A stretch of DNA of 64,000 bases from Rugalucina vietnamica. Taxonomy: Eukaryota > Mollusca > Bivalvia > Lucinida > Lucinidae. How positions within the stretch are numbered: the stretch's first letter is position 1; every line of letters begins with the position of its first letter. This document shows positions 1 through 64,000 of this stretch, one piece after another. The notes beneath the pieces are model-generated. The model ran no database searches. It was not told where the DNA came from and worked only from the letters and a program-made list of their open reading frames with translations. Position numbers and translations under genes: made by a program. The stretch spans positions 66,588,312 to 66,652,311 of the forward strand of contig OZ024870.1 of the NCBI GenBank assembly GCA_964017185.1, given 5' to 3'.

Positions 1-509
1 ACACCCGATTATTGGCGATTAAACAAACAAAGCTGAAGCGAATCACATAGAGTGTCTCCCCGCGATTGAGCACATATTTTTTTTTCACATACGGTGTGCC
101 GATTTGTCAAAGGCGTAAATGTTGCATGACGGTACAGTGGTAGAGCTAACTTTTTTAGAGGGCAGGGTGCCACAGGCCTGTCAGGGCATTTGCGACGCGT
201 GATTTCTCTTCAAGAGGGCAGACGCTTTTAATGTGTTGAACTGTTCATGTCTAATAACCGTCTTTGTATCTGTTAGCAAGAAGCAGCAGGGTTTGTTTTT
301 GTGATACATAAGAGATCATAAGCTTGTGAGGCTGTATTCAAGCATTTAATCATATTTTGAATCATTTTCTTGTAGGTAGCAACATGAGAATAAAAACCTC
401 CTATATTTTGTATTTTTATTCAAAACAAATCTCTGACAGTCAATGACACAGAAATAAAACATATATTACATCAACAGTAACAATACTCAGAATATGAATG
501 CTTGCATAT
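1..509. other. Non-coding, no gene seen
   Basis: No supported coding region. Around 131-149 lies one arm (GGTACAGTGGTAGAGCTAA) of an imperfect inverted repeat whose partner is near 1502-1520, so part of this stretch may belong to an old transposon. Confidence 0.5.
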
Positions 510-967
510 GTTACCCAGTACCGGTCTGTAGCAAGAAAGCATTTGCTCTGTCCCAATATGACTGAAAAAATGTTACACAGTACCGGTCTGTAGCCGGGTC
601 TGTAGCAAGAAAGCATTTGCTCTGTCCCAATATGACTGAAATAATGTTACACAGTACCTGTCTGCAGCAAGAAAGCATTTGCTCTGTCCCAATATGACTG
701 AAATAATGTTACCCAGTACCTGTCTGTAGCAAGAAAGCATTTGCTCTGTCCCAATATGACTGAAATAATGTTACCCAGTACCGGTCTGTAGCCGGGTCTG
801 TAGCAAGAAAGCATTTGCTCTGTCCCAATATGACTGAAATAATGTTACACAGTACCGGTCTGTAGCAAGAAAGCATTTGCTCTGTCCTAATATGACTGAA
901 ATAATGTTACCCAGTACCTGTCTGTAGCAAGAAAGCATTTGCTCTGTCCCAATATGACTGAAAAAAT
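510..967. repeat. 62-bp minisatellite, 7 units
   Basis: Seven head-to-tail units, each starting GTTAC(A/C)CAGTACC and ending near AATATGACTGAAA. Five units are 62 bp. Units 2 and 5 are 74 bp because GTCTGTAGCCGG is duplicated inside them. The array stops at GTTGCCTGG (968) and is followed by a run of C near 995-1013. An open frame on the minus strand across it is only the translation of the repeat. Confidence 0.95.
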
Positions 968-1528
968 GTTGCCTGGGATGCAACAGAATGACCTCCCCCC
1001 CCCCCCCCCCCCCACTCTCTCCCTTCTTACCACTGATTTTTTTTTAAACCATAATTTATTATGTCTGACAAGTCAGAAGTGTATCAACAATAATCATGTA
1101 AAATGACTTCATACATGTTTCTGCTGTTTTCTTCAGTGATTTGAATCGTTTGTCTCTTGTGTAGGCATCTTTCTCTCTTTATGTCAACCTCTATAAATCT
1201 CTGCCTTATTCAACTGTGTGTATTGAAATCAATATCAATAATAGTTTATCAGGTCAGTGTACAGGTGTTTACTGCAGTAGTAGTATTCTAAAAATAGATT
1301 AACTGGCCTTGGAGTAATTATTGACACATATTATCGGTAAAATTAACACAGCATGACGCAGTGAATAGGGATTAACAGGAGCCAATTTAAAGGTAATTTG
1401 GGGCAAATTAAGGACAGGGGTGTCTTACGGGATAAAAATAGGGCAGGGGGGCAAGGCTATTATGGCAATGAAGGCAGGGCGTCCCCCCCTTCTGCGCCCA
1501 TTTAGCTCTACCACTGCGGTACCGCCAC

Positions 1529-3331
1529 CAGGGTTGGGGTAATTAAAATTGTAATTGTAATTAATTGCAATTTAATTACATTTTTCAAAATAATTGAAAA
1601 TAATTGTAATTCAGTCTTTACTTTAATTACAATAATTGAAATGTAATGAATTACAGTGTCAAAAAGGGGTGTAATTAACAATTACTTTTGAATTACTTTA
1701 TCTCTTACACATATTTAGAGATTAATATTGTAAGAGTGCACTGCAGATTACCCTGTTGAAGCTTTTCCTTGTATGTCTCATTGAAGTTTCAGGTACATTA
1801 TACAGTACTCAAGTAAAAATATTTTCTCTAAGCCATTATTTACATCAGAAGTTAAAATTTGTCTATTCATCTATAAAAACCTATTTCTTCATCTACTGAC
1901 AAAATTAAGTCTTGGGTACTTTTAAGCCTTTCCTAACTGATTCCCTAAGAGCTATTTATCATCTTAAAATGACATCAAACAATAATTGAGCAAAAGTGTT
2001 AAAACTCAAACAATCATTATCTTTTCTTTTATGCCTTGATTGGTGTCCTTGTTGGTTTTTCACACCTCACTGACAGAGTCATAATTGAATAAGATATATT
2101 GTTCAGAGTAGTGTTTTAGGCTATTTAAAGATTTAAAACTCATTTGGTCACAAAATTAAACTGCTTCTTTTCAAGGTCCCCTTGTATTGCTAATTTATTA
2201 AGGATTGAGTGAACTTGAATATCATGTTTTCCAAATGGGAAACTGATAGAAATTATTGGTCAAACCATTCTTTGTCATGTTTGTGCCCCCGCCTATTGGG
2301 GCCTAGGAGAAATAGATTGGGTGCTTGTGCCTCCAGACAAAGCTTCTAATCTACTGACCGACCATCTGATTACTGGTTAACCGCTCATGTCTGAGTCTGC
2401 CCAGGAAAAGTGGTTTGGTCAAACCATCCATACATATAAGCCGTATTGGCTTAGTTGGGTGGTTATATTTATGAAGCACATTTTGAGTGTCATGACATCT
2501 TAATGTTGGGTAAAAGTCCCATAAAATTGAGGCAACACCCAGACATGACCATTGCTGTTGACTGGGACGTAAAGCATCAATTCAAACAAACATGCTTCCA
2601 TGATTGTAAGATACCTGTGCAGTATTTAAGCTGTTAAGGACTGTCAATTTTATGCCTCTTGACGTTTTGCTGAGTTTTAAGGACAGTGCATGCAGAAATT
2701 TGACCTGCTAGATGTTTGACACTTTTTATAATTCATTGCCATTTGTTACAAATCAGGAGTGATCATTCACCCCCTCTTTCATCAATAAGCCAGCATAGTC
2801 AGCAAAATGATCTTGGTGGATTTTTTTTTAAATATTTATATAGTGCTTTAGCATGAGACTTAATTATTTTTAGTCATGTCAGAAGAGATATACCACTTCC
2901 TAGTTATAAACCAGTGATATGAGATGTAGTTATATTCACAAGTAATCTTTTGACATTTGATGCGATACATATGTCAAAACTGTTTATATCATTTAATGGT
3001 TAATTATGTATATATCAGCATTTTCAAACATTCCTGTTCAATAAGGGGCAAAAAGAAAAAGAAGACTAGTAGTACAAAAGGTTCCTGCCAGATAATGTCA
3101 TTTGCACTCCAAGTGGTCTCTTTATCAAGAGTTTTGGACTTAGAGGTTTCATACGTCTAAACAGTCTATGCAAAGTAATTGTATGTAATGAATTACATTG
3201 GGCTAAGTAATTGTATGTAATGAATTACTTTTCTAAAATGCCTAGTAATTGTAATTGTAATTTAATTGAACAAATGCCAATGTAATTGTAATTCAATTAA
3301 TTACTTTTCAAAGTAATTGACCCCAAGCCTG
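1529..3331. mobile_element. Non-autonomous hAT-like DNA transposon
   Basis: The ends are inverted repeats CAGGGTTGGGGTAATTA (left) and, read inwards from the right, CAGGCTTGGGGTCAATTA. The element is flanked by a perfect 8-bp duplication ACCGCCAC (1521-1528 and 3332-3339). CAGGG ends plus an 8-bp duplication are typical of hAT elements. Both subterminal regions are rich in AATTGTAATT motifs. I see no transposase, so it would need one in trans. The frame at 2455-2637 is not recognisable. Confidence 0.9.
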
Positions 3332-3339
3332 ACCGCCAC

Positions 3340-4524
3340 GGACATTACTATAGTCACGGGTTTTAGTAGATCAGCAATAAAGCTAATAGATGACGTCATA
3401 TATCAAATTACGTCACATCAAAATAATATTGTAAACAGAAAGCATGGCAGATGCTGACAGAAAAGGTGCTTTTCAACGTCATTTCTAAGCAATTTCTTCG
3501 ATATGCTATGTTCTGAGAATGCCGAAAGGACTGGCCCACATGTTGGAATGTATTTTGGTTCCATACAAAATTCTACATGATATATTTGTCTGTACATGTG
3601 ATTTTTGTTATCGAATTTATTCCATGTAGATTATTTTCATCCCTGACATCATATGATACAAAAAATGACACTTTCTGTCAAAATATTGAGGTTTATGCTG
3701 ACATTTGTCCGCCATTTTTTTTTCCTTAAAATTCCACTAATGACATGTTAAAACTACCCCCAGACCATCATTAAATTAAATGCGGAACTTGGCGTTTTAA
3801 TGACGAACATAGGTCATTAAAATTTTGATACAACTGAATTTAACAATGAACTATTAATGACGAATTTGATGACAAGTTAATTTGTCATTAAAGTTTGATA
3901 CGATCGGGTCCTGGGCATTTGGACATTTTCGACAAATGTCTTGGAGGCACAGGTTGCTAAGTTGCGACCGTGCAGTCACAAAACCTCCAATAGAATAGAA
4001 TAGAATGTGCCTAGTAAACCAGAGACAAGAATGCGCCAGTAAAAAAAAAAATAACTCCAGGGGAATTGTCAGCAAAGAGTAACAGGTCGCGAAAACATAT
4101 GACATGAAAAAAACAGTATGAAGCCATCGGATCTAGTTTAAAAATACTGATGGAAAGCATATTTCAAAGCTCCACGCTACTTACAGCTGCACTTAAAGAA
4201 GCAAAACATGCAAATTTCTGAAGGTTTGCACGATTTTTAACAAGCAGACTTTGCAATATATTCGATGTCGTAAAAGTTGTGTTTGTTTGTGACCGGTCCG
4301 TGGAAACACCTCAAAACGGAGAGGGCAACGAGTCTTTTCTTTTTTTACTGTTTACAGAGTCGATCAATATCTGACCATTACCTCAGGAGCTGTGGAAATG
4401 TGACTTGCTCAAGGCCCAATATATTTCCCCTCACTCGTTTTGTTTTGTTTTCCTGTTACTCCCATCAATCAATTTCTGATTATTCTTGGGAGGTGTACAT
4501 TGTACACTCCGGTGTGTTTGCAGG
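3340..4524. other. Non-coding, no gene seen
   Basis: AT-rich sequence with scattered short open frames and no recognisable protein. It contains GACGTCA-type palindromes near 3390-3415 and a short run of GAATA repeats near 3990-4005. Confidence 0.4.
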
Positions 4525-4776
4525 ATGAGCCTACATGCATGAGGATAGAACCTGTGTAGGGATCTTTAACCTGCACAGGGGGTGACTGTCCCTGCACAGG
4601 GGGTCTCCAGTTAACGTCCCGATCCGAAGGACGGTGCACTGTATCATGTCATTCCTGCAAATGACACGAAGGGAAGCAAAGTTCGGACCAACAAATTTTC
4701 CTCGCCGCCGGCGGGGATCGAACCCGGGACCTCTAGCACAAGAAGCCAGTGCGCTAACCACTCGGCTATCTCGCTT
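4525..4776 (-). mobile_element. tRNA-derived SINE
   Basis: On the minus strand, reading from about 4776, a tRNA-like head starts GCGAGATAGCCGAGTGG (A box) and contains GGTTCGATCCC (B box) near 4718-4728. The acceptor-stem halves do not pair, so this is not a working tRNA gene. The body runs on towards 4525 with a duplicated CTGCACAGGGGG motif. Confidence 0.75.
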
Positions 4777-6326
4777 CTGTTCTCCAATCATTTTCTCCTA
4801 CCTTAGTCGATCAACTCAATGAACTCTCACAGCATGAAAGTGGTAATGTCACTGAAAGCTTATCGCATAAACATAGCTGTAAACCTCTCCCACATGAAAA
4901 GGAAACTGTGATGTCTAGTCAGTTATTCTCAGTACACCCTAACAATATTAAACACTATTCAGTTGGTATTCTCGCCTTGTTACTAGCTGTATATAGTGAT
5001 ATACACATGAATCCCGGTCGGCCCTGGAAATGGATCTATATACCCTTATATATCTATATATATGTGCCAGTTACCTGGGCGGATCAAGGAGTGTGTTGGA
5101 ATGAATGCAGCGTGTGGCACCACAAGTCATATAAGTTCACGGGAAATGGAGAACTTGAACAGAAGCAGTGTTATTTGGCATTGCTGTAAATGCGACAGTA
5201 TGAACGTTGATAGTTTTACCTATAATAGCTTTGAACTATACACATCAAATGCCTTCATGCCCCTATCTGACCTTGACATTACACTGGACTCTGCCAATTC
5301 GTCAACCTCATCCAACACATTATTCACAAGTAGCCCGTCAGTTTCACTTGGAAGAGTATCAAGATCGAACTTAGGTAGTGTAGAGACTGACATCGGCCGT
5401 AGTGCTGGTTCTAATACCAAGGACTCTGGACATATAAATTTACCTAAAGACACTAACTTACGAATCCTCACAGCATTTAAGGCGGCGCTGGACTATGTGA
5501 AACCAGACATTATCTGCGGTACAGAGTCATGGCTAAAAGGGATTAAGCCCGGAAAGGAACCGGATAAGAATTGTACCAAAACTGTAAAGTATTTCCTGAA
5601 AACTTCAATTTTTATCGGAATGATAGAGCAACACGAGAAGGAGGTGTTTTATTGGTGTGAAACAAGGCCTATCCTCTATTGAACTCCCGGACTTAGTTAC
5701 AAACTGTGAAATCATTTGGTCAAAGGTGAAAATTCTACAAAACATGAAAACAAAGACATTTATATTGGATCGTTTTATATGCCCCATAGAAACATTAATG
5801 ATATAAAACAGCTAGAACTATCATTGAATAACACGACAAATTCAAACACCCCAAGACACATCCTACAAGCTGGGGACTTTAATTGCCCAGACATTGAATG
5901 GGATTCACTTTCAGTTTGCCCAGGAGCCCAAGATAGAGAAATTCAGCAGGCTTTATAGGACCTATCCATTGAACATGGACTAACACAAATTCACGAGAAA
6001 CCAAGCCAACAAGATAATATCTTGGATTTGGTCTTTACAAATAACCCTTCTCTTGTTAAAAGTTCAAACAGCATTCCAGGTATCAGCGACCACTCTATGG
6101 TTGTTACAGACTCGTATTCAAAACCATACTATAATAAACAGAAACCAAAGAAAGTGTTTTTGATTCATCAGGATGTTAATCATGATTTATTTGTTTGTTC
6201 TTGATGATTCTTTGACTAGTTAGGGATTCACCACGAGGACCAAAGAACTAACTAAATGTTATGAACCACTGCAGAAGCTGAGGGTAAGGTTACGGCCGTG
6301 TAAAATCGATTTAAGCCCGCCAGTAA

Positions 6327-6620
6327 CTTTTTGTTGCTGATCGTTCCAAGTCGATACTTCTGTGGTGGTTCTTTTTGTTTTATGTCTTGGTGTTTAATAT
6401 TTTTGTGCTGTTGGCGCCTTATGTATGTTATCATATTTTTAGTTAAGTTAAGGTAACTGATTGGCCACCTATTGGGAAAATAGCTGCTCATTCTGCTTAC
6501 GAAATGTTTTCATGGTATAGGTACCTAATTGTTAGTTTGGTTTTTTCCCACCTCGGGTTTTTGGAGTGGGAATCTTTTGCTGATTGCGCCTTTTCCTGAT
6601 CTTTGCCTACTTGTACCTTT
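6327..6620 (+). mobile_element. Retroposon family D, copy inside the LINE
   Basis: About 294 bp closely matching 11431-11727, from CTGATCGTTCCAAGTCGATA to the shared end CCTACTTGTACCTTT. It interrupts the LINE coding region. Non-coding. The common 3' end and variable 5' end in four copies suggest retroposition. Confidence 0.75.
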
Positions 6621-7634
6621 CTCTATGCCAAAACAAAATCAAAGACGAAATGCTTAAACTGTCATCAACCTTAATAGACAAATCTAGTGAGGGAAACACA
6701 CGTGTTCAAGAGCTCTGGGAATACTTTAAAAACTCTGTGAACAATGTAATGGAGGAAAACATTCCATCAAAGTCATTCAGGAATAATAATACACTTCCAT
6801 GGTTCAAGAAAAAGCTGAAAAGTCTAGTCAGACGTAAGACTAGACTTTATAACCAAGCAAAGAAAACCCATCAATGGTCAGACTATAGAAAGTTTCAAAA
6901 ACATTGTAAAAAAGAATTTAAGCAGACAGAAGTGGGCTATGTTAATAAAATTATTCAGGATGGTTTAGACAACAACAACACCAAACCTTTTTGGAAGTAT
7001 ATAAAATCCAAACGCCAGGACAATATCGGTACACCGCCATTGAAAAAGAATGGTACGCTTGTGAATGATGATGTGGGTAAATCAGACATTTTGTAGACCA
7101 ATTTAAGTCGGTCTTCACTAAGATAACACAGAAAGAACTACCTACGATATCAGCTAAATGTTAAACTAACATATCTCCCCTACATATAAACTCAAATGGT
7201 GTTGAAAAACTTTTATCCTCAATCAACTTACAAAACTATAGGACCAGACAGCATTCCAAATATCATACTTAAAGACTGTGCTAAACAAGCAGCACCGGGT
7301 TTAAGTGCCATATTTCAGTGTTCCACTGATAGTGGGGAGTTACCGGGCGATTGGGTCAACGCTAATGTATCGCTTATCTACAAGAAGGGTGACGTCCACT
7401 TGCCAGAAAATTATCGCCCAGTTTCACTTACGTAATTGTCGTGCAAAATTCTTGAACATATTATATGTTAACATTTGCTAAATCACTTAGAAAAACACAA
7501 AATTCTTACTAAACTGAACCATGGATTCAGATCTGGATTTTCGTGCGAAACGCAGCTGCTTGTTACGCTCAATGACTTTCTCAAAGCAAATTAACCAAGG
7601 ACTTCAAACAGATGTCAGAATCCTCGATTTTTCT

Positions 7635-7756
7635 AAAAAGGTACAAGTAGGCAAAGATCAGGAAAAGGCGCAATCAGAAAAAGATTCCCACTCCAAAAAC
7701 CGAGGTGGGAAAAAACCAAACTAACAATCAGGTACTTATACCATGAAACATATTCT
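7635..7756 (-). mobile_element. Retroposon family D, 5'-truncated copy with target duplication
   Basis: A minus-strand fragment (GGTACAAGTAGGCAAAGATC near 7640) inserted between the LINE codons for ILDFSK and YSKAFDT. It is flanked by TTCTAAA on both sides (near 7631 and 7751), a likely 7-bp target duplication. Confidence 0.7.
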
Positions 7757-8360
7757 AAAGCCTTTGATACTGTGCCTTACGCGGAACTCTTACATAAACT
7801 GAACCATTACGGTATAAATGGCACAGTACTCGAATGGCTTAAATCCTTCTTGACTACGCGATACATGCGTGTAGTAGTTGAAGGGGAACATGCGAAATCT
7901 GTCTACGTGGAATCTGGAGTGCCCCAGGGTACAGTACTCGGGCCGCTTTTATTCTTGTGTCATATCAATGACTTGCCGGACTCTGTATCATCAAGTGTAC
8001 GTTTGTTCGCGGACGATTGCTTGTTATATAGAACCATCAAAACGTCTGAACATGTTAACAGCCAATTTGATATGGAATACATGTATTTTCATTTTACGAC
8101 ACTCACATCTCTCTGTGTGACAGCTAAGTGAGCATTATTATGTACCCTCTTTGTACTTTCAAACAATTATATTTCAAAAATATTTCTTTGCTAAAACTAA
8201 AACTTTTATACAATGTATAAAATGCGTGGTAAGCCACGATATGTTTGAAAATGTTACAAATCCTCTATAATAATATCACACTCTGCATGCTCAATATCGA
8301 TATTTGACCAACGCCGGAATGAGCTAGCCAACTCCGAGCATAAAGTCTACGCCTGAGAAA

Positions 8361-8550
8361 TATATAGAGGATATTCAAGTTTTTGGAGTGAATATGAGTT
8401 TTATTTCATTGAGTGAAGTGAAAATTTTTTTATATTTCATGAGTGCCGAAGGCACGAATGAAATATATAATTTTTCACTTCACGAGATGAAATAAAACTC
8501 ATATTCACGACAAAAACTTGAATTTTCTTTTTATTATATTGCATGTAGTC
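8361..8550. mobile_element. Palindromic MITE (family B)
   Basis: A long near-perfect hairpin: AATATGAGTTTTATTTCA on the left pairs with TGAAATAAAACTCATATT on the right. The apex is GTGCCGAAGGCAC. A related palindrome is at 24517-24708. No coding capacity. Confidence 0.8.
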
Positions 8551-10430
8551 ATTGTAACGTTGCGCGCTAAAGCATATGACGTCAAAATCTTAAATGACGT
8601 CATTACGTCACGTCATTACGTCGCTATTCTGTGTGAACGTTCATTGCGTCAACAATAGCATAGATTATAAAATTTAGTTATGTATAAATTAGAAATGAAA
8701 CGGTGGAATCGTTATTTGCGTATTCCCAAATCTTATATTTTCACATGTGAAAATAAAACTTTTTTATATTTTCTTTTTCAAATATTGGTTATATGTAATA
8801 CATATTTCTCAATATTTCATCACTTGCCATATAATAAAGAGGATGTCTTGCTTCTAAAAATGCAAAATAAATTAGAAAGCATGCTCTTTACTCAGTTTCG
8901 CTAATTCTGTAACTTCCCATACCATTGATTTTGTTGTTCAAAACGATTGTAGGCGCAAAAATGTTCGTATAATTGAGAAATTTATGAAAACTGTACGTTA
9001 ACACGATAACCTATTTGAAACAGCTACACGCTTGTTTCAGTACGAAGAAATTGGCTGACATTGTGAATATGGAAGAAACAATCTTGCTTGTGTTTGGTAT
9101 ATTTTGAACATTTTCAAACGTTTGAATAATGGACCCTCTTTAGTGATGAAATGAGGATAACGTTACCGCCGGAGGAAGATACGACTGCAGCCGGAGGAAA
9201 AGATAGTGAAGAGATAAGACCAACTAAGACACCCGATTTTGTTCTCAAGATTTGATGGCCTTTTTATCAAAATATTTGTCGAAGACATCTCAGATCATTT
9301 TTGACCTGCATCCGGGTTTTTTTTCCATATGGAAGATGAAAAAGGCAACAAACTGCATCTCTTTAAAAGTACTTTAATATGATGTTTTTTTTACTATACA
9401 AGTCATCATTGATCCTTATTGTTATCCATTTTAATCGCTTTTTGTGTGACGAAAGCTTTTGCAAAGAAAAATTAAAATAAAATATCTGTGGATTTTGAAA
9501 TTTTATGATCCGTCGTAGATAAGATGCGTTCGGATTTTCTCCATTGAATATAGGCGTGTTCGGATCAAAGGCTCTGCTTCAAAGAACGAGTTGTTTCCGC
9601 CAGTAAGGGTTCACCGCACAATAACGATATTTTTACACATTTTTTTTTTTTTGCATCAGATTTATATCCAGGAATTTTGGGGTAGGTATATAATTATGCA
9701 TTAAAACTGTCAACGTTAATACGAATAGGTACAGTTTTTTTCACTGAGCGTTAGCTGTCAGGCTAAGGTAGTGATGTCATTTCAACAACAGAGCAAACTA
9801 GTCTTGTGTCCGTCAAAGATGGATTTCAGTCCCAAAACTATATATCTTGTGCTTAGGTATCACTACTACATCACTGAGCTTCTATGCACTGTCAACAATA
9901 TATATTTTAGAATAAAGCATAAAAAATGTACATCATGCATCCTGTACCCTACTGCAGAACAGATATTAATATTCGACAATTATCTTTTTTAAAGATGTTT
10001 CTTGTATTAACTTTCACCCCATAATGGTCTGTAATGCCTAAAATCTCCTACAAGACGCTTACCTTGTGGCGTGGGGTCGCGCGCGCGCACGTTTCTGTTA
10101 CACATGGAATTGAAGACACATTGTTCCACTTATTGTTTATATTCGTAGTTTCTCATAAATGAAAATAAATTCTGTACACGGAGATACAAACGAGCAATAA
10201 TTGAAAAGAAAATCAAGGATTGCTAGATTTGCCACAGACATGCATTAAATGCAACATGCACTAAAAGGGTACAGTTTTATTTTCCTTAACATTCGGATTG
10301 TACAGTTTCACTCATTCATATTGATCCAGAAAAACTTTTATTACAAGATATAACTTAAAAAAATCATCCCATGCCTTTTTAAATACTTAAGTATTATTTT
10401 TTTAATTAAAACATGGTAAGGCCTGAATTA
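8551..10430. other. Non-coding, no gene seen
   Basis: AT-rich, with short frames that match nothing I recognise (for example 8680-8904 and a 34-codon frame at 9151-9255). Around 8577-8622 there is a cluster of ACGTCA motifs (ATGACGTCA, TTACGTCACGTCATTACGTC), resembling CRE/ATF sites, but no gene start lies next to it. Confidence 0.4.
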
Positions 10431-10517
10431 AAAAATGTTTGTTTGTCCTTTACCTACCCAGCATTTTAGTCTTGGGTGGGTAGGTAGGGAAAATATTATA
10501 TTATATCTTGCTTTCAG

Positions 10518-10549
10518 TAAATAAATAAATAAATAAATAAATAGATAGA

Positions 10550-10616
<67 letters not shown>

Positions 10617-10620
10617 ATAG
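10518..10620. repeat. (ATAA)n microsatellite
   Basis: More than twenty units of ATAA with a short ATAGATAG interruption near 10540. The minus-strand frame encoding Leu-Phe-Ile-Tyr repeats is an artefact of this array. Confidence 0.97.
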
Positions 10621-10702
10621 AAATTAACTTCCAAAAACTTTAAAGTTTAGTCAGTAAGCATCACCTTTCATTTTGCATAAAATACTACTGTAATATAGGC
10701 CA

Positions 10703-11430
10703 GTATGAATAGAATAGAATAGAATAGAATATTTTTATTTTCCAATCAAGGACCCTTTCGGGCATCAAACAAAACATACATATATCTGATTACATACAAC
10801 AAACATAATTAACAAAAACACAAAATACCAAACTAGCAATAAATCGTGACATGAATACTAGTGTGCAATTTTGATGGTGAGAATGATATGATAGGTGATG
10901 CCTTAAAATGACTGGTAACGCTAGCGGCCTCAGTAATAATACATATAATATTTCATTTCTTATTTCTTTTTTCAAAACAATTATGTATATATGTACCAAA
11001 AGCAAACAAAATATCTTCATCTTCTTGTAAAAGAAGCCAAATGGCTTTGTCATTATCACATAATGGTATAAAATTGTTGTTTTTAAACTGTATCTTATTA
11101 TATAAATCTGTTCTTTCTGAATCATAAAATGAGCACTGTGTAATAAATTGAAACTCGGTTTCTATCTGATTTAAGTTACAATATTTACATAGTCTTTCTG
11201 AGCGTGACAAACGTTTCGGCTTCGTATATCTACCAGCTTCAATCAATTGTGAGCACTGATTCTTAATTTACAAATAGCTTTTCTCAAATGGAACTTTTCT
11301 AGTTTTAAATATGGTTCGGTCTTAAATTCTTGTTTAAACGTGAAGTATGTATCTAATTTTCCGTCATAGTCGCTTCTCTGTTTATTCCAAAATGGTTTAA
11401 ACCCCTTCATTAATTTTTTTAACCATACAT
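10703..11430 (-). pseudogene. 5'-truncated LINE, C-terminal zinc-knuckle region
   Basis: The minus-strand frame at 10953-11246 contains LCKYCNLNQIETEFQFITQC, the Cys-rich C-terminal motif found after the reverse transcriptase in many animal LINEs. Related coding sequence continues upstream to about 11420 across a break. The 3' end is a short (ATTCT)n run at about 10709-10730. Dead fragment. Confidence 0.75.
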
Positions 11431-11727
11431 ACTTTGTGTTACTGATCGTTCCAAGTCGATACTTCTGTGGTGGTTCTTTTTGTTTTATGTCTTGGTGTAT
11501 AAAAATTTTTTGTGCTGTTGGCGCCTTATGTATGTTTTCATATTTTTAGTAAAGTTAAGGTAACTGAGTGGCCACCTATTGGGAAAATAGCTGCTCATTC
11601 GGCTTACGATATGTTTCATGGTATAAGTTCCTGATTGTTAGTTTGGTTTTTTCCCACCTCGGTTTTTGGAGTGGGAATCTTTTTCTGATTGCGCCTTTTC
11701 CTGATCTTTGCCTACTTGTACCTTTTT
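11431..11727 (+). mobile_element. Retroposon family D, second full copy
   Basis: Matches the copy at 6327-6620 along its whole length with small differences (for example GTATAAAAATT against GTTTAATATT). It ends CCTACTTGTACC. It abuts the 5' edge of the truncated LINE at 10703-11430. Confidence 0.75.
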
Positions 11728-11798
11728 AACTGATTAACACTAATATTACGACATGAAGTAATATCGATCTTTAACAGCCGAAGAATATATATCGCTGA

Positions 11799-11977
11799 AG
11801 TGTACCAAGTTTGAGTTCCTTTATTATGAACTCAAAAGTATGTATTAATTTCATGTATCAATTTCATGAATAGTTGTTTCACAAAAAGTGTACCAAGTTT
11901 GAGTTCCTTATTATGAACTCAAAAGTATGTATTAATTTCATGTATTAATTTCATGAATAGTTGTTTCACAAAAAGTG
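11799..11977. repeat. 88-bp tandem duplication
   Basis: Two nearly identical units starting GTGTACCAAGTTTGAGTTCC at 11800 and 11888. Both include ATTAATTTCATG and end at TTGTTTCACAAAAA. Confidence 0.9.
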
Positions 11978-12782
11978 TACAGATTTTTCACGAAAGGCAA
12001 ATTTAACAAGTTGGTATACTAGCATTTGAGCATCTAATAAAACCCAAATTATGATTATTTATTTCAGCCATAAAAAAATAAAAACAATTTTCCTCTGGAA
12101 AATGCAATATAATTTTTTGAGTAGGGGAGTAAATTGTGGGTAGGCAGGTAAAGGACAAACAAACAAAATTTTATTTTCAGCCTAATGGGCACTCGTTTGT
12201 GCATAAAACGGAATGAAAATGAATCGCGGTGTTTCCCAAACCATGCACCTGCGTGCACGTCTGTATTATTATACAACTATAGCTGCCAAGTACTGTTGCT
12301 ACCGTCCTATTGTCCTTATTTAGATAACATCTCGATTTTTACGAATAACGAGATATAACAGGAGCCGAATACAATATTCACACGCCAAAGACTAAATGAT
12401 GGGTGTAAGTCCTTATTTATCGTAGTAGACTCACGTCACAGATTTGAATGAAATGAATGTATATATTGACCAATCGGAACAGACGTGCCATTCATGTTTA
12501 TAACGGCAAATCTGTGACGCAAGTCTTCGATGATAATTAGGGATTATATCTGTTTTTTTTTTCTTTTTCTTTTTTTTCTCTCTCTCTCTCTCTCTCTCTC
12601 TTAAAAGGCATTAAATAATGTTAACAATTATGAAAACATGCTTGACAGTTATGAAAACAATCCCAGAAGTCAATATCAATGATCGTGACAAGGCTATCAA
12701 CGACAAAATAGAGCATTAAAGTTTTGTTTTGAATCAGCATTCTGTGCTAACGTTATCATCCTCAGGCGTTGGTCTGATCCAT
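11978..12782. other. Non-coding, no gene seen
   Basis: Contains a pyrimidine-rich run ending in (TC)n at about 12551-12601. No coding region recognised; the 70-residue minus-strand frame at 12064-12276 looks spurious. Confidence 0.4.
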
Positions 12783-12789
12783 ATGTAAC

Positions 12790-13003
12790 GTTTAATATAT
12801 TTGACCCCATTTTGATTATACTAGTCTTTGTATCGACTTCCCTGTTGAAAGTTGCAAAATTGCAGTAATGCTCTTTGGCGACATGATGCCAAATCTAAAA
12901 GGTCACTGAAGAGTCTTGAATAGCCGAAACCGCGGTATGGCCCATCACGTTTCTCATAAGTATGCTCACTGCTCTTAAAGCATCTCAGTTTTATTTTTAT
13001 TTG
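12790..13003 (+). repeat. Direct repeat, copy 1
   Basis: About 214 bp, from TTGACCCCATTTTGATTATA to TCAGTTTTATTTTTATTT, repeated at 13176-13383 with scattered substitutions. Both copies contain GAATAGCCGAAACCGCGGTA. Non-coding. Confidence 0.85.
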
Positions 13004-13175
13004 CTGGTGTTGTGCCGTGTGGCGACCCTACAAAGTCTCCCCGTACATCACCCACAGTGCAGATTATATTTTTCTTTTGGTCCTTTGAGATCAGAGAGGG
13101 TATTTTGAGAAATCAGATTATTTATTTATTATCGGTTTAGATTCATTTTTTAACCTATGTTTAATATACGAGTAC

Positions 13176-13383
13176 GTATTTGACCTCATTTTGATTATAC
13201 TAGTCTTTGTATCGACTACCCTGTTGAAAGTTACAAAATTGCGGTAATGCTCTTTGGCGCCATGTTGCCAAATCTAAAGGGTCACTGAAGAGGCTTGAAT
13301 AGCCGAAACCGCGGTATGGCCCACCACCTTTCTCATAAATATGTTCACTGCTCTTAAAGGAGCTCAGTTTTATTTTTATTTCC
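13176..13383 (+). repeat. Direct repeat, copy 2
   Basis: Second copy of the 12790-13003 sequence. A LINE fragment begins right at its 3' edge, so this repeat may be the target or part of the LINE's flanking sequence. Confidence 0.85.
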
Positions 13384-14115
13384 ATCACAATTATTGAAGA
13401 ATTCTCCTGGAAACCCCACATTGAAAATATGGCCTCCAAAGCTTTTAACACCCTTAAATTCATTAAAAGAAATGTACAAACAAATAATCAGAAAATAAAA
13501 GAAACAGCATACAACACTTATGTTCGTCCTCAGCTTGAGTACTGCGCTCCAGTATGGCTTCCATGGCAGGAAAAACTTACTTATAAGGTAGATAGAGTTC
13601 AGAGAGCAGCAGCTAGATACTGTCTAAATGATTACAACTTTACTAGCAGTGTCACTGAAATGCTTAAAGTTCTAAACTGGCAAACACTTGAAAACAGAAG
13701 AATCCAAAATTCACTTTTCCTGTTATATAAAATCAAACACAATCTAGTTGCCGTAGATCATCATCATCTAACTGAAACAAAAAACTTAAATTTCTTTGTA
13801 CCATATTCCCGGACTTTGTACCATATGAACTCATTTTTTCCCAGAACAATCAGACACTGGAATAGTCTCCCATACAGTGTAAAGGCCAGTCCCAGCCTAG
13901 GTGATTTCACGTCTGGGCTGGCCACTGTCACATTCTAATCATCACACCATTTTATGTTTTAACTATAGTAAATGTAGCTCTTTTAGTTTCATGATCATTC
14001 ATTTCATCAATGCCTCAACATCACCCATTTTCATCATTTACCAGCTGTTCCCGACAGCGCCTCCCAGTAATAATCAGCAATTGATTGTTGGGAGTATAGA
14101 AGTAGAAGAAGAAGT
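13384..14115 (+). pseudogene. LINE C-terminal fragment
   Basis: An open frame from about 13384 to 13938 carries FSWKPHIENMASKAFNTL, then YVRPQLEYCAPVW and VDRVQRAAARYCL, then IRHWNSLP. These are hallmarks of the thumb and C-terminal part of Jockey/CR1-like reverse transcriptases. The N-terminal two thirds are missing. The 3' flank ends in a GAAGTAGAAGAAGAAGTAAATAG stretch near 14098-14120. It has the same orientation as the LINE at 4790-8131 and contains just the part that element lacks. Confidence 0.85.
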
Positions 14116-14332
14116 AAATAGATACAGAAAATTTTGGCTGGGTGCTTTTATGGACCTGATTACGACTTACCGTAAAACGTCTTATGTATCGCGCAGGTGC
14201 TTGGCAAAACACGTGCGCATATTTTCTGCGAATCACTCAAGCGTTTGCTTGACGGCTAAATGATCATTCACTCCAACATCAACATTTTGATAGAAATGCA
14301 CATATTTTCTTGTTTTTGAGTCCAGTTTGAAA

Positions 14333-15147
14333 ATGAATACGCCCCAGAGAGACAGTTTATCAATAAGCATTGGTATAGGAGACACAGAGAGCTACAACAA
14401 CAGCAAAGCCTACAGAAAACAATCACTGTGGAGGGTGGGTGGCATTTCCATTTCCTATGGATTATTAAATTTATGTCTTGGAAACTGTAGTGGCTCATTG
14501 ATCAAGTCATTATATATTGTTACATTCTCGTGAAAGTATTCCGACCCAAACTCCGGACTGTCTTAGTGACAATGACACTGGTTATCCGCAGCACTGTCGC
14601 CACTTATCAGATTTATTTTAGATCGGAATGACCGTTGTGCAGATAGCCTCAGCCAGTGACAATACTCTTCACAAACATTACAATGTTTTGCTCCTTCAGT
14701 CGTTGTCAGGTAGGTAAAGATATTAATGTATACACAGATACAAACAATACGTCACAACCCACGTGATCTATATTATCCAGGTAAGTCAGGTGACTTTCAC
14801 GTGACTTCTTTCCACTTCCGGGTGGCAAAAAAGCGACCCCAGTTCAATGAATGTGTAATGAATTGTAATGTTTTGATGTATTACAAATGTAAAATAATGT
14901 CAAAATATTACTTGTTCATAACAAATTACACTTCCAAATTATTTTAGCACATTAATTGATGTGTGTTTCTAGTTTAGTATTATAAGTATTTAGCGTTTAC
15001 TTCCCGTGCGGGATTAAAAAGGTTTGCATCTCAGTCAATCAAAAGTTTGTTTTTTATACGGTAGAAATCAGATATCAACATTGAATAATTTCCGTGTTTG
15101 AGCCGCGTTTGAAGCAAGTTTAAGGTTTATGAAAAACGAGTTTTATG

Positions 15148-15190
<43 letters not shown>

Positions 15191-18100
15191 TAAGCCGTTA
15201 GAAATTGGGTGCTCTCTCTCTCTCTCTCAAGAGCACACGATTTAATTATGTCTTGCATGCGGTGAAATAATAAAAACACTAACACTTTTTTTCAGTCCGT
15301 GGAATAAATATAATTTATCCACAAGTTATAATAACTTTTTGAAGTGTATCCATTTTTATTTACGACACTGGAATCATAGATCTAATCCATGCGATATCAA
15401 CACCTGTTATGACATTTCGACCGACTGAACACACACGCCGGCTGCCCCGGGGACTCATTAATCCCTTTCATTCATATAGTACCCCAAGAATGTGTCATTT
15501 CTTTGAAGAGGGTGTAATAAATAATAATTAAAGAAGCCGACTATCATGATTATGGGCATCGTAATTTGAGGTGTCATAAAACTGTCTTCAGTAGCTGAAA
15601 CCGCGTTTCTTTCAAATTGATCATGATCATCAATATGTGTACATAGCCTAATAGCCTTTGAATAGTTATTATTTAAACTGGACTTAGTTATATTTCAATT
15701 TGATTATTCAAATATAATTAATTAATTAATATATTCTTAAGAATGAAAAAGATGGAGAAAAAGGAGCAAAATTTCTTCATAAAAAGCGCTAAGATAAACG
15801 CACTTTTATTGATGTAAGGCTCGGTACAAACAAGGTCGGAAAAAGGAACAAAAACTTATTATTTATTGAATTGTTTATTACCTATTTTCATTTATTTTTT
15901 TTTTTTATTTATTTATTTATTTTTCCATTATGAATGAATTTTTTAGTCTGATTGCAGACGTGACCGCATAATGGCGCAAATTGTTATTTAATTATAACTC
16001 ATAAAGTAGTACATATTTTCGTTCGCGCGCGGATCCAACATCGTTTGCCCAAGGTGTGAGAAATTAAATTCTTTATAAAAGATCGAGCCAAAGGCAAAAA
16101 ATTATTTGTAATTTTGTATTTAAATGTCATCGTTGTTCCCTGATTAGGATGGCGGCACACATTTTACTTTAATTTAAACTCAGTAATGTATGTAAACAAC
16201 ATTGAACCGGAAATGTTTTGCCACCCGGAAGTGAAAGTTTTAACCACAATGCAACGCGCACTACGTCATCGAGGTCAAGGTCAAATAATGTAAACAATAA
16301 TATTGTACCTGTCTATAGAGTATCTATAAATTTATAGAGTTTCTGTAAATTTATATAGAACAAATGTTCTATGAATTTATAGATTATCTGTCTGCGAACC
16401 ATTACTGAATGAAAATCGCACCCTGCAACTGTGTCCACATTTATGTCTAAGGTCTATGCCATAGAATGTTGCTTTTCATTTTTGCACGGGATGTGTGTCT
16501 TGCTGATGAAGTTGCAAACAAAATAGTGCATCTTTTCTAATTCAATCAGATTTAACAACGCATATATTAAATGATAATAATCCTTATAATGAAGCAAATT
16601 TATGATAAGAAAGTATTACTAGAAGGCAAACGCAAAAGATCTTTGATAAAACTGTATAAAACAAAATCATTATACAGGTAATTAGAATAACTATATATGA
16701 AGAATTAGCTTTATGTGATAAGCTAGTACATGTACGTGTTAAAGTCAACACAGCCTTAAAGCAACATCTACAACAGAACTAAAGAAAGTAGTCTGACCTA
16801 TTTATTCCAGATGGTGTTCAAAAAGATACCTGGAACAACTCTCACAATAAATCCAGCTTTGGAATTCATTGTATGAAACATACATGGTGAAATACATGGT
16901 GAAATACATGATGCATTGTTTTCAATGAAGGTTCTGTAGCAAAATACACATCTCATGCAAAAACGAATAGTGACATTCCATAGCACAGGCCCTAGACACA
17001 AATGTGGACACAGTTTTGGGATGCGGTTTTCATTCGAAGACAGATTACCTGCTTGGTCAGTTTACTTCAAACCATTTCATGAATCAATGTTTTCATCATT
17101 ATAGGCATGGAACCGTCTGTCAAGCTTGCAGCGGACTATTATCCTGCTGATTCTGTTGATCGGGGGGCTCAGTGCCATTTACATCATTCCAAGCCTCAGG
17201 CATCCGGACTCAGCAGAAATGATGCCCGCAAATCGCAACAAGTTCCATCATGCAGAGCTGGTTGACCCGAACAAAGTTGTTGAGATGGAGATGGATAAAC
17301 AAAACAAACTTGATGACCTGAAGAAACAGGCACAACTACAGTTAGATACCATCATGGTAAGTGAGGATGTGTTAGATATGTTCCAAAGCAAAGAAATGGA
17401 GAGGAAGTTATTATATTAAAATCCATGGCATATGAACCATATCATGAGAAAACTAACAAGTCCGACACAAACCGAGTTGTACTAGCACAGAAGATGGCTA
17501 GTAGAGGAATTACTATCAGTGTAGCGAAAACAAAGATGTTGATCAGCTACATGATTACCATGAAGCTGATGTGCATCTTTGTTTTCGCATATGCAAACTG
17601 TTGATTTTCTCATTTTTATTAAAATCATACACAGCAATTAATTATATCTGCTCTTTTACCTCTTTGACCTACCAACACAGTGTTCTGAACTTCAGGCAAA
17701 AACAAAAAAAAATGTGTGTTGCCTGTTTCATGCCAAAATAAATTATGGTAGGTAGGTCAGTTTTTCATTTTTCCATTTGTTTTTAGAAAATGTTCATTAT
17801 ACTTTATAAATCAGTAGCATTTAAAACGGTACATGTATATCTGGTCTGTATCGCCGTACATGTCTATATACTGTGCCAAAATTCACTTTAAGCTTGAATT
17901 TTATTTCATTGAATCTTAATCTCAAGCTACACTCTTACCAACTCCTTGTTTTAATAAGGACTAAATATATTATCTCATTTTAACTTAACCATACATGTGT
18001 CTTAACAAACCCGCCAATTTTGAAAACAACTGTTTAATTATTTAATTCAAGGTGCTTTTAAATGTTTTAGACTCACTCAAATGATTCCTGGGCTTAGATT

Positions 18101-21100
18101 TTACTGATCCATTTGTAAATATTTGTTTTGTAATGGATTGAATATGTGTGTGTTCTATGTGTTCTATGAATGTATGATTCTGTATAATGAATGTTTAAAT
18201 TGTGATAATAGTGTCTCGTAAGCCAATTATGGCTGGGTATCAACTCTTAGTCTTTAAAATGTTGTATATATATGTGATGTTGATATGTGACATTTTAATA
18301 AACTATTACTTACTTACATACTTACTGTATTTAGTACTTTCTAATTTATCTTATAAGTATTGTATTCTTTCTAAATTATAATTATTTCACATGTTTCAAT
18401 AAGCACACATACAAAATGAGCCTTGACGCGAGAAAACCGGTCTTCGGGGTTTCCTACCAGGTCCGACACATACCGGCCTGTACAAGCTCAGAAAAGAGCT
18501 AGAAGCTTGAAATTTCGGATTAAAGTAGAAGAGGAATTGTACTATCCGAGTAGCGAAAACAAAGGCGCTGATCAGCTTCGCGGTTACCGCGAAGCTGATC
18601 TGCGTCTTTGTTTTCGCCCATGCAAATTGTTGGTTTTCTCACGCACATGCTCAATTATAATTATTTCACATGTTTCAATAAGCACACATACAAAATTGTT
18701 TTCCAAACAACTTTTTCATAAACACACACACTGATTGGCTGTAATGTCAGTATTTACACAAGTTTTTGTCACCAGACTGTCTTAGTAGGTGTACTTAAAC
18801 TTAGCTACTAATGATCTAAAATATTTTACTATGGTTTAAATGATTGATTGGTTGATGTTAAACGACGCATCACCCCTAATGGGGCATTAGCGTCTAACAA
18901 AAGTAAGATGCATAATTTGGTTTACAATGGTTTGAATATGTGAAATACTCCACCATTTAGTTTTTTGGCCTTCTTACTTCAGCAATTTAGTTTTGGGGTC
19001 AATTTGTGCCAATTAGGAAGATATTTAATTGAGTATTTTAGGCAGCTTTAAAAACTTCTGCCCACAGTGCACTAAATAGATCACATACTGTAGATCAGGA
19101 GCGGCTCCCGTGACCGAGCGGTTAAGAGGGCTGTTTCTTAATCACTCGATCATTTCACTGCTGTGTCTGGTGTGGTTTCGAGCCCCGCACTGGCCACATG
19201 TGAGACAAGCCAAGTTTCCTGCGGGTGTGCCAGGTGTTTTTTTTCGTGGTTCTCCCATTTTCGCCCACCTACTGATTGGCCCGTCTCATATGAGCTGAAA
19301 TAATCTTGAAAGGGACGTGAAACTGAATTAAAAAAAAAAAAACAAAAAAAAAAACTGTAGATCAGTTCATTAAATGAGCCACCCCATGGGAAAACCAACA
19401 ATCTGCATAGGCGAAAACAAAGGCGCAGATCAGCTTCGCGGTAACCGCGAAGCTGATCAGCGCCTTTGTTTTCGCTACTCGGATAGTACAGTTCCTCTTC
19501 TACTTAAACCCGAAATTTCAAGATTCTAGCTCTTTTCTGTAACTGTACAGGTCGGTTTGTGTCGGACCTGGTCGGAAACCACATTGTTGGTTTTCCCACG
19601 AGGCGGCTCAAATGGAAATGGAAACCTTTCAATCATCCTACAGGACAAAGTGAATCATCAACCTGGCAAACTGGAAGTAGCCCAGCCCATAGCCAATCAA
19701 AATGGAGATGAGGGGGGAGGGAATGCCGATCAAGTTCTACCGGCCCCTGGGGGTGGGGACAGAGTGATGGATGATGGAAATGAAGAAATAGCAGACAAAA
19801 ATAAACAAATTGTAAGTTGAGCTATGTCATGAGAAAACTGGATTTTTGCTTATGAAAAATCAAAGGCGCAGATCAGCTTTGCTGCTGATCAGTGTCTTTG
19901 TTTTCGATACATGGATAGTACAATTCTTCTACTTTATAAATCCAGAATTTCCAGAACTGGTCGGAAACCCTGAAGACCGGTTTTATCATGTCAAGGCTCA
20001 ATTGATTTAAGACAAAGGATAATTTAAAAGCTAGCTGTTGGCACCTCACAACCTTGGTGTGGAGTTGTGGAGCAATTACTCCAAGAAATACAATATTATA
20101 TAAGAAAGCAAATTGTTAACGATATAGAAACTGCTCCCTTGTTTTGATTTCTGTGAGCAAGCAGATAAGGGATTCTCTTTGCACCCAGGCTTTTGATTTA
20201 AACTTTGATGAATTGGAAACTTATTTTAATTTCAGCCAATTTTTAGCTCACCTGAGCCGTCAGGCTCACAAGGTGAGCTTATAGTATACCCATGCTCCGT
20301 CGTCCGTCCGTCCGTCGTCCGTCCGTCGTCCGTCGTCCACCATTTTCAAAGATCTTCTTCTCTGAAACAGCTTGGCCAATCAAAGCCAAATTTTACATGA
20401 AGCATCTATGGGAAGGGGGAACCAATGTGTATATAAATAATCCAGGTCACATGACCAAGATGGCCGCCATGCCCATATATGGTAAAAACCCTTCAAAAAT
20501 CTTCTTCTCCGGAACCACTGGACCGATTTCAACCAAACTTGGCATGAAGCATCAATGACTCAAGTACTACAATGTGTATATAAATCATGACCTTGCTATG
20601 ACCTTGACCTATTTTACGGCAAGGTCAACATAGGTCGCCTTTGCATTTGAATGGGAAAAATTGTTGAATTGTCATTTAAAGGAAAAATCTTGCAGAAAAT
20701 GAGCAGTAGGACTGAATATTAATGATTCTGAAAAAAATTGGGCACCAGGGGCTCATCCGCCCCCACCCCGGGGCAATATACATGTATATCTCCATAATAT
20801 TTAAACATCTTCTCCTCTGAAACCACTCGGCCAATCAAAGCGAAATTTTATGTGAAGCATCAATAGGAAGGGGTAACAAATATGTATATAAAAAATCCAG
20901 GTCACATGACCAAGATGGCCGCCATGCCCATATATGGTAAAAACCCTTCAAAAATCTTCTTCTCCAGAACCGGTTGACCGATTTCAACGAAACTTGGCAC
21001 GAAGCATCGATGGCTCAAGCACTACAATGTGTGTATAAATCATGACCCTCTGATGACCTTGACCTATTTTACGGGAAGGTCAACATAGGTCACTAATGCA

Positions 21101-24100
21101 TTTGAATGGGGAAAACTTTTAAAATGTCTTTTAAAGTGAAAGTCTTGCAGGAAATGGGCAGTAGGACTCGATATTAATGATTCTGAAAAAAATGGGACCC
21201 CAGGGGCTCATGTACCCCCACCCCAGGGCAATATACATGTATATTTCCATAATATTCAAACGTCTTCTCCTCTGAAACCGCTTGGCCAAACAAAGCCAAA
21301 TTTTATGTGAAGCATCTATAGAATAGGGGAATCAATGTGTATATAAATAATCTAGGTCACATGACCAAGATGGCCGCCATGCCCTTATATGGTAAAAACC
21401 CATCAAAAATCATCTTCTCTGAAACCAATAGACTGATTTCAAGGAAACTTGGCGTGAGGCATCGATGGCTAAAGTACTCCAATGTATATATAAATCATGA
21501 CCCAGTGATGACCTTGACCAAGTTTATGGCAAGGTCAACATGGGTTGCCTATGCATCTGAATTGGGAAAACTGTTAAAATGTCATTTGAAGGAAAAAGCC
21601 AACAGGAAATTGGCAAATGGACAGAATATTGAAGATTCTGAAAAAAGAAAATGGCCCAAGGGCTTCATCTGCCCCTGCACTGGAGTTAAATACCATAATA
21701 TTCAAACATGTTTATTGGTATATGCAGCTGATCTCAGGTGAGCGTTTACAGGACCATTGGTCCTCTGGTTAGTGTCGGAATTTTATGATGAATAATTCAC
21801 AAAGATTTGTAAAATTGAGAAGATAATTCCAAATTCTATTGATAACATACATAGATTTCTAACATTTACTAATAATTTTATTCCAGGAGTCTCCAGTAAA
21901 GGAATCCTCGTCGTCAGGTTATGATTATTTCAGTGGTAAGATGGAGTTTATAATATATATTAGTACGGGTTCCATTAATGTAATGGTTTGAGCATCTACT
22001 TTGGTGGCGGGAGGTCATGGATTTGATCCCAGCCGGGTCATACCAAAGACTTAAAAAATGGTACCAGTGGCTACCTTGCTTGGTGCTCAGTTTGTAGCAC
22101 TGGATAATGCCTGTCATGTTGGTGACTATTGTTCACCCAGTCTTAATAAAGGCAAACCACCCATCAGGGGGTGGGTGGGGGAATCATGTATTGGTTTCGC
22201 ATCCAATCAGTCATATCAAGACACTTTGTAACTGTTACATCCCGTTATTATCTTTCTGTTATTAGCTTTATTTTCTTACCTTACTTGTACATCTACTTGG
22301 AAACAGATTTAAAAGTCAAAAAGAAGAAAATACAAAATATCATGATTTCTAAAATTTATAAATTGTTGTCCATTTATAAACTGTTGTACATGTAATTGCT
22401 TTTTATAGGCATGTCCGCAAGGGAGTATTTGATGAAAAAAAAAAAGCATTGTCAGTACTTTATAAAAAGTGTATGTTCAACTAGGTTGTAGGTAATCGGT
22501 AGAATGGCCTCTTTGATGCGGCTTTTATTAGCACTCACCTGACCACAACAAATATTTTAATGAAGAATAAGCAAATTACAAATTATCAAGTACAATGGTC
22601 GCAGTGTTTATTGACAAACACCTCCCGATGACCAGCATTGTCCGGTTTTAACTGTTTTGTTAACAGAACACAGAACCAAAATTACTTTTGCCATGACCTG
22701 AGGACATGTTGAAAAATAGCAGTATAATAATCATCATTTGTCATCAATACCCTATATCTGGTCTTCTGAAGCTGTGCAAGTTTAGCCTCATTTTAAGACA
22801 CCTCATTATAGTGCGGTTTTCAATATAACATGGCTTATGTTATGGCCCCCCAAAATGATCATTTTGCTGTATGTCTATTGTAAATAACCTCATTATTTCA
22901 CGGTTTCACTTATGTTATATAAGTTATAACATGGTCTGTTTCTGTGGACCCCGAAGATTGTGGTATAATGAGGTTGACCTTACATTGCATCTATGTATGT
23001 TTGTCTTGGCCCATATTTGGGAGTATTTGTTTGTAAATTGCACTCCAACATCAAGTTATCAGAACATGAGGTTTCCAGTTACATGTACATTTATCTACTA
23101 TTCAAATTTCAGAGAATCGTGTTCACAGTGAGGAACAGAAGGCTATAATACAGGCCTTTAAGGATGCCTGGACTGCGTATAGACAGTACGCCTGGGGCCA
23201 TGATGAGTTCCACCCCATAACTAAGAAATTCTCCGAGTGGTTCGGGGTGGGGCTAACTATACTGGATTCTCTGGATACTGCAATAATCATGGGGCTAAAG
23301 AAAGGTACTGTATATTTTTTGAAAGTTCCTCATCAAAGCTTTGGGAGGGCGAAAAAAGGGAAAAAAGGTAACTTTTTAATTTAATATGTGCTGCATCATG
23401 AGACAACTGGATTTTTGCATATGCGAAAGCCAAAGACAAGAATCAGGAATGCAGTAACTGTACAGCTGATCAGCGCCTTTGTTTTCCCTACACAGCTAGC
23501 ACAAACACTCTTTTTAAATTCAGAAATTTCAGTCTTCTAGACTTTCGTGATTATACAGACTGATTTGTGTCTGACCTTGTTGTAAACCCAGAAGAAAATA
23601 TTTGTGATGACATGACTTATATTGTCTTTCTTGCATAAAATAGATTGGCATTTTATTATATAGCTATAAATATCAAATGATTAAAATATAGGGATAAAAG
23701 CCAAGTAACAGGTGTGCCGTTATCAGATGATACTTTGGTAAAAGCGAAAAGTTATTTTTGTAAAGCATTGCCAGATTCTTGACTTGAGGGTCATGATGCA
23801 AAATTGTAAATTTGGGACATCAATTCTAATGACGTCATCTTTACCTGATGCCATGTGGAAAATGATGTCATAATTATTATAGGGCCGAAATGTCAGCTGA
23901 AGTTTTACACTTACAGATTTAAACATTTTAAGCCGAAAAAGAAAAGAAAATGGCAGAAATATTGGTTCAATTGCAAAATTTGCTTCCGAAAAGTAACAGT
24001 GCAAAAATGATATCTGATATTGCACTAGTGCAAAAATGATATCACTTATGGATATTATCGCGGCCTTCATGTAGAAATTTCGTTTTCTAATGTTTACTCT

Positions 24101-27100
24101 CAACAAGCATCAAATATGAGAAGCAGATATTTATAGCTATATAATAAAAGTGTTATCACACTGATATCGGTGAGTATTGTCCCTTGTTGGGATATCGATG
24201 GACGCTCACAAGCGATATCCCAACACGGGACAATATTCACCGATATCAGTGCAATAACCCTATGATATTATATGAGTCATGTCACACAAACAAACTGTAA
24301 ACATAGGATTACTACTTTTACTATTTGATATCACAGAATATGACCAGGGTAGAGAATTTATTGAGAATGACCTGACCTTCGACAAGAGCACGGATGTAAA
24401 CCTGTTTGAGATCACAATTCGGGTCCTTGGTGGTCTACTTAGTGCTTATGCTCTCACTGGGGACACATTATACAAGCACAAAGCTGTAAGTTGGTAGTTT
24501 CTTTAGGAAAATGTGTCTATGAAATATATATAGGATATTTACTTTTTTGAGGTGAATATCAAATATATTTCATCGAGTGAGTTGAAAACATCAAAATTTT
24601 CACGAGTGCATAGCACGAGTGAAAATTTAGATGTTTTCAAGTCACGAGATGAAATATATTTGGTATTTACCGATAAAAGGTAAATTTTCTTTTTATTCTA
24701 TACAATACACGGGCATTTTCCTATTCACAAAGCAGGCGGTGAAAATGCAAAAACCAAAAATTTTTGAAAACACATATAATTTTGGTACCACATTGTTCCT
24801 AACGTTCTAAATAAGAAAATGAATACCCACACTATGTTTTCGTTCATTAATAACGGAGTTATAGGCATTTGAATTTCTGAAGTGAGGCACATTTAATGAT
24901 GTCAAGTGAATGGAAACGTCAGAAGTAATCCAAACTCTACAGTGAAAATATCGGCTGATATCAATCACTAGTGAAAATATCAATATCAATTCTGCAGAGA
25001 AAATATCACTTTTATCCATTTTTGATATACATTAATTTCACTGCTAAGTATAAAATAAACAGAGATTTTTTACAGCTGTCAAAAGTGAACATTGTCATTG
25101 ATTAATTTGGCTATCTGTTATATTTTTGCTCTAAACAAAGATTATAGCTTCAGGTTAGAATGTGTAGCCACAATTTATATGATGAAAAAATAAGAAAAAA
25201 ATGTTAACCTTATGTGCACCCTATTTTTACTATATGGTGTCCAGTGTAAGGGGTTCACATAGCGGTGTAAGGGGTGTAAATTGCGTAGAGATGTTATCCT
25301 GATATTTGAGCCTCCTCATGGGAAAACCAACAATCTGCATAGGCGAAAACAAAGGCGCAGATCAGCTTCGCAGTAACTGCGAAGCTGATCAGCGCATTTG
25401 TTTTCGCTACTCGGATAGTACAATTCCTCTTCTACTTAAATCCGAAATTTGAAGCTTCTAGCTCTTTTCTATGCTTGTACAAGTCAGTTTGTGTCGGACC
25501 TGTTCGGAAACCACATTGTTGGTTTTCCCACGAGGTGGCTCATTTTACTTTCTTGGGAGTTATTTCATTGGTATTTTATGTCTGAAAGGCATGATTTCCC
25601 CATAAAATTACATTTATAAATGCATTTAGGAGTTTTCGTGAAAAATGATGGAAACAACTACAATGTAATTATCTCATTGTCTTTTTAATACAGAGATTTT
25701 AACTGTTAGACTTAGAAGCATCTGCAGAAAATATTGTGTCCTCATGTGTACAACTGCTTACACATATTTCATTAGATAATGCAATAAAAAGTAAGGAATC
25801 TGATAACCTTTGACTTAAATGTATTTGGGATTAAAAGGGGGAGTCAGAAAGGCCTCTTATATGAGTTAAATTGATTGATATTGAAAGCATTTTGTTATTG
25901 CTTACATACATATTCTTATTCCCCAGAAAGAACTAGGGGACAGACTCCTCCCTTGCTTCAGTAGTGCCTCCCATGTCCCTTATTCTGATGTGAACCTGAA
26001 GACAGGCCAAGCCCATCCCCCACGGTGGGGCCCTGATAGTAGTACGTCGGAGGTCAGCACAATACAGATAGAGTTCAGAGAACTTTCACGGGTCACTGGA
26101 GATGATAAATATGAGGTCAGTTGAAGTGCTGCTCCTTAATTAAACATGTGATATCTTTCTTTCTTAGAGGAATCTTCCTTCTTTTTAGAAAGTCCCTCTT
26201 TTTTGAATTTCAGAATTTACTTAAAAGTCTTATACATTTTGAATTTCAGATCTCGCTACCAAATATCAAGAATTTCCTTCTTTGTTGAATCATGCTACCT
26301 ATTTTGAAAAGGAAATCTTCATATTTGGCTTCCATGATGCATCAAATGTTTACCCTACATTGTTAAGAAAGTATGTCTCACAGGTTACTAACAAAACCCC
26401 TAGGAACCAAACCCCTAGATTAAAACTTTTGCGTGCTCATTTCCGCTCATTAAAAATTGATCATAAATATTGAAATGTGGATTTTTAGGATTTTTAAGAT
26501 CACCAAAGCCAGTCATTTATCCTGCTGATAATGTTAAAATGTCAACCGTTTCAAACATTTTTTTAATTGAATGTAAATTTTGAAAATGTAGTATTGCACT
26601 TTACTTCAATATTACATGGTATATTTCCAACAGAAAGCAGCCCACCAAGTATCCATGCATCTTCACTCCCAGCCAAAGAAGGATGGATTGGTTCCTATAT
26701 TTATCAATGCTCAGACTGGTGCTCTGCGTAGCTCAGCGACAATCAGTGTCGGTGCACGGGGGGATAGTTACTATGAATATCTACTCAAACAATGGCTACA
26801 GACAGATAAGGGAAGCATGATGTAAGTTGACTGTGATATGATAACATGCATATACAACCTACAGTGATGTTTACTACTTTGCATGAGTGTCAGACTACAA
26901 ATTGTGCAGCCCTAAGTTCAAACCCAGCTGAAACCATGTTGTGTCCTTGAACAAAATCCATTACTGTATGTTTGGAAATGTTCATGAGAAGATTTTCACA
27001 ACTATTCGTGAGTTTGCATACATGTGATATCGTCTTTGGCTATTTACTTTAGCTATTACTTTTAATAGCTGGTACCGCATTTTTCTGGTTCGATAACGCA

Positions 27101-30100
27101 GTTGCTCCCCCTTATTCTAACCGTTTCGTTCCCATAGTTTGTAGGTCGTAAAATTTACCCGACTTTTTGCCTAACGCTACGTTCGACGCAAGTGGCATTT
27201 TCATGTGTATGAAATACCCGTTCAATCTGATCTTTCGGAACTATATATGGCGTTTGTTTTAATGTTTTAAACTTAATCATTTGATGTCGCTTTCACCCAA
27301 TTATCGCTGGTCACTAATTTTGGCCCCGAGCTCAAAATCAGAAAATTGTTACGCAGTGTTAAACAACAGACGGACATTATTACAGCAAATTGCACAATGT
27401 CAAAGCGGTTTCGGTAGATTATTGAGAAGCTCCGCCCACGCGTTAGTTAGAATGGGCCAATCAGCACGTGTAGCATAAATTACTGCGATGTTTACGCAAC
27501 ACATTAAAGCGCAAGGTTATCAGTCCTCACGTTTCAGTAACTTTCACATTTTTCCGAGAAAATTGTTTTGATAACTAGGCAATTAACAGGGGCAATTATC
27601 ATGTTGACACGTGTGACATAGTGGTATATTGCGTCTGAAACTTGTGAATATAAGGACCAATCGAACAAAAAAAAAATGGCAAACTTTTTTCAGGGAAAAA
27701 ATCGGAAAAAAATGTTTTTACTGGGACCGATAAAAATGCATAAAAACGAAAGATAAATCGGTCCCACATGTTCAAAATGCCCGATAATCTTTAAAGGACA
27801 ATCATAATTAATTGTCCTATTAAGATTATCGGCAATGTTTTATCCAAGCCCTCCAAATTAAAGACGCATTAATCCTCTTTCTAAAGATGAACTCTGATCA
27901 AATTAGCGGTTTACATTATACACTGTACCTGTAAGACTGACAATTTGTTGCATCATTAATCCCTTCTGGCTTCGCCAATTACCCAATAAAGTGACATGTC
28001 ATCTATTCTCCATTGTCTCCTAAATTACTCCAAGGTATTTATCGGATCAATGATCAATAACATGTACCGTATATTACCGCAAAATTAAAAATGGAACATT
28101 GCCGAAAAATTAGGATAGGCAAATACTGAAATCGGGAGATTTTGGCTCTACTGGGCTCGTCGGGGGGCAATCGGGTTAGGAAGCCAAAAATCGGGCAAAC
28201 TCGACGAGATCGGGAGATATCACATGTATGGAGTTTGTTGTCTCGCAAATTTAATGTTATTGGAAATAAAGAATCTATAGGTCACAAAGACTATGCGAAC
28301 ACTCTATTACAAATTCATCTTGAATTATTTGAAAAATGATAATTTTGTTAAATAAAAGTCACATTAAAATTTCCAAATTTACAGTAATTTTCCGTAGAGA
28401 TATCTCTCCGTAGAACTGAGATGAGATCTTTAAGAGCAGAATGTGGTGGGTTCTTTCCAAAAATTACTGACGCAGGAAAAAAACACAGTACAAACAAATA
28501 ACTAAAAATATGACTCTTAAAACATACTGTGCTGGTACAGCGTATTCATTAGAACATCATCCAAGCACAACATATTATGATTATGGTGTCTTTGTTTTTG
28601 AGGAAAAAATAAGGATAGTGTTTTCATCTGTAGTCTTGAATTTTACCACACTGTGGAAAATGAGTGAATCATAATGACCGGCTCACTCAAATCTTGTGAT
28701 AATGGCAACATTTCATTGTTTGCTACTTCCTATCAAGGTTTGAGAAGGATTACCTAGAAGCAGTTGAAGGCATGAAGAAACATCTGCTGAGAAAATCTGA
28801 GCCGTCTAAACTGACCTACATCGGGGAACTGCTAGGGGGAAGAAATTTCAGTCCAAAAATGGTAAAACGTGTTTGTTGTGATGTTTTACATTCACAGTCA
28901 ACAGCTAAGCTCATTTGAGCCGCGCCGTGTGAAAACGTGATTATTGCCTATGCGAAAACAAAGGCGCAGATCAGCTTCGCAGTAACTGCGAAGCTGATCA
29001 GTGCTTTTGTTTTGGTTACACGGATAGTATATTTCCTCTTCTTCTTATATCCGAAATTTCAAGCTTCTAGCCCGCTTCTGTGACTGTACAGGTCAGTTTG
29101 TGTCAGACCTGGTCGGAAACCCCGAAGACCGGTTTTCTCGCGTCGCGGCTCATTTATCCTAGCAACTTGATTCCTGGACAGGCCTCCATTTTTTTTCACC
29201 ACTAAATGAGCAGCCTCGTGGGAAAACCAACAATGTGGTTTCCGACCAGGTCCGACACAAACCGGCCTGTACAAGCACAGAAAAGAGCAAGAAGCTTGAA
29301 ATTTTGGATTTAAGTAGAAGAGGAATTGTACTATCCGAGTAGCGAAAACAAAGGCACTGATCAGCTTCGCGGCTGATCTGCGTCTTTGTTTTCGCCTATG
29401 CAGATTGTTGGTTTTCCCATGAGGCAGCTCAAATGACAGATGCTCTTCTTCAATCAGAAAAAGAGGATAAATGGTCAAAGAAATATTTTTGTCACCAAAT
29501 GTTTATGAAAGAAATATGCCGGACAGGAGGATCGCTCACAGGTCTGCTTGAAATGGCTAGTTCCGCAATTTGTGAACATAAACTGCCGCAAAAATGTGCA
29601 TGGCAACAAAATGGTGAAATAAAATAAGTTGGGTAATAGTATTAAACCTGAAACACTTATTTTTACGCCCTAGATCTATATTGGTTGACTGCATTCTAAG
29701 TTTTGATTGGTGGTAGTTAGTGTAAGGCTCATTAGAATCACCTAAAGGAATTTCATGGAAAAATGGAATAAAATCACACCTGAAGCCCCAAAAATGAAAA
29801 TGGACTCACCCAAATGATAATGATGGGTGAATCCATTTGTCATTCATGGATTAATGTTGCAGGATCACCTGGTGTGTTTCCTGGGTGGAACCCTGGCCCT
29901 GGGATATCTCAACGGTATGCCTGAGGACCACCTTGAGTTGGGGAAAGAGCTGACGAGGACATGCTATGAGATGTACGACAGAATGCCAACCAAACTCAGC
30001 CCGGAGATTGTGTTCTTTAATCAGGCTGAAGGAGCCGCTGAAGATCTGATTGTGAAAGTAGGTGTCAGCAATGAGTATTTTGACTTGGGTTTCTTGTGTA

Positions 30101-30867
30101 GTAGACATTTATATTTTTACAGGAAACATGTGCTTTGAATTTTTCACCCAATCTGACATGAAAACAGTCTGTACAGTAGTAAATAATGGCTTTAAACTTG
30201 AATTATAGTAATTATAACACAAGGGACTGTACTACATGTTCAATCCAAGTTGATAATTGCTATTGAAATATGATACCAAATGAGATCTGTACTGTTTGCG
30301 AAGACCTAACTTAATTAAAAGTTTTGATAACCTCAGAAGTTTGCTGTAATCCACATTGTTGTGTAACAAAAAATGATGAATGAGAAAGATTTGGCCTATG
30401 CCTTCATAAAAAAAATATGTCCGGACATGACAGAATTTTTTATTCCACTTGGGCATTACCCATTTTAAATCATTAAAAAAAACTGTGTTGTGCATCAGAT
30501 CTGTTCTTATGAACACATTTATTTATCCTTTCAGCCTGCCGATGCTCACAACTTGTTACGACCGGAAACAGTCGAGAGTATATTCTACTTATACAGAATA
30601 ACGGGAAACAAAATGTACCGTGAGTGGGGGTGGAAAATATTTCAAGCATTCCAAAAATATACAAAAATAGAAGGCCTAGGGTACTCTTCTATAACGAATG
30701 TGAAAAACGCTGGACGGCCAGGGTATAGAGACAAGCTGGAGAGTTTCTTTTTAGCGGAGACTTTGAAATATTTATATTTATTATTTAGTGATGATAAAGA
30801 TTTATTGCCTTTAGACAAGTGGGTGTTTAACACCGAAGCTCATCCATTACCTGTTAGGTCATTGTGA
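14333..30867 (+). CDS. MAN1B1: Endoplasmic reticulum mannosyl-oligosaccharide 1,2-alpha-mannosidase (GH47), 11 exons
   Basis: Trims alpha-1,2-mannose (mainly Man9 to Man8B) from N-glycans in the ER/early Golgi and marks misfolded glycoproteins for ERAD. Exons: 14333-14434, 17105-17356, 19644-19811, 21887-21935, 23113-23304, 24337-24485, 25927-26115, 26634-26821, 28738-28861, 29863-30057, 30535-30867. All junctions are GT-AG and phases agree, giving 646 residues (human about 699). Type II topology: short cytosolic tail with [14 protein letters not shown], then a membrane segment at about 45-62. A variable stem follows to about 195, then the catalytic domain. Expected catalytic residues are present: Glu279 (DVNLFE), Asp411 (GDSYYEYLL), Glu547 (RPETVES), and the calcium-binding Thr636 (FNTEAHP). 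The start is the first ATG after an in-frame stop at 14291. The ATG at 17107 is in the wrong frame and lies in exon 2. No obvious AATAAA follows the stop. Confidence 0.95.
14811..16232. repeat. 18-bp perfect inverted repeats bounding part of MAN1B1 intron 1
   Basis: CACTTCCGGGTGGCAAAA at 14811-14828 is matched by its exact reverse complement at 16215-16232. The 1.4 kb between them has no coding region and includes poly-A (about 15150-15188), a short (CT)n run near 15211-15228 and a T/A-rich tract near 15895-15922. It may be a non-autonomous transposon, but no target duplication is clear. Confidence 0.5.
16233..17104. other. Intron 1 remainder, no gene seen
   Basis: A/T-rich intron sequence with an imperfect palindrome of TATAAATTTATAGA motifs near 16310-16390. 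It ends at the exon 2 acceptor TTATAG. Confidence 0.4.
17438..17614 (+). mobile_element. MITE family A, degenerate copy
   Basis: Recognisable by CATGAGAAAACT, GTCCGACACAAACC, GTAGCGAAAACAAAG, and the end GTTTTCGCATATGCAAACTG. Internal deletions and a decayed stem show an old copy. Confidence 0.7.
18374..18417 (+). repeat. 44-bp direct repeat, left of a MITE
   Basis: AATTATAATTATTTCACATG and the next 24 bases are identical to 18653-18696. The two copies exactly bracket a family A MITE. Confidence 0.95.
18418..18652 (+). mobile_element. MITE family A, intact copy (reference description)
   Basis: A 235-bp element. Family layout in plus orientation: inverted end GAGCCGCCTCGTGGG or the variant GAGCCTCGACGCGAG, then AAAACC..., then GGTCCGACACAAACCGGCCT, then AAGCTTGAAATTTCGGATTT. 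Next come TACTATCCGAGTAGCGAAAA and a central hairpin, with the right end TTGTTGGTTTTCCCATGAGG CGGCTC. In this copy the stem is CTTCGCGG / CCGCGAAG. No coding capacity. It is flanked by 44-bp direct repeats instead of the usual 4 bp. Confidence 0.95.
18653..18696 (+). repeat. 44-bp direct repeat, right of a MITE
   Basis: Exact second copy of 18374-18417. Confidence 0.95.
19098..19354 (+). mobile_element. tRNA-derived SINE, family 1
   Basis: The head GCGGCTCCCGTGACCGAGCG has an A-box-like GACCGAGCGGTTAAG and a B-box-like GGTTTCGAGCC near 19172. The body (GTGAGACAAGCCAAGTTTCC ... GAAAGGGACGTGAAACTG) runs into an A-rich tail at 19330-19354. A reverse copy is at 39277-39537. Confidence 0.85.
19376..19609 (-). 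mobile_element. MITE family A, 34 bp before MAN1B1 exon 3
   Basis: Full-length, flanked by AAAT on both sides (19372-19375 and 19610-19613). Stem CTTCGCGG / CCGCGAAG. Its end leaves only 34 bp for the branch site and polypyrimidine tract of the exon 3 acceptor. Confidence 0.95.
19819..19999 (-). mobile_element. MITE family A, 7 bp after the exon 3 donor side
   Basis: Degenerate copy beginning GAGCTATGTCATGAGAAAAC seven bases past the last base of exon 3, so it almost overlaps the donor GTAAGTT. The stem is shortened (CAGCTTTGCTGCTGATC). Flanks AGTT and AATT do not match. Confidence 0.8.
20245..21760 (+). mobile_element. GCTCACCTGAG-bounded element with three 455-bp tandem units
   Basis: The left end AGCTCACCTGAGCCGTCAGG and right end CTCAGGTGAGC (about 21733) are inverted. 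Between them are a (CCGTCGT)n-like run near 20298-20337 and three units of 455 bp. The anchor TGGCCGCCATGCC recurs at 20461, 20916 and 21371. Each unit repeats GGTAAAAACCC(T/A)TCAAAAATC and CTTGACC(T/A). The open frames inside are repeat translations, not genes. A single-unit fragment is at 40249-40420. Confidence 0.88.
21960..22150 (+). mobile_element. tRNA-related SINE, family 3
   Basis: B-box-like GATTTGATCCC near 22020, then CCGGGTCATACCAAAGAC and GCTTGGTGCTCAGT, and GCCTGTCATG. The same order occurs at 44180-44340. Confidence 0.65.
22160..23112. other. MAN1B1 intron 4, no further element identified
   Basis: AT-rich intron sequence. Short frames (22171-22395, 22871-23131) show no recognisable protein; the second runs into exon 5 but in the wrong frame. 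Confidence 0.4.
23389..23619 (-). mobile_element. MITE family A, degenerate copy
   Basis: Has ATGAGACAACTGGATTTTTGC at the left, a stem like GCAGTAACTGTACAGCTGATC, and a decayed right end (AACCCAGAAGAAAATATTTG). No clean target duplication. Confidence 0.7.
23651..24149. mobile_element. Element with 24-bp perfect inverted ends
   Basis: TTTTATTATATAGCTATAAA TATC at 23651-23674 is the exact reverse complement of 24126-24149. The 450 bp between has no convincing gene; the 127-residue minus-strand frame there is unrecognised. It lies in MAN1B1 intron 5. Confidence 0.7.
24152..24259. repeat. Palindrome with GATATCGGTGA arms
   Basis: GTTATCACACTGATATCGGT ... TTGGGATATCG pairs with CGATATCCCAACACGGGACA ... 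ACCGATATCAGTGCAATAAC. The loop is about 15 bp. It sits directly beside the previous element. Confidence 0.85.
24517..24708. mobile_element. Palindromic MITE (family B), second copy
   Basis: ATATTTCATCGAGTGAGTTG pairs with CAAGTCACGAGATGAAATAT. The apex is CGAGTGCATAGCACGAG. It resembles 8361-8550 in arm order and ends. Confidence 0.8.
25318..25541 (-). mobile_element. MITE family A, intact
   Basis: Flanked by ATTT (25314-25317, 25542-25545). Stem CTTCGCAG / CTGCGAAG. Between MAN1B1 exons 6 and 7. Confidence 0.95.
26830..28737. other. MAN1B1 intron 8, no gene seen
   Basis: About 1.9 kb. A weak SINE-like trace (GTTCAAACCCAGCTGAAACC near 26920) and a short inverted repeat (CCGATAATCTTTAAAGGACA with AGGACAAT... 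AAGATTATCGG, 27780-27832) are visible. Short frames are not recognised. Confidence 0.4.
28917..29151 (-). mobile_element. MITE family A, 55 bp after MAN1B1 exon 9
   Basis: Flanked by ATTT (28913-28916, 29152-29155). Stem CTTCGCAG / CTGCGAAG. The next copy, in opposite orientation, begins 56 bp downstream. Confidence 0.95.
29208..29430 (+). mobile_element. MITE family A, one stem arm deleted
   Basis: Flanked by AAAT (29204-29207, 29431-29434). The stem reads GATCAGCTTCGCGGCTGATC, so half of the hairpin is lost. Confidence 0.95.
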
Positions 30868-31280
30868 AAAGAAAATGAAGTCACATGGCAGGATCATGTG
30901 AAAAGGGATCAAAATATGGGAGTCTCAACTTAATCAAAAGGAGAAATAGTTAATAACTACTCCATGACCAAAAAATGGGGTGGTTTATCACGCTAGATTT
31001 AGTAAACTTATGAAATGGTAAGGTTCTATCGAGCCATTTCATCATTTTATGGTCTGTACACGATAAACCTGTTTATTTTTTATCATTGGGTCGTTATTTA
31101 CTTTATAATGCAACGAAACTCGTCGGAATTTCGCAAAAAAGCTCACCGGTAATGAGGAGATACCCTTTCTGCCGTCTTGTTTATTTAGTCAACAGCTCCG
31201 TAATCTCTCTACAAAAGGACTCCACAGGACTCATTAAAATTTGCCACCATGGAACTACATTTTGATGATAATTTATATTT

Positions 31281-31333
31281 GAGCCGCCTCGTGGGAAACC
31301 AACAATGTGGCTTCCGTACAGGTCCGACACAAA
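31281..31333 (+). mobile_element. MITE family A, left-end fragment
   Basis: GAGCCGCCTCGTGGGAAACC to GGTCCGACACAAA. It is cut off where the palindrome of family C begins. Confidence 0.85.
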
Positions 31334-31346
31334 GATAAACGGGCTG

Positions 31347-31624
31347 CATTACGAAAACATGCCCATGTGATATACAGAGATATTTTAAAGCTGTAAAAAA
31401 AATGAAAATTTTCAGTGGAAATTTTTGGATATTTTTCTTATTTTTGCTCAAAACATAGATTGTGGGTACTCGTTAGAACTGCCTCGGCGAGGCGGTTCTA
31501 ACGTGTACCCACGATCTGTGTTTTGAGCAAAAATTAGAAAAATATCACAAAAAATGTACTGAAAAATTTCAATTTTTACAACTTAAGAACAATCTATATA
31601 TTGCATGGTCAAGTTTTCGTAATG
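31347..31624. mobile_element. Palindromic MITE (family C) with direct repeats
   Basis: Ends CATTACGAAAACATGCCCAT and, at the right, GTCAAGTTTTCGTAATG. The centre is a hairpin: GGGTACTCGTTAGAACTGCC TCGG opposite GAGGCGGTTCTAACGTGTAC. It is flanked by GATAAACGGGCTG on both sides (31334-31346 and 31624-31636). Other copies or parts lie near 36926, 37205, 41218, 46790, 47776 and 52667. Confidence 0.85.
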
Positions 31625-31704
31625 ATAAACGGGCTGTTTATGAAATCCCATTATTAGGCCAATATGTATATAAAGAACTGTAGAATGTCAGTTAGTTTAT
31701 ATAT

Positions 31705-31938
31705 GCGCCACCTCGTGGGAAAACCAACAGTGTGGTTTCCGAACAGGTCCGGCACAAACCGACCTGTACAAACACAGAAAAGAGCTAGAAGCTTGAAATT
31801 TCGGATTTAAGAAGAAGAGGAATTGTACTATCCGAGTAGCGAAAACAAAGGCGCTGATCAGCGTCGCGGTTACCGTGAAGCTGATCTGTGTCTTTGTTTT
31901 CGCCTATGCAGATTGTTGGTTTTCCCATGTGGCGGCTC
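31705..31938 (+). mobile_element. MITE family A, intact
   Basis: Flanked by ATAT (31701-31704, 31939-31942). Stem CGTCGCGG / CCGTGAAG, with mismatches. Confidence 0.95.
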
Positions 31939-31942
31939 ATAT

Positions 31943-32600
31943 ATTTGGCTTCTCAACCAAAAGATTCATGCCTACTTGCTCAGCAAATGAGCGGGATTTA
32001 ACTTCTATATCTTTTCTTGTTCTGTCAACTTATCCAGAGCACACAAATTGCTGTTATCCAAGAAATATTAATTTTGTCTAAACAGCAACAAGAAATGGAC
32101 TTTTATAACCAAGTCTAAATTGGTTTTATTATACCGGGCACAAAGGTTATAAAACTTTATTCATGTTCAGCTGAGACAAAATTTTATCCAGCTCATAAAT
32201 GTGAAAATGCAAACAGTTGTTGGCATTTTAACATTTTTAAGCAAGATAAATTGTGCGTTTTGGTGATTTAGACAAAAAATTTCAATTTATTTGGGCTATT
32301 TTGTCATTTATGAGCATTTTAAATTTTATGCTCAGTTGAGTTGAGCATGAAAAAAGTTACATAACCTCAGGCCTGGGTCTACTGAATTATGATTTGCATA
32401 AGAAAATCTGTTTTCTTTGCATTTTTAAAAATACAAAGACTGATCAATGCATTTATTTTCTTGGTACATGTAGGACTAACCTATGAGGTTAACCAGTACT
32501 TGGTGATGATCATCTTTGTTACTCTCTTAGTTATCTGAGTTGTAATGAGCAAATGACTGTGATCATGATGAACGTAGTTCAACATACAATGTATTATATA
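31943..32600. other. Intergenic, no gene seen
   Basis: AT-rich. A pair of TTGAGCATGAA / TTATGCTCAGTT motifs near 32165 and 32330 hints at a small inverted repeat around 32130-32370. No coding region. Confidence 0.35.
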
Positions 32601-32602
32601 TA

Positions 32603-34392
32603 CGAGGTCAGTCCCAGTAATACGTAAATAACGGCTGTTAAAGGCAGAAGGGACTATTATTTAAAGAACTGATTTAATGTATATCCTAAGCAACCATTTA
32701 TCAACAATTCTGACAAATTTTATCAGCATACCTTTCATTATAGTAAAACTACAAACACTTTTGAACGGTTCTGTAAGTGCGACCGGCGCAGCTAGAAACG
32801 TACTTAACGTAACGTCAACGTCAACAATTAATGTTCTTTTTCAAAATATTCACCGTCAAGTTTTACGCATTTCTCGTGTCTTCTCACCCACTTGTCGAAA
32901 ACAGTCTGGTACCACGTCTAGGGAAGTGTTCTTATGAATGCCAAGCTGCCATGTTGAGTTCCGTGGCATCAGAAAATCTGCCACGTAAATGCGATTTCAA
33001 CAACAGGAAAAAGGCGAAATCCAGAGGGGCTAGGTCGGGCGAATAAGGGGGGTGCACAATCTTCCTAAAGCCAAGTACGTCAATCTCAAGCTGCGTCTGC
33101 TGGGCTGTATGGCTAGGGGCATTATCTTGGTGCAATATAAGATTTTCAACATTGTCGTAGAGCTCGGGGCGCTTCTTCCATAGGGCGTTCATTAGGTCCC
33201 GGCGAATCACCTGAAAATAGAGAAACAAACGAATGTGTTAAATAACAAATCATATAAAAAAGCTTTCATTGTTGTGCTAGCAAAATAAATAAATAAATAA
33301 GCAGATAAATAAATAATTCACATACATGTACCTTCGAATAGTAAGCAGAGTTCACTGTCTATCCCCTTGATACCACGTGCGTCAGGAGCATCCTGTGCCT
33401 GTCCATGAACATCATGTACATTATCTTTCCCATTGATTTCGTCACCTTCGCCTTCTTTGGGGGTGGGGTTCCGGGTGTTTTCCAAACACTTGATTCCCGC
33501 TTTTCCTCTGGTTCATAGTAATGAAGCCATGTTTCGTCGGTCGTAACAATTCGATCCAGAAAATTTCGTTTTCTTCGGGCTTGTGCTAAGAATGCACGTG
33601 ATGCTTCCAACCGCTTCACCTTTTCCTCGGCAGTAAGCAGTTTCTGAATCCAACGGGCGCTCACCCTAGACATTGAAAAATCGTCACTAGATTTTCCACA
33701 ACCGATGACATCTGTGACTTCTGGAACTGTATGTCGTCTGTCTTTGTTGATGATCCTTTGGACGTCTTTGACAATGCATTCATCTTTTCCTTTCGGTCTG
33801 CCTCCCGAGTTTCTTTCTGGGGATCTGCGCTTAAACCATCAGAATATCGGAGATGCCACTTATATACCAATGCTCTGAAAACGTTCTTGTGCCGTTCGGT
33901 AGACTGCATCTTTTTCTGCGTTTCAACTGGTGTCAAGCCAAGATCAACACAAAATCGAATCACTCTTCTGTGCGCCGCGATTTCTTCCGACGTTGCCATT
34001 TTTCTTAAATTCAAATACGGGTTTACATGCAATGTTATGCACCTTTTCGATATAAACGACGTCAGTTGTTTGAAACTTCGTTTGGCGACGTTGGAACAAG
34101 TGACGTCGACGTCAGTATAAAGTTTTAGTGGAAAAAAATATTCCAAAATTAGGAAATATGCCAAATCTTTCATAATAACATAAAATTCATGATGCAATTT
34201 GTTTGCTGCGCCAGTACCCCACACCCTGTGTTAAATAGACAGCCATGTTGTTTTGATTATAAATAAACCTACTAAACTTATTGCATAAACGTCCTGAGAG
34301 ATGTTTCTAATACTGTGAAAAGTTTCAGTGATCTAGTACGTCCGGTTTGTATTGATAATGAGCATGTCTACGTATTTCTGGGTCAGGCCCCT
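32603..34392 (-). mobile_element. Mariner-family DNA transposon, decayed
   Basis: Bounded by TA dinucleotides (32601-32602, 34393-34394) and inverted ends CGAGGTCAGTCCCAGTAATA / AGGGGCCTGACCCAGAAATA that continue into ACGTA. Tc1/mariner elements duplicate TA on insertion. About 1790 bp, carrying one minus-strand transposase pseudogene. Confidence 0.92.
32932..33999 (-). pseudogene. Mariner transposase pseudogene with an intron-like gap
   Basis: Starts at MATSEEIAAHRR (33999). DNA-binding segments follow (LVYKWHLRYSDG), then the catalytic region VTTDETWLHYYEPE, then ILHQDNAPSHTAQQ and HPPYSPDLAPLDF. The spacing fits a mariner DD34D core. Breaks: a frameshift near 33770, an in-frame TAG near 33361, and a 121-bp segment (33211-33331) that interrupts the frame between NSAYYSK and VIRRDLM. 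That segment begins GTACATG and ends TTTTCAG on the coding strand, like an intron. Not functional as it stands. Confidence 0.88.
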
Positions 34393-34394
34393 TA

Positions 34395-34780
34395 CCGTAA
34401 TCGTTCTACTTAGTGCACAGTGGGCTTATCTTTTCAAAATAACTTGAAGTTAAGGTAACAAAATATCATTCTAATTAGTGCACACTGCAAAAAAAAAAAA
34501 CAACATACAAACTCTTGAAATAATCATGTCAATACCATCAGTGATGATGTCGTCTTAGCGTTCCAGTCGTTGCAAAATTGAGTTTAACCATTTAAAGTTA
34601 AGTTTAAAAACGGCCAATATGGCAATACTGTGAAAAATTGGTAGAAGATACCAATATGCTAGTCGAGCAGTGTGCGCATATGCACATGTTTTTTTTTGTT
34701 TTTTTTGTTTGTTTTTTTTTTTAAATGACCAGGGTGTGCGCTTATTGTAGCATGTGAGCTAATTAGAACGAATTTGGTAG
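34395..34780. repeat. Non-coding repeat family E
   Basis: GTAATCGTTCTACTTAGTGC, CAAAATAACTTGAAGTTAAG and later GTGCGCTTATTGTAGCATGT recur in related form at 54838-55030 and 62467-62660. The mariner right end lies at its edge. A T-rich tract is at 34689-34722. Confidence 0.5.
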
Positions 34781-34989
34781 TCTATCTAATGGTTTCCTCT
34801 CATATTAGTGAAATTGTCTTGAAAGGGACATAAATTAATTGAAAAACTAGCTATATGTAAAAGTTATTATTGAATGAATACTTGGGTTCACTTGTAATTT
34901 GTCCCATTTTTAAAATATTTATGTACATAACATTAAGATTAATATCTTTGATGAAGTTTTTTTTTTTAAAATTTCATAAGCCTTCAAAT

Positions 34990-35230
34990 GAGCGGCGTCA
35001 TGAGAAAATCAGTTTTTTGCCTATGCGAAAACAAAGGCGTAGATCAGCTTCGCAGTCACTGCGAAGCTGATCAGCGCCTTTGTTTTCGCTTTTCGGATAG
35101 TACAATTCCTCTTCTACTTAAATCCGAAATTTCAAGCTTCTAGCTTTTTTCTGTGACTGTACAGACTGATTTTTTGTGGTCGAAAACCTGGTCGGAAGCC
35201 CTGAAGACCGGTTTTCTCGGGACGCGGCTC
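34990..35230 (-). mobile_element. MITE family A, intact
   Basis: Flanked by AAAT (34986-34989, 35231-35234). Stem CTTCGCAG / CTGCGAAG with loop TCA. Confidence 0.95.
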
Positions 35231-35379
35231 AAATATAATGAACACTGTGATCTGCTGATATGCAGCAGCTGTATATGCTCAATGGTTCAAGTGCTAGGAC
35301 AATTGTAGATTTTGCACAAAATATTAATACTGTGTATGAATGTGTTTGTATGTTATGTATGATTGGATTGCTTGTAAAT

Positions 35380-35613
35380 GAGCCGCCTCGTGGGAAAACC
35401 AACAATGTGGTTTCTGAACAGATCTGACATAAACCGGCCTGTACAATTACAGAAAAGAGCCAGAATCTTGAAATTTCGGATTTAAGTACAAGAGGAACTA
35501 TACTATCCGAGTAGCGAAAACAAAGGCGCTGATCAGCTTCGCGGTTACCGCGAAGCTGATCTGCGTCTTTGTTTTCGCATATGCAAATTGTTGGTTTTCC
35601 CATGAGGCGGCTC
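35380..35613 (+). mobile_element. MITE family A, intact
   Basis: Flanked by AAAT (35376-35379, 35614-35617). Stem CTTCGCGG / CCGCGAAG. Inverted relative to the copy 150 bp upstream. Confidence 0.95.
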
Positions 35614-35656
35614 AAATAATAAAGTTCTGATACATATAATATATGTGTAAGCATAT

Positions 35657-35757
35657 GAGCCACATCTTGAGAAAATACTGTTTTGGAATTTGCAAAACAT
35701 GAGGACACATATCAGCTGGTCTGTTATCCACTGAGTTGATCGACGTCTTTATTTTAA
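35657..35757 (-). mobile_element. MITE family A, decayed fragment
   Basis: GAGCCACATCTTGAGAAAAT then ATATCAGCTGG and GACGTCTTTATTTTAAC match the left half and stem only loosely. Confidence 0.45.
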
Positions 35758-36251
35758 CACTTATGACAAATGGACTTTTCCATCATTGTCATTTTGGTGA
35801 GTCCACTTATATTTTTGGGACATCAAGAGTGATTTGGTTTTCAACATTCTTTTTCATTTTTTGGTGAACTTCCTTTAAGCTAACAAACTAGCCTCAGATT
35901 GGATGCTGCATTCAACGGGGTCACGTCTGTGGTTATACTGCCTCTCTTTGTCCTATTAATAGCATATCAGGCTTAATAAATTAGATTTACCTCCTAATTT
36001 CAAGCCTCGAGCCATCATCTGGGGCTGCACAACATGTCTTGGGTTAGATCTTAGTAGAAGCAACCCAAAACAGGTTTTCACATGATGTGGCTGATGTTAG
36101 TGGATTTAAATTTTTTTGTTATGTAATGTTTTTGTATGTGATAAGCATTTATTAATTTTGATGTATATATTGAAAGATATATTTATATTTGGCACAGCTC
36201 AAATGCGAGGTGTAGCCATACTCATTAAATAATGTGAAGAGATGATGAATT

Positions 36252-36499
36252 GAGCCTTCGTATGAGAAAACCAACAATTTGGATTTCCAACCAGGTCTGA
36301 CACAAATCAGCCTGTGCAGTCAGAGGAGCAGGCTAGAAGCTTGAACTTTCGGATTTTAGAAGAAGAGGGATTGTACTGTGTGTGTAGCGAAAACAATGGT
36401 GCTGATCAGCTGTGCAGTTACTTTTATCAGTTACTGCACAGCTGATCTGCGCCTTTGTTTTCGCATAGGCAAAAATCTGGTTTTCGCATGACGTGGCTC
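36252..36499 (+). mobile_element. MITE family A, stem variant CTGTGCAG / CTGCACAG
   Basis: Full-length, with the third stem version. The loop carries a small internal repeat (AGTTACTTTTATCAGTTACT). Flanks AATT and AAAT differ by one base. Confidence 0.92.
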
Positions 36500-36925
36500 A
36501 AATAATGTGATGGGTAAAGAGATCATGAATTGTCTTTTATCCTCAAATTGTACATAGTCTCTTACATTGTCACAAGCTGGTTATTGCCTTGTTTTATATT
36601 TCAACGGGCATTTAGAACTTATTTTCAGGTGAAGGCAAGCCAACTGTTGCTTTCAGAAAAACTAACAGTTAGCTACTTAGTCTGAATCATTTTTAGGCAT
36701 TACTAATTTTTGTCCATAAATATACCTCTTATTTTAAGAAATCTTAAGCTATAAATTGGCACACAAAATATTATGGAGTTAACCACTCTTTTTCAAAATT
36801 GATTGTCAAACGTGAGAAAAATCCATTTATTTAGCTTATAACATTTTTTTTTGTTATCAAAGGTTCTTAATCTAGGTTGTTTCAGTATATTTACTGTGAT
36901 TGTGAATGAAAATTACAAAGAAACA

Positions 36926-37180
36926 CCCATGCAATGTACATGCTTTTCTTGAACTAAAAAATTGAAAATTTTCTTAGAAAAAAATTGATAGTTTTAATAT
37001 TTTTGCTCAAAACATTGATTGTGGGTACACATTAGACCTGCCTCGACGAGGCAAGGGGTTCTTAGGAGTACCCACATCTATGTTTTGGATCAAAAATATG
37101 ATAAATAGGTAAACTGCTGTATACCCCAGTTTCACTTTATAAAAGTGGGATATACTTTTCATAGACATGTTTTCATGATG
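36926..37180. mobile_element. Palindromic MITE family C copy
   Basis: Contains GCTCAAAACATTGATTGTGG, a GCCTCGACGAGGC apex, then the TATACCCCAGTTTCAC segment. It ends at ATAGACATGTTTTCATGATG. Confidence 0.7.
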
Positions 37181-37204
37181 ACCTATGTTATATACCATTT
37201 TTCA

Positions 37205-37438
37205 AACACCATTTATTTAATGCATTCTTTGTGCCTTTTTAATAGACACAGGACAGACATATCTTTAGCAAAATTTATTATAGATTAAGTTTTCCAAACA
37301 AGAATTAAAATATATTGTGGCAGTTCTAATGAATACACACAGTCTATGTATTGGAACAAAAATATGAAAAAATGTATACCCCAGATCAGTAAACCCCAAT
37401 TTTTCTACGTAAAAGTGTGGTATAAGGGGTATACATTT
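37205..37438. mobile_element. Decayed family C copy beside a family A MITE
   Basis: Right-half features only: GCAGTTCTAATGAATACACA, CTATGTATTGGAACAAAAAT, TATACCCCAGATCAG, GTAAAAGTGTGGTATAAGGG. Confidence 0.5.
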
Positions 37439-37672
37439 GAGCCGCCACATGGGAAAACCAACAATCTGCATAGGCGAAACCAAAGACGCAGATCAGCTTC
37501 GCGGTAACCGCGAAGCTGATCAGGGCCTTTGTTTTCGCTACTCGGATAGTACAATTCCTTTTCTACTTAAATCCGAAATTTCAAGCTTCTAGCTCTTTTC
37601 TGTGCTTGTACAGGTCGGTTTGTATCGGACCTGTTCGGAAACCACATTGTTGGTTTTCCCACGAGGCGGCTC
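37439..37672 (-). mobile_element. MITE family A, intact
   Basis: Flanked by ATTT (37435-37438, 37673-37676). Stem CTTCGCGG / CCGCGAAG. Confidence 0.95.
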
Positions 37673-37740
37673 ATTTCATGGACGTGTTGTCCTGATGTTT
37701 CTATTGATTCCAGATCCATGAATTACAAGATTTGATATTT

Positions 37741-37974
37741 CAGCCTGTGCGTTAGAAAACCAACAATTTGGGTTCCGACCAGGTCCAACACAAACCGGCC
37801 TGTACAGTCACAGAAGATGGTTAGATGCTGCAAATTTTGGATTTAGAGAGTAGAGGAATTGTACTATCCATGTAGCGAAAACAAAGGCGCTGATCAGCTT
37901 CGCAGCTACTGCGAAGCTGATCTGCGCCTGTGTTTTCGCCTCTGCAGATTGTTGGTTTTCCCATGCATCGGCTC
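37741..37974 (+). mobile_element. MITE family A, intact
   Basis: Flanked by ATTT (37737-37740, 37975-37978). Stem CTTCGCAG / CTGCGAAG. Inverted relative to the copy ending 68 bp upstream. Confidence 0.95.
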
Positions 37975-38228
37975 ATTTTATTCTGTTCTAAACTGTAAAC
38001 TCTTCTTGAATGTGATTCCATAGAAGAGATGAATTTTCAGTCCTAATACCCCTACTCTTTTGGGACAGTATTGGATTCAATTGGTATTACATGTATGTAC
38101 AAGATTATTTCACCATAAAAATCAAGCATTACATCAAACTGTCATTTTCATATTTGACAGCTGTTTTAATATTATATCTATATAAATCCATTCATGCAAA
38201 TTGAATAATAAATTTTTAAATTCACTCA

Positions 38229-38432
38229 GGGGGAGCATAGTGGCGTAGTAGTAAAGCATCAGTCTCCAAATCCAGAGGTCTGGGGTTCAATCACCACTGA
38301 CAACACCGAGTTGTGTTCTCGAGCAAGACAGTAACTCCCCATAGTACTGGTTAAAACCCAGAAAGCGGTGGCTCCATCCCGACATTACTGAAAAAATTGT
38401 TGACTGGGATGTTAAATCTCAATAGAAACAAT
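38229..38432 (+). mobile_element. tRNA-derived SINE, family 2
   Basis: A-box region AGCATAGTGGCGTAGTAGTA, B-box GGGGTTCAATCACC near 38282. Body ACCGAGTTGTGTTCTCGAGC and CCCGACATTACTGAAAAAAT, then GACTGGGATGTTAAATC. Seven further copies or parts occur in the window. Confidence 0.85.
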
Positions 38433-38555
38433 AAATTCACTCAGTTATATGAGTGTGGAAACAAATTTACTGTGGGTATAATCCTAAACTTTTTATGTAG
38501 ACATACATCACAGATTTACCATAATAAATATGATTGAAATAAATGTTTTTGTTCA

Positions 38556-38714
38556 GTAGAGGAGCGTTGCGGCCTACACTTAGAATTTAGAAGTATTTGG
38601 TTCAATCATCACTGGGACCATCAAGTGTTTCCTTGAAAAAGGCACATTTTGGTTAATACCCCTGTCCCGACATAAGTGAAAAATTGGCTGGGATGTCAAT
38701 ACAAACCAAAAATT
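38556..38714 (+). mobile_element. SINE family 2, degenerate copy
   Basis: TTGGTTCAATCATCACTGGG (B-box region), CCCCTGTCCCGACATAAGTG and GGCTGGGATGTCAATAC. Confidence 0.75.
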
Positions 38715-39276
38715 AGTCCAATAGGAATAGACATACTGTTCATATTTATAATTGTAAATCTCTTAAATTGGTCAGCCCAGGTTAATGTGATGTGGGTCTG
38801 CGCTTCAAGACACAACCTGTACTCGTTTAAGGGAACTTTGTTATAAAAGGTGACTTTTTCAATCAATTATAACATGAATCGTGTCTGAAAATTTGAAGTG
38901 TGAAGTTGGAGTTGGTAATCCTAGATATTATGCACTAGACATTTGTAAATACACACCCCAGCCGTAGGGAATACATGTAATGGGACTTTTGACCAGGAAA
39001 TCCCTACTAAACCCCCACTCTACGAGGACAGTCTGTTAGTAAAAGCTTGTCTGTTTACCCCTGAAGCCTGCTGTTTACATAGAGACACTGCCCATTATAC
39101 AAGTGCTGGGTATTTGCCAGCATTTTGAGGTTTGAAAAGGTTGAACCCTGGCTAGGTTCCCTACCCCTGGAGCTTGGGGAGGCTGTAATTTCAAATGATT
39201 GGTGCATCATATACACTCAGTCAAGATGTCAGCCATCCACCTTTAATGTTTATAGTAGTGCAGAAAGTGAAAAATA
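38715..39276. other. Intergenic, no gene seen
   Basis: No coding region or repeat boundary recognised. The sequence is less AT-rich around 38940-39180 but shows no protein similarity I know. Confidence 0.35.
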
Positions 39277-39537
39277 GTTTTTTTTTTTTTTTTTTTTTTT
39301 GTTCAGTTTTACGTCCCTTTCAAGCTTTTTCACTCATATCGTGACGAATCAGTCGGTAGGTGGGGCGAAAACCGGAGTACCCGGGGAAAAACCACCTGAC
39401 ACACCCATAAGCAGAACATGGCTTGTCTCACATATGAATTCGTGCCCCGTGTGAGGCGCGAACCCACATCGGTGAGATGATCGAATGATCAAGAGCACTG
39501 AAGTCAGCGACCTTAACCACTCGGCCACGGGGGCCGC
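39277..39537 (-). mobile_element. tRNA-derived SINE, family 1, reverse copy
   Basis: A poly-T tail (39278-39300) is followed by TTCAGTTTTACGTCCCTTTC. The tRNA-like head ends near 39537 (TTAACCACTCGGCCACGGGG). It is the reverse complement counterpart of 19098-19354. Confidence 0.88.
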
Positions 39538-40072
39538 CGAAAAATAGTTTTACTATACATATCATTGCATTAAATAGCCCTTAGATGAGATTCTGCAAGT
39601 TATTTCATTTCAAAATTACACTCTTTTGGAATGTTGAAACTTGAGTAAAGGGACCTTCAATTAGATGTTAGTGTAAAGAATTAAATAAGCATTTACACAT
39701 GCCATTTTATTTATAAAGTTTAACTTTGGAAATGGAAGTGTATTACCGTAAGTGAACTTTTAAACTAATTGTCGTTGCTAAAGGACGGGTCAAAAAATGG
39801 GATAGCAAAGTGGATGGTTGGCATTTCGGTAAAGTGTACATGTATCTATAATTGTTACTTAAGCATTATTTGATACAACTTATGTATTTATTCTATACCA
39901 TGATAAAAAAAAGATTCAAACTATTTTGTGTTATTTCTTCCCATTTAATTCACCAGGCCCAGTTGTTCAAAACTTTGTTAGCTTATGTTGTCATTAAGCC
40001 CTCAATTTAATAACTGTATGTTGACTTCAAAAGCAAATACACTTATTTTTTGTTCAGAAAAAAGTTTTTGTT

Positions 40073-40245
40073 TGTTTGTATTGAGGCTTGCCGCCCCAGT
40101 CAACAATTTTTCAGTCATGTCGGGACGGAGCCAACTCTTCCTGGGTTTAACCAGTACTGTAGTGAGTTAATGTGCCTTGCTCAAGGACACAACACGATGA
40201 CGCTTGTGGGGATCGAACCCAGGACCTCTCGATTCCGAGTCCGGC
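40073..40245 (-). mobile_element. SINE family 2, reverse copy
   Basis: CAGTCAACAATTTTTCAGTC, CGGGACGGAGCC and GGGGATCGAACCCAGGACCT (reverse B box). It abuts a fragment of the 455-bp-unit element. Confidence 0.8.
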
Positions 40246-40248
40246 GCT

Positions 40249-40420
40249 GATATATGGTAAAAACCCTTCAAAAATTTTCTTCTCCAAATCTGACGGACCG
40301 ATTTCAAAGAAACTTGGCATGAAGCACCAATGGCTGAAGTACAATTTGTATATAAATCATGACCCTGTGGTGACCTTGACCTATTTTACGACAATGTCAA
40401 CATAGCGTCAGGTGAACGCA
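40249..40420 (+). mobile_element. Single-unit fragment of the 455-bp tandem element
   Basis: TATATGGTAAAAACCCTTCA, GACCGATTTCAAAGAAACTT and GACCTTGACCTATTTTACGA match the units at 20.3-21.7 kb. It ends near GTCAGGTGAAC, a decayed terminal motif. Confidence 0.85.
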
Positions 40421-40990
40421 AAACTGCGGTAACTCAGTTTTTGAAAACTTTTCAGGAGAGACAAAAAACTTTCTCATTTTGTTCATTACAGTCAAATTAA
40501 ACTGAAATTCACAAAATTAGTAGCTTACAGTGCAATGGTACAGTGGAAAGTGATATAAAACATAACAAAATATTGATGCAGTAATTATTAACCAAAATCA
40601 TAGTTACCGCATTCTTGCATTCAATTATAGACAAAATATTTGAGCTCAAAACTATTGTATGTTGAGTTACTACAGTCTTACGTTCAAATATTACCATTAT
40701 AGACAAAAAATGTTATGCAAAACTGTTGTAACTTGAGCTACCGCAGTCTTGTGCTCAATTATTACTATATATAAACAAAATATGTTAGTGCAAAACTGTT
40801 GTATCTTGAGTTACTGCAGTCTTGCGTTGAATTATTACTATATATAAACAAAATATGTTAACACAAAACTGTTGTATCTTGAGTAACCGCAGTCTTGCAC
40901 TCAATTATAGCTGTTATAGACAAAATATGTTAGCGCAAAACTGTTATATTTTGAGTTACAACAGTTTTGCAATTCATAAAGCTTCTGTTT
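40421..40990. repeat. 73-bp tandem array
   Basis: Units contain (G/A)CAAAACTGTTGTA(T/A)CTTGAG, CGCAGTCTTG and AAACAAAATATGTTA. Anchors fall at 40717, 40790, 40863 and 40935, a 72-73 bp period. More decayed units lie on both sides. Confidence 0.9.
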
Positions 40991-41217
40991 GCTTATGAAA
41001 AAGTTAGTACAAGACTGTTGTATCTTAAATTAAACCCCCTTTTTTCAATATTAAAGCATGGTAATTTGATTTTTGTATTCAAAAAGCTAAGTAGCAGGAA
41101 TAATTCTTTAAAAAATGCACCCAATGGGGGTATGTTTACCCCCTTGTATACCCCCTTACTAGTGCTACCATCACCATGCTAGCAGCCCCTGTGTCTGAGT
41201 TGTTAGGACGCTGACAC

Positions 41218-41314
41218 ATAAAAAAATCAAAAGCTTTCTATTGAAAATGTTCATTTTTGACAACTTTAAAAATCTCTGGATATTGCATGGGCGTGTTTTC
41301 GTAATGCTAAGGGC
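41218..41314. mobile_element. Family C, right-end fragment
   Basis: TTTAAAAATCTCTGGATATT and GCATGGGCGTGTTTTCGTAA match the family C end region. Confidence 0.6.
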
Positions 41315-41577
41315 AGAAATTGAATAAAAGCTAATCAGTACTGCAGCTAGGATTTGGGTAGGGCAGACTAACACTTAAAGCGCACTTTCAGCATGGGGGG
41401 CACGGTGCTAATTGCATGAAAAAGGGCATAACAGGTTCTGGAAAAGGGCGACAGGGCGATGCACCCTGCTTATTTACTCTGGCTGATCAGCTAACTTATT
41501 GTGCAGCCAATGTAAGTTGTTTTTTTTTTCCACATGATGAAAGCTTTTTCTTCTTTCATTCATTTTAACTCATTTAA

Positions 41578-41680
41578 GCCTGGCGTCCCTTTTATGGGGC
41601 ATAGGCAAACAAAATAGCCCCAGATGTGACGCCGCAGAATGCGGCGTCCCATCTGGGGCTATTCTGTTTGCTTAGAGAAT
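41578..41680. repeat. Short palindromic repeat
   Basis: GCAAACAAAATAGCCCCAGA TG opposite CATCTGGGGCTATTCTGTTT GC. The apex is GACGCCGCAGAATGCGGCGTC. Strong hairpin of about 70 bp, preceded by CCTGGCGTCCCTTTTATGGG. Confidence 0.85.
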
Positions 41681-41862
41681 GTTGATGGAAAAATTGAATA
41701 GAATTTAAAAATCACTCCTAACACCCCTAAAAATGAAAGTGGACTCACCCAAATGATAATGATGGGAAAATCCATTCGTCAAATATGGGTTAATTAAAGC
41801 TTTACAGTCAAAAGTAAACAGGTATGGATGTGGTTAACATACTGGGCAGGCCTCCAATACCT

Positions 41863-42096
41863 GAGCCGCCTCGTGGGAAAACCAACAATGCGGTTTCCAA
41901 ACAGGTCCGACACAAACCGACCTGTACAAGCACAGAAAAGAGCTAGAAGCTTCAAATTTCAGATTTAAGTAGGAGAGAAATTGTACTATCCGAGTAGCGA
42001 AAACAAAGGCGCTGATCAGCTTCGCAGTTACTGCGAAGCTGATCTGCGCCTTTGTTTTCGCCTGTGCAGATTGTTGGTTTTCCCATGAGGCGGCTC
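41863..42096 (+). mobile_element. MITE family A, intact, target duplication ACCT
   Basis: Flanked by ACCT (41859-41862, 42097-42100). A duplication that is not A/T-only makes the 4-bp length convincing. Stem CTTCGCAG / CTGCGAAG. Confidence 0.96.
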
Positions 42097-42199
42097 ACCT
42101 AATGCACATTTTTCACCATTAACTGATGTGCTCTTCTCGAATCAGCAGAAAAGCAAGAATGGCCACACAGTTTCATTACCACATCTTCATGAAGCAAAT

Positions 42200-42433
42200 G
42201 CGCCACCCCATGGGAAAACCAACAATCTGCATATGCGAAAACAAAGACGCATATCAGCTTCGCGGTAACCGCGAAGCTGATCAGCGCCTTTGTTTTCGCT
42301 ACTCGGATAGTACAATTCCTCTTCTACTTAAATCCGAAATTTCAAGATTCTAACTTTTTTCTGTGCTTGTACAGGCCTGTTTGTGTCAGACCGGTTCGAA
42401 AACCACATTGTTGGTTTTCCCACGAGGCGGCTC
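42200..42433 (-). mobile_element. MITE family A, intact
   Basis: Flanked by AAAT (42196-42199, 42434-42437). Stem CTTCGCGG / CCGCGAAG. Inverted relative to the copy 103 bp upstream. Confidence 0.95.
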
Positions 42434-42477
42434 AAATGTGCCAGCCGTGGTAGTCAATCTCAGTCCTGCTTCAATTT

Positions 42478-42686
42478 GAGCTACAACGCAAGAAAACCGG
42501 TCTTCAAGGTTTCCGACAAGGTGAGACACAAACTGGTCTGTGCAGTCACAGAAGAAAGCTAGAAGCTTGAAATTTTGGATATAAGTAGAAGAGGAGTTCT
42601 TCAACTGTGAAGTGAAAACAAAGGCGCTGATCAACTGTGCACTAGTGTGCAGTTCGCAGAAATCCGGTTTTCCTATGATGCCGTTC
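42478..42686 (+). mobile_element. MITE family A, internally deleted
   Basis: Flanked by ATTT (42474-42477, 42687-42690). GACGCAAG-type left end with ACCGGTCTTC. The stem is mostly gone (CTGATCAACTGTGCACTAGTGTGCAG). Confidence 0.88.
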
Positions 42687-42690
42687 ATTT

Positions 42691-43260
42691 GCATTAGATG
42701 CCTAGTTATTCTGGAAAATTAAGGAAAAAAACAAAACTGTCCAAATAATTTAATCGTTTTAATGAGAACATCATAATAACAATAATAAACATTCAATAAG
42801 AAAAAAACAGCACTTTTTGAGATACAAATTTCATTCTGATCCGTCGGTGTATTATCCAACAAAGACAGATAAACATGTGCTTGAAATTTTCTTACCTTGA
42901 CCAATTCAAAGTCATTTAGCAATATTTCAAATGATAAAATTATGTATCTGCCATTTTTGATATAAGATTTCAGAACCAAGGCTTGCGAATATTTTGAACG
43001 CACACTGACGACTACAAACAAATATGTTGAAGTTTGACTTCTTCCACTTTAGGTGCATAGAAAAGATGTTCATAAAACATAATGCCCTCAATATGTAGCC
43101 CCATTGTAAATACATAGCTTTAATATGGCTTTTAATAAAATGTAAAGAAATAATTGGTCACCGATATTCAGTACATGTAATGCATTGATAGTGCAATCCC
43201 TTTACTACTTAAATTTAAGCCTCTTGCTGTCTTAAGCTTTACAGCTGGCAGATTGGAAAT
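42691..43260. other. Intergenic, no gene seen
   Basis: Minus-strand frames here (42719-43021, 42927-43115) match nothing I recognise. Confidence 0.35.
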
Positions 43261-43494
43261 GAGCCGCTGCATGGGAAAACCAACAATCTGCATAGGCAAA
43301 AACAAAGGTGCAGATCAGCTTCGCAGTAACTGCGAAGCTGATCAGCGCATTTGTTTTCACTACATGGATAGTACAATTCCTCTACTTTATAAATCCAAAA
43401 TTTCCAGTCTCTAACCATCTTCTGTGACTGTACAGCCCGGTTTGTGTCGGACCTGGTCGGAACCAAAATTGTTGGTTTTCTCACGCACAGGCTC
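43261..43494 (-). mobile_element. MITE family A, intact
   Basis: Flanked by AAAT (43257-43260, 43495-43498). Stem CTTCGCAG / CTGCGAAG. Confidence 0.95.
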
Positions 43495-43602
43495 AAATCA
43501 TTATGGCACAGCTCACATGGCTAAATCCATGAAACAGAATAAGCCATCAATATTTTCCAAATTTTTTAGCACTTGCAATCTCATCAAGATATAAAAACGT
43601 TT

Positions 43603-43835
43603 GAGTCAAATCATGAGAAAAGCTTTATGTACATGTATGTGCAAAAACAAAGATGCAGTATCAGCTGAGCAGCAATTGCACAGCTAATCAGCGCCTTTGT
43701 TTTTGCTTCACTGATAGTACAATACTTCTAAAATCTGAAATTTCAAGCTTCTAAACACCTCATCAGACTGTACAGACCAGTTTTTGTCAGACCTGGTCAG
43801 AAATCATGAAGACAGTTTTCTTTGTGTCACTGCTC
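43603..43835 (-). mobile_element. MITE family A, degenerate
   Basis: GCAAAAACAAAGATGCAG, then stem CAGCTGAGCAGCAATTGCAC AGCTAATC. Right end GACAGTTTTCTTTGTGTCAC. No matching flanks. Confidence 0.8.
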
Positions 43836-43926
43836 ATTGTAAAGTTATTCTGGCCACCATTATTCTTGTATGCTGATCTGCAAGTACACCTTGGAAAACT
43901 GCTGGTCCTGTAATTAAATACCATTT

Positions 43927-44160
43927 GAGCCACCTCGTGGGAAAACCAACAATGTGGTTTCCGAACAAGTTCGACACAAACAGAGCTGTACAAGCACAGA
44001 ATGTGGCTAGAGGCTGGAAATTTTGGATTTAGAAAGTAGAGGAATTGTCCTATCCGTGTAGCGAAAACAAAGGCGCTGATCAGCTTCGCAGTTACTGCGA
44101 AGCTGATCTGCGCCTTTGGTTTCGCATATGCAGATTGATGATTTTCCCATGCGGTGGCTC
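43927..44160 (+). mobile_element. MITE family A, intact
   Basis: Flanked by ATTT (43923-43926, 44161-44164). Stem CTTCGCAG / CTGCGAAG. Confidence 0.95.
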
Positions 44161-44179
44161 ATTTAACAACACTTCAAAT

Positions 44180-44345
44180 ATGTTGCTGATCAAGGGTTAG
44201 AGTGCTCTCTTCATGTGACAGAGGTCATAGTTTCACGCCCCAGCCTTGTCACACCAAAGACGTTACGAGTGGCTTCTATGCTTGGTGCTCAGTATGATAA
44301 GGCAAAGACTGGAACATGCCTGTCATGCTTGTTTGTGACGCATGC
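44180..44345 (+). mobile_element. tRNA-related SINE, family 3
   Basis: AGTTTCACGCCCCAGCC (decayed B box), GTCACACCAAAGACGTTACG, GCTTGGTGCTCAGTATG and GCCTGTCATGC parallel 21960-22150. Confidence 0.65.
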
Positions 44346-44803
44346 TCCTTCTAACTTAAAAACAAATGGCACATATCAGAAGTGAACTTTTTTTAACAGA
44401 TGTTTGTTTTAAGAATTCTAACACACCCTGCATATTCAATTAACAGGTAAAGTACAGTGACAGAACAAGTTATAAATCGCATGAAGATTGGCATGAAATA
44501 ACCTAGAAGCTTATACAACAGTGTGATTTAATTATGACATCAACTTTCCCTAAAAGGTGTGCAACCTTCGTGTTAGAACTTTAAACAAGAATAGTCTGAT
44601 CATGCATGGTCTGGATATAGCGTCATAGCCGAATTATTCTTGGACAGTTTTATTTGAAAAATATCCAAAACTTATGTTTTCCATAGAAATCATTGCAAAC
44701 AGCAGATACTATAATGTAAGATAGTATAACATTATAAAACATCATTGTTACAGTTTGGTGGAATCCTGTATGTACAATTGTACAAAGACCAATAAGCAAA
44801 TAT

Positions 44804-44918
44804 GAGCCATGGTATGAGAAACCCAAAATTTTGCATATGCGAAAACAAAGGTGCATATCAGCTCCACAGTAAATGCAAAGCTGATCAGCACCTTTGTTTT
44901 CACTACACAGATTAAAAG
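44804..44918 (-). mobile_element. MITE family A, left half
   Basis: GAGCCATGGTATGAGAAACC to CACCTTTGTTTTCACTACAC. It is cut by the palindrome that follows. Confidence 0.75.
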
Positions 44919-44921
44919 AAT

Positions 44922-45083
44922 CTATGATGGGGTTGAGGCTGAGACAAGGAAATCTCAGGCAAGTTTTCAGATTAATTAAGTCTCATCCGAGGCTTTGCCG
45001 AGGATGAGACTCGAATAATCTGAAAAGGAGCCCGTGATTTCCTTGTTGAGGCTTCAACACCATCATTGATTATTTTTCTCACC
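44922..45083. mobile_element. Palindromic MITE
   Basis: ATGATGGGGTTGAGGCT opposite GAGGCTTCAACACCATCAT. Inner arms GAGTCTCATCC-type around CGAGGCTTTGCCGAGGATGAG, and AAGGAAATCTCAGGC opposite GCCCGTGATTTCCTT. Confidence 0.8.
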
Positions 45084-45204
45084 CCCCTTTTATAACATTT
45101 TGACTCTGAATAGGCTTCAAGTTCTGTTCAGGCAGCCATTTTGTTTGGACATAAAACGAAATGCAAATTAACCAGTGAAACAAATAAAAAATATAGCAAA
45201 AGTG

Positions 45205-46125
45205 AGCAAAGCTCACATACCCCCGGCGGTAGCCATCAGAGGTGAAATGGATAAATAAAGGGAATGATATGCCAGAGATTGTTGATTCTCAAATACACAA
45301 TACAACTTGACATACTTTAGCTATGTACTAAATTTTAAAATTCTAGGTTAAGTAGTTCCTGAGTAATCTTTGACACAAAAAGGTGCAGATTTGTATAGGA
45401 GTGACAGATGGGAAAAGAAACAAAGTAAAAAAAAGAAGACAAAAGTAAACCACAGAATCATAATCTTGTTTTCAGTAATAGAGTTGGTCATTTTGAACAT
45501 GCATGTAAAATTTGAAGTTTCTAACTCTTATACAGACTGAGCTGATATGATGGAAAAATTTCTCGGATAGAGAGAAAAATGGATAAATAAAGGGAATGAT
45601 ATGCCGGAGAATGTTGATTCTCAAATACACAATACAACTTGACATACCCAAGCTTTGTACCAAATCTTAAAATTCTAGGTTAAGTAGTTCCTGAGAAATC
45701 TTTGACACAAACAGGTGCAGATTTGTATAGGAGTGACAGATGGGAAAAGAAACCAAGTTAAAAAAGAAGACAAAAGTAATCTACATAATCATAATTTTGT
45801 TTTCAGTAATAGAGTTGGTCATTCTGAACATGCATATAAAATTTGAAGTTTCCAACTCTTATACAGACTGAGCTGATATGATGGAAAAATTATCGGATAG
45901 AGAGAAAAATGGATAAATAAAGGGAATGATAAGCCGGAGATTGTTGATTCTCAAATACACAATACAACTTGACATAACCAAGCTTTGTACCAAATTTTAA
46001 AATTCTAGATTAAGTAGTTCCTTAGAATTCTATCTTTGACACAAAAAGTTTACAGACAGACAAACAGACGGAAAAAGCAAAAACTATATACCCCCTAATA
46101 CTTCGTATGCCGGGGGTATAAAAAT
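45205..46125. mobile_element. Tandem element, 331-bp units between CCCCCGGC ends
   Basis: The left end CATACCCCCGGCG (45218) and right end GCCGGGGGTATA (about 46110) are inverted. Between them about 2.5 units start GGATAAATAAAGGGAATGAT at 45249, 45581 and 45911. No coding region. The architecture resembles the 455-bp-unit element though the sequences are unrelated. Confidence 0.85.
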
Positions 46126-46171
46126 TTTGTATTTGCACTCACCTTACAAAAATATTAAGTCATCATTTTGT

Positions 46172-46177
46172 TTTATT
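46172..46177 (-). terminator. Candidate UCHL5 poly(A) signal
   Basis: AATAAA on the minus strand about 460 bp beyond the UCHL5 stop. A candidate only; no downstream element was tested. Confidence 0.3.
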
Positions 46178-46455
46178 CACAAAATTCCTGGCAAAATTCA
46201 ATTTTTAGATTTTTATGAGAGCAGCAGACTACAATAACTCTTGATATCTTCCCGAAATTAACACCTGCTAGGCTATTTTTGTCTCTGACAGTTGACACCT
46301 AGCTCATCACTTCCTTATATGGAAGTAAGCATGAGGCATACATTTCTATTAGCTAAAACAGAAATGATTGACATTTTGAGACAGCTAAAATTGTACTAGT
46401 ACTGAGACAGAAATATCTCAGACAGGCACACAAAGGGATATGCTTGTCTGGTGGG

Positions 46456-46586
46456 TGAGAAAGTACAATTCCTCTTACTTTCTAAATCCAAAATTTCCAG
46501 CTTCTTGCCATCTTCTGTGCTTGTACAGCTCATTTGTGATGGACCTGTTCTGAAACCACTTTGTTGGTTTTCTCATGACGCGGTTC
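46456..46586 (-). mobile_element. MITE family A, right-end fragment in the UCHL5 3' region
   Basis: GTACAATTCCTCTTACTTTC to TTGGTTTTCTCATGACGCGG. It lies 50 bp past the UCHL5 stop and so probably in its 3' UTR. Confidence 0.8.
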
Positions 46587-46635
46587 ATATACTTTTTATG
46601 TACCTGATCCTGTTTTGTTACTCTGCAGACAGATC

Positions 46636-49600
46636 TCATTTTGTCTTGGTCTTCTCTTTTTCTTCTTTTCGTTTTGCTGCCTTTTCTTTTGCCTGGTAAT
46701 ATAGAAAAGGTCTTTTTTCTGTTATATGGATATCCATGAAATGTATAAACTCGATAACACCCCAAATTCATACAATAAATGATGTATGCGTTTTTTATCT
46801 TATTTTACTCCAAAACATTGACTGTTTATTCGTTAGAAAGACTGTCTTGCAGAGGCGGTTATAATATGTAACCACAATCTATGTAAATTTTTCAAATGAA
46901 AATTATCATTTTTACAGCAGAAAAATATTGTGTATGGCATAGGCTTGTTATCATCATATTATAAGTGCCATTAAAGCAAACTTCAAGAAATAGCAATTGA
47001 AGAAAATTTAAAAAAGACACCCAAAACCGACAATTGTCCAAGGGAGGTAATTATGTTTTGTCCACTTACCTTTTCCACCAATGGTAGTAACTGTCCTTGT
47101 TCTGAGAGGATTTTAAGGAGTTCCATTATGAAAGGGAGGTAATTGTGTTTCCGTCTTATATTTTCTATCTGCAACAATAACAACAGTTAAATATAGCATT
47201 TTTATATCAGAAATTGATTAACTTATAAAAATACAGTTGCTTTAAACCCTGGCTTGTCAATGAAAGTTGACCTTTTACTTCACTGCATTATATGTGCAAG
47301 TAAGCAATGATCAGGAAATGGCACAATCAGAAAGAAAATCCCACTCCAAAAACCCTGGGAAAAACTACTTCTGAGAACCTGATACATCAGCAATCTCTCA
47401 TGCTTCTTTTTCTTTTGTTATTTACATTCCAGTGTGCAATTTTATTCATGTCGGGACATCTGTATCCTGTGTATAAACCAGTACCATGAGAAATTAGCGT
47501 GTGTTGCTCAAGGAAAGTTCATACTCAATGCCGGTGGTGTACCCTCAAATCCCTCTCCAGAATCCAAAAACTCTTCTACAAGGCAACTACACACTAGCTC
47601 ACTACCCTACCCCCATCTCTTATGTACCTTTCTGTTTTTTGTTTGTTTGTTTGTATTGAGGTTCAACATCCCAACCACCAATTTTTCAGTCATTTCGGGA
47701 CGGAGCCACCACTTCCTGGGTATTAATCAGTACCCTGTGGAGTCAATGTGGTCCTTTTCTGTGCCCATGCAATAAACATAGATTTTTGTGCTTTAAAAGT
47801 TGAACAATTTTCAGCTGAAAAATTTTGATATTTTTCTTATTTTTGCTCAAACATAGATTGTGGGTACTCGTTAGAACTGCCTCGGTGAGGCGGTTCTAAC
47901 GAGTACCCACAATCTATGTTTTGGAGCAAAAATAAGAAAAATAGGTATACCCCTGCATACCCCAGTTTTACTATACAAAAGTGGGGTTTATGGGGGTATA
48001 TATTGCATGGACATGTTTTCCTGATGAATGGCCATCTACTTACTCTATATTTCTTCATTTTTCTTTCTTCATCTTTAATCATCATCTGTAACTGGCTGAT
48101 CTGTGTCTTCACAAGGTCTGTCTCCATGCCACTCGACTGAAAACATCAAACGGAGCTGGTATACATATAGTTAGTGGTTTGAAATTAGGTCTGTACAATC
48201 ATTAAAAATGTAACAGGCTTGTTATTTCGGAATAACATATGCATGTAGTTGAAATTACTGCTTAAATTTATTAAAACAAACAACCCCATGATCCTAGTGA
48301 AACAAACCTGTTTGATCATCATCTGTATTACGGATTGTTTCCATACCAATATGAGCCGCCTCATGAGAAAACGAACAATCTGCATATGCGAAAACAAAGA
48401 CGCAGATCAGCTTCGCTGTGACCACGAAGCTGATCAGCGCCTTTGTTTTCCCTACACAGATAGTACACTTCCTCTTCTTCCTAAATCCGAAATTTCAAGC
48501 TTCTAGCCTGCTTCTGTGACTGTACAGGCCGGTTTGTGTCGGACCTGTTTGGAAACCACATTGTTGGTTTTCCCACGAGGCGGCCAATATACTGCTTAGG
48601 AAAAGCCCTTGAATACTACCTCTGTTTTCACTGTAAGTTCCTTTAATCTCTTTTCATAGCTCATTTTTTTATCTGACACTATCGCCATGAGATTGAAATG
48701 TATTTCATCACCACTGTATCTGAAAACAAATGGGTGGCATCATGAGAAAACCAGCTTGCAAAAACAAAGACACAGATCAGCTGTGCAGTAACTGTACAGC
48801 TGCTCAGTGCCTTTGTTTTTTGCTTCACAGATAGCACAATCCCTCTTTTTTTAAAATCTGAAATTTCGAGCTTCTAGCCTTATTTTGTGACTGTACAGGC
48901 CGGATTGTGTCGAACCAAGTCCAAAGCCCTGAAGGCAGTTTTTTTCATGGCGTGGCTCAAATATTATTCATTTCAACCAATTTTGACAAAATTTTACCAT
49001 CTTTGGATAAGTCCATTTTTATGCTTTGGGGCATCAGGGGTGATTTTTTTTCAAAATTTGTATCCTGGAAACAAACAGAATAGTCTAAGATAAGACGCCA
49101 CCTTATATCATTTTTTTTTTCTAGGACAGGATTTTGTTTCTGACTGCATAAGATCCAGATCAATGCTCATTGCTGATAATTAATAAAAATTGAAATTATT
49201 GTTTTGATAAAACTAACTAATATTAATAGTTGATGCATTATAAAAAGTGAAAAAGGCAACCTCATGAAAGATTACACAAACAAACTACTCTGGGAGTAGA
49301 ACTTACTTTTGCATTCGTTTTTCCAGCACTGGTTTAACATGGTCTAACCAGTCACCATCTGCTGGTATAGCACCTGGGAAAAGAGAAATTACATTATTTT
49401 TTATCTTTTTTTTTTTTTTTTTTTGTTTTAATTTTTTTAATGATTTAACATCCCAGTCAACAACTTTTTCAGTCATGTTGAGATGGAGTCATCTCTTCCT
49501 TCGTACTAAGGGAGTTAACCTGTCCTGCTAAAGGCACAACAGCGGGTTCCACCCAAGTACCTCTCAATTAAATTTGGAGTTAAAACTGCATCACTAGGCC

Positions 49601-52600
49601 ACTGCACACTTCTGTATTTTTTGTTTTATTGCTTTTTTTCATGTAAGAGGATCCATCACAGGTCTGTTTCAATATGAATCAGACACACTATAGAGATATG
49701 AGCCCTCTCATGGAAAAACCAACAATGTTGTTTTTGATTTTGAACAGGTCCGACATAAACCGTTCTGAACAGCCACAGATGACAGCTAAAAGTTTGAAAT
49801 TTCGGATTTAAGAAGAAGAGGGATTGTACTATCCGTGTAGCCTGGAAAACAAAGGCGCTGATCAGCTTCGCATTTACTGCGAAGCTGATCTGCGCCTTTG
49901 TTTTCGCCTATGCAGATTGTTGGTTTTCCCATGCAGTGGCTCGTATTGTGCCAAGCTGCCCAGGGGCCAAGATAAACTAATACACATGTGCCATCTTGTT
50001 TGTAGAGGTGACAATCTATATGGAGTTAACCCACCAAATGAGCACTGTGGCACAAAGACTGTGGTAGCAACTCATAATTCTACTTTAGCTCACGGGCATG
50101 ACTAGATAATGTATAAAACCAACTTAAATTTATTGGTCCATCTTTTAAGCCATCTAGTACGTAGAGTCTACTGTCTACAGGGAGATAACCCACAAAATGA
50201 AAACCACCTTGCATACACTGGGATACATAGGAAGATTTACTTTGAATGATTAAACAAAGGGGAATTCTGACATTCCAAATAGGGAAAATTGCTAAAAAAT
50301 AGGAAGATCATTCAAAAATAGGGAGATATCACATGTACGATCATACCTAAATCTAATGGTCCATCTTTCAAGCCATCTAGTTCATACAGCCTACCATCAA
50401 TGGGGAGATAACCCACAAAATGGAACACATCATCATCTTTCTTGGCTAGTTTTTCATCAAACTCAAACATCTGCTGTCTGAAAACGGTAGAGAAATATCT
50501 TTCTTTCATTTTTCTTTACATTTTGTTTTTTGGTTCAACATCCCAGTCAACAATTTTTGGTTTCTCAGGTATCAACCAGTACTTTTGGGCATTGAGGTGT
50601 CACTCAAATATACATTTTGGCATCATTGGGTCTTGAAAACCCAAACCTCTTGAATTTTTGCTCAACATAGTAACTGGTAGGTCACCTTACTTCCTGTCTT
50701 TCAGGGAACCAGTTGTTCAAAATTAATGATGTCGTTAGTTAACGATTCGTTAAAATTTGAAATGGCAATATTACAAATACACTGTTATTTTTGTTGATAA
50801 AATGTGAAAGGATTCTCACATTTTATCAACCAAAAATAAGAGTGTATTTGCTTATGTAGTCGGCATTTACTTAAGGAGTTGAGGTCTTAACGATGACGTT
50901 AAGCTAACAAAGTTTTGAACAACTGGGCGCAGTTTAATCTTTTATCAACCCATTAAAACCTACACTAGTGCATTATCGATATGTACATGTGCACAAAACA
51001 TGGTATATCTAAAAGTTGGGAGGTTTTTAAGATTATTTTGATACTTTTCAAATTAATAACTAAACATTGGCAATTCACATGAGCCGCCCCATGAGAAAAC
51101 CAACAATGTGCAGAGGCGAAAACAAAGGCGCAGATCAGCTTCGCGGTAACCGGAAAGCTGATCAGCGCCTTCGTTTTCGCTACACGGATAGTACAATTCC
51201 TCTTCTTTCTAAATCCAAAATTTCAAGCCTCTAGCCATCTTCTGTGACTTCACAGGCCGGTTTGTGTCAAAACTATTCAAAAACCACATTGTTGGTTTTC
51301 CCACGAGGCGGCTGATATTTTGACCATTTTACCTTGAAAAACTGTTGTGTACTTGTCTGATGACATCTGAATTGCTGAGACTCAAACCTCGTAGCTGAAA
51401 TGATATAACACACCATGAGATATAACCCGTCTTTTAAGGTATGCAAAAGCAAGACTCAGATCGCACATTTGCTTATGTTTAATGGATAGTTAGTACAATC
51501 CCTGTTCTTTCTTAAGTCCGTAATTTCAACAGTCCAGCCTTCTTCTATGCCAGCAGGTTTGTTTTGGTTCTGGTTGGAAACCTTAGAAACAGTTTTCACA
51601 CTCTTGTGATGCAGCTCATATGAAATGAGCCACGACACGAGAAAACGGTCTTTGGGCAATTCGACCAGGTTTGACACAAACCAGTCTGGACAGTCAAGGA
51701 AAAACGCTAGATGCCTGAAATTTTGGCTATAAGTAGAAGAGGAAATGTACTATCCGAGTAGCGAAAAAAAGCCACTGTTCAGCTGTGCAGTTACTGCACA
51801 GCTGATCTGCGCCTTTGATTTCACGTATGCAAGCTCCCAGTTTTCTCATGACGTGGCTCAAATATCAAGTCTGAAGAATGCATTAAGATTTTGATTCTAT
51901 TAAGCTTAATTTTGCTGATTTTTATCTAAATATTGATTGCTAAGCCAATCTTTTGTTCTTTTTTAAAAGGCTATATTAAAGGTTTATATAATGCACAAGT
52001 GCTCCCTTGCCAAATCAAGAACTAACTAATTATTTGGAAAAAGAAAATTAGTGAAATAAAAGTCACACAAAAATTTCCAAATTGCCTGTAATAAAGAGGT
52101 TCAGGTCTAGTTCTGTAAACAAATTTTAGACTTACAGCAGGATCAAAGTTCTGTGAGAATTCTTTGAAAGATGATAGCGTATCTCCTAGCTGTAGATCAG
52201 GATGTTTGCAGTTTAACAGGACACTCAGTATCGCTTGTGTGGCACAGGCATTGTTGATCACCTGTGAGGAAATGAAAACATGAATACATGTTTATGAAAT
52301 ATAATTATTATGAGCTGCCTCATGGGAAAACCAACAATGTGGTTTCCGAACAGGTCCGACACAAACCAGCATGTACAAGCACAGAAAAAAGCTAGAAGCT
52401 TGAAATTTTGGATTTAAGTAGAAGAGGAATTGTACTATCCGAGTAGCGAAAACAAAGGCGCTGATCAGCTTCATGGTTACCGCGAAGCTGATCTGTGTCT
52501 TTGTTTTTGCCTATGCAGATTGTTGGATTTCCCATGAGGTGGCTCATATAGCTAAAAGAAAAGGGTTATTTTTTATTATTTTCTTCTTCTTTTGCTGTAT

Positions 52601-55600
52601 AGTCGAGTAAATATTGTGACTACATCAAAGCAGCAATTCTCTATTTATTTCTAGGACATTACGAAAACACGCCCATGCAATATACAGAGATTTTTTGACC
52701 CTAAAAAACTGAAAATTTTTGGCTGAAAATTTTGACATTTTATTTATTTTTGCTCAAAACATAGATTGTGGGTACACGTTAGAACCGCCTCGCCGAGGCG
52801 GTTCTAACGAGTACCCACAATCTATGTTTTGGAGCAAAAATAAGAAAAATAGGTATACCCCTGCATACCCCAGTTTTGCTATATAAAAGTGGGGTTCAGG
52901 GGGGTATACATTACACGGACATGTATTCATGATGAGGTTCCATCAATTCATTTTTAAGAACAGAAAGTCATGTATTCCAGAACAACTTATAAACAAAACC
53001 GGCATCCATGTTTTTTTTAAGTGTTTCAACAGAATTATTTTGGTTGTTTGATTTGTGGCATAACTTCCCAGCCAACATTTTTTTAGTCATGTAAGGATGG
53101 AGCCACTGGTTCCTTGAAAATAATTAGTACTGTGGGGAGTTCATGTGTCATGTTCAAAGACACAATGCGGCATCTGTGTCTGACACCTTACCACTGGGCC
53201 ATTGCGCTCCCAAGTTTCAGCTTAATAAAACAAAGTGTTGTTCATGTTACCTGTTTGGCAAAGAATATTTTCTCCAGCCTACTATCTTGAACTAATGAAC
53301 CTTCTGATTCGGTGTCTGGTACCCATTTGAACAGAAATATCAACCCATGTACTGGCCTAAAATATAAACACACATCTATAATGGCTTAAACAGGAATGTT
53401 AAGCCAAAATCAAAATTGGTTTGACAGTATTGATTATAATATTGTATTTGTTTCACTTTAATATTGTATTTGTTTCACTCTCTAGAGTCTAGACAGTATT
53501 GATTATAATGTTGTATTTGTTTCACTCTCTAAAGTCTAGACCAAATCTGTATAAAAAATTGCCCCGACCTAAAGTTTTGTCCAGTTTATGTTGTGTTTTT
53601 TGCAAATATCAATTTAGCATGAATGTTAAACGTAATCAGTGCAGCAGACAGCAGTGTTATCCTCTTAAGACTTTTTATTTCATGTTTTAATTTAAAAGCA
53701 ATAAAGTTGATTGGGTAGAAAAGTTGAGGTCTTTAAAAAACATATTTTTCAAATGATAAACCCATCCTGAGAAATGGCATTATGTTACTTAGGGTCTTGG
53801 CCAAGTGGAAACAAGAATACACATATTTCCCAAGTTGGTATAACAGTCAAATGCTCTGATCTTTAATACAAACTCATCAAAGACCCGATTTCCCATGTGC
53901 TGGGTACTTGGCTTGATCATTCCCATGACAACATCTGACTGCATCACCATGCATGTGCTGTTACAGGGCTTTATGCAGGTATTTTGGGAATGGAGCCTTT
54001 TTCTTAAAATTGGGAAAATATTCTGCTATTTGGGAATGAAAATTGCAGGTGTAAGTTGACAAAATTGGGAATTTTGCATGATTTTAAGAAAATTTTAATA
54101 GGAAAAGGGGCCTCTTTTCTGTCCCTGAGGATACCTGGATAAAGCCCTGTGTTATTGCTGTATATATGTTGACTGATATGTCACTTTCTGCAATCTAAGT
54201 TTCTGAATATATTAAAAAAGCTTTGACTTGACTTTGATTTTAATAAAATTCAGACAGTGGCAAACAATCTACATGATCTAACTTATCTATGAATACAAAG
54301 TTCAGGTAATTAAGTTGTAATCTAGATATATGCTGAATAAATTTATGAAAGACATGTCCATTAGACTTTAAGTTTCACTGTGAATGCCTTACTTGAGATT
54401 GGCAAAGGTTTCTTGATCAAGACTCCATATTTCTTCTACTTGAACCCCTTGACAACCTACAAATAGTTAACTGACAATTGAGCCTCGACGCGAGAAAACC
54501 GGTCTTCGGGGTTTCCGACCAGGTCTGACACAAACCGGCCTGTACAGTCACAGAAGCAGGCTAGAAGCTTGAAATTTTGGATTTAAGTAGGAGAGGAATT
54601 GTACTATCCGTGTAGCGAAAACAAAGGCGCTGATCAGCTTCGCGGTTACCGCGAAGCTGATCTGCGTCTTTGTTTTCGCCTATGCAAATTGTTGGTTTTC
54701 TCATGCACAGGCTCATATCATTTGATGTTTTATTTTACTTTTTTTACCAAGACATTCAATTTCTAACCATTAGGCCATTGTAAGTTCTGCCTTAATTAGC
54801 AGCTATCGAAATGTGAATTTACGACAGCATTTATATGAATACCGCATTCATTCTAATTAGCGACAGTGCGCTTAAATTTTCAAAATAACTTTAAAAGTTA
54901 TCGTAAAAACTAACAAGTTTACTTACCATTCTAATTAGCAGACACCATGAATGAAAACAAAATATCAATTGTTGGTGTTCCCATCATTGCAAAATAGTGT
55001 CTGATCATTTAAGGCTACAACTTAAGGCGGGGCCGCAGCAGCTACAGTAAAATGGGTTAAATACCAAAATGTATGGCTCCATTTTAAAAGTATAGGCAGG
55101 TAAGAATCTATACCATATAGACAAGATGGTCAGTAGCAGTTTTTACACACCCTTGGGTTTGTTTCATTTTTTTGCTCCTTCTTGGTATTTTTGGAAAACG
55201 CCACTCAGCCGTTTTATAGCTGAGAAGGCCTGTAAAAACAATCCGTAAAAATAATGAAATGCACATGGAATCCTATTTTTATGACAGTGTCAATTATAGT
55301 CCGGCACGAATATGGCATATTTTCGATGGACCTGGAAGTCAGGTATAAAGTTTTTTTCTTGATGGATTCTTGTAGGGAAGACATTGCCATTCATGAATTT
55401 GAATGATGACAGCCTGTCATCATTGAGCATTTTGAGAAATTCAAGATGGCGTCCAAGATGTCTAAATGATGAGAATACATATGGTCTGCTATACAGTTTG
55501 TCCATAGAATGAATGAAAATGCTGTGTTACCTCACAACTTTATTGGGTATTAACACAACTTTCTTCAGTTAATACTTTCTGGTCTGAAAACCAAGGATGG

Positions 55601-58600
55601 CATCCAAGATGGCTGCCAAAATACGATTTTTTACCGTGTGTTTATACGGTATACATATTTCAGCTTCTTCTGAATTAGACACTGATATTATAGAATCAAA
55701 ATAATAAACTCATGACATCATTGAGCCTTGTCAGAAATTCAAGATGGCATCCAAAATGTCTACCAGATACATGTATGGATTTCCAACTACAGAGTCAATT
55801 ACACTGATTTGCAAATGAATGTTTGTTTGAGTGTTTGTTTGCATTTTGATCTAATCTTGAAAGGAAGTTATAGGACTGTTGAAGCTTATATATTTTTGCA
55901 AGCTGTAAAATCATCATATTTAAGATGACATCCAAAATGGCCACTTTTGAAACGACAAAACAATTCATTTTTTATATTATTTTTCTAAAATAGACACAAA
56001 AATACCACATGATTCATCTAAGCAAATGCTTTGTATATCTTTTAAGTACTGAATGGCTTTGAATTATCTTTGAAGCTATTAAAAGTGCAGATTTAACACA
56101 ATGCAGTGCTGTTATTCTATCAATGTAATTTCAGTTTATTTTTACACATATTATGAAAAGGATCCATAATAAATGGTCACAGTGTAAACAGATGATGAAA
56201 ATAGCATTATCATTCATTCACAGATTCATCAGTCACATTATACATGTAAAATCATCAAATTGGCATTTATAAGATTTATAATAGTATAAATGAAGATATT
56301 TTTGCTTGAATTGAATGCCAATATAATCCGATGCATTAATTACACAGATGCGACTTTTGTACAGTTTATTTTTCTTATTTATAAGTCGTGTCGGGTATGA
56401 CTTGTTATATACTCTATCTTAGCTACTTTTACTGAAAGTATATGGAGTTATAAAGCTTCAGAAGAAAAGGACAGGGTTCAGATCTAGAAGATATATACTG
56501 TCAAAAATCAACTGCAGTGGATGCAATAATTACAACACACATTGTAGGTCATTTGTTCCAGGTGTAGTGATGCTTCAGCCGAAGGATGTACAAAGGACCT
56601 GTCATATCTAAGGATCTATATCTGCAGATATCGGTGTTACAAGAAACGCACTTAAATGCCATAACATATACTGTACAATATAGATCAATGTCCTGGGCAA
56701 ATTTCTATTAACGAGTGCACACCAAGCTAATAAACGTGCAGAAATACACACCTTAGTGCAAGGTGGCATAAATATTGTCTAAGTCAACAGAGCATGGAAA
56801 TCAGATCAAGGGATATTCCAGGTCAAGGTACATGCTATAAAAGTATATCAATGTCAATTTACAGACATTGTTACACAATCCAAATGTTAGCCTCGACAGT
56901 GGCCCGACAAGAAATCAAAGAGTGTGCTTTTAAGAATATTTCAAATACAGTTACACTTTCAGCCATATGATATTTATTTTGCCACAGTCAGTGGAGCATG
57001 ACATATACGTCAAGGGCATCAGCTGAAGGTGTGTGCTTGAAACATACAAGCACATTCATGTATATGAAGGACAAATACTAAATTAATAATAAAAATATGC
57101 AAGGTTTCACAATTACAGCTAAGTTACTGATAAATCGCACTTTAATGCTTGACCTACTAATGAATATGTGAATGCCATAGCTTGGCAAAACATTCAACAG
57201 TCAAAGGGAATGGAACATACAAAATAGATCAAGCATACATGGTCAATATGCATAGTTGAAATTTTTTTGTTACATCCGAAAAGTTGAGGTCTTATATCAC
57301 CCCATGCTTTAAGCAGATGCAATAAAACCACAATTGTGCAGATAAGGATGCTGTCTCAAAACCATTTGTCTCACAGTTTTGTTTCCTACAAGCCTAAGCC
57401 TAACCACGGCGCTATGCGGCGCTATGACTGGTCATCAAAAGGTTCAGTTAAAGTTTGGTCTCATTTGTCAGCCACAAAAATGACTCTGGCAACACATTTG
57501 GCAGATCTGATTTTTAAAACGCATGACTGACAATTTCAATTATTTAGGATGGCAAAGCATGGAAGCGTGCAAAAGTAACCAATCTTTATAGAACATGAGC
57601 GTTAATTAAATCAGGTATTAGTTCAGCACTTTATATCTTGTCTGTCGGCTTATGACAGTTCTTGCTTTCAAATGATACCAGGAATCGTGAGGTGTTGAGA
57701 TTTAAAGTAACAAAAATGTACATCAGTGTCATCCACAACTATTAAAACTCCTTTAAGATTTTCATGAAGTACAAAAGTGACTATCTGATATACAGTGCTA
57801 TTATCCGTCTGCTTTTAAGTGTGTTTATGTCAATACTTATAATTGAAACACATTTTTACACATTCTGTTTGCATTTTTGCCTGTATCAACTAGTTTGTGG
57901 TTACATGTATCATGACTTCCTTTATACAACTAAACATCCTATGTAAGACCATAGCCTATAGATTTAATAAGCTGATGTTTGTTTTCAGTAACAGCAAACC
58001 ACAATAAAATGAATATTGACCAGACAAACTATGTGAGTGCCAACAATACAGTGAAGCTCTTGATATTTTTTCATTAATTTTCCTAAGAATTAAGCATGTT
58101 TAATGGTGCATTAAAATCAGAAACAGGCTAAAGGTTCAACAGTGTATGTATTAGGAAAATGTTTAGAATATCTAAATGTTCTGGCAGCCATCTTGGATTC
58201 TATATTGTACTCAAGCCTGGAAAAGGAAACTAATGTTAGATATGTCAATATGTACTAAATAGTAGAATAATGTTTCATTCTGTTAGAGACAAACTATAAA
58301 CCAGTACGTAAAAATATTTTCAGATGTCATGATTGTCATCGTGATTTTCTCAAATTGTTTAATGCTGACAGGGTGTCAGAAGTTGGATTCTTTATTGACA
58401 AGGTCTAACATGCATGGATTTATAAAGAAAACAGAACTTAATATGCCATTTTCAGGCCTAATTCTTCAAAATATATATGCATTAGAAGCTCAGATATGTA
58501 CATATTGTGCAGACATTTGTATTCGTCAAGAAATCTTATTTTGGCGGCCATCTTGGATGTCAGTTTTGATCCTTAAACCAGAGAACAATAACTTATGTCA

Positions 58601-59764
58601 GATATAATAATATCTGCTAAAGTTGTGAGAAAACATAGCATTTTTATTCATTTTAAGGGCACATTGTACAATAGTATATGTATTTTCACTATTTTCTGAC
58701 ATCTTGGACGCCATCTTGAATTTCTCAAAATGCTCAATGATGACAGGCTGTCATCATCCAGAATCGTTAATGGGAATGTCTAACCTACAAGAATCTGTAA
58801 AGAAAAAAACTTTATACCACAATTCCAGGTCAAATTGATTTTGTGCCGGACTATAACTGGAAAGTTTGGAACACCCATCCACTATTTTTTTTTGTGCTAT
58901 GGCTTACCGCAAATAAATCCATGGTCCGTGGGAACACCCCCATAACACATCAAGACTGGGTACGAAACGACTTGTTATTGTGATAAATCCCGGTATTTCG
59001 GTAAGCTGTTGCACCAAGCGTCTTTGGTAACGATTGCGCGAGGAGTTCCGAATGGAAAAAAAAAGGCGGCTGGGTGTTCCAAACTTGGCAGTTGACACCG
59101 GGATAAAAATAGGATTTCCCTATGACAGAGGATGTGCAGTTCATTATCTTTACGGTTTCTTGTTACAGGCCCTCTCAGCTACAAAACAGCTAAGTGGCAA
59201 CTCGTTTTCCAAAAATACCAAGAAGGAGCAAAAATAATAAAACAAACTCAAGGGTGTGTAAAAACTGCTACTGACCATCTTGTCTATCTAATATAGATTC
59301 TTAAGCTACAGTCACACTGTCACGTTTCGAGGCCAACGTTTTACTACGTTTCCAAGTCCCACGTTTTGCCCTAAATTTGTCCGGTTTTGCAGGTTGTTAG
59401 GTTTCAGTACGGTTATAGCTACGTTTTGCGGAGTTTTACTCCGTATTGCTACGTATTGTCCGGTTATCCAACGGCTTAGGGCCACAGTTTCACTAGGAAT
59501 TAGTACGTTTAGCTACGTATTTACTACAGGTCGATATCAGGTTATTACTACGTAGCGTCGTTGTACCCGTGACGTATTTATTGGAATTATCGCACCAAAA
59601 TTAATTAGTTGCATGATGACCACCAAGAGAGGATCCAAGAAAAGCTCCAGGGGTGGCAAATATGCACGTGCACCGGGGCTGTTAAGTGCACTGCAAGATG
59701 GCACAGAAGAGGTACCCTTTTTTCTCTATATTTTGTGACTCGATTTATTGCATCTTTTCTCTTT

Positions 59765-59795
<31 letters not shown>

Positions 59796-61797
59796 TCACA
59801 ACCAAACTGTACACATTTAGTGCATAGTACTATTTGTTTCGAAATTGCACCCAATTCTTAATCCCATGCGTACTGGCCATGAACTTGAGCGTTCGATGAG
59901 CGTGTTCTTTGGAAATTTAATCATATGCTTTTGTGTCCTTCTCAAAACGTATGAAATATATTCATATAAACGCCATGATTCCATATCATATAAAATGTTT
60001 GGGAAATCAGCATTAACCTCTATTACGGCCCGTATGCGTAACCAAACGTAGTATTACTTAGTTAAATCGTAGTAGAGCGTGTCAATACGAAGTGATACCT
60101 AGTAATACCTGCTGAAACCTACTGAAACCTATCAAAACTTAGGGTAACACGTAGCAAGTCGTAGTAAAACGTATTGAAACGTAGTCCCTGCGTATTGATA
60201 CGTAGAGTTCCACCAGGTTGTAATTTACGTTTTAGTACATATTTGTTACGCATGTACTACGTTTTACTACGATTCGACTGCGCATTGCTACGTTTTACTA
60301 GGTATAAGCTATGTAAATCAGAGTGCCACGTTCGAACTGTTTTTTTAGTTCGAACGTGGCATGGGCCAGGTATATAGTCGTATATAGCCGTATGAAATAC
60401 ATTCCACTTCGTTCTAATACGTTTTACTACGTATATTGCCGTATTGCTACGTTTCAGAAACGTAGTAAAACGTAGGCCTCGAAACGTGACAGTGTGACTG
60501 TAGCTTTACCTGCCTGTACTTTTAAAGTGGAGCCATACAATCAGGGTTCGAAAAACCCGGGTATTAAACCATAAAACCCAACCCAGTGGGTTTCTGCGGG
60601 TAAACCCGTATACCCACTGGGTAGCGGGTAGTGACCAGTATTAGAAATTTTATGATCTTTATATCTAATGATGATACTCGAGTATTGAGCAAGGCATTAA
60701 GGCATTTTAGAAATGAATGTACGAGTAATTTATCTCATTTGAATAACCTATTTAGTTTGTGTGAAGCAATCCCAAAAGAACAATCAGCTATCTAACCAAG
60801 CTGGCAAGATTGCATTAGGGGTGTTTGACGATTAGACAGAATTGAAAAGATACAGAGGTTTTAACTTCTCGTTGAGTTTTTTTTTGTTGTTGTCACTAAA
60901 TGGTTGATCGACATGCACAGAAGAAAGACTTGGTCTGTGACAGACTTATGATAAGAGAATGGTGAAAGATATTTCTACTGCCATAAAAATATTCAGATAA
61001 AAATCTAGCTAAGTCACATTTTACCTATAATTCATCATTTAACTACCATGCCAGATGTCATTACAGCTAGACATACAAGGCAGTCAACTAAGTGACATAA
61101 ATTTAGAACAAACATACCAAACAATTAGTTAACACCTCATTTTAGCAGTGCCTAAAATAGGTGTCATATGGGGTATTGTTATAAAAGTGTTATCAACACT
61201 TCCTAGAGCAATAATTAGGTGAAAACACAAACAAAGGATTAAAGCAATTGTCTATTAAATGTGAGAGACTGATTGATGACATACTTTCATTGCTAGCTTT
61301 CATTGAAGTAAAGTTCTTTAAATATCATTAGCTCCTACTAATATTCAAAATTGATGGTGTCATGGAATTTTAGTGGATGTAATATAAAGTACACATTAGT
61401 AGTAAATTTTACTTAAGTGTATGTTTTTAAAGGAAAAAAAAATTTTTTTTGTCTGTCAAATTACTGTAAAATACACAATTGTGAACATCAAAAATAGTGA
61501 GGACCCACTAAGTACCCACTTTTTCAAAATAAGGCTTAAAGCCCAACCCGGGTTTACCCGGGTAAAACCCATGGGTAAACCCGGGGAGAGATGGGCACTT
61601 TGAACCCTGCATACAATTGACAGAGAGTGCATTTAGTAATGGTCAGTAGCCAGAGCCTGGAACCTATCAAACCAGACACTACCACTTCACCAGTCCCCTC
61701 CACTGTTTAACCTTTTTATCTTACCAAAACCTCTGATAAGCTCAGTGAAAACACCAGGATCACTCTCAATCAAACACCAATCTCCAGCTCCTGACAT
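46636..61797 (-). CDS. UCHL5: Ubiquitin carboxyl-terminal hydrolase isozyme L5, 11 exons
   Basis: Deubiquitinase (UCH37) that trims ubiquitin chains at the 19S proteasome through RPN13/ADRM1 and also joins INO80. Exons on the minus strand: 61725-61797, 54393-54456, 53251-53356, 52136-52261, 51333-51394, 50347-50477, 49307-49373, 48620-48719, 48044-48136, 47070-47168, 46636-46692. All junctions are GT-AG and phases close to 325 residues (human 329). The N-terminal peptidase C12 domain has the catalytic Cys87 (NNACATQA), His163 (VFHFVGY) and Asp178 (YELDGL), with oxyanion Gln81 (FFAKQ). A C-terminal ULD helix ([19 protein letters not shown]) and Lys/Glu tail bind RPN13 in known orthologues. The start is at [15 protein letters not shown], matching the conserved family start, although the frame stays open upstream to 61881. 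Intron 1 is about 7.3 kb and full of transposons. Confidence 0.96.
46790..46965. mobile_element. Family C, decayed copy
   Basis: TTTTACTCCAAAACATTGAC, CTTGCAGAGGCGGTTATAAT and ATGTAACCACAATCTATGTA preserve the hairpin centre. Confidence 0.5.
47295..47385 (-). mobile_element. Retroposon family D, short copy
   Basis: CAAGTAAGCAATGATCAGGA and CCCACTCCAAAAACCC match the 3' part of the copies at 6.3 and 11.4 kb. Confidence 0.65.
47425..47550 (-). mobile_element. SINE family 2, reverse, partial
   Basis: TTCATGTCGGGACATCTGTA, AAACCAGTACCATGAGAAAT and TTGCTCAAGG match the family body in reverse. Confidence 0.55.
47640..47755 (-). mobile_element. SINE family 2, reverse, partial
   Basis: TTGTATTGAGGTTCAACATC, CCACCAATTTTTCAGTCATT, CGGGACGGAGCCACCACTTC. 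Confidence 0.75.
47776..48026. mobile_element. Palindromic MITE family C, 17 bp from UCHL5 exon 9
   Basis: GGGTACTCGTTAGAACTGCC opposite GGCGGTTCTAACGAGTACCC is near-perfect. The right end GCATGGACATGTTTTCCTGA TG stops 17 bp short of the exon 9 donor side. Confidence 0.85.
48353..48585 (-). mobile_element. MITE family A, 34 bp past UCHL5 exon 8
   Basis: Full-length with a slightly decayed right end. AATAT occurs on both flanks. Stem CTTCGCTG / CCACGAAG, with mismatches. Confidence 0.92.
48732..48958 (-). mobile_element. MITE family A, 12 bp before UCHL5 exon 8
   Basis: Flanked by AAAT (48728-48731, 48959-48962). Stem CTGTGCAG / CTGTACAG. The exon 8 acceptor is at 48720-48721, so the branch site must lie within the MITE. 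Confidence 0.93.
49406..49612 (-). mobile_element. SINE family 2, reverse copy with T-rich tail
   Basis: A poly-T tract (49407-49424) precedes ACATCCCAGTCAACAACTTT TTCAGTCATG and GGGTTCCACCCAAGTACCTC. Confidence 0.75.
49700..49942 (+). mobile_element. MITE family A, intact
   Basis: Flanks ATAT and GTAT, one difference. Stem CTTCGCAT / CTGCGAAG. Confidence 0.92.
50519..50650 (-). mobile_element. SINE family 2, reverse, decayed
   Basis: TTTTTTGGTTCAACATCCCA, GTCAACAATTTTTGG and ATCAACCAGTACTTTTGGGC. Confidence 0.6.
50660..51060. other. UCHL5 intron 5 interior, palindrome near 50765-50855
   Basis: An imperfect inverted repeat: ACTGTTATTTTTGTTGATAA AATGTGA opposite TCACATTTTATCAACCAAAA ATAAGAGTGT. 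Otherwise nothing recognised. Confidence 0.55.
51081..51313 (-). mobile_element. MITE family A, 19 bp past UCHL5 exon 5
   Basis: Full-length. Stem CTTCGCGG / CCGGAAAG. The element ends 19 bp before the last base of exon 5 on the plus map, just beyond its donor. Confidence 0.92.
51417..51617 (-). mobile_element. MITE family A, degenerate, about 22 bp before UCHL5 exon 5
   Basis: GCAAAAGCAAGACTCAGATC, TGGATAGTTAGTACAATCCC, and right end ACTCTTGTGATGCAGCTC. The left boundary is approximate. Confidence 0.7.
51627..51859 (+). mobile_element. MITE family A, stem variant CTGTGCAG / CTGCACAG
   Basis: Flanked by AAAT (51623-51626, 51860-51863). Both arms carry the third stem version. Confidence 0.93.
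52312..52545 (+). mobile_element. MITE family A, 50 bp before UCHL5 exon 4
   Basis: Full-length. Flanks TTAT and ATAT. Stem CTTCATGG / CCGCGAAG, two arm mismatches. Confidence 0.93.
52667..52934. mobile_element. Palindromic MITE family C, best-preserved hairpin
   Basis: CATTACGAAAACACGCCCAT start. GAACCGCCTCGCCGAGGCGG TTC is a perfect palindromic apex with GGGTAC flanks. The right part carries TATACCCCTGCATACCCCAG and ends GGACATGTATTCATGATG. Confidence 0.88.
53047..53215 (-). mobile_element. SINE family 2, reverse copy
   Basis: TTGATTTGTGGCATAACTTC then CCAGCCAACATTTTTTTAGT C, GGATGGAGCCACTGGTTCCT and ACCACTGGGCCATTGCGCTC. Confidence 0.7.
53358..54392. other. UCHL5 intron 2, no gene seen
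   Basis: Contains a short duplication of TTGATTATAATRTTGTATTT GTTTCACT (about 53432-53525). The 63-residue frame at 53499-53690 is unrecognised. Confidence 0.4.
54480..54714 (+). mobile_element. MITE family A, 21 bp before UCHL5 exon 2
   Basis: Variant ends GAGCCTCGACGCGAG and CTCATGCACAGGCTC. Stem CTTCGCGG / CCGCGAAG. Flanks AATT and ATAT do not match. The exon 2 acceptor lies at 54457-54458. Confidence 0.94.
54838..55030. repeat. Non-coding repeat family E
   Basis: ACCGCATTCATTCTAATTAG, CAAAATAACTTTAAAAGTTA and a second ATTCTAATTAGCAGAC match 34395-34780. Confidence 0.5.
58862..59090. mobile_element. Small nested element with GTTTGGAACACCCA ends
   Basis: Inverted ends AGTTTGGAACACCCATCC and GGCTGGGTGTTCCAAACTT. 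It interrupts the right arm between the sequences matching left-arm ATAGTCCGG and CAGTGTCAATT. No gene. Confidence 0.75.
59304..60505. mobile_element. PIF/Harbinger-like non-autonomous element
   Basis: 48-bp inverted ends with a single mismatch, beginning AGCTACAGTCACACTGTCAC. It is flanked by TTA (59301-59303, 60506-60508). The uninterrupted left arm of the fold-back shows the empty site with one TTA. A 3-bp TWA duplication is characteristic of Harbinger. The interior is crowded with (A)CGTAGTAAAACGT motifs in both orientations. Confidence 0.88.
59613..59744 (+). other. Small open frame inside the Harbinger-like element
   Basis: A 43-codon frame starting [20 protein letters not shown] and ending at TGA. 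It is basic and rich in Lys/Ser/Gly. A GAAGAG|GTACCC site near 59711 could be a splice donor, so this may be a remnant exon of a captured or transposon-encoded gene. No homology recognised. Confidence 0.25.
60542..61609. mobile_element. Second non-autonomous hAT-like element
   Basis: Ends CAGGGTTCGAAAAACCC and, from the right, CAGGGTTCAAAGTGCCC. A perfect 8-bp duplication CATACAAT flanks it (60534-60541, 61610-61617). The subterminal regions contain GGGTAAACCCG / CCCGGGTTTACCC motifs. No transposase. It interrupts the fold-back right arm. Its ends differ from the hAT at 1529-3331. Confidence 0.92.
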
Positions 61798-62000
61798 TTT
61801 AAATGATTTTTGATGTAAATTAAATCTGCAAAAACACCATGTGGATCTATTCGCATGATAATCGTGTTGATCTATTCGCATGATAATCGTGTTAAGTATA
61901 GAAATCGTGCTCGTTTCAAGACTTTTCGGTCCCGTCTATTTAAAAATCTGAATAGTTCACTGGTGATACACTAAACTGACATCAGCTCGAATTGTTACAT
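61798..62000 (-). promoter_or_regulatory. UCHL5 5' flank with a 25-bp tandem duplication
   Basis: GATCTATTCGCATGATAATC GTGTT occurs twice in tandem at 61845-61869 and 61870-61894, 48-97 bp upstream of the ATG. The region should contain the promoter or 5' UTR; no TATA box stands out. Promoter role is inferred from position. Confidence 0.4.
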
Positions 62001-62260
62001 TTCTTAAGTTGGAACCAATAACCCATAACCCTAACCTTGATCCATTATCCTTGCACTAGGCATATCCCAAACATTTCCCCATAATTCTGCCCCCTTACAC
62101 AAAGACCAACACCACTGACACTACTCTAACCTTATCCTAATGCCAGGCCTAATATAGCATAAATGCTAACTTCTCACCTCTCCTTAACCATGTCCTGTTA
62201 CCCTTACCCTAACACTTACCCTAAGACTACCCATTAACCATAACCATATTTTATAAAACC
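62000..62260. repeat. Start of degenerate CCCTAA-like tract
   Basis: Loosely periodic C/T/A sequence (AACCCTAACC, CTTACCCTAACAC) that leads into the longer array beyond the MITE. Confidence 0.6.
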
Positions 62261-62466
62261 GAGACGCGACAAACCCGGTCTTGGGGGTATTCGACCAGGT
62301 GCGACACAAATCGGCCTGTGGAGTCACAGAAGCAGGCTAGAAGCTTGAAATATTGGCTATAAGTTGAAGTGGAATTGTACTATCCGAGTAGTACAAGTAA
62401 CTACACAGCTGATCAGCGCCTTTGTTTCCGCATATGCAAAAAGCTGGTTTTCTCATGATGCGACTC
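62261..62466 (+). mobile_element. MITE family A, internally deleted
   Basis: GAGACGCGACAAACCCGGTC start and GGTTTTCTCATGATGCGACT C end. The left stem arm is deleted after GAGTAGTACAAGTAACTACA CAG. The same deletion recurs in the copy at the window end. Confidence 0.9.
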
Positions 62467-62660
62467 AAATATACTGTATTCGTTCTAATAAGCACACATG
62501 CTGCAATTGGCACACACTCATAATGCTGTTTGTCAGAACTTAAGCGCACAGTGCACGGCTGACAAATTTGTATTTTACACTTATTTTACACATTTTGAAA
62601 ATATCAAATTAGCCACATTAAAACTTAACCTTAAATGATCAAACATTATTTGACAACGAT
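62467..62660. repeat. Non-coding repeat family E
   Basis: TATTCGTTCTAATAAGCACA, CTTAAGCGCACAGTGCACGG and AAAATATCAAATTAGCCACA resemble the copies at 34.4 and 54.8 kb. Confidence 0.5.
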
Positions 62661-63905
62661 TGAACCACTACCCTAATTTAAACCCTACCATAACCTGTAA
62701 TCCAAACCCTAACTCTAGCCCTTACCCTTACAATTACTCTTGCCCTAACCCTAATCCTAACCCTAACCATAACCCAATCCTTGGCCATAATCCTGACTCT
62801 AATCCTAACTCTAACCCTAACCTAAAGTCCAATTCCTATCCCTCTCCCTAACCCCAACTCTAACCATAACCATTACTCCTCCTACCTCCATAAGCCTGGT
62901 CCTAACCTCTAACCTAACTCAACACTAACTCTAACACTATTTCTATAATCGATCCTACCCTAATCTCAAACCCTAATCATAACTACTCAAATAATCCTTA
63001 ACATAACTCTTCCCTAACTCAAGACCTACAGTAATACATAACCCTGCTCTAACCTCTAAACCTAACGTCACCTCTATAACTAACCATATCCATAACGTTA
63101 ACACTAACCTACCTATAACCCTACCCTAACCTCTAACCCTTACCCTAACTCTAACTCTATACCTAACGTGAACAATAACCTTACTTTAATCCTGCCCTAA
63201 CCTATAAAACTAACTCTAATCCTACTACTAGTCCTATACCTAACCCTAACACTAACATACAAATGTAACTCTAACCCTACCCTACCCTAACCTCTAAAAC
63301 TATCCCTAACGCTAACATTAACCTTAACCATAAACCTATCCCTAACATAAACCTATCCCTAACTCTAAAACTATCCCTAACGCTAACATTAACCTTAACC
63401 ATAAACTCTAAACCAAATGCTGTACTCACCCAAACATCGGAACCGAAATCCGAGCTCAAACCATATCCAAACTCCAAAATAACCCAAACCTATAAATTAA
63501 ACATAACTCTAAACCTGACCACTAACATCGATCAGTGACTCGACCTCTACCCCACCCAAATCATAATCTTGACGCTAACCATTCTCTAACTATAACACTA
63601 AGCTTAACCCTAACCTTAACCTCTACCCATAACCCTAAGCCTAACCACTAACCCTAACCGCTAACCGCTAACCCCAACCCTAACCTCTAACTCTAAACCT
63701 AACCCTAACCTTAACCATAACTTCTAACCCTAACCGTAACCTATAGCCCTAACCATGACCTCTAACCCTAACCCTAACTCTAACCCTAAAACCCTAACCT
63801 CTAACCCTAACCCTAATTTTAACAGCTAACTCAAACTCTTACCCTAACCCTAACCGCTAAATCTAACCCTAATCCTAAAGATAACCATAACCTCTAACCA
63901 GAAAC
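62660..63905. repeat. Degenerate telomere-like (CCCTAA)n array
   Basis: About 1.2 kb of imperfect CCCTAA/CTCTAA/CCATAA hexamers with the C-rich strand on plus. TTAGGG is the telomeric repeat of molluscs and vertebrates, but perfect runs here are only three or four units long, so this is an interstitial degenerate array. Open frames of Asn-Pro repeats are artefacts. Confidence 0.9.
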
Positions 63906-64000
63906 TTTTGAAATATTGGCTGTAAGTTGAAGTGGAATTGTACTATCCGAGTAGTACAAGTAACTACACATCTGATCAGCGCCTTTGTTTCCGAATATGC
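63906..64000 (+). mobile_element. MITE family A, copy cut by the window end
   Basis: CTTTTGAAATATTGGCTGTA onward matches 62339-62437 including the same GTAGTACAAGTAACTACACA deletion, so it is a duplicate of that copy. Confidence 0.88.

What the first reader, a model, noticed from the sequence alone, without database searches (positions are those of the whole stretch)
19376..54714. MITE family A copies crowd against splice sites of both genes
Distances between a copy and the nearest exon edge: MAN1B1 exon 3, 34 bp before and 7 bp after; exon 9, 55 bp after. UCHL5 exon 2, 23 bp; exon 4, 50 bp; exon 5, 19 and about 22 bp; exon 8, 12 and 34 bp. A family C element also ends 17 bp from UCHL5 exon 9. 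By my rough count, nine of about 34 copies lie within 60 bp of an exon edge. Random placement over 47 kb with 22 exons would predict about two. Three exons are wedged between two copies. The MITEs may insert in exon-near open DNA, supply branch points and polypyrimidine tracts, or carry splicing signals, as introner elements do.
Basis: partly seen in the sequence, partly recalled or inferred. Interest (0 to 1): 0.78.

Follow-up and report, generated by a model that had tools for sequence, protein, structure and literature searches.

The report
Old MITE copies pinned beside exons
In this animal genome, old copies of a very common small jumping element sit unusually close to exon edges; this looks like a by-product of introns having grown from short beginnings, not a sign that the element aims at splice sites or helps splicing.

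Summary
Both gene models are sound. Nine of the 16 family A copies in introns are within 60 bp of an exon edge, against 1.8 to 3.2 expected.

It also holds outside the window. At 229 exon edges of chaperonin (CCT), kinesin and myosin genes of the same genome, chosen without regard to the element, copies occur at 1.82/kb within 60 bp and 0.58/kb at 60-1500 bp (ratio 3.1, gene-bootstrap 95% CI 2.1-4.6). At that rate the window's 9 of 38 edges is only mildly unusual (P=0.019).

The interpretation mostly fails. The excess is confined to old copies (ratio 4.9). Young copies show none (1 near, 14 far; ratio 0.5). Other repeats share the excess (2.8). Target-site preference gives about 1.3x. The branch-point-like element end is no better kept at acceptors. 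A simulation of uniform insertion into introns that grew from 100-150 bp reproduces the pattern.

Unexplained: five of the window's nine near copies are young (P=0.005 within the window), far more than in the unbiased sample.

The parts
19376..19609 (-). Family A MITE copy, 34 bp before MAN1B1 exon 3; young (0.94 identity to consensus)
19644..19811 (+). MAN1B1 exon 3, between two copies
19819..19999 (-). Family A copy 7 bp after MAN1B1 exon 3; old (0.78). Its left 4-bp flank (AGTT) overlaps the donor GTAAGTT; right flank AATT
28738..28861 (+). MAN1B1 exon 9
28917..29151 (-). Family A copy 55 bp after MAN1B1 exon 9 (0.854)
48353..48584 (-). Family A copy 35 bp after the UCHL5 exon 8 donor; young (0.927)
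48620..48719 (-). UCHL5 exon 8, between two copies
48730..48958 (-). Family A copy ending 10-12 bp before the UCHL5 exon 8 acceptor (profile match 48737-48958, end extended by eye); old (0.786). The branch-point zone lies inside the element
51081..51313 (-). Family A copy 19 bp after the UCHL5 exon 5 donor (0.888)
51333..51394 (-). UCHL5 exon 5, between two copies
51411..51616 (-). Degraded family A copy 16-22 bp before the UCHL5 exon 5 acceptor (0.725)
52312..52545 (+). Family A copy 50 bp before UCHL5 exon 4; young (0.91)
54480..54714 (+). Family A copy 23 bp before UCHL5 exon 2 (0.876)
47763..48030 (.). Family C palindromic repeat ending 13-17 bp from UCHL5 exon 9; relatives of it also abut sampled exons elsewhere

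Best explanation
Family A is a very abundant 234-bp MITE: terminal inverted repeats of about 34 bp, 4-bp target duplications mostly AAAT/ATTT/ATAT, and a 65-bp internal palindrome. It inserts roughly uniformly into introns. Introns in this lineage were once short and grew by repeated insertion of many repeat families. A copy that landed early, when the intron was perhaps 100-250 bp long, was necessarily close to an exon. Later insertions mostly landed further in, so they diluted the interior but rarely came between that copy and the exon. Selection removed only insertions closer than about 7-15 bp. The result is a belt of old copies 15-60 bp from exon edges on both sides, with no targeting and no splicing function.

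Shown here, in the genes sampled: the belt, its two-sidedness, its restriction to old copies, its sharing by other repeats. Inferred: the growth history, the ancestral intron size and the role of selection.
For: The excess occurs in unbiased CCT and kinesin exons and in the pooled 229 edges (bootstrap over 57 gene clusters CI 2.06-4.58). Old copies (identity under 0.87): 24 near, 34 far, ratio 4.86, P=5e-8. Young copies: 1 near, 14 far, ratio 0.49; at a cut of 0.85, 2 near, 18 far, ratio 0.76. Abundant repeats other than family A: 19 near, 43 far, ratio 2.76, P=5e-4. Donors and acceptors are both raised, 2.3x and 3.9x. Target-site preference adds about 1.3x near edges. Simulated uniform insertion into introns growing from 100 or 150 to 1300 bp gives 0-60 bp ratios of 3.2 and 2.4, a peak at 15-30 bp, a dip under 15 bp, and the excess in old copies.
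Against: In the window, 5 of 9 near copies are young, against 1.5 expected from introns without family A (P=0.005). Taking the unbiased rate of young near copies as 2 of 229 edges gives P=2e-5, and P=0.006 at my upper bound for that rate. The window was flagged for its pattern, which may explain this but was not tested. Introns without family A are 251 bp or longer in the window, and a 250-bp start gives a simulated ratio of only 1.8. Ancestral intron size was not measured. A plain rank test of identity, near against far plus background, is only P=0.096. Protection of exon-flanking DNA from deletion predicts much the same.
Confidence: 0.55

Rival explanations
1. Deletion protection: insertion is uniform, but intron interiors lose old DNA by deletion, while deletions beside exons are purged, so old copies survive longest next to exons.
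For: Old-only excess, both exon sides, shared by other repeats.
Against: By my reasoning (not simulated) it should give at most about two-fold, falling off over the deletion length; the observed excess is about 6-fold at 15-30 bp and gone by 100-200 bp.
Confidence: 0.2
2. Insertion preference for exon-flanking DNA, for example linker DNA beside the nucleosome that covers an exon, or DNA opened by transcription.
For: Both exon sides are enriched; 5 young near copies in the window; introners are reported to prefer nucleosome linkers (PMC9860276, passages seen).
Against: Young copies show no excess in the unbiased sample: 1 near where about 2 are expected with no preference and about 10 at the old-copy ratio. 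Other repeats share the pattern.
Confidence: 0.12
3. Splicing role: element ends (GGCTC followed by the A of the duplicated target) act as branch points and copies are kept by selection, or copies drive intron gain as introners do.
For: The 16 near element ends on the acceptor side lie 11 to 54 nt before the exon. In 3 of 119 unbiased acceptors and in UCHL5 exons 5 and 8 the branch-point zone is inside the element.
Against: CTCA is present at 9 of 16 acceptor-proximal ends against 79 of 138 far and background ends. Donor edges are enriched as well. Where both intron ends are known (9 window, 6 of 25 unbiased near copies) the element supplies neither intron edge outright.
Confidence: 0.05
4. 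Chance in this window plus a sampling accident elsewhere.
For: The window was picked because it looked striking. On raw HMM match ends without any splice-site choice the contrast is weaker: 24 copies at -20 to 80 bp, 15 at 80-180 bp, P=0.10.
Against: CCT and kinesin genes each show it; pooled P=1.1e-5 and none of 5000 bootstrap samples at or below 1. The raw distances listed still fall from 22 copies at 0-59 bp to 10 at 60-119 and 7 at 120-179.
Confidence: 0.03

Closest known systems
Miniature inverted-repeat transposable elements (MITEs), reported as a considerable share of bivalve genomes (PMC10294476, passages seen)
   Same: Short, terminal inverted repeats, fixed-length target duplication, no room for a transposase, very high copy number.
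   Different: Superfamily and autonomous partner not identified; target duplication of 4 mostly A/T bases; 65-bp internal palindrome.
Introners (PMC9860276, passages seen)
   Same: Some are MITE-like with target duplications and inverted repeats; some recruit a splice site from the duplication.
   Different: Introners are themselves the intron. Here each copy whose intron is known at both ends is only a part of a larger intron; one copy's duplication overlaps a donor (19819-19999).
Exon-near under-representation zones of transposable elements in mammalian introns (PMC3088655, passages seen)
   Same: Same measurement: element density against distance to the nearest exon.
   Different: Opposite sign: mammalian element classes are depleted within zones of 50 bp or more of exons; here old copies are enriched at 15-60 bp.

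Membership tests
MITE | Terminal inverted repeats | tested here: met
   Positions 1-34 and 209-242 of the query match each other inverted at 91-94% in several copies.
MITE | Target-site duplication of fixed length | tested here: met
   Of 106 full-length copies with enough flank, 73 have a perfect 4-bp duplication and 25 match at 3 of 4. Among the 73: AAAT 24, ATTT 21, ATAT 17. Other lengths were not scored.
MITE | Short, non-coding, many copies | tested here: met
   234-bp consensus, too short for a transposase; 3595 first-look candidates, a lower bound, 40 scored; about 0.55-0.78 copies/kb in the CCT and kinesin stretches and 0.60/kb around 30 copies.
MITE | Mobilised by a known autonomous transposon | not tested
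   No partner was sought.
Introner | The element itself is the intron, with splice sites at or near both its ends | tested here: not met
   Both intron ends are known for the 9 window cases and 6 of 25 unbiased near copies. The far end of the element lies 216 bp or more from the other splice site in those window introns and 332-859 bp in the 6. For the other 19 unbiased copies only the near splice site is known; it lies outside the element.
Introner | Creates a new intron in a formerly continuous exon | not testable with these tools
   No related genome is held to show the exon without the intron.
Introner | Insertion biased to genes or nucleosome linkers | tested here: inconclusive
   Density around 30 copies chosen by similarity (0.60/kb) is close to that in sampled introns (0.58/kb); nucleosomes were not examined.

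The most novel reading that the evidence does not exclude
In this lineage exon-flanking intron DNA, from which mammals purge transposons, is a long-lived refuge for them, and the ends of one MITE family have taken over the branch-point zone at a few percent of acceptors (3 of 119 sampled acceptors have the element within 15 nt). In some genes, such as MAN1B1 and UCHL5, young copies may still land there preferentially.
Probability: 0.18. Interest if true: 0.68.

Novelty: new member of a known kind. Interest (0 to 1): 0.42.

Why it matters
Element-to-exon distance can be read as insertion preference or function, using a null of random placement in present-day introns. Here that null gives a false sign of targeting: splitting copies by age removes the effect for young ones. 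The age split is a cheap test for any genome whose introns grew by insertion. The sign is also opposite to that reported for mammals, which makes it testable whether small DNA elements are better tolerated near splice sites than retrotransposons.

Tried and rejected
(2) Target-site composition as the whole cause (about 1.3x). (3) Self-clustering of copies: 54 neighbours in 90 kb around 30 copies, no short-distance peak. (4) Branch-point selection. (5) A first reading of the CCT loci that showed little excess; it was wrong because I had taken loci as strand-turned. A joining script stopped on this, one search showed that loci are in + orientation, and redid the count.

Weak points: exon edges outside the window come from HMM match ends plus a splice-site score trained on the window's 19 introns. 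Only edges scoring 4.5 or more were used: 66 of 88 possible (CCT), 130 of 184 (kinesin), 33 of 56 (myosin). This filter drops near copies too: of 4 family A hits in the myosin stretches 1 was counted, and two others lie 29 and 54 bp from raw match ends. The ratio is 2.5 and 3.6 at stricter cut-offs. Without any splice-site choice, on 81 single-exon kinesin and myosin stretches, 24 copies lie at -20 to 80 bp and 15 at 80-180 bp (P=0.10). Kinesin and myosin stretches have only 260 bp of flank, so far copies there are undercounted beyond about 150 bp; restricted to 0-60 against 60-200 bp, P=0.0017. Copies with fewer than 100 aligned bases were counted as old: 2 of 25 near copies are that short, one of them 0.889 identical over 72 bp; counting it as young gives 2 young near. 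The age cut was set after seeing the identities; 0.85, 0.87 and 0.88 agree.

Papers: the listings showed no report of this pattern in a mollusc; that covers only the held open library and those terms. Passages were seen in three papers.
Full report
WHAT WAS CLAIMED. A MITE family (A) crowds against splice sites of MAN1B1 and UCHL5, which might mean insertion into exon-near open DNA, branch-point supply, or introner-like behaviour.

THE WINDOW. MAN1B1 exons 2-11 lie on the + strand at 17105-30867 and UCHL5 exons 1-11 on the - strand at 61797-46636. Both join in frame with GT-AG introns and match their Pfam families. nhmmer with a profile from 30 genomic copies plus window copies, merged by hand, gives 35 family A copies or fragments. 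Sixteen are in the 19 introns (26,108 bp). Nine of the 16 are within 60 bp of an exon edge: 7, 10, 16, 19, 23, 34, 35, 50 and 55 bp. Placement within the same genes gives 1.8 on average (0 of 20,000 reach 9). Shuffling within each copy's own intron gives 3.0 (P=5e-5). Introns stripped of all family A copies give 3.2 (P=6e-4). Exons 3, 5 and 8 are each between two copies, both in the same orientation.

THE ELEMENT. The consensus is 234 bp, GAGCC...GGCTC. The termini match inverted over 34 bp, and positions 40-104 are self-complementary. The target duplication is 4 bp: of 106 full copies 73 match perfectly and 25 at 3 of 4; among the 73, AAAT 24, ATTT 21, ATAT 17. The genome (1.09 Gb, 47 contigs) gave 3595 first-look candidates, 40 of them scored. 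Density is 54 neighbours in 90 kb around 30 copies (0.60/kb) and 0.58/kb at 60-1500 bp from sampled exons, so the window's 0.53/kb is ordinary. If that density held throughout, the family would make up over a tenth of the genome (inference). The sequence style suggests a bivalve mollusc; that is recalled and was not tested.

GENOME-WIDE TEST. Exons were chosen by protein family, without regard to the element: CCT PF00118, kinesin PF00225, myosin PF00063. Exon edges were set by the HMM match plus a splice-site score. CCT: 66 edges, 7 copies within 60 bp, 1.77/kb. Kinesin batch 1: 60 edges, 9 copies, 2.5/kb. Kinesin batch 2: 70 edges, 8 copies, 1.9/kb. Myosin: 33 edges, 1 copy, 0.51/kb, and none at 60-400 bp of accepted edges. 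Pooled, 229 edges: 0-15 bp 2 copies (0.58/kb); 15-30 bp 13 (3.78/kb); 30-60 bp 10 (1.46/kb); 60-100 bp 10 (1.09/kb); 100-200 bp 14 (0.61/kb); 200-400 bp 8 (0.32/kb, undercounted because many stretches end there); 400-800 bp 11 (0.58/kb); 800-1500 bp 12 (0.65/kb). The 0-60 against 60-1500 bp ratio is 3.13, P=1.1e-5. Acceptors 3.9 (P=5e-5), donors 2.3 (P=0.03). Bootstrap over 57 gene clusters: 2.06-4.58; 20 of 57 clusters have a near copy. A check that uses only raw HMM match ends, which blurs the edges, gives a weaker contrast: 24 copies at -20 to 80 bp against 15 at 80-180 bp, P=0.10, at 162 ends. At the measured rate (25 of 229 edges) the window's 38 edges should show 4.2 near copies; 9 has P=0.019.

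WHY. Four tests separate the explanations. (a) Target sites: a model of the insertion site predicts 1.3-1.4 within 60 bp of edges against about 1.1 further in. (b) Other repeats: abundant repeats other than family A, found by comparing each intron flank with all other fetched DNA and the window, also begin within 60 bp of exons more often than further away (19 near, 43 far, ratio 2.76, P=5e-4). They include relatives of family C and several other families. Their ends are BLAST ends, so less exact. (c) Age: copies under 0.87 identity to the consensus are 24 near and 34 far (ratio 4.86, P=5e-8); copies at or above 0.87 are 1 near and 14 far (ratio 0.49). Near copies are less often young than far and background copies together (Fisher P=0.004); a plain rank test of identity gave P=0.096. 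(d) Splicing motif: CTCA at the element end is present at 9 of 16 acceptor-proximal ends and 3 of 9 donor-proximal ends, against 37 of 68 far ends and 42 of 70 background ends.

A preference of the transposase should show in young copies, and does not. A splicing role should favour acceptors and keep the motif; donors are enriched and the motif is not kept. What fits is history. A copy that enters a short intron is near an exon by necessity and stays there, while later insertions dilute the interior. A simulation of uniform insertion, forbidding only the outer 10 bp, gives 0-60/far ratios of 3.24, 2.44, 1.81, 1.52 and 1.23 for starting introns of 100, 150, 250, 400 and 700 bp grown to 1300 bp. 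For starts up to 400 bp the peak is at 15-30 bp, and the excess is mostly in the older half of the copies. Smaller starting introns fit better; 250 bp times the 1.3 of target sites predicts about 2.4, inside the confidence interval (my arithmetic). Protection of exon-flanking DNA from deletion would act in the same direction and cannot be separated here.

WHAT DOES NOT FIT. Five of the nine near copies in the window are young (0.876-0.94), where 1.5 are expected from introns without family A (P=0.005; for old copies 4 seen, 1.7 expected, P=0.047). The unbiased sample has 1 young near copy, or 2 by a looser rule, in 229 edges; taking 2 of 229, five in 38 edges has P=2e-5. The window was flagged for its looks, so some of this is selection. 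I cannot exclude that these two genes attract young copies near exons.

SPLICING IN PARTICULAR EXONS. In 3 of 119 unbiased acceptors (element ends at -11, -15, -15) and in UCHL5 exons 8 and 5 (-10, -16), the region 18-45 nt before the exon is inside the element, so the branch point is probably there (inference). The copy at 19819-19999 has its left target duplication overlapping the MAN1B1 exon 3 donor (AGTT within GTAAGTT, right side AATT).

COMPARISON. Introners are themselves introns (PMC9860276, passages). Here, wherever both intron ends are known (9 window cases, 6 of 25 unbiased near copies), the element is only a part of a larger intron. In mammals elements are depleted near exons (PMC3088655, passages); here old copies are enriched.

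VERDICT. A real pattern, found in the window and in two of three other gene families sampled, with a mostly passive explanation. The element is a new member of a known kind. Interest is moderate because the sign is opposite to mammals and because the age split exposes a pitfall.

Noticed in passing
50110-50220 (-): Partial duplicate of UCHL5 exon 6 (reads [29 protein letters not shown]) between exons 6 and 7, behind a possible acceptor; may be a pseudo-exon or an alternative exon.
   Followed up: no
L051-L053 and L046 (contig C8, near 61.64 Mb): A chaperonin (CCT) gene with tandem matches to the same profile stretch: three of positions 37-80 and seven within 228-291.
   Followed up: no
G000 contig C10, 15533131-15534957: Seven tandem matches to one kinesin profile stretch (positions about 148-213) in a kinesin gene.
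   Followed up: no
18380-18690: Family A copy 18418-18651 sits between two copies of a roughly 38-bp direct repeat, much longer than the usual 4-bp target duplication (by eye).
   Followed up: no
32750-34010 (-): By eye, a mariner-like transposase reading frame (begins MATSEEIAAHRRVIRFCVDLGLTP); label recalled, not tested.
   Followed up: no
4580-8130 (+): Broken open frames with reverse-transcriptase-like stretches of a LINE, by eye.
   Followed up: no
62680-63900: Degenerate TAACCC arrays inside the chromosome, resembling telomere repeat.
   Followed up: no
508-970; 20345-21646; 40624-41026; 45245-46048: Tandem arrays with periods of 62, 455, 73/146 and 332 bp.
   Followed up: no
L152-L171: Myosin exon surroundings are poor in family A: 4 hits in 20.8 kb (0.19/kb) against 0.55-0.78/kb in CCT and kinesin stretches; three of the four lie within about 55 bp of an exon match.
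   Followed up: partly
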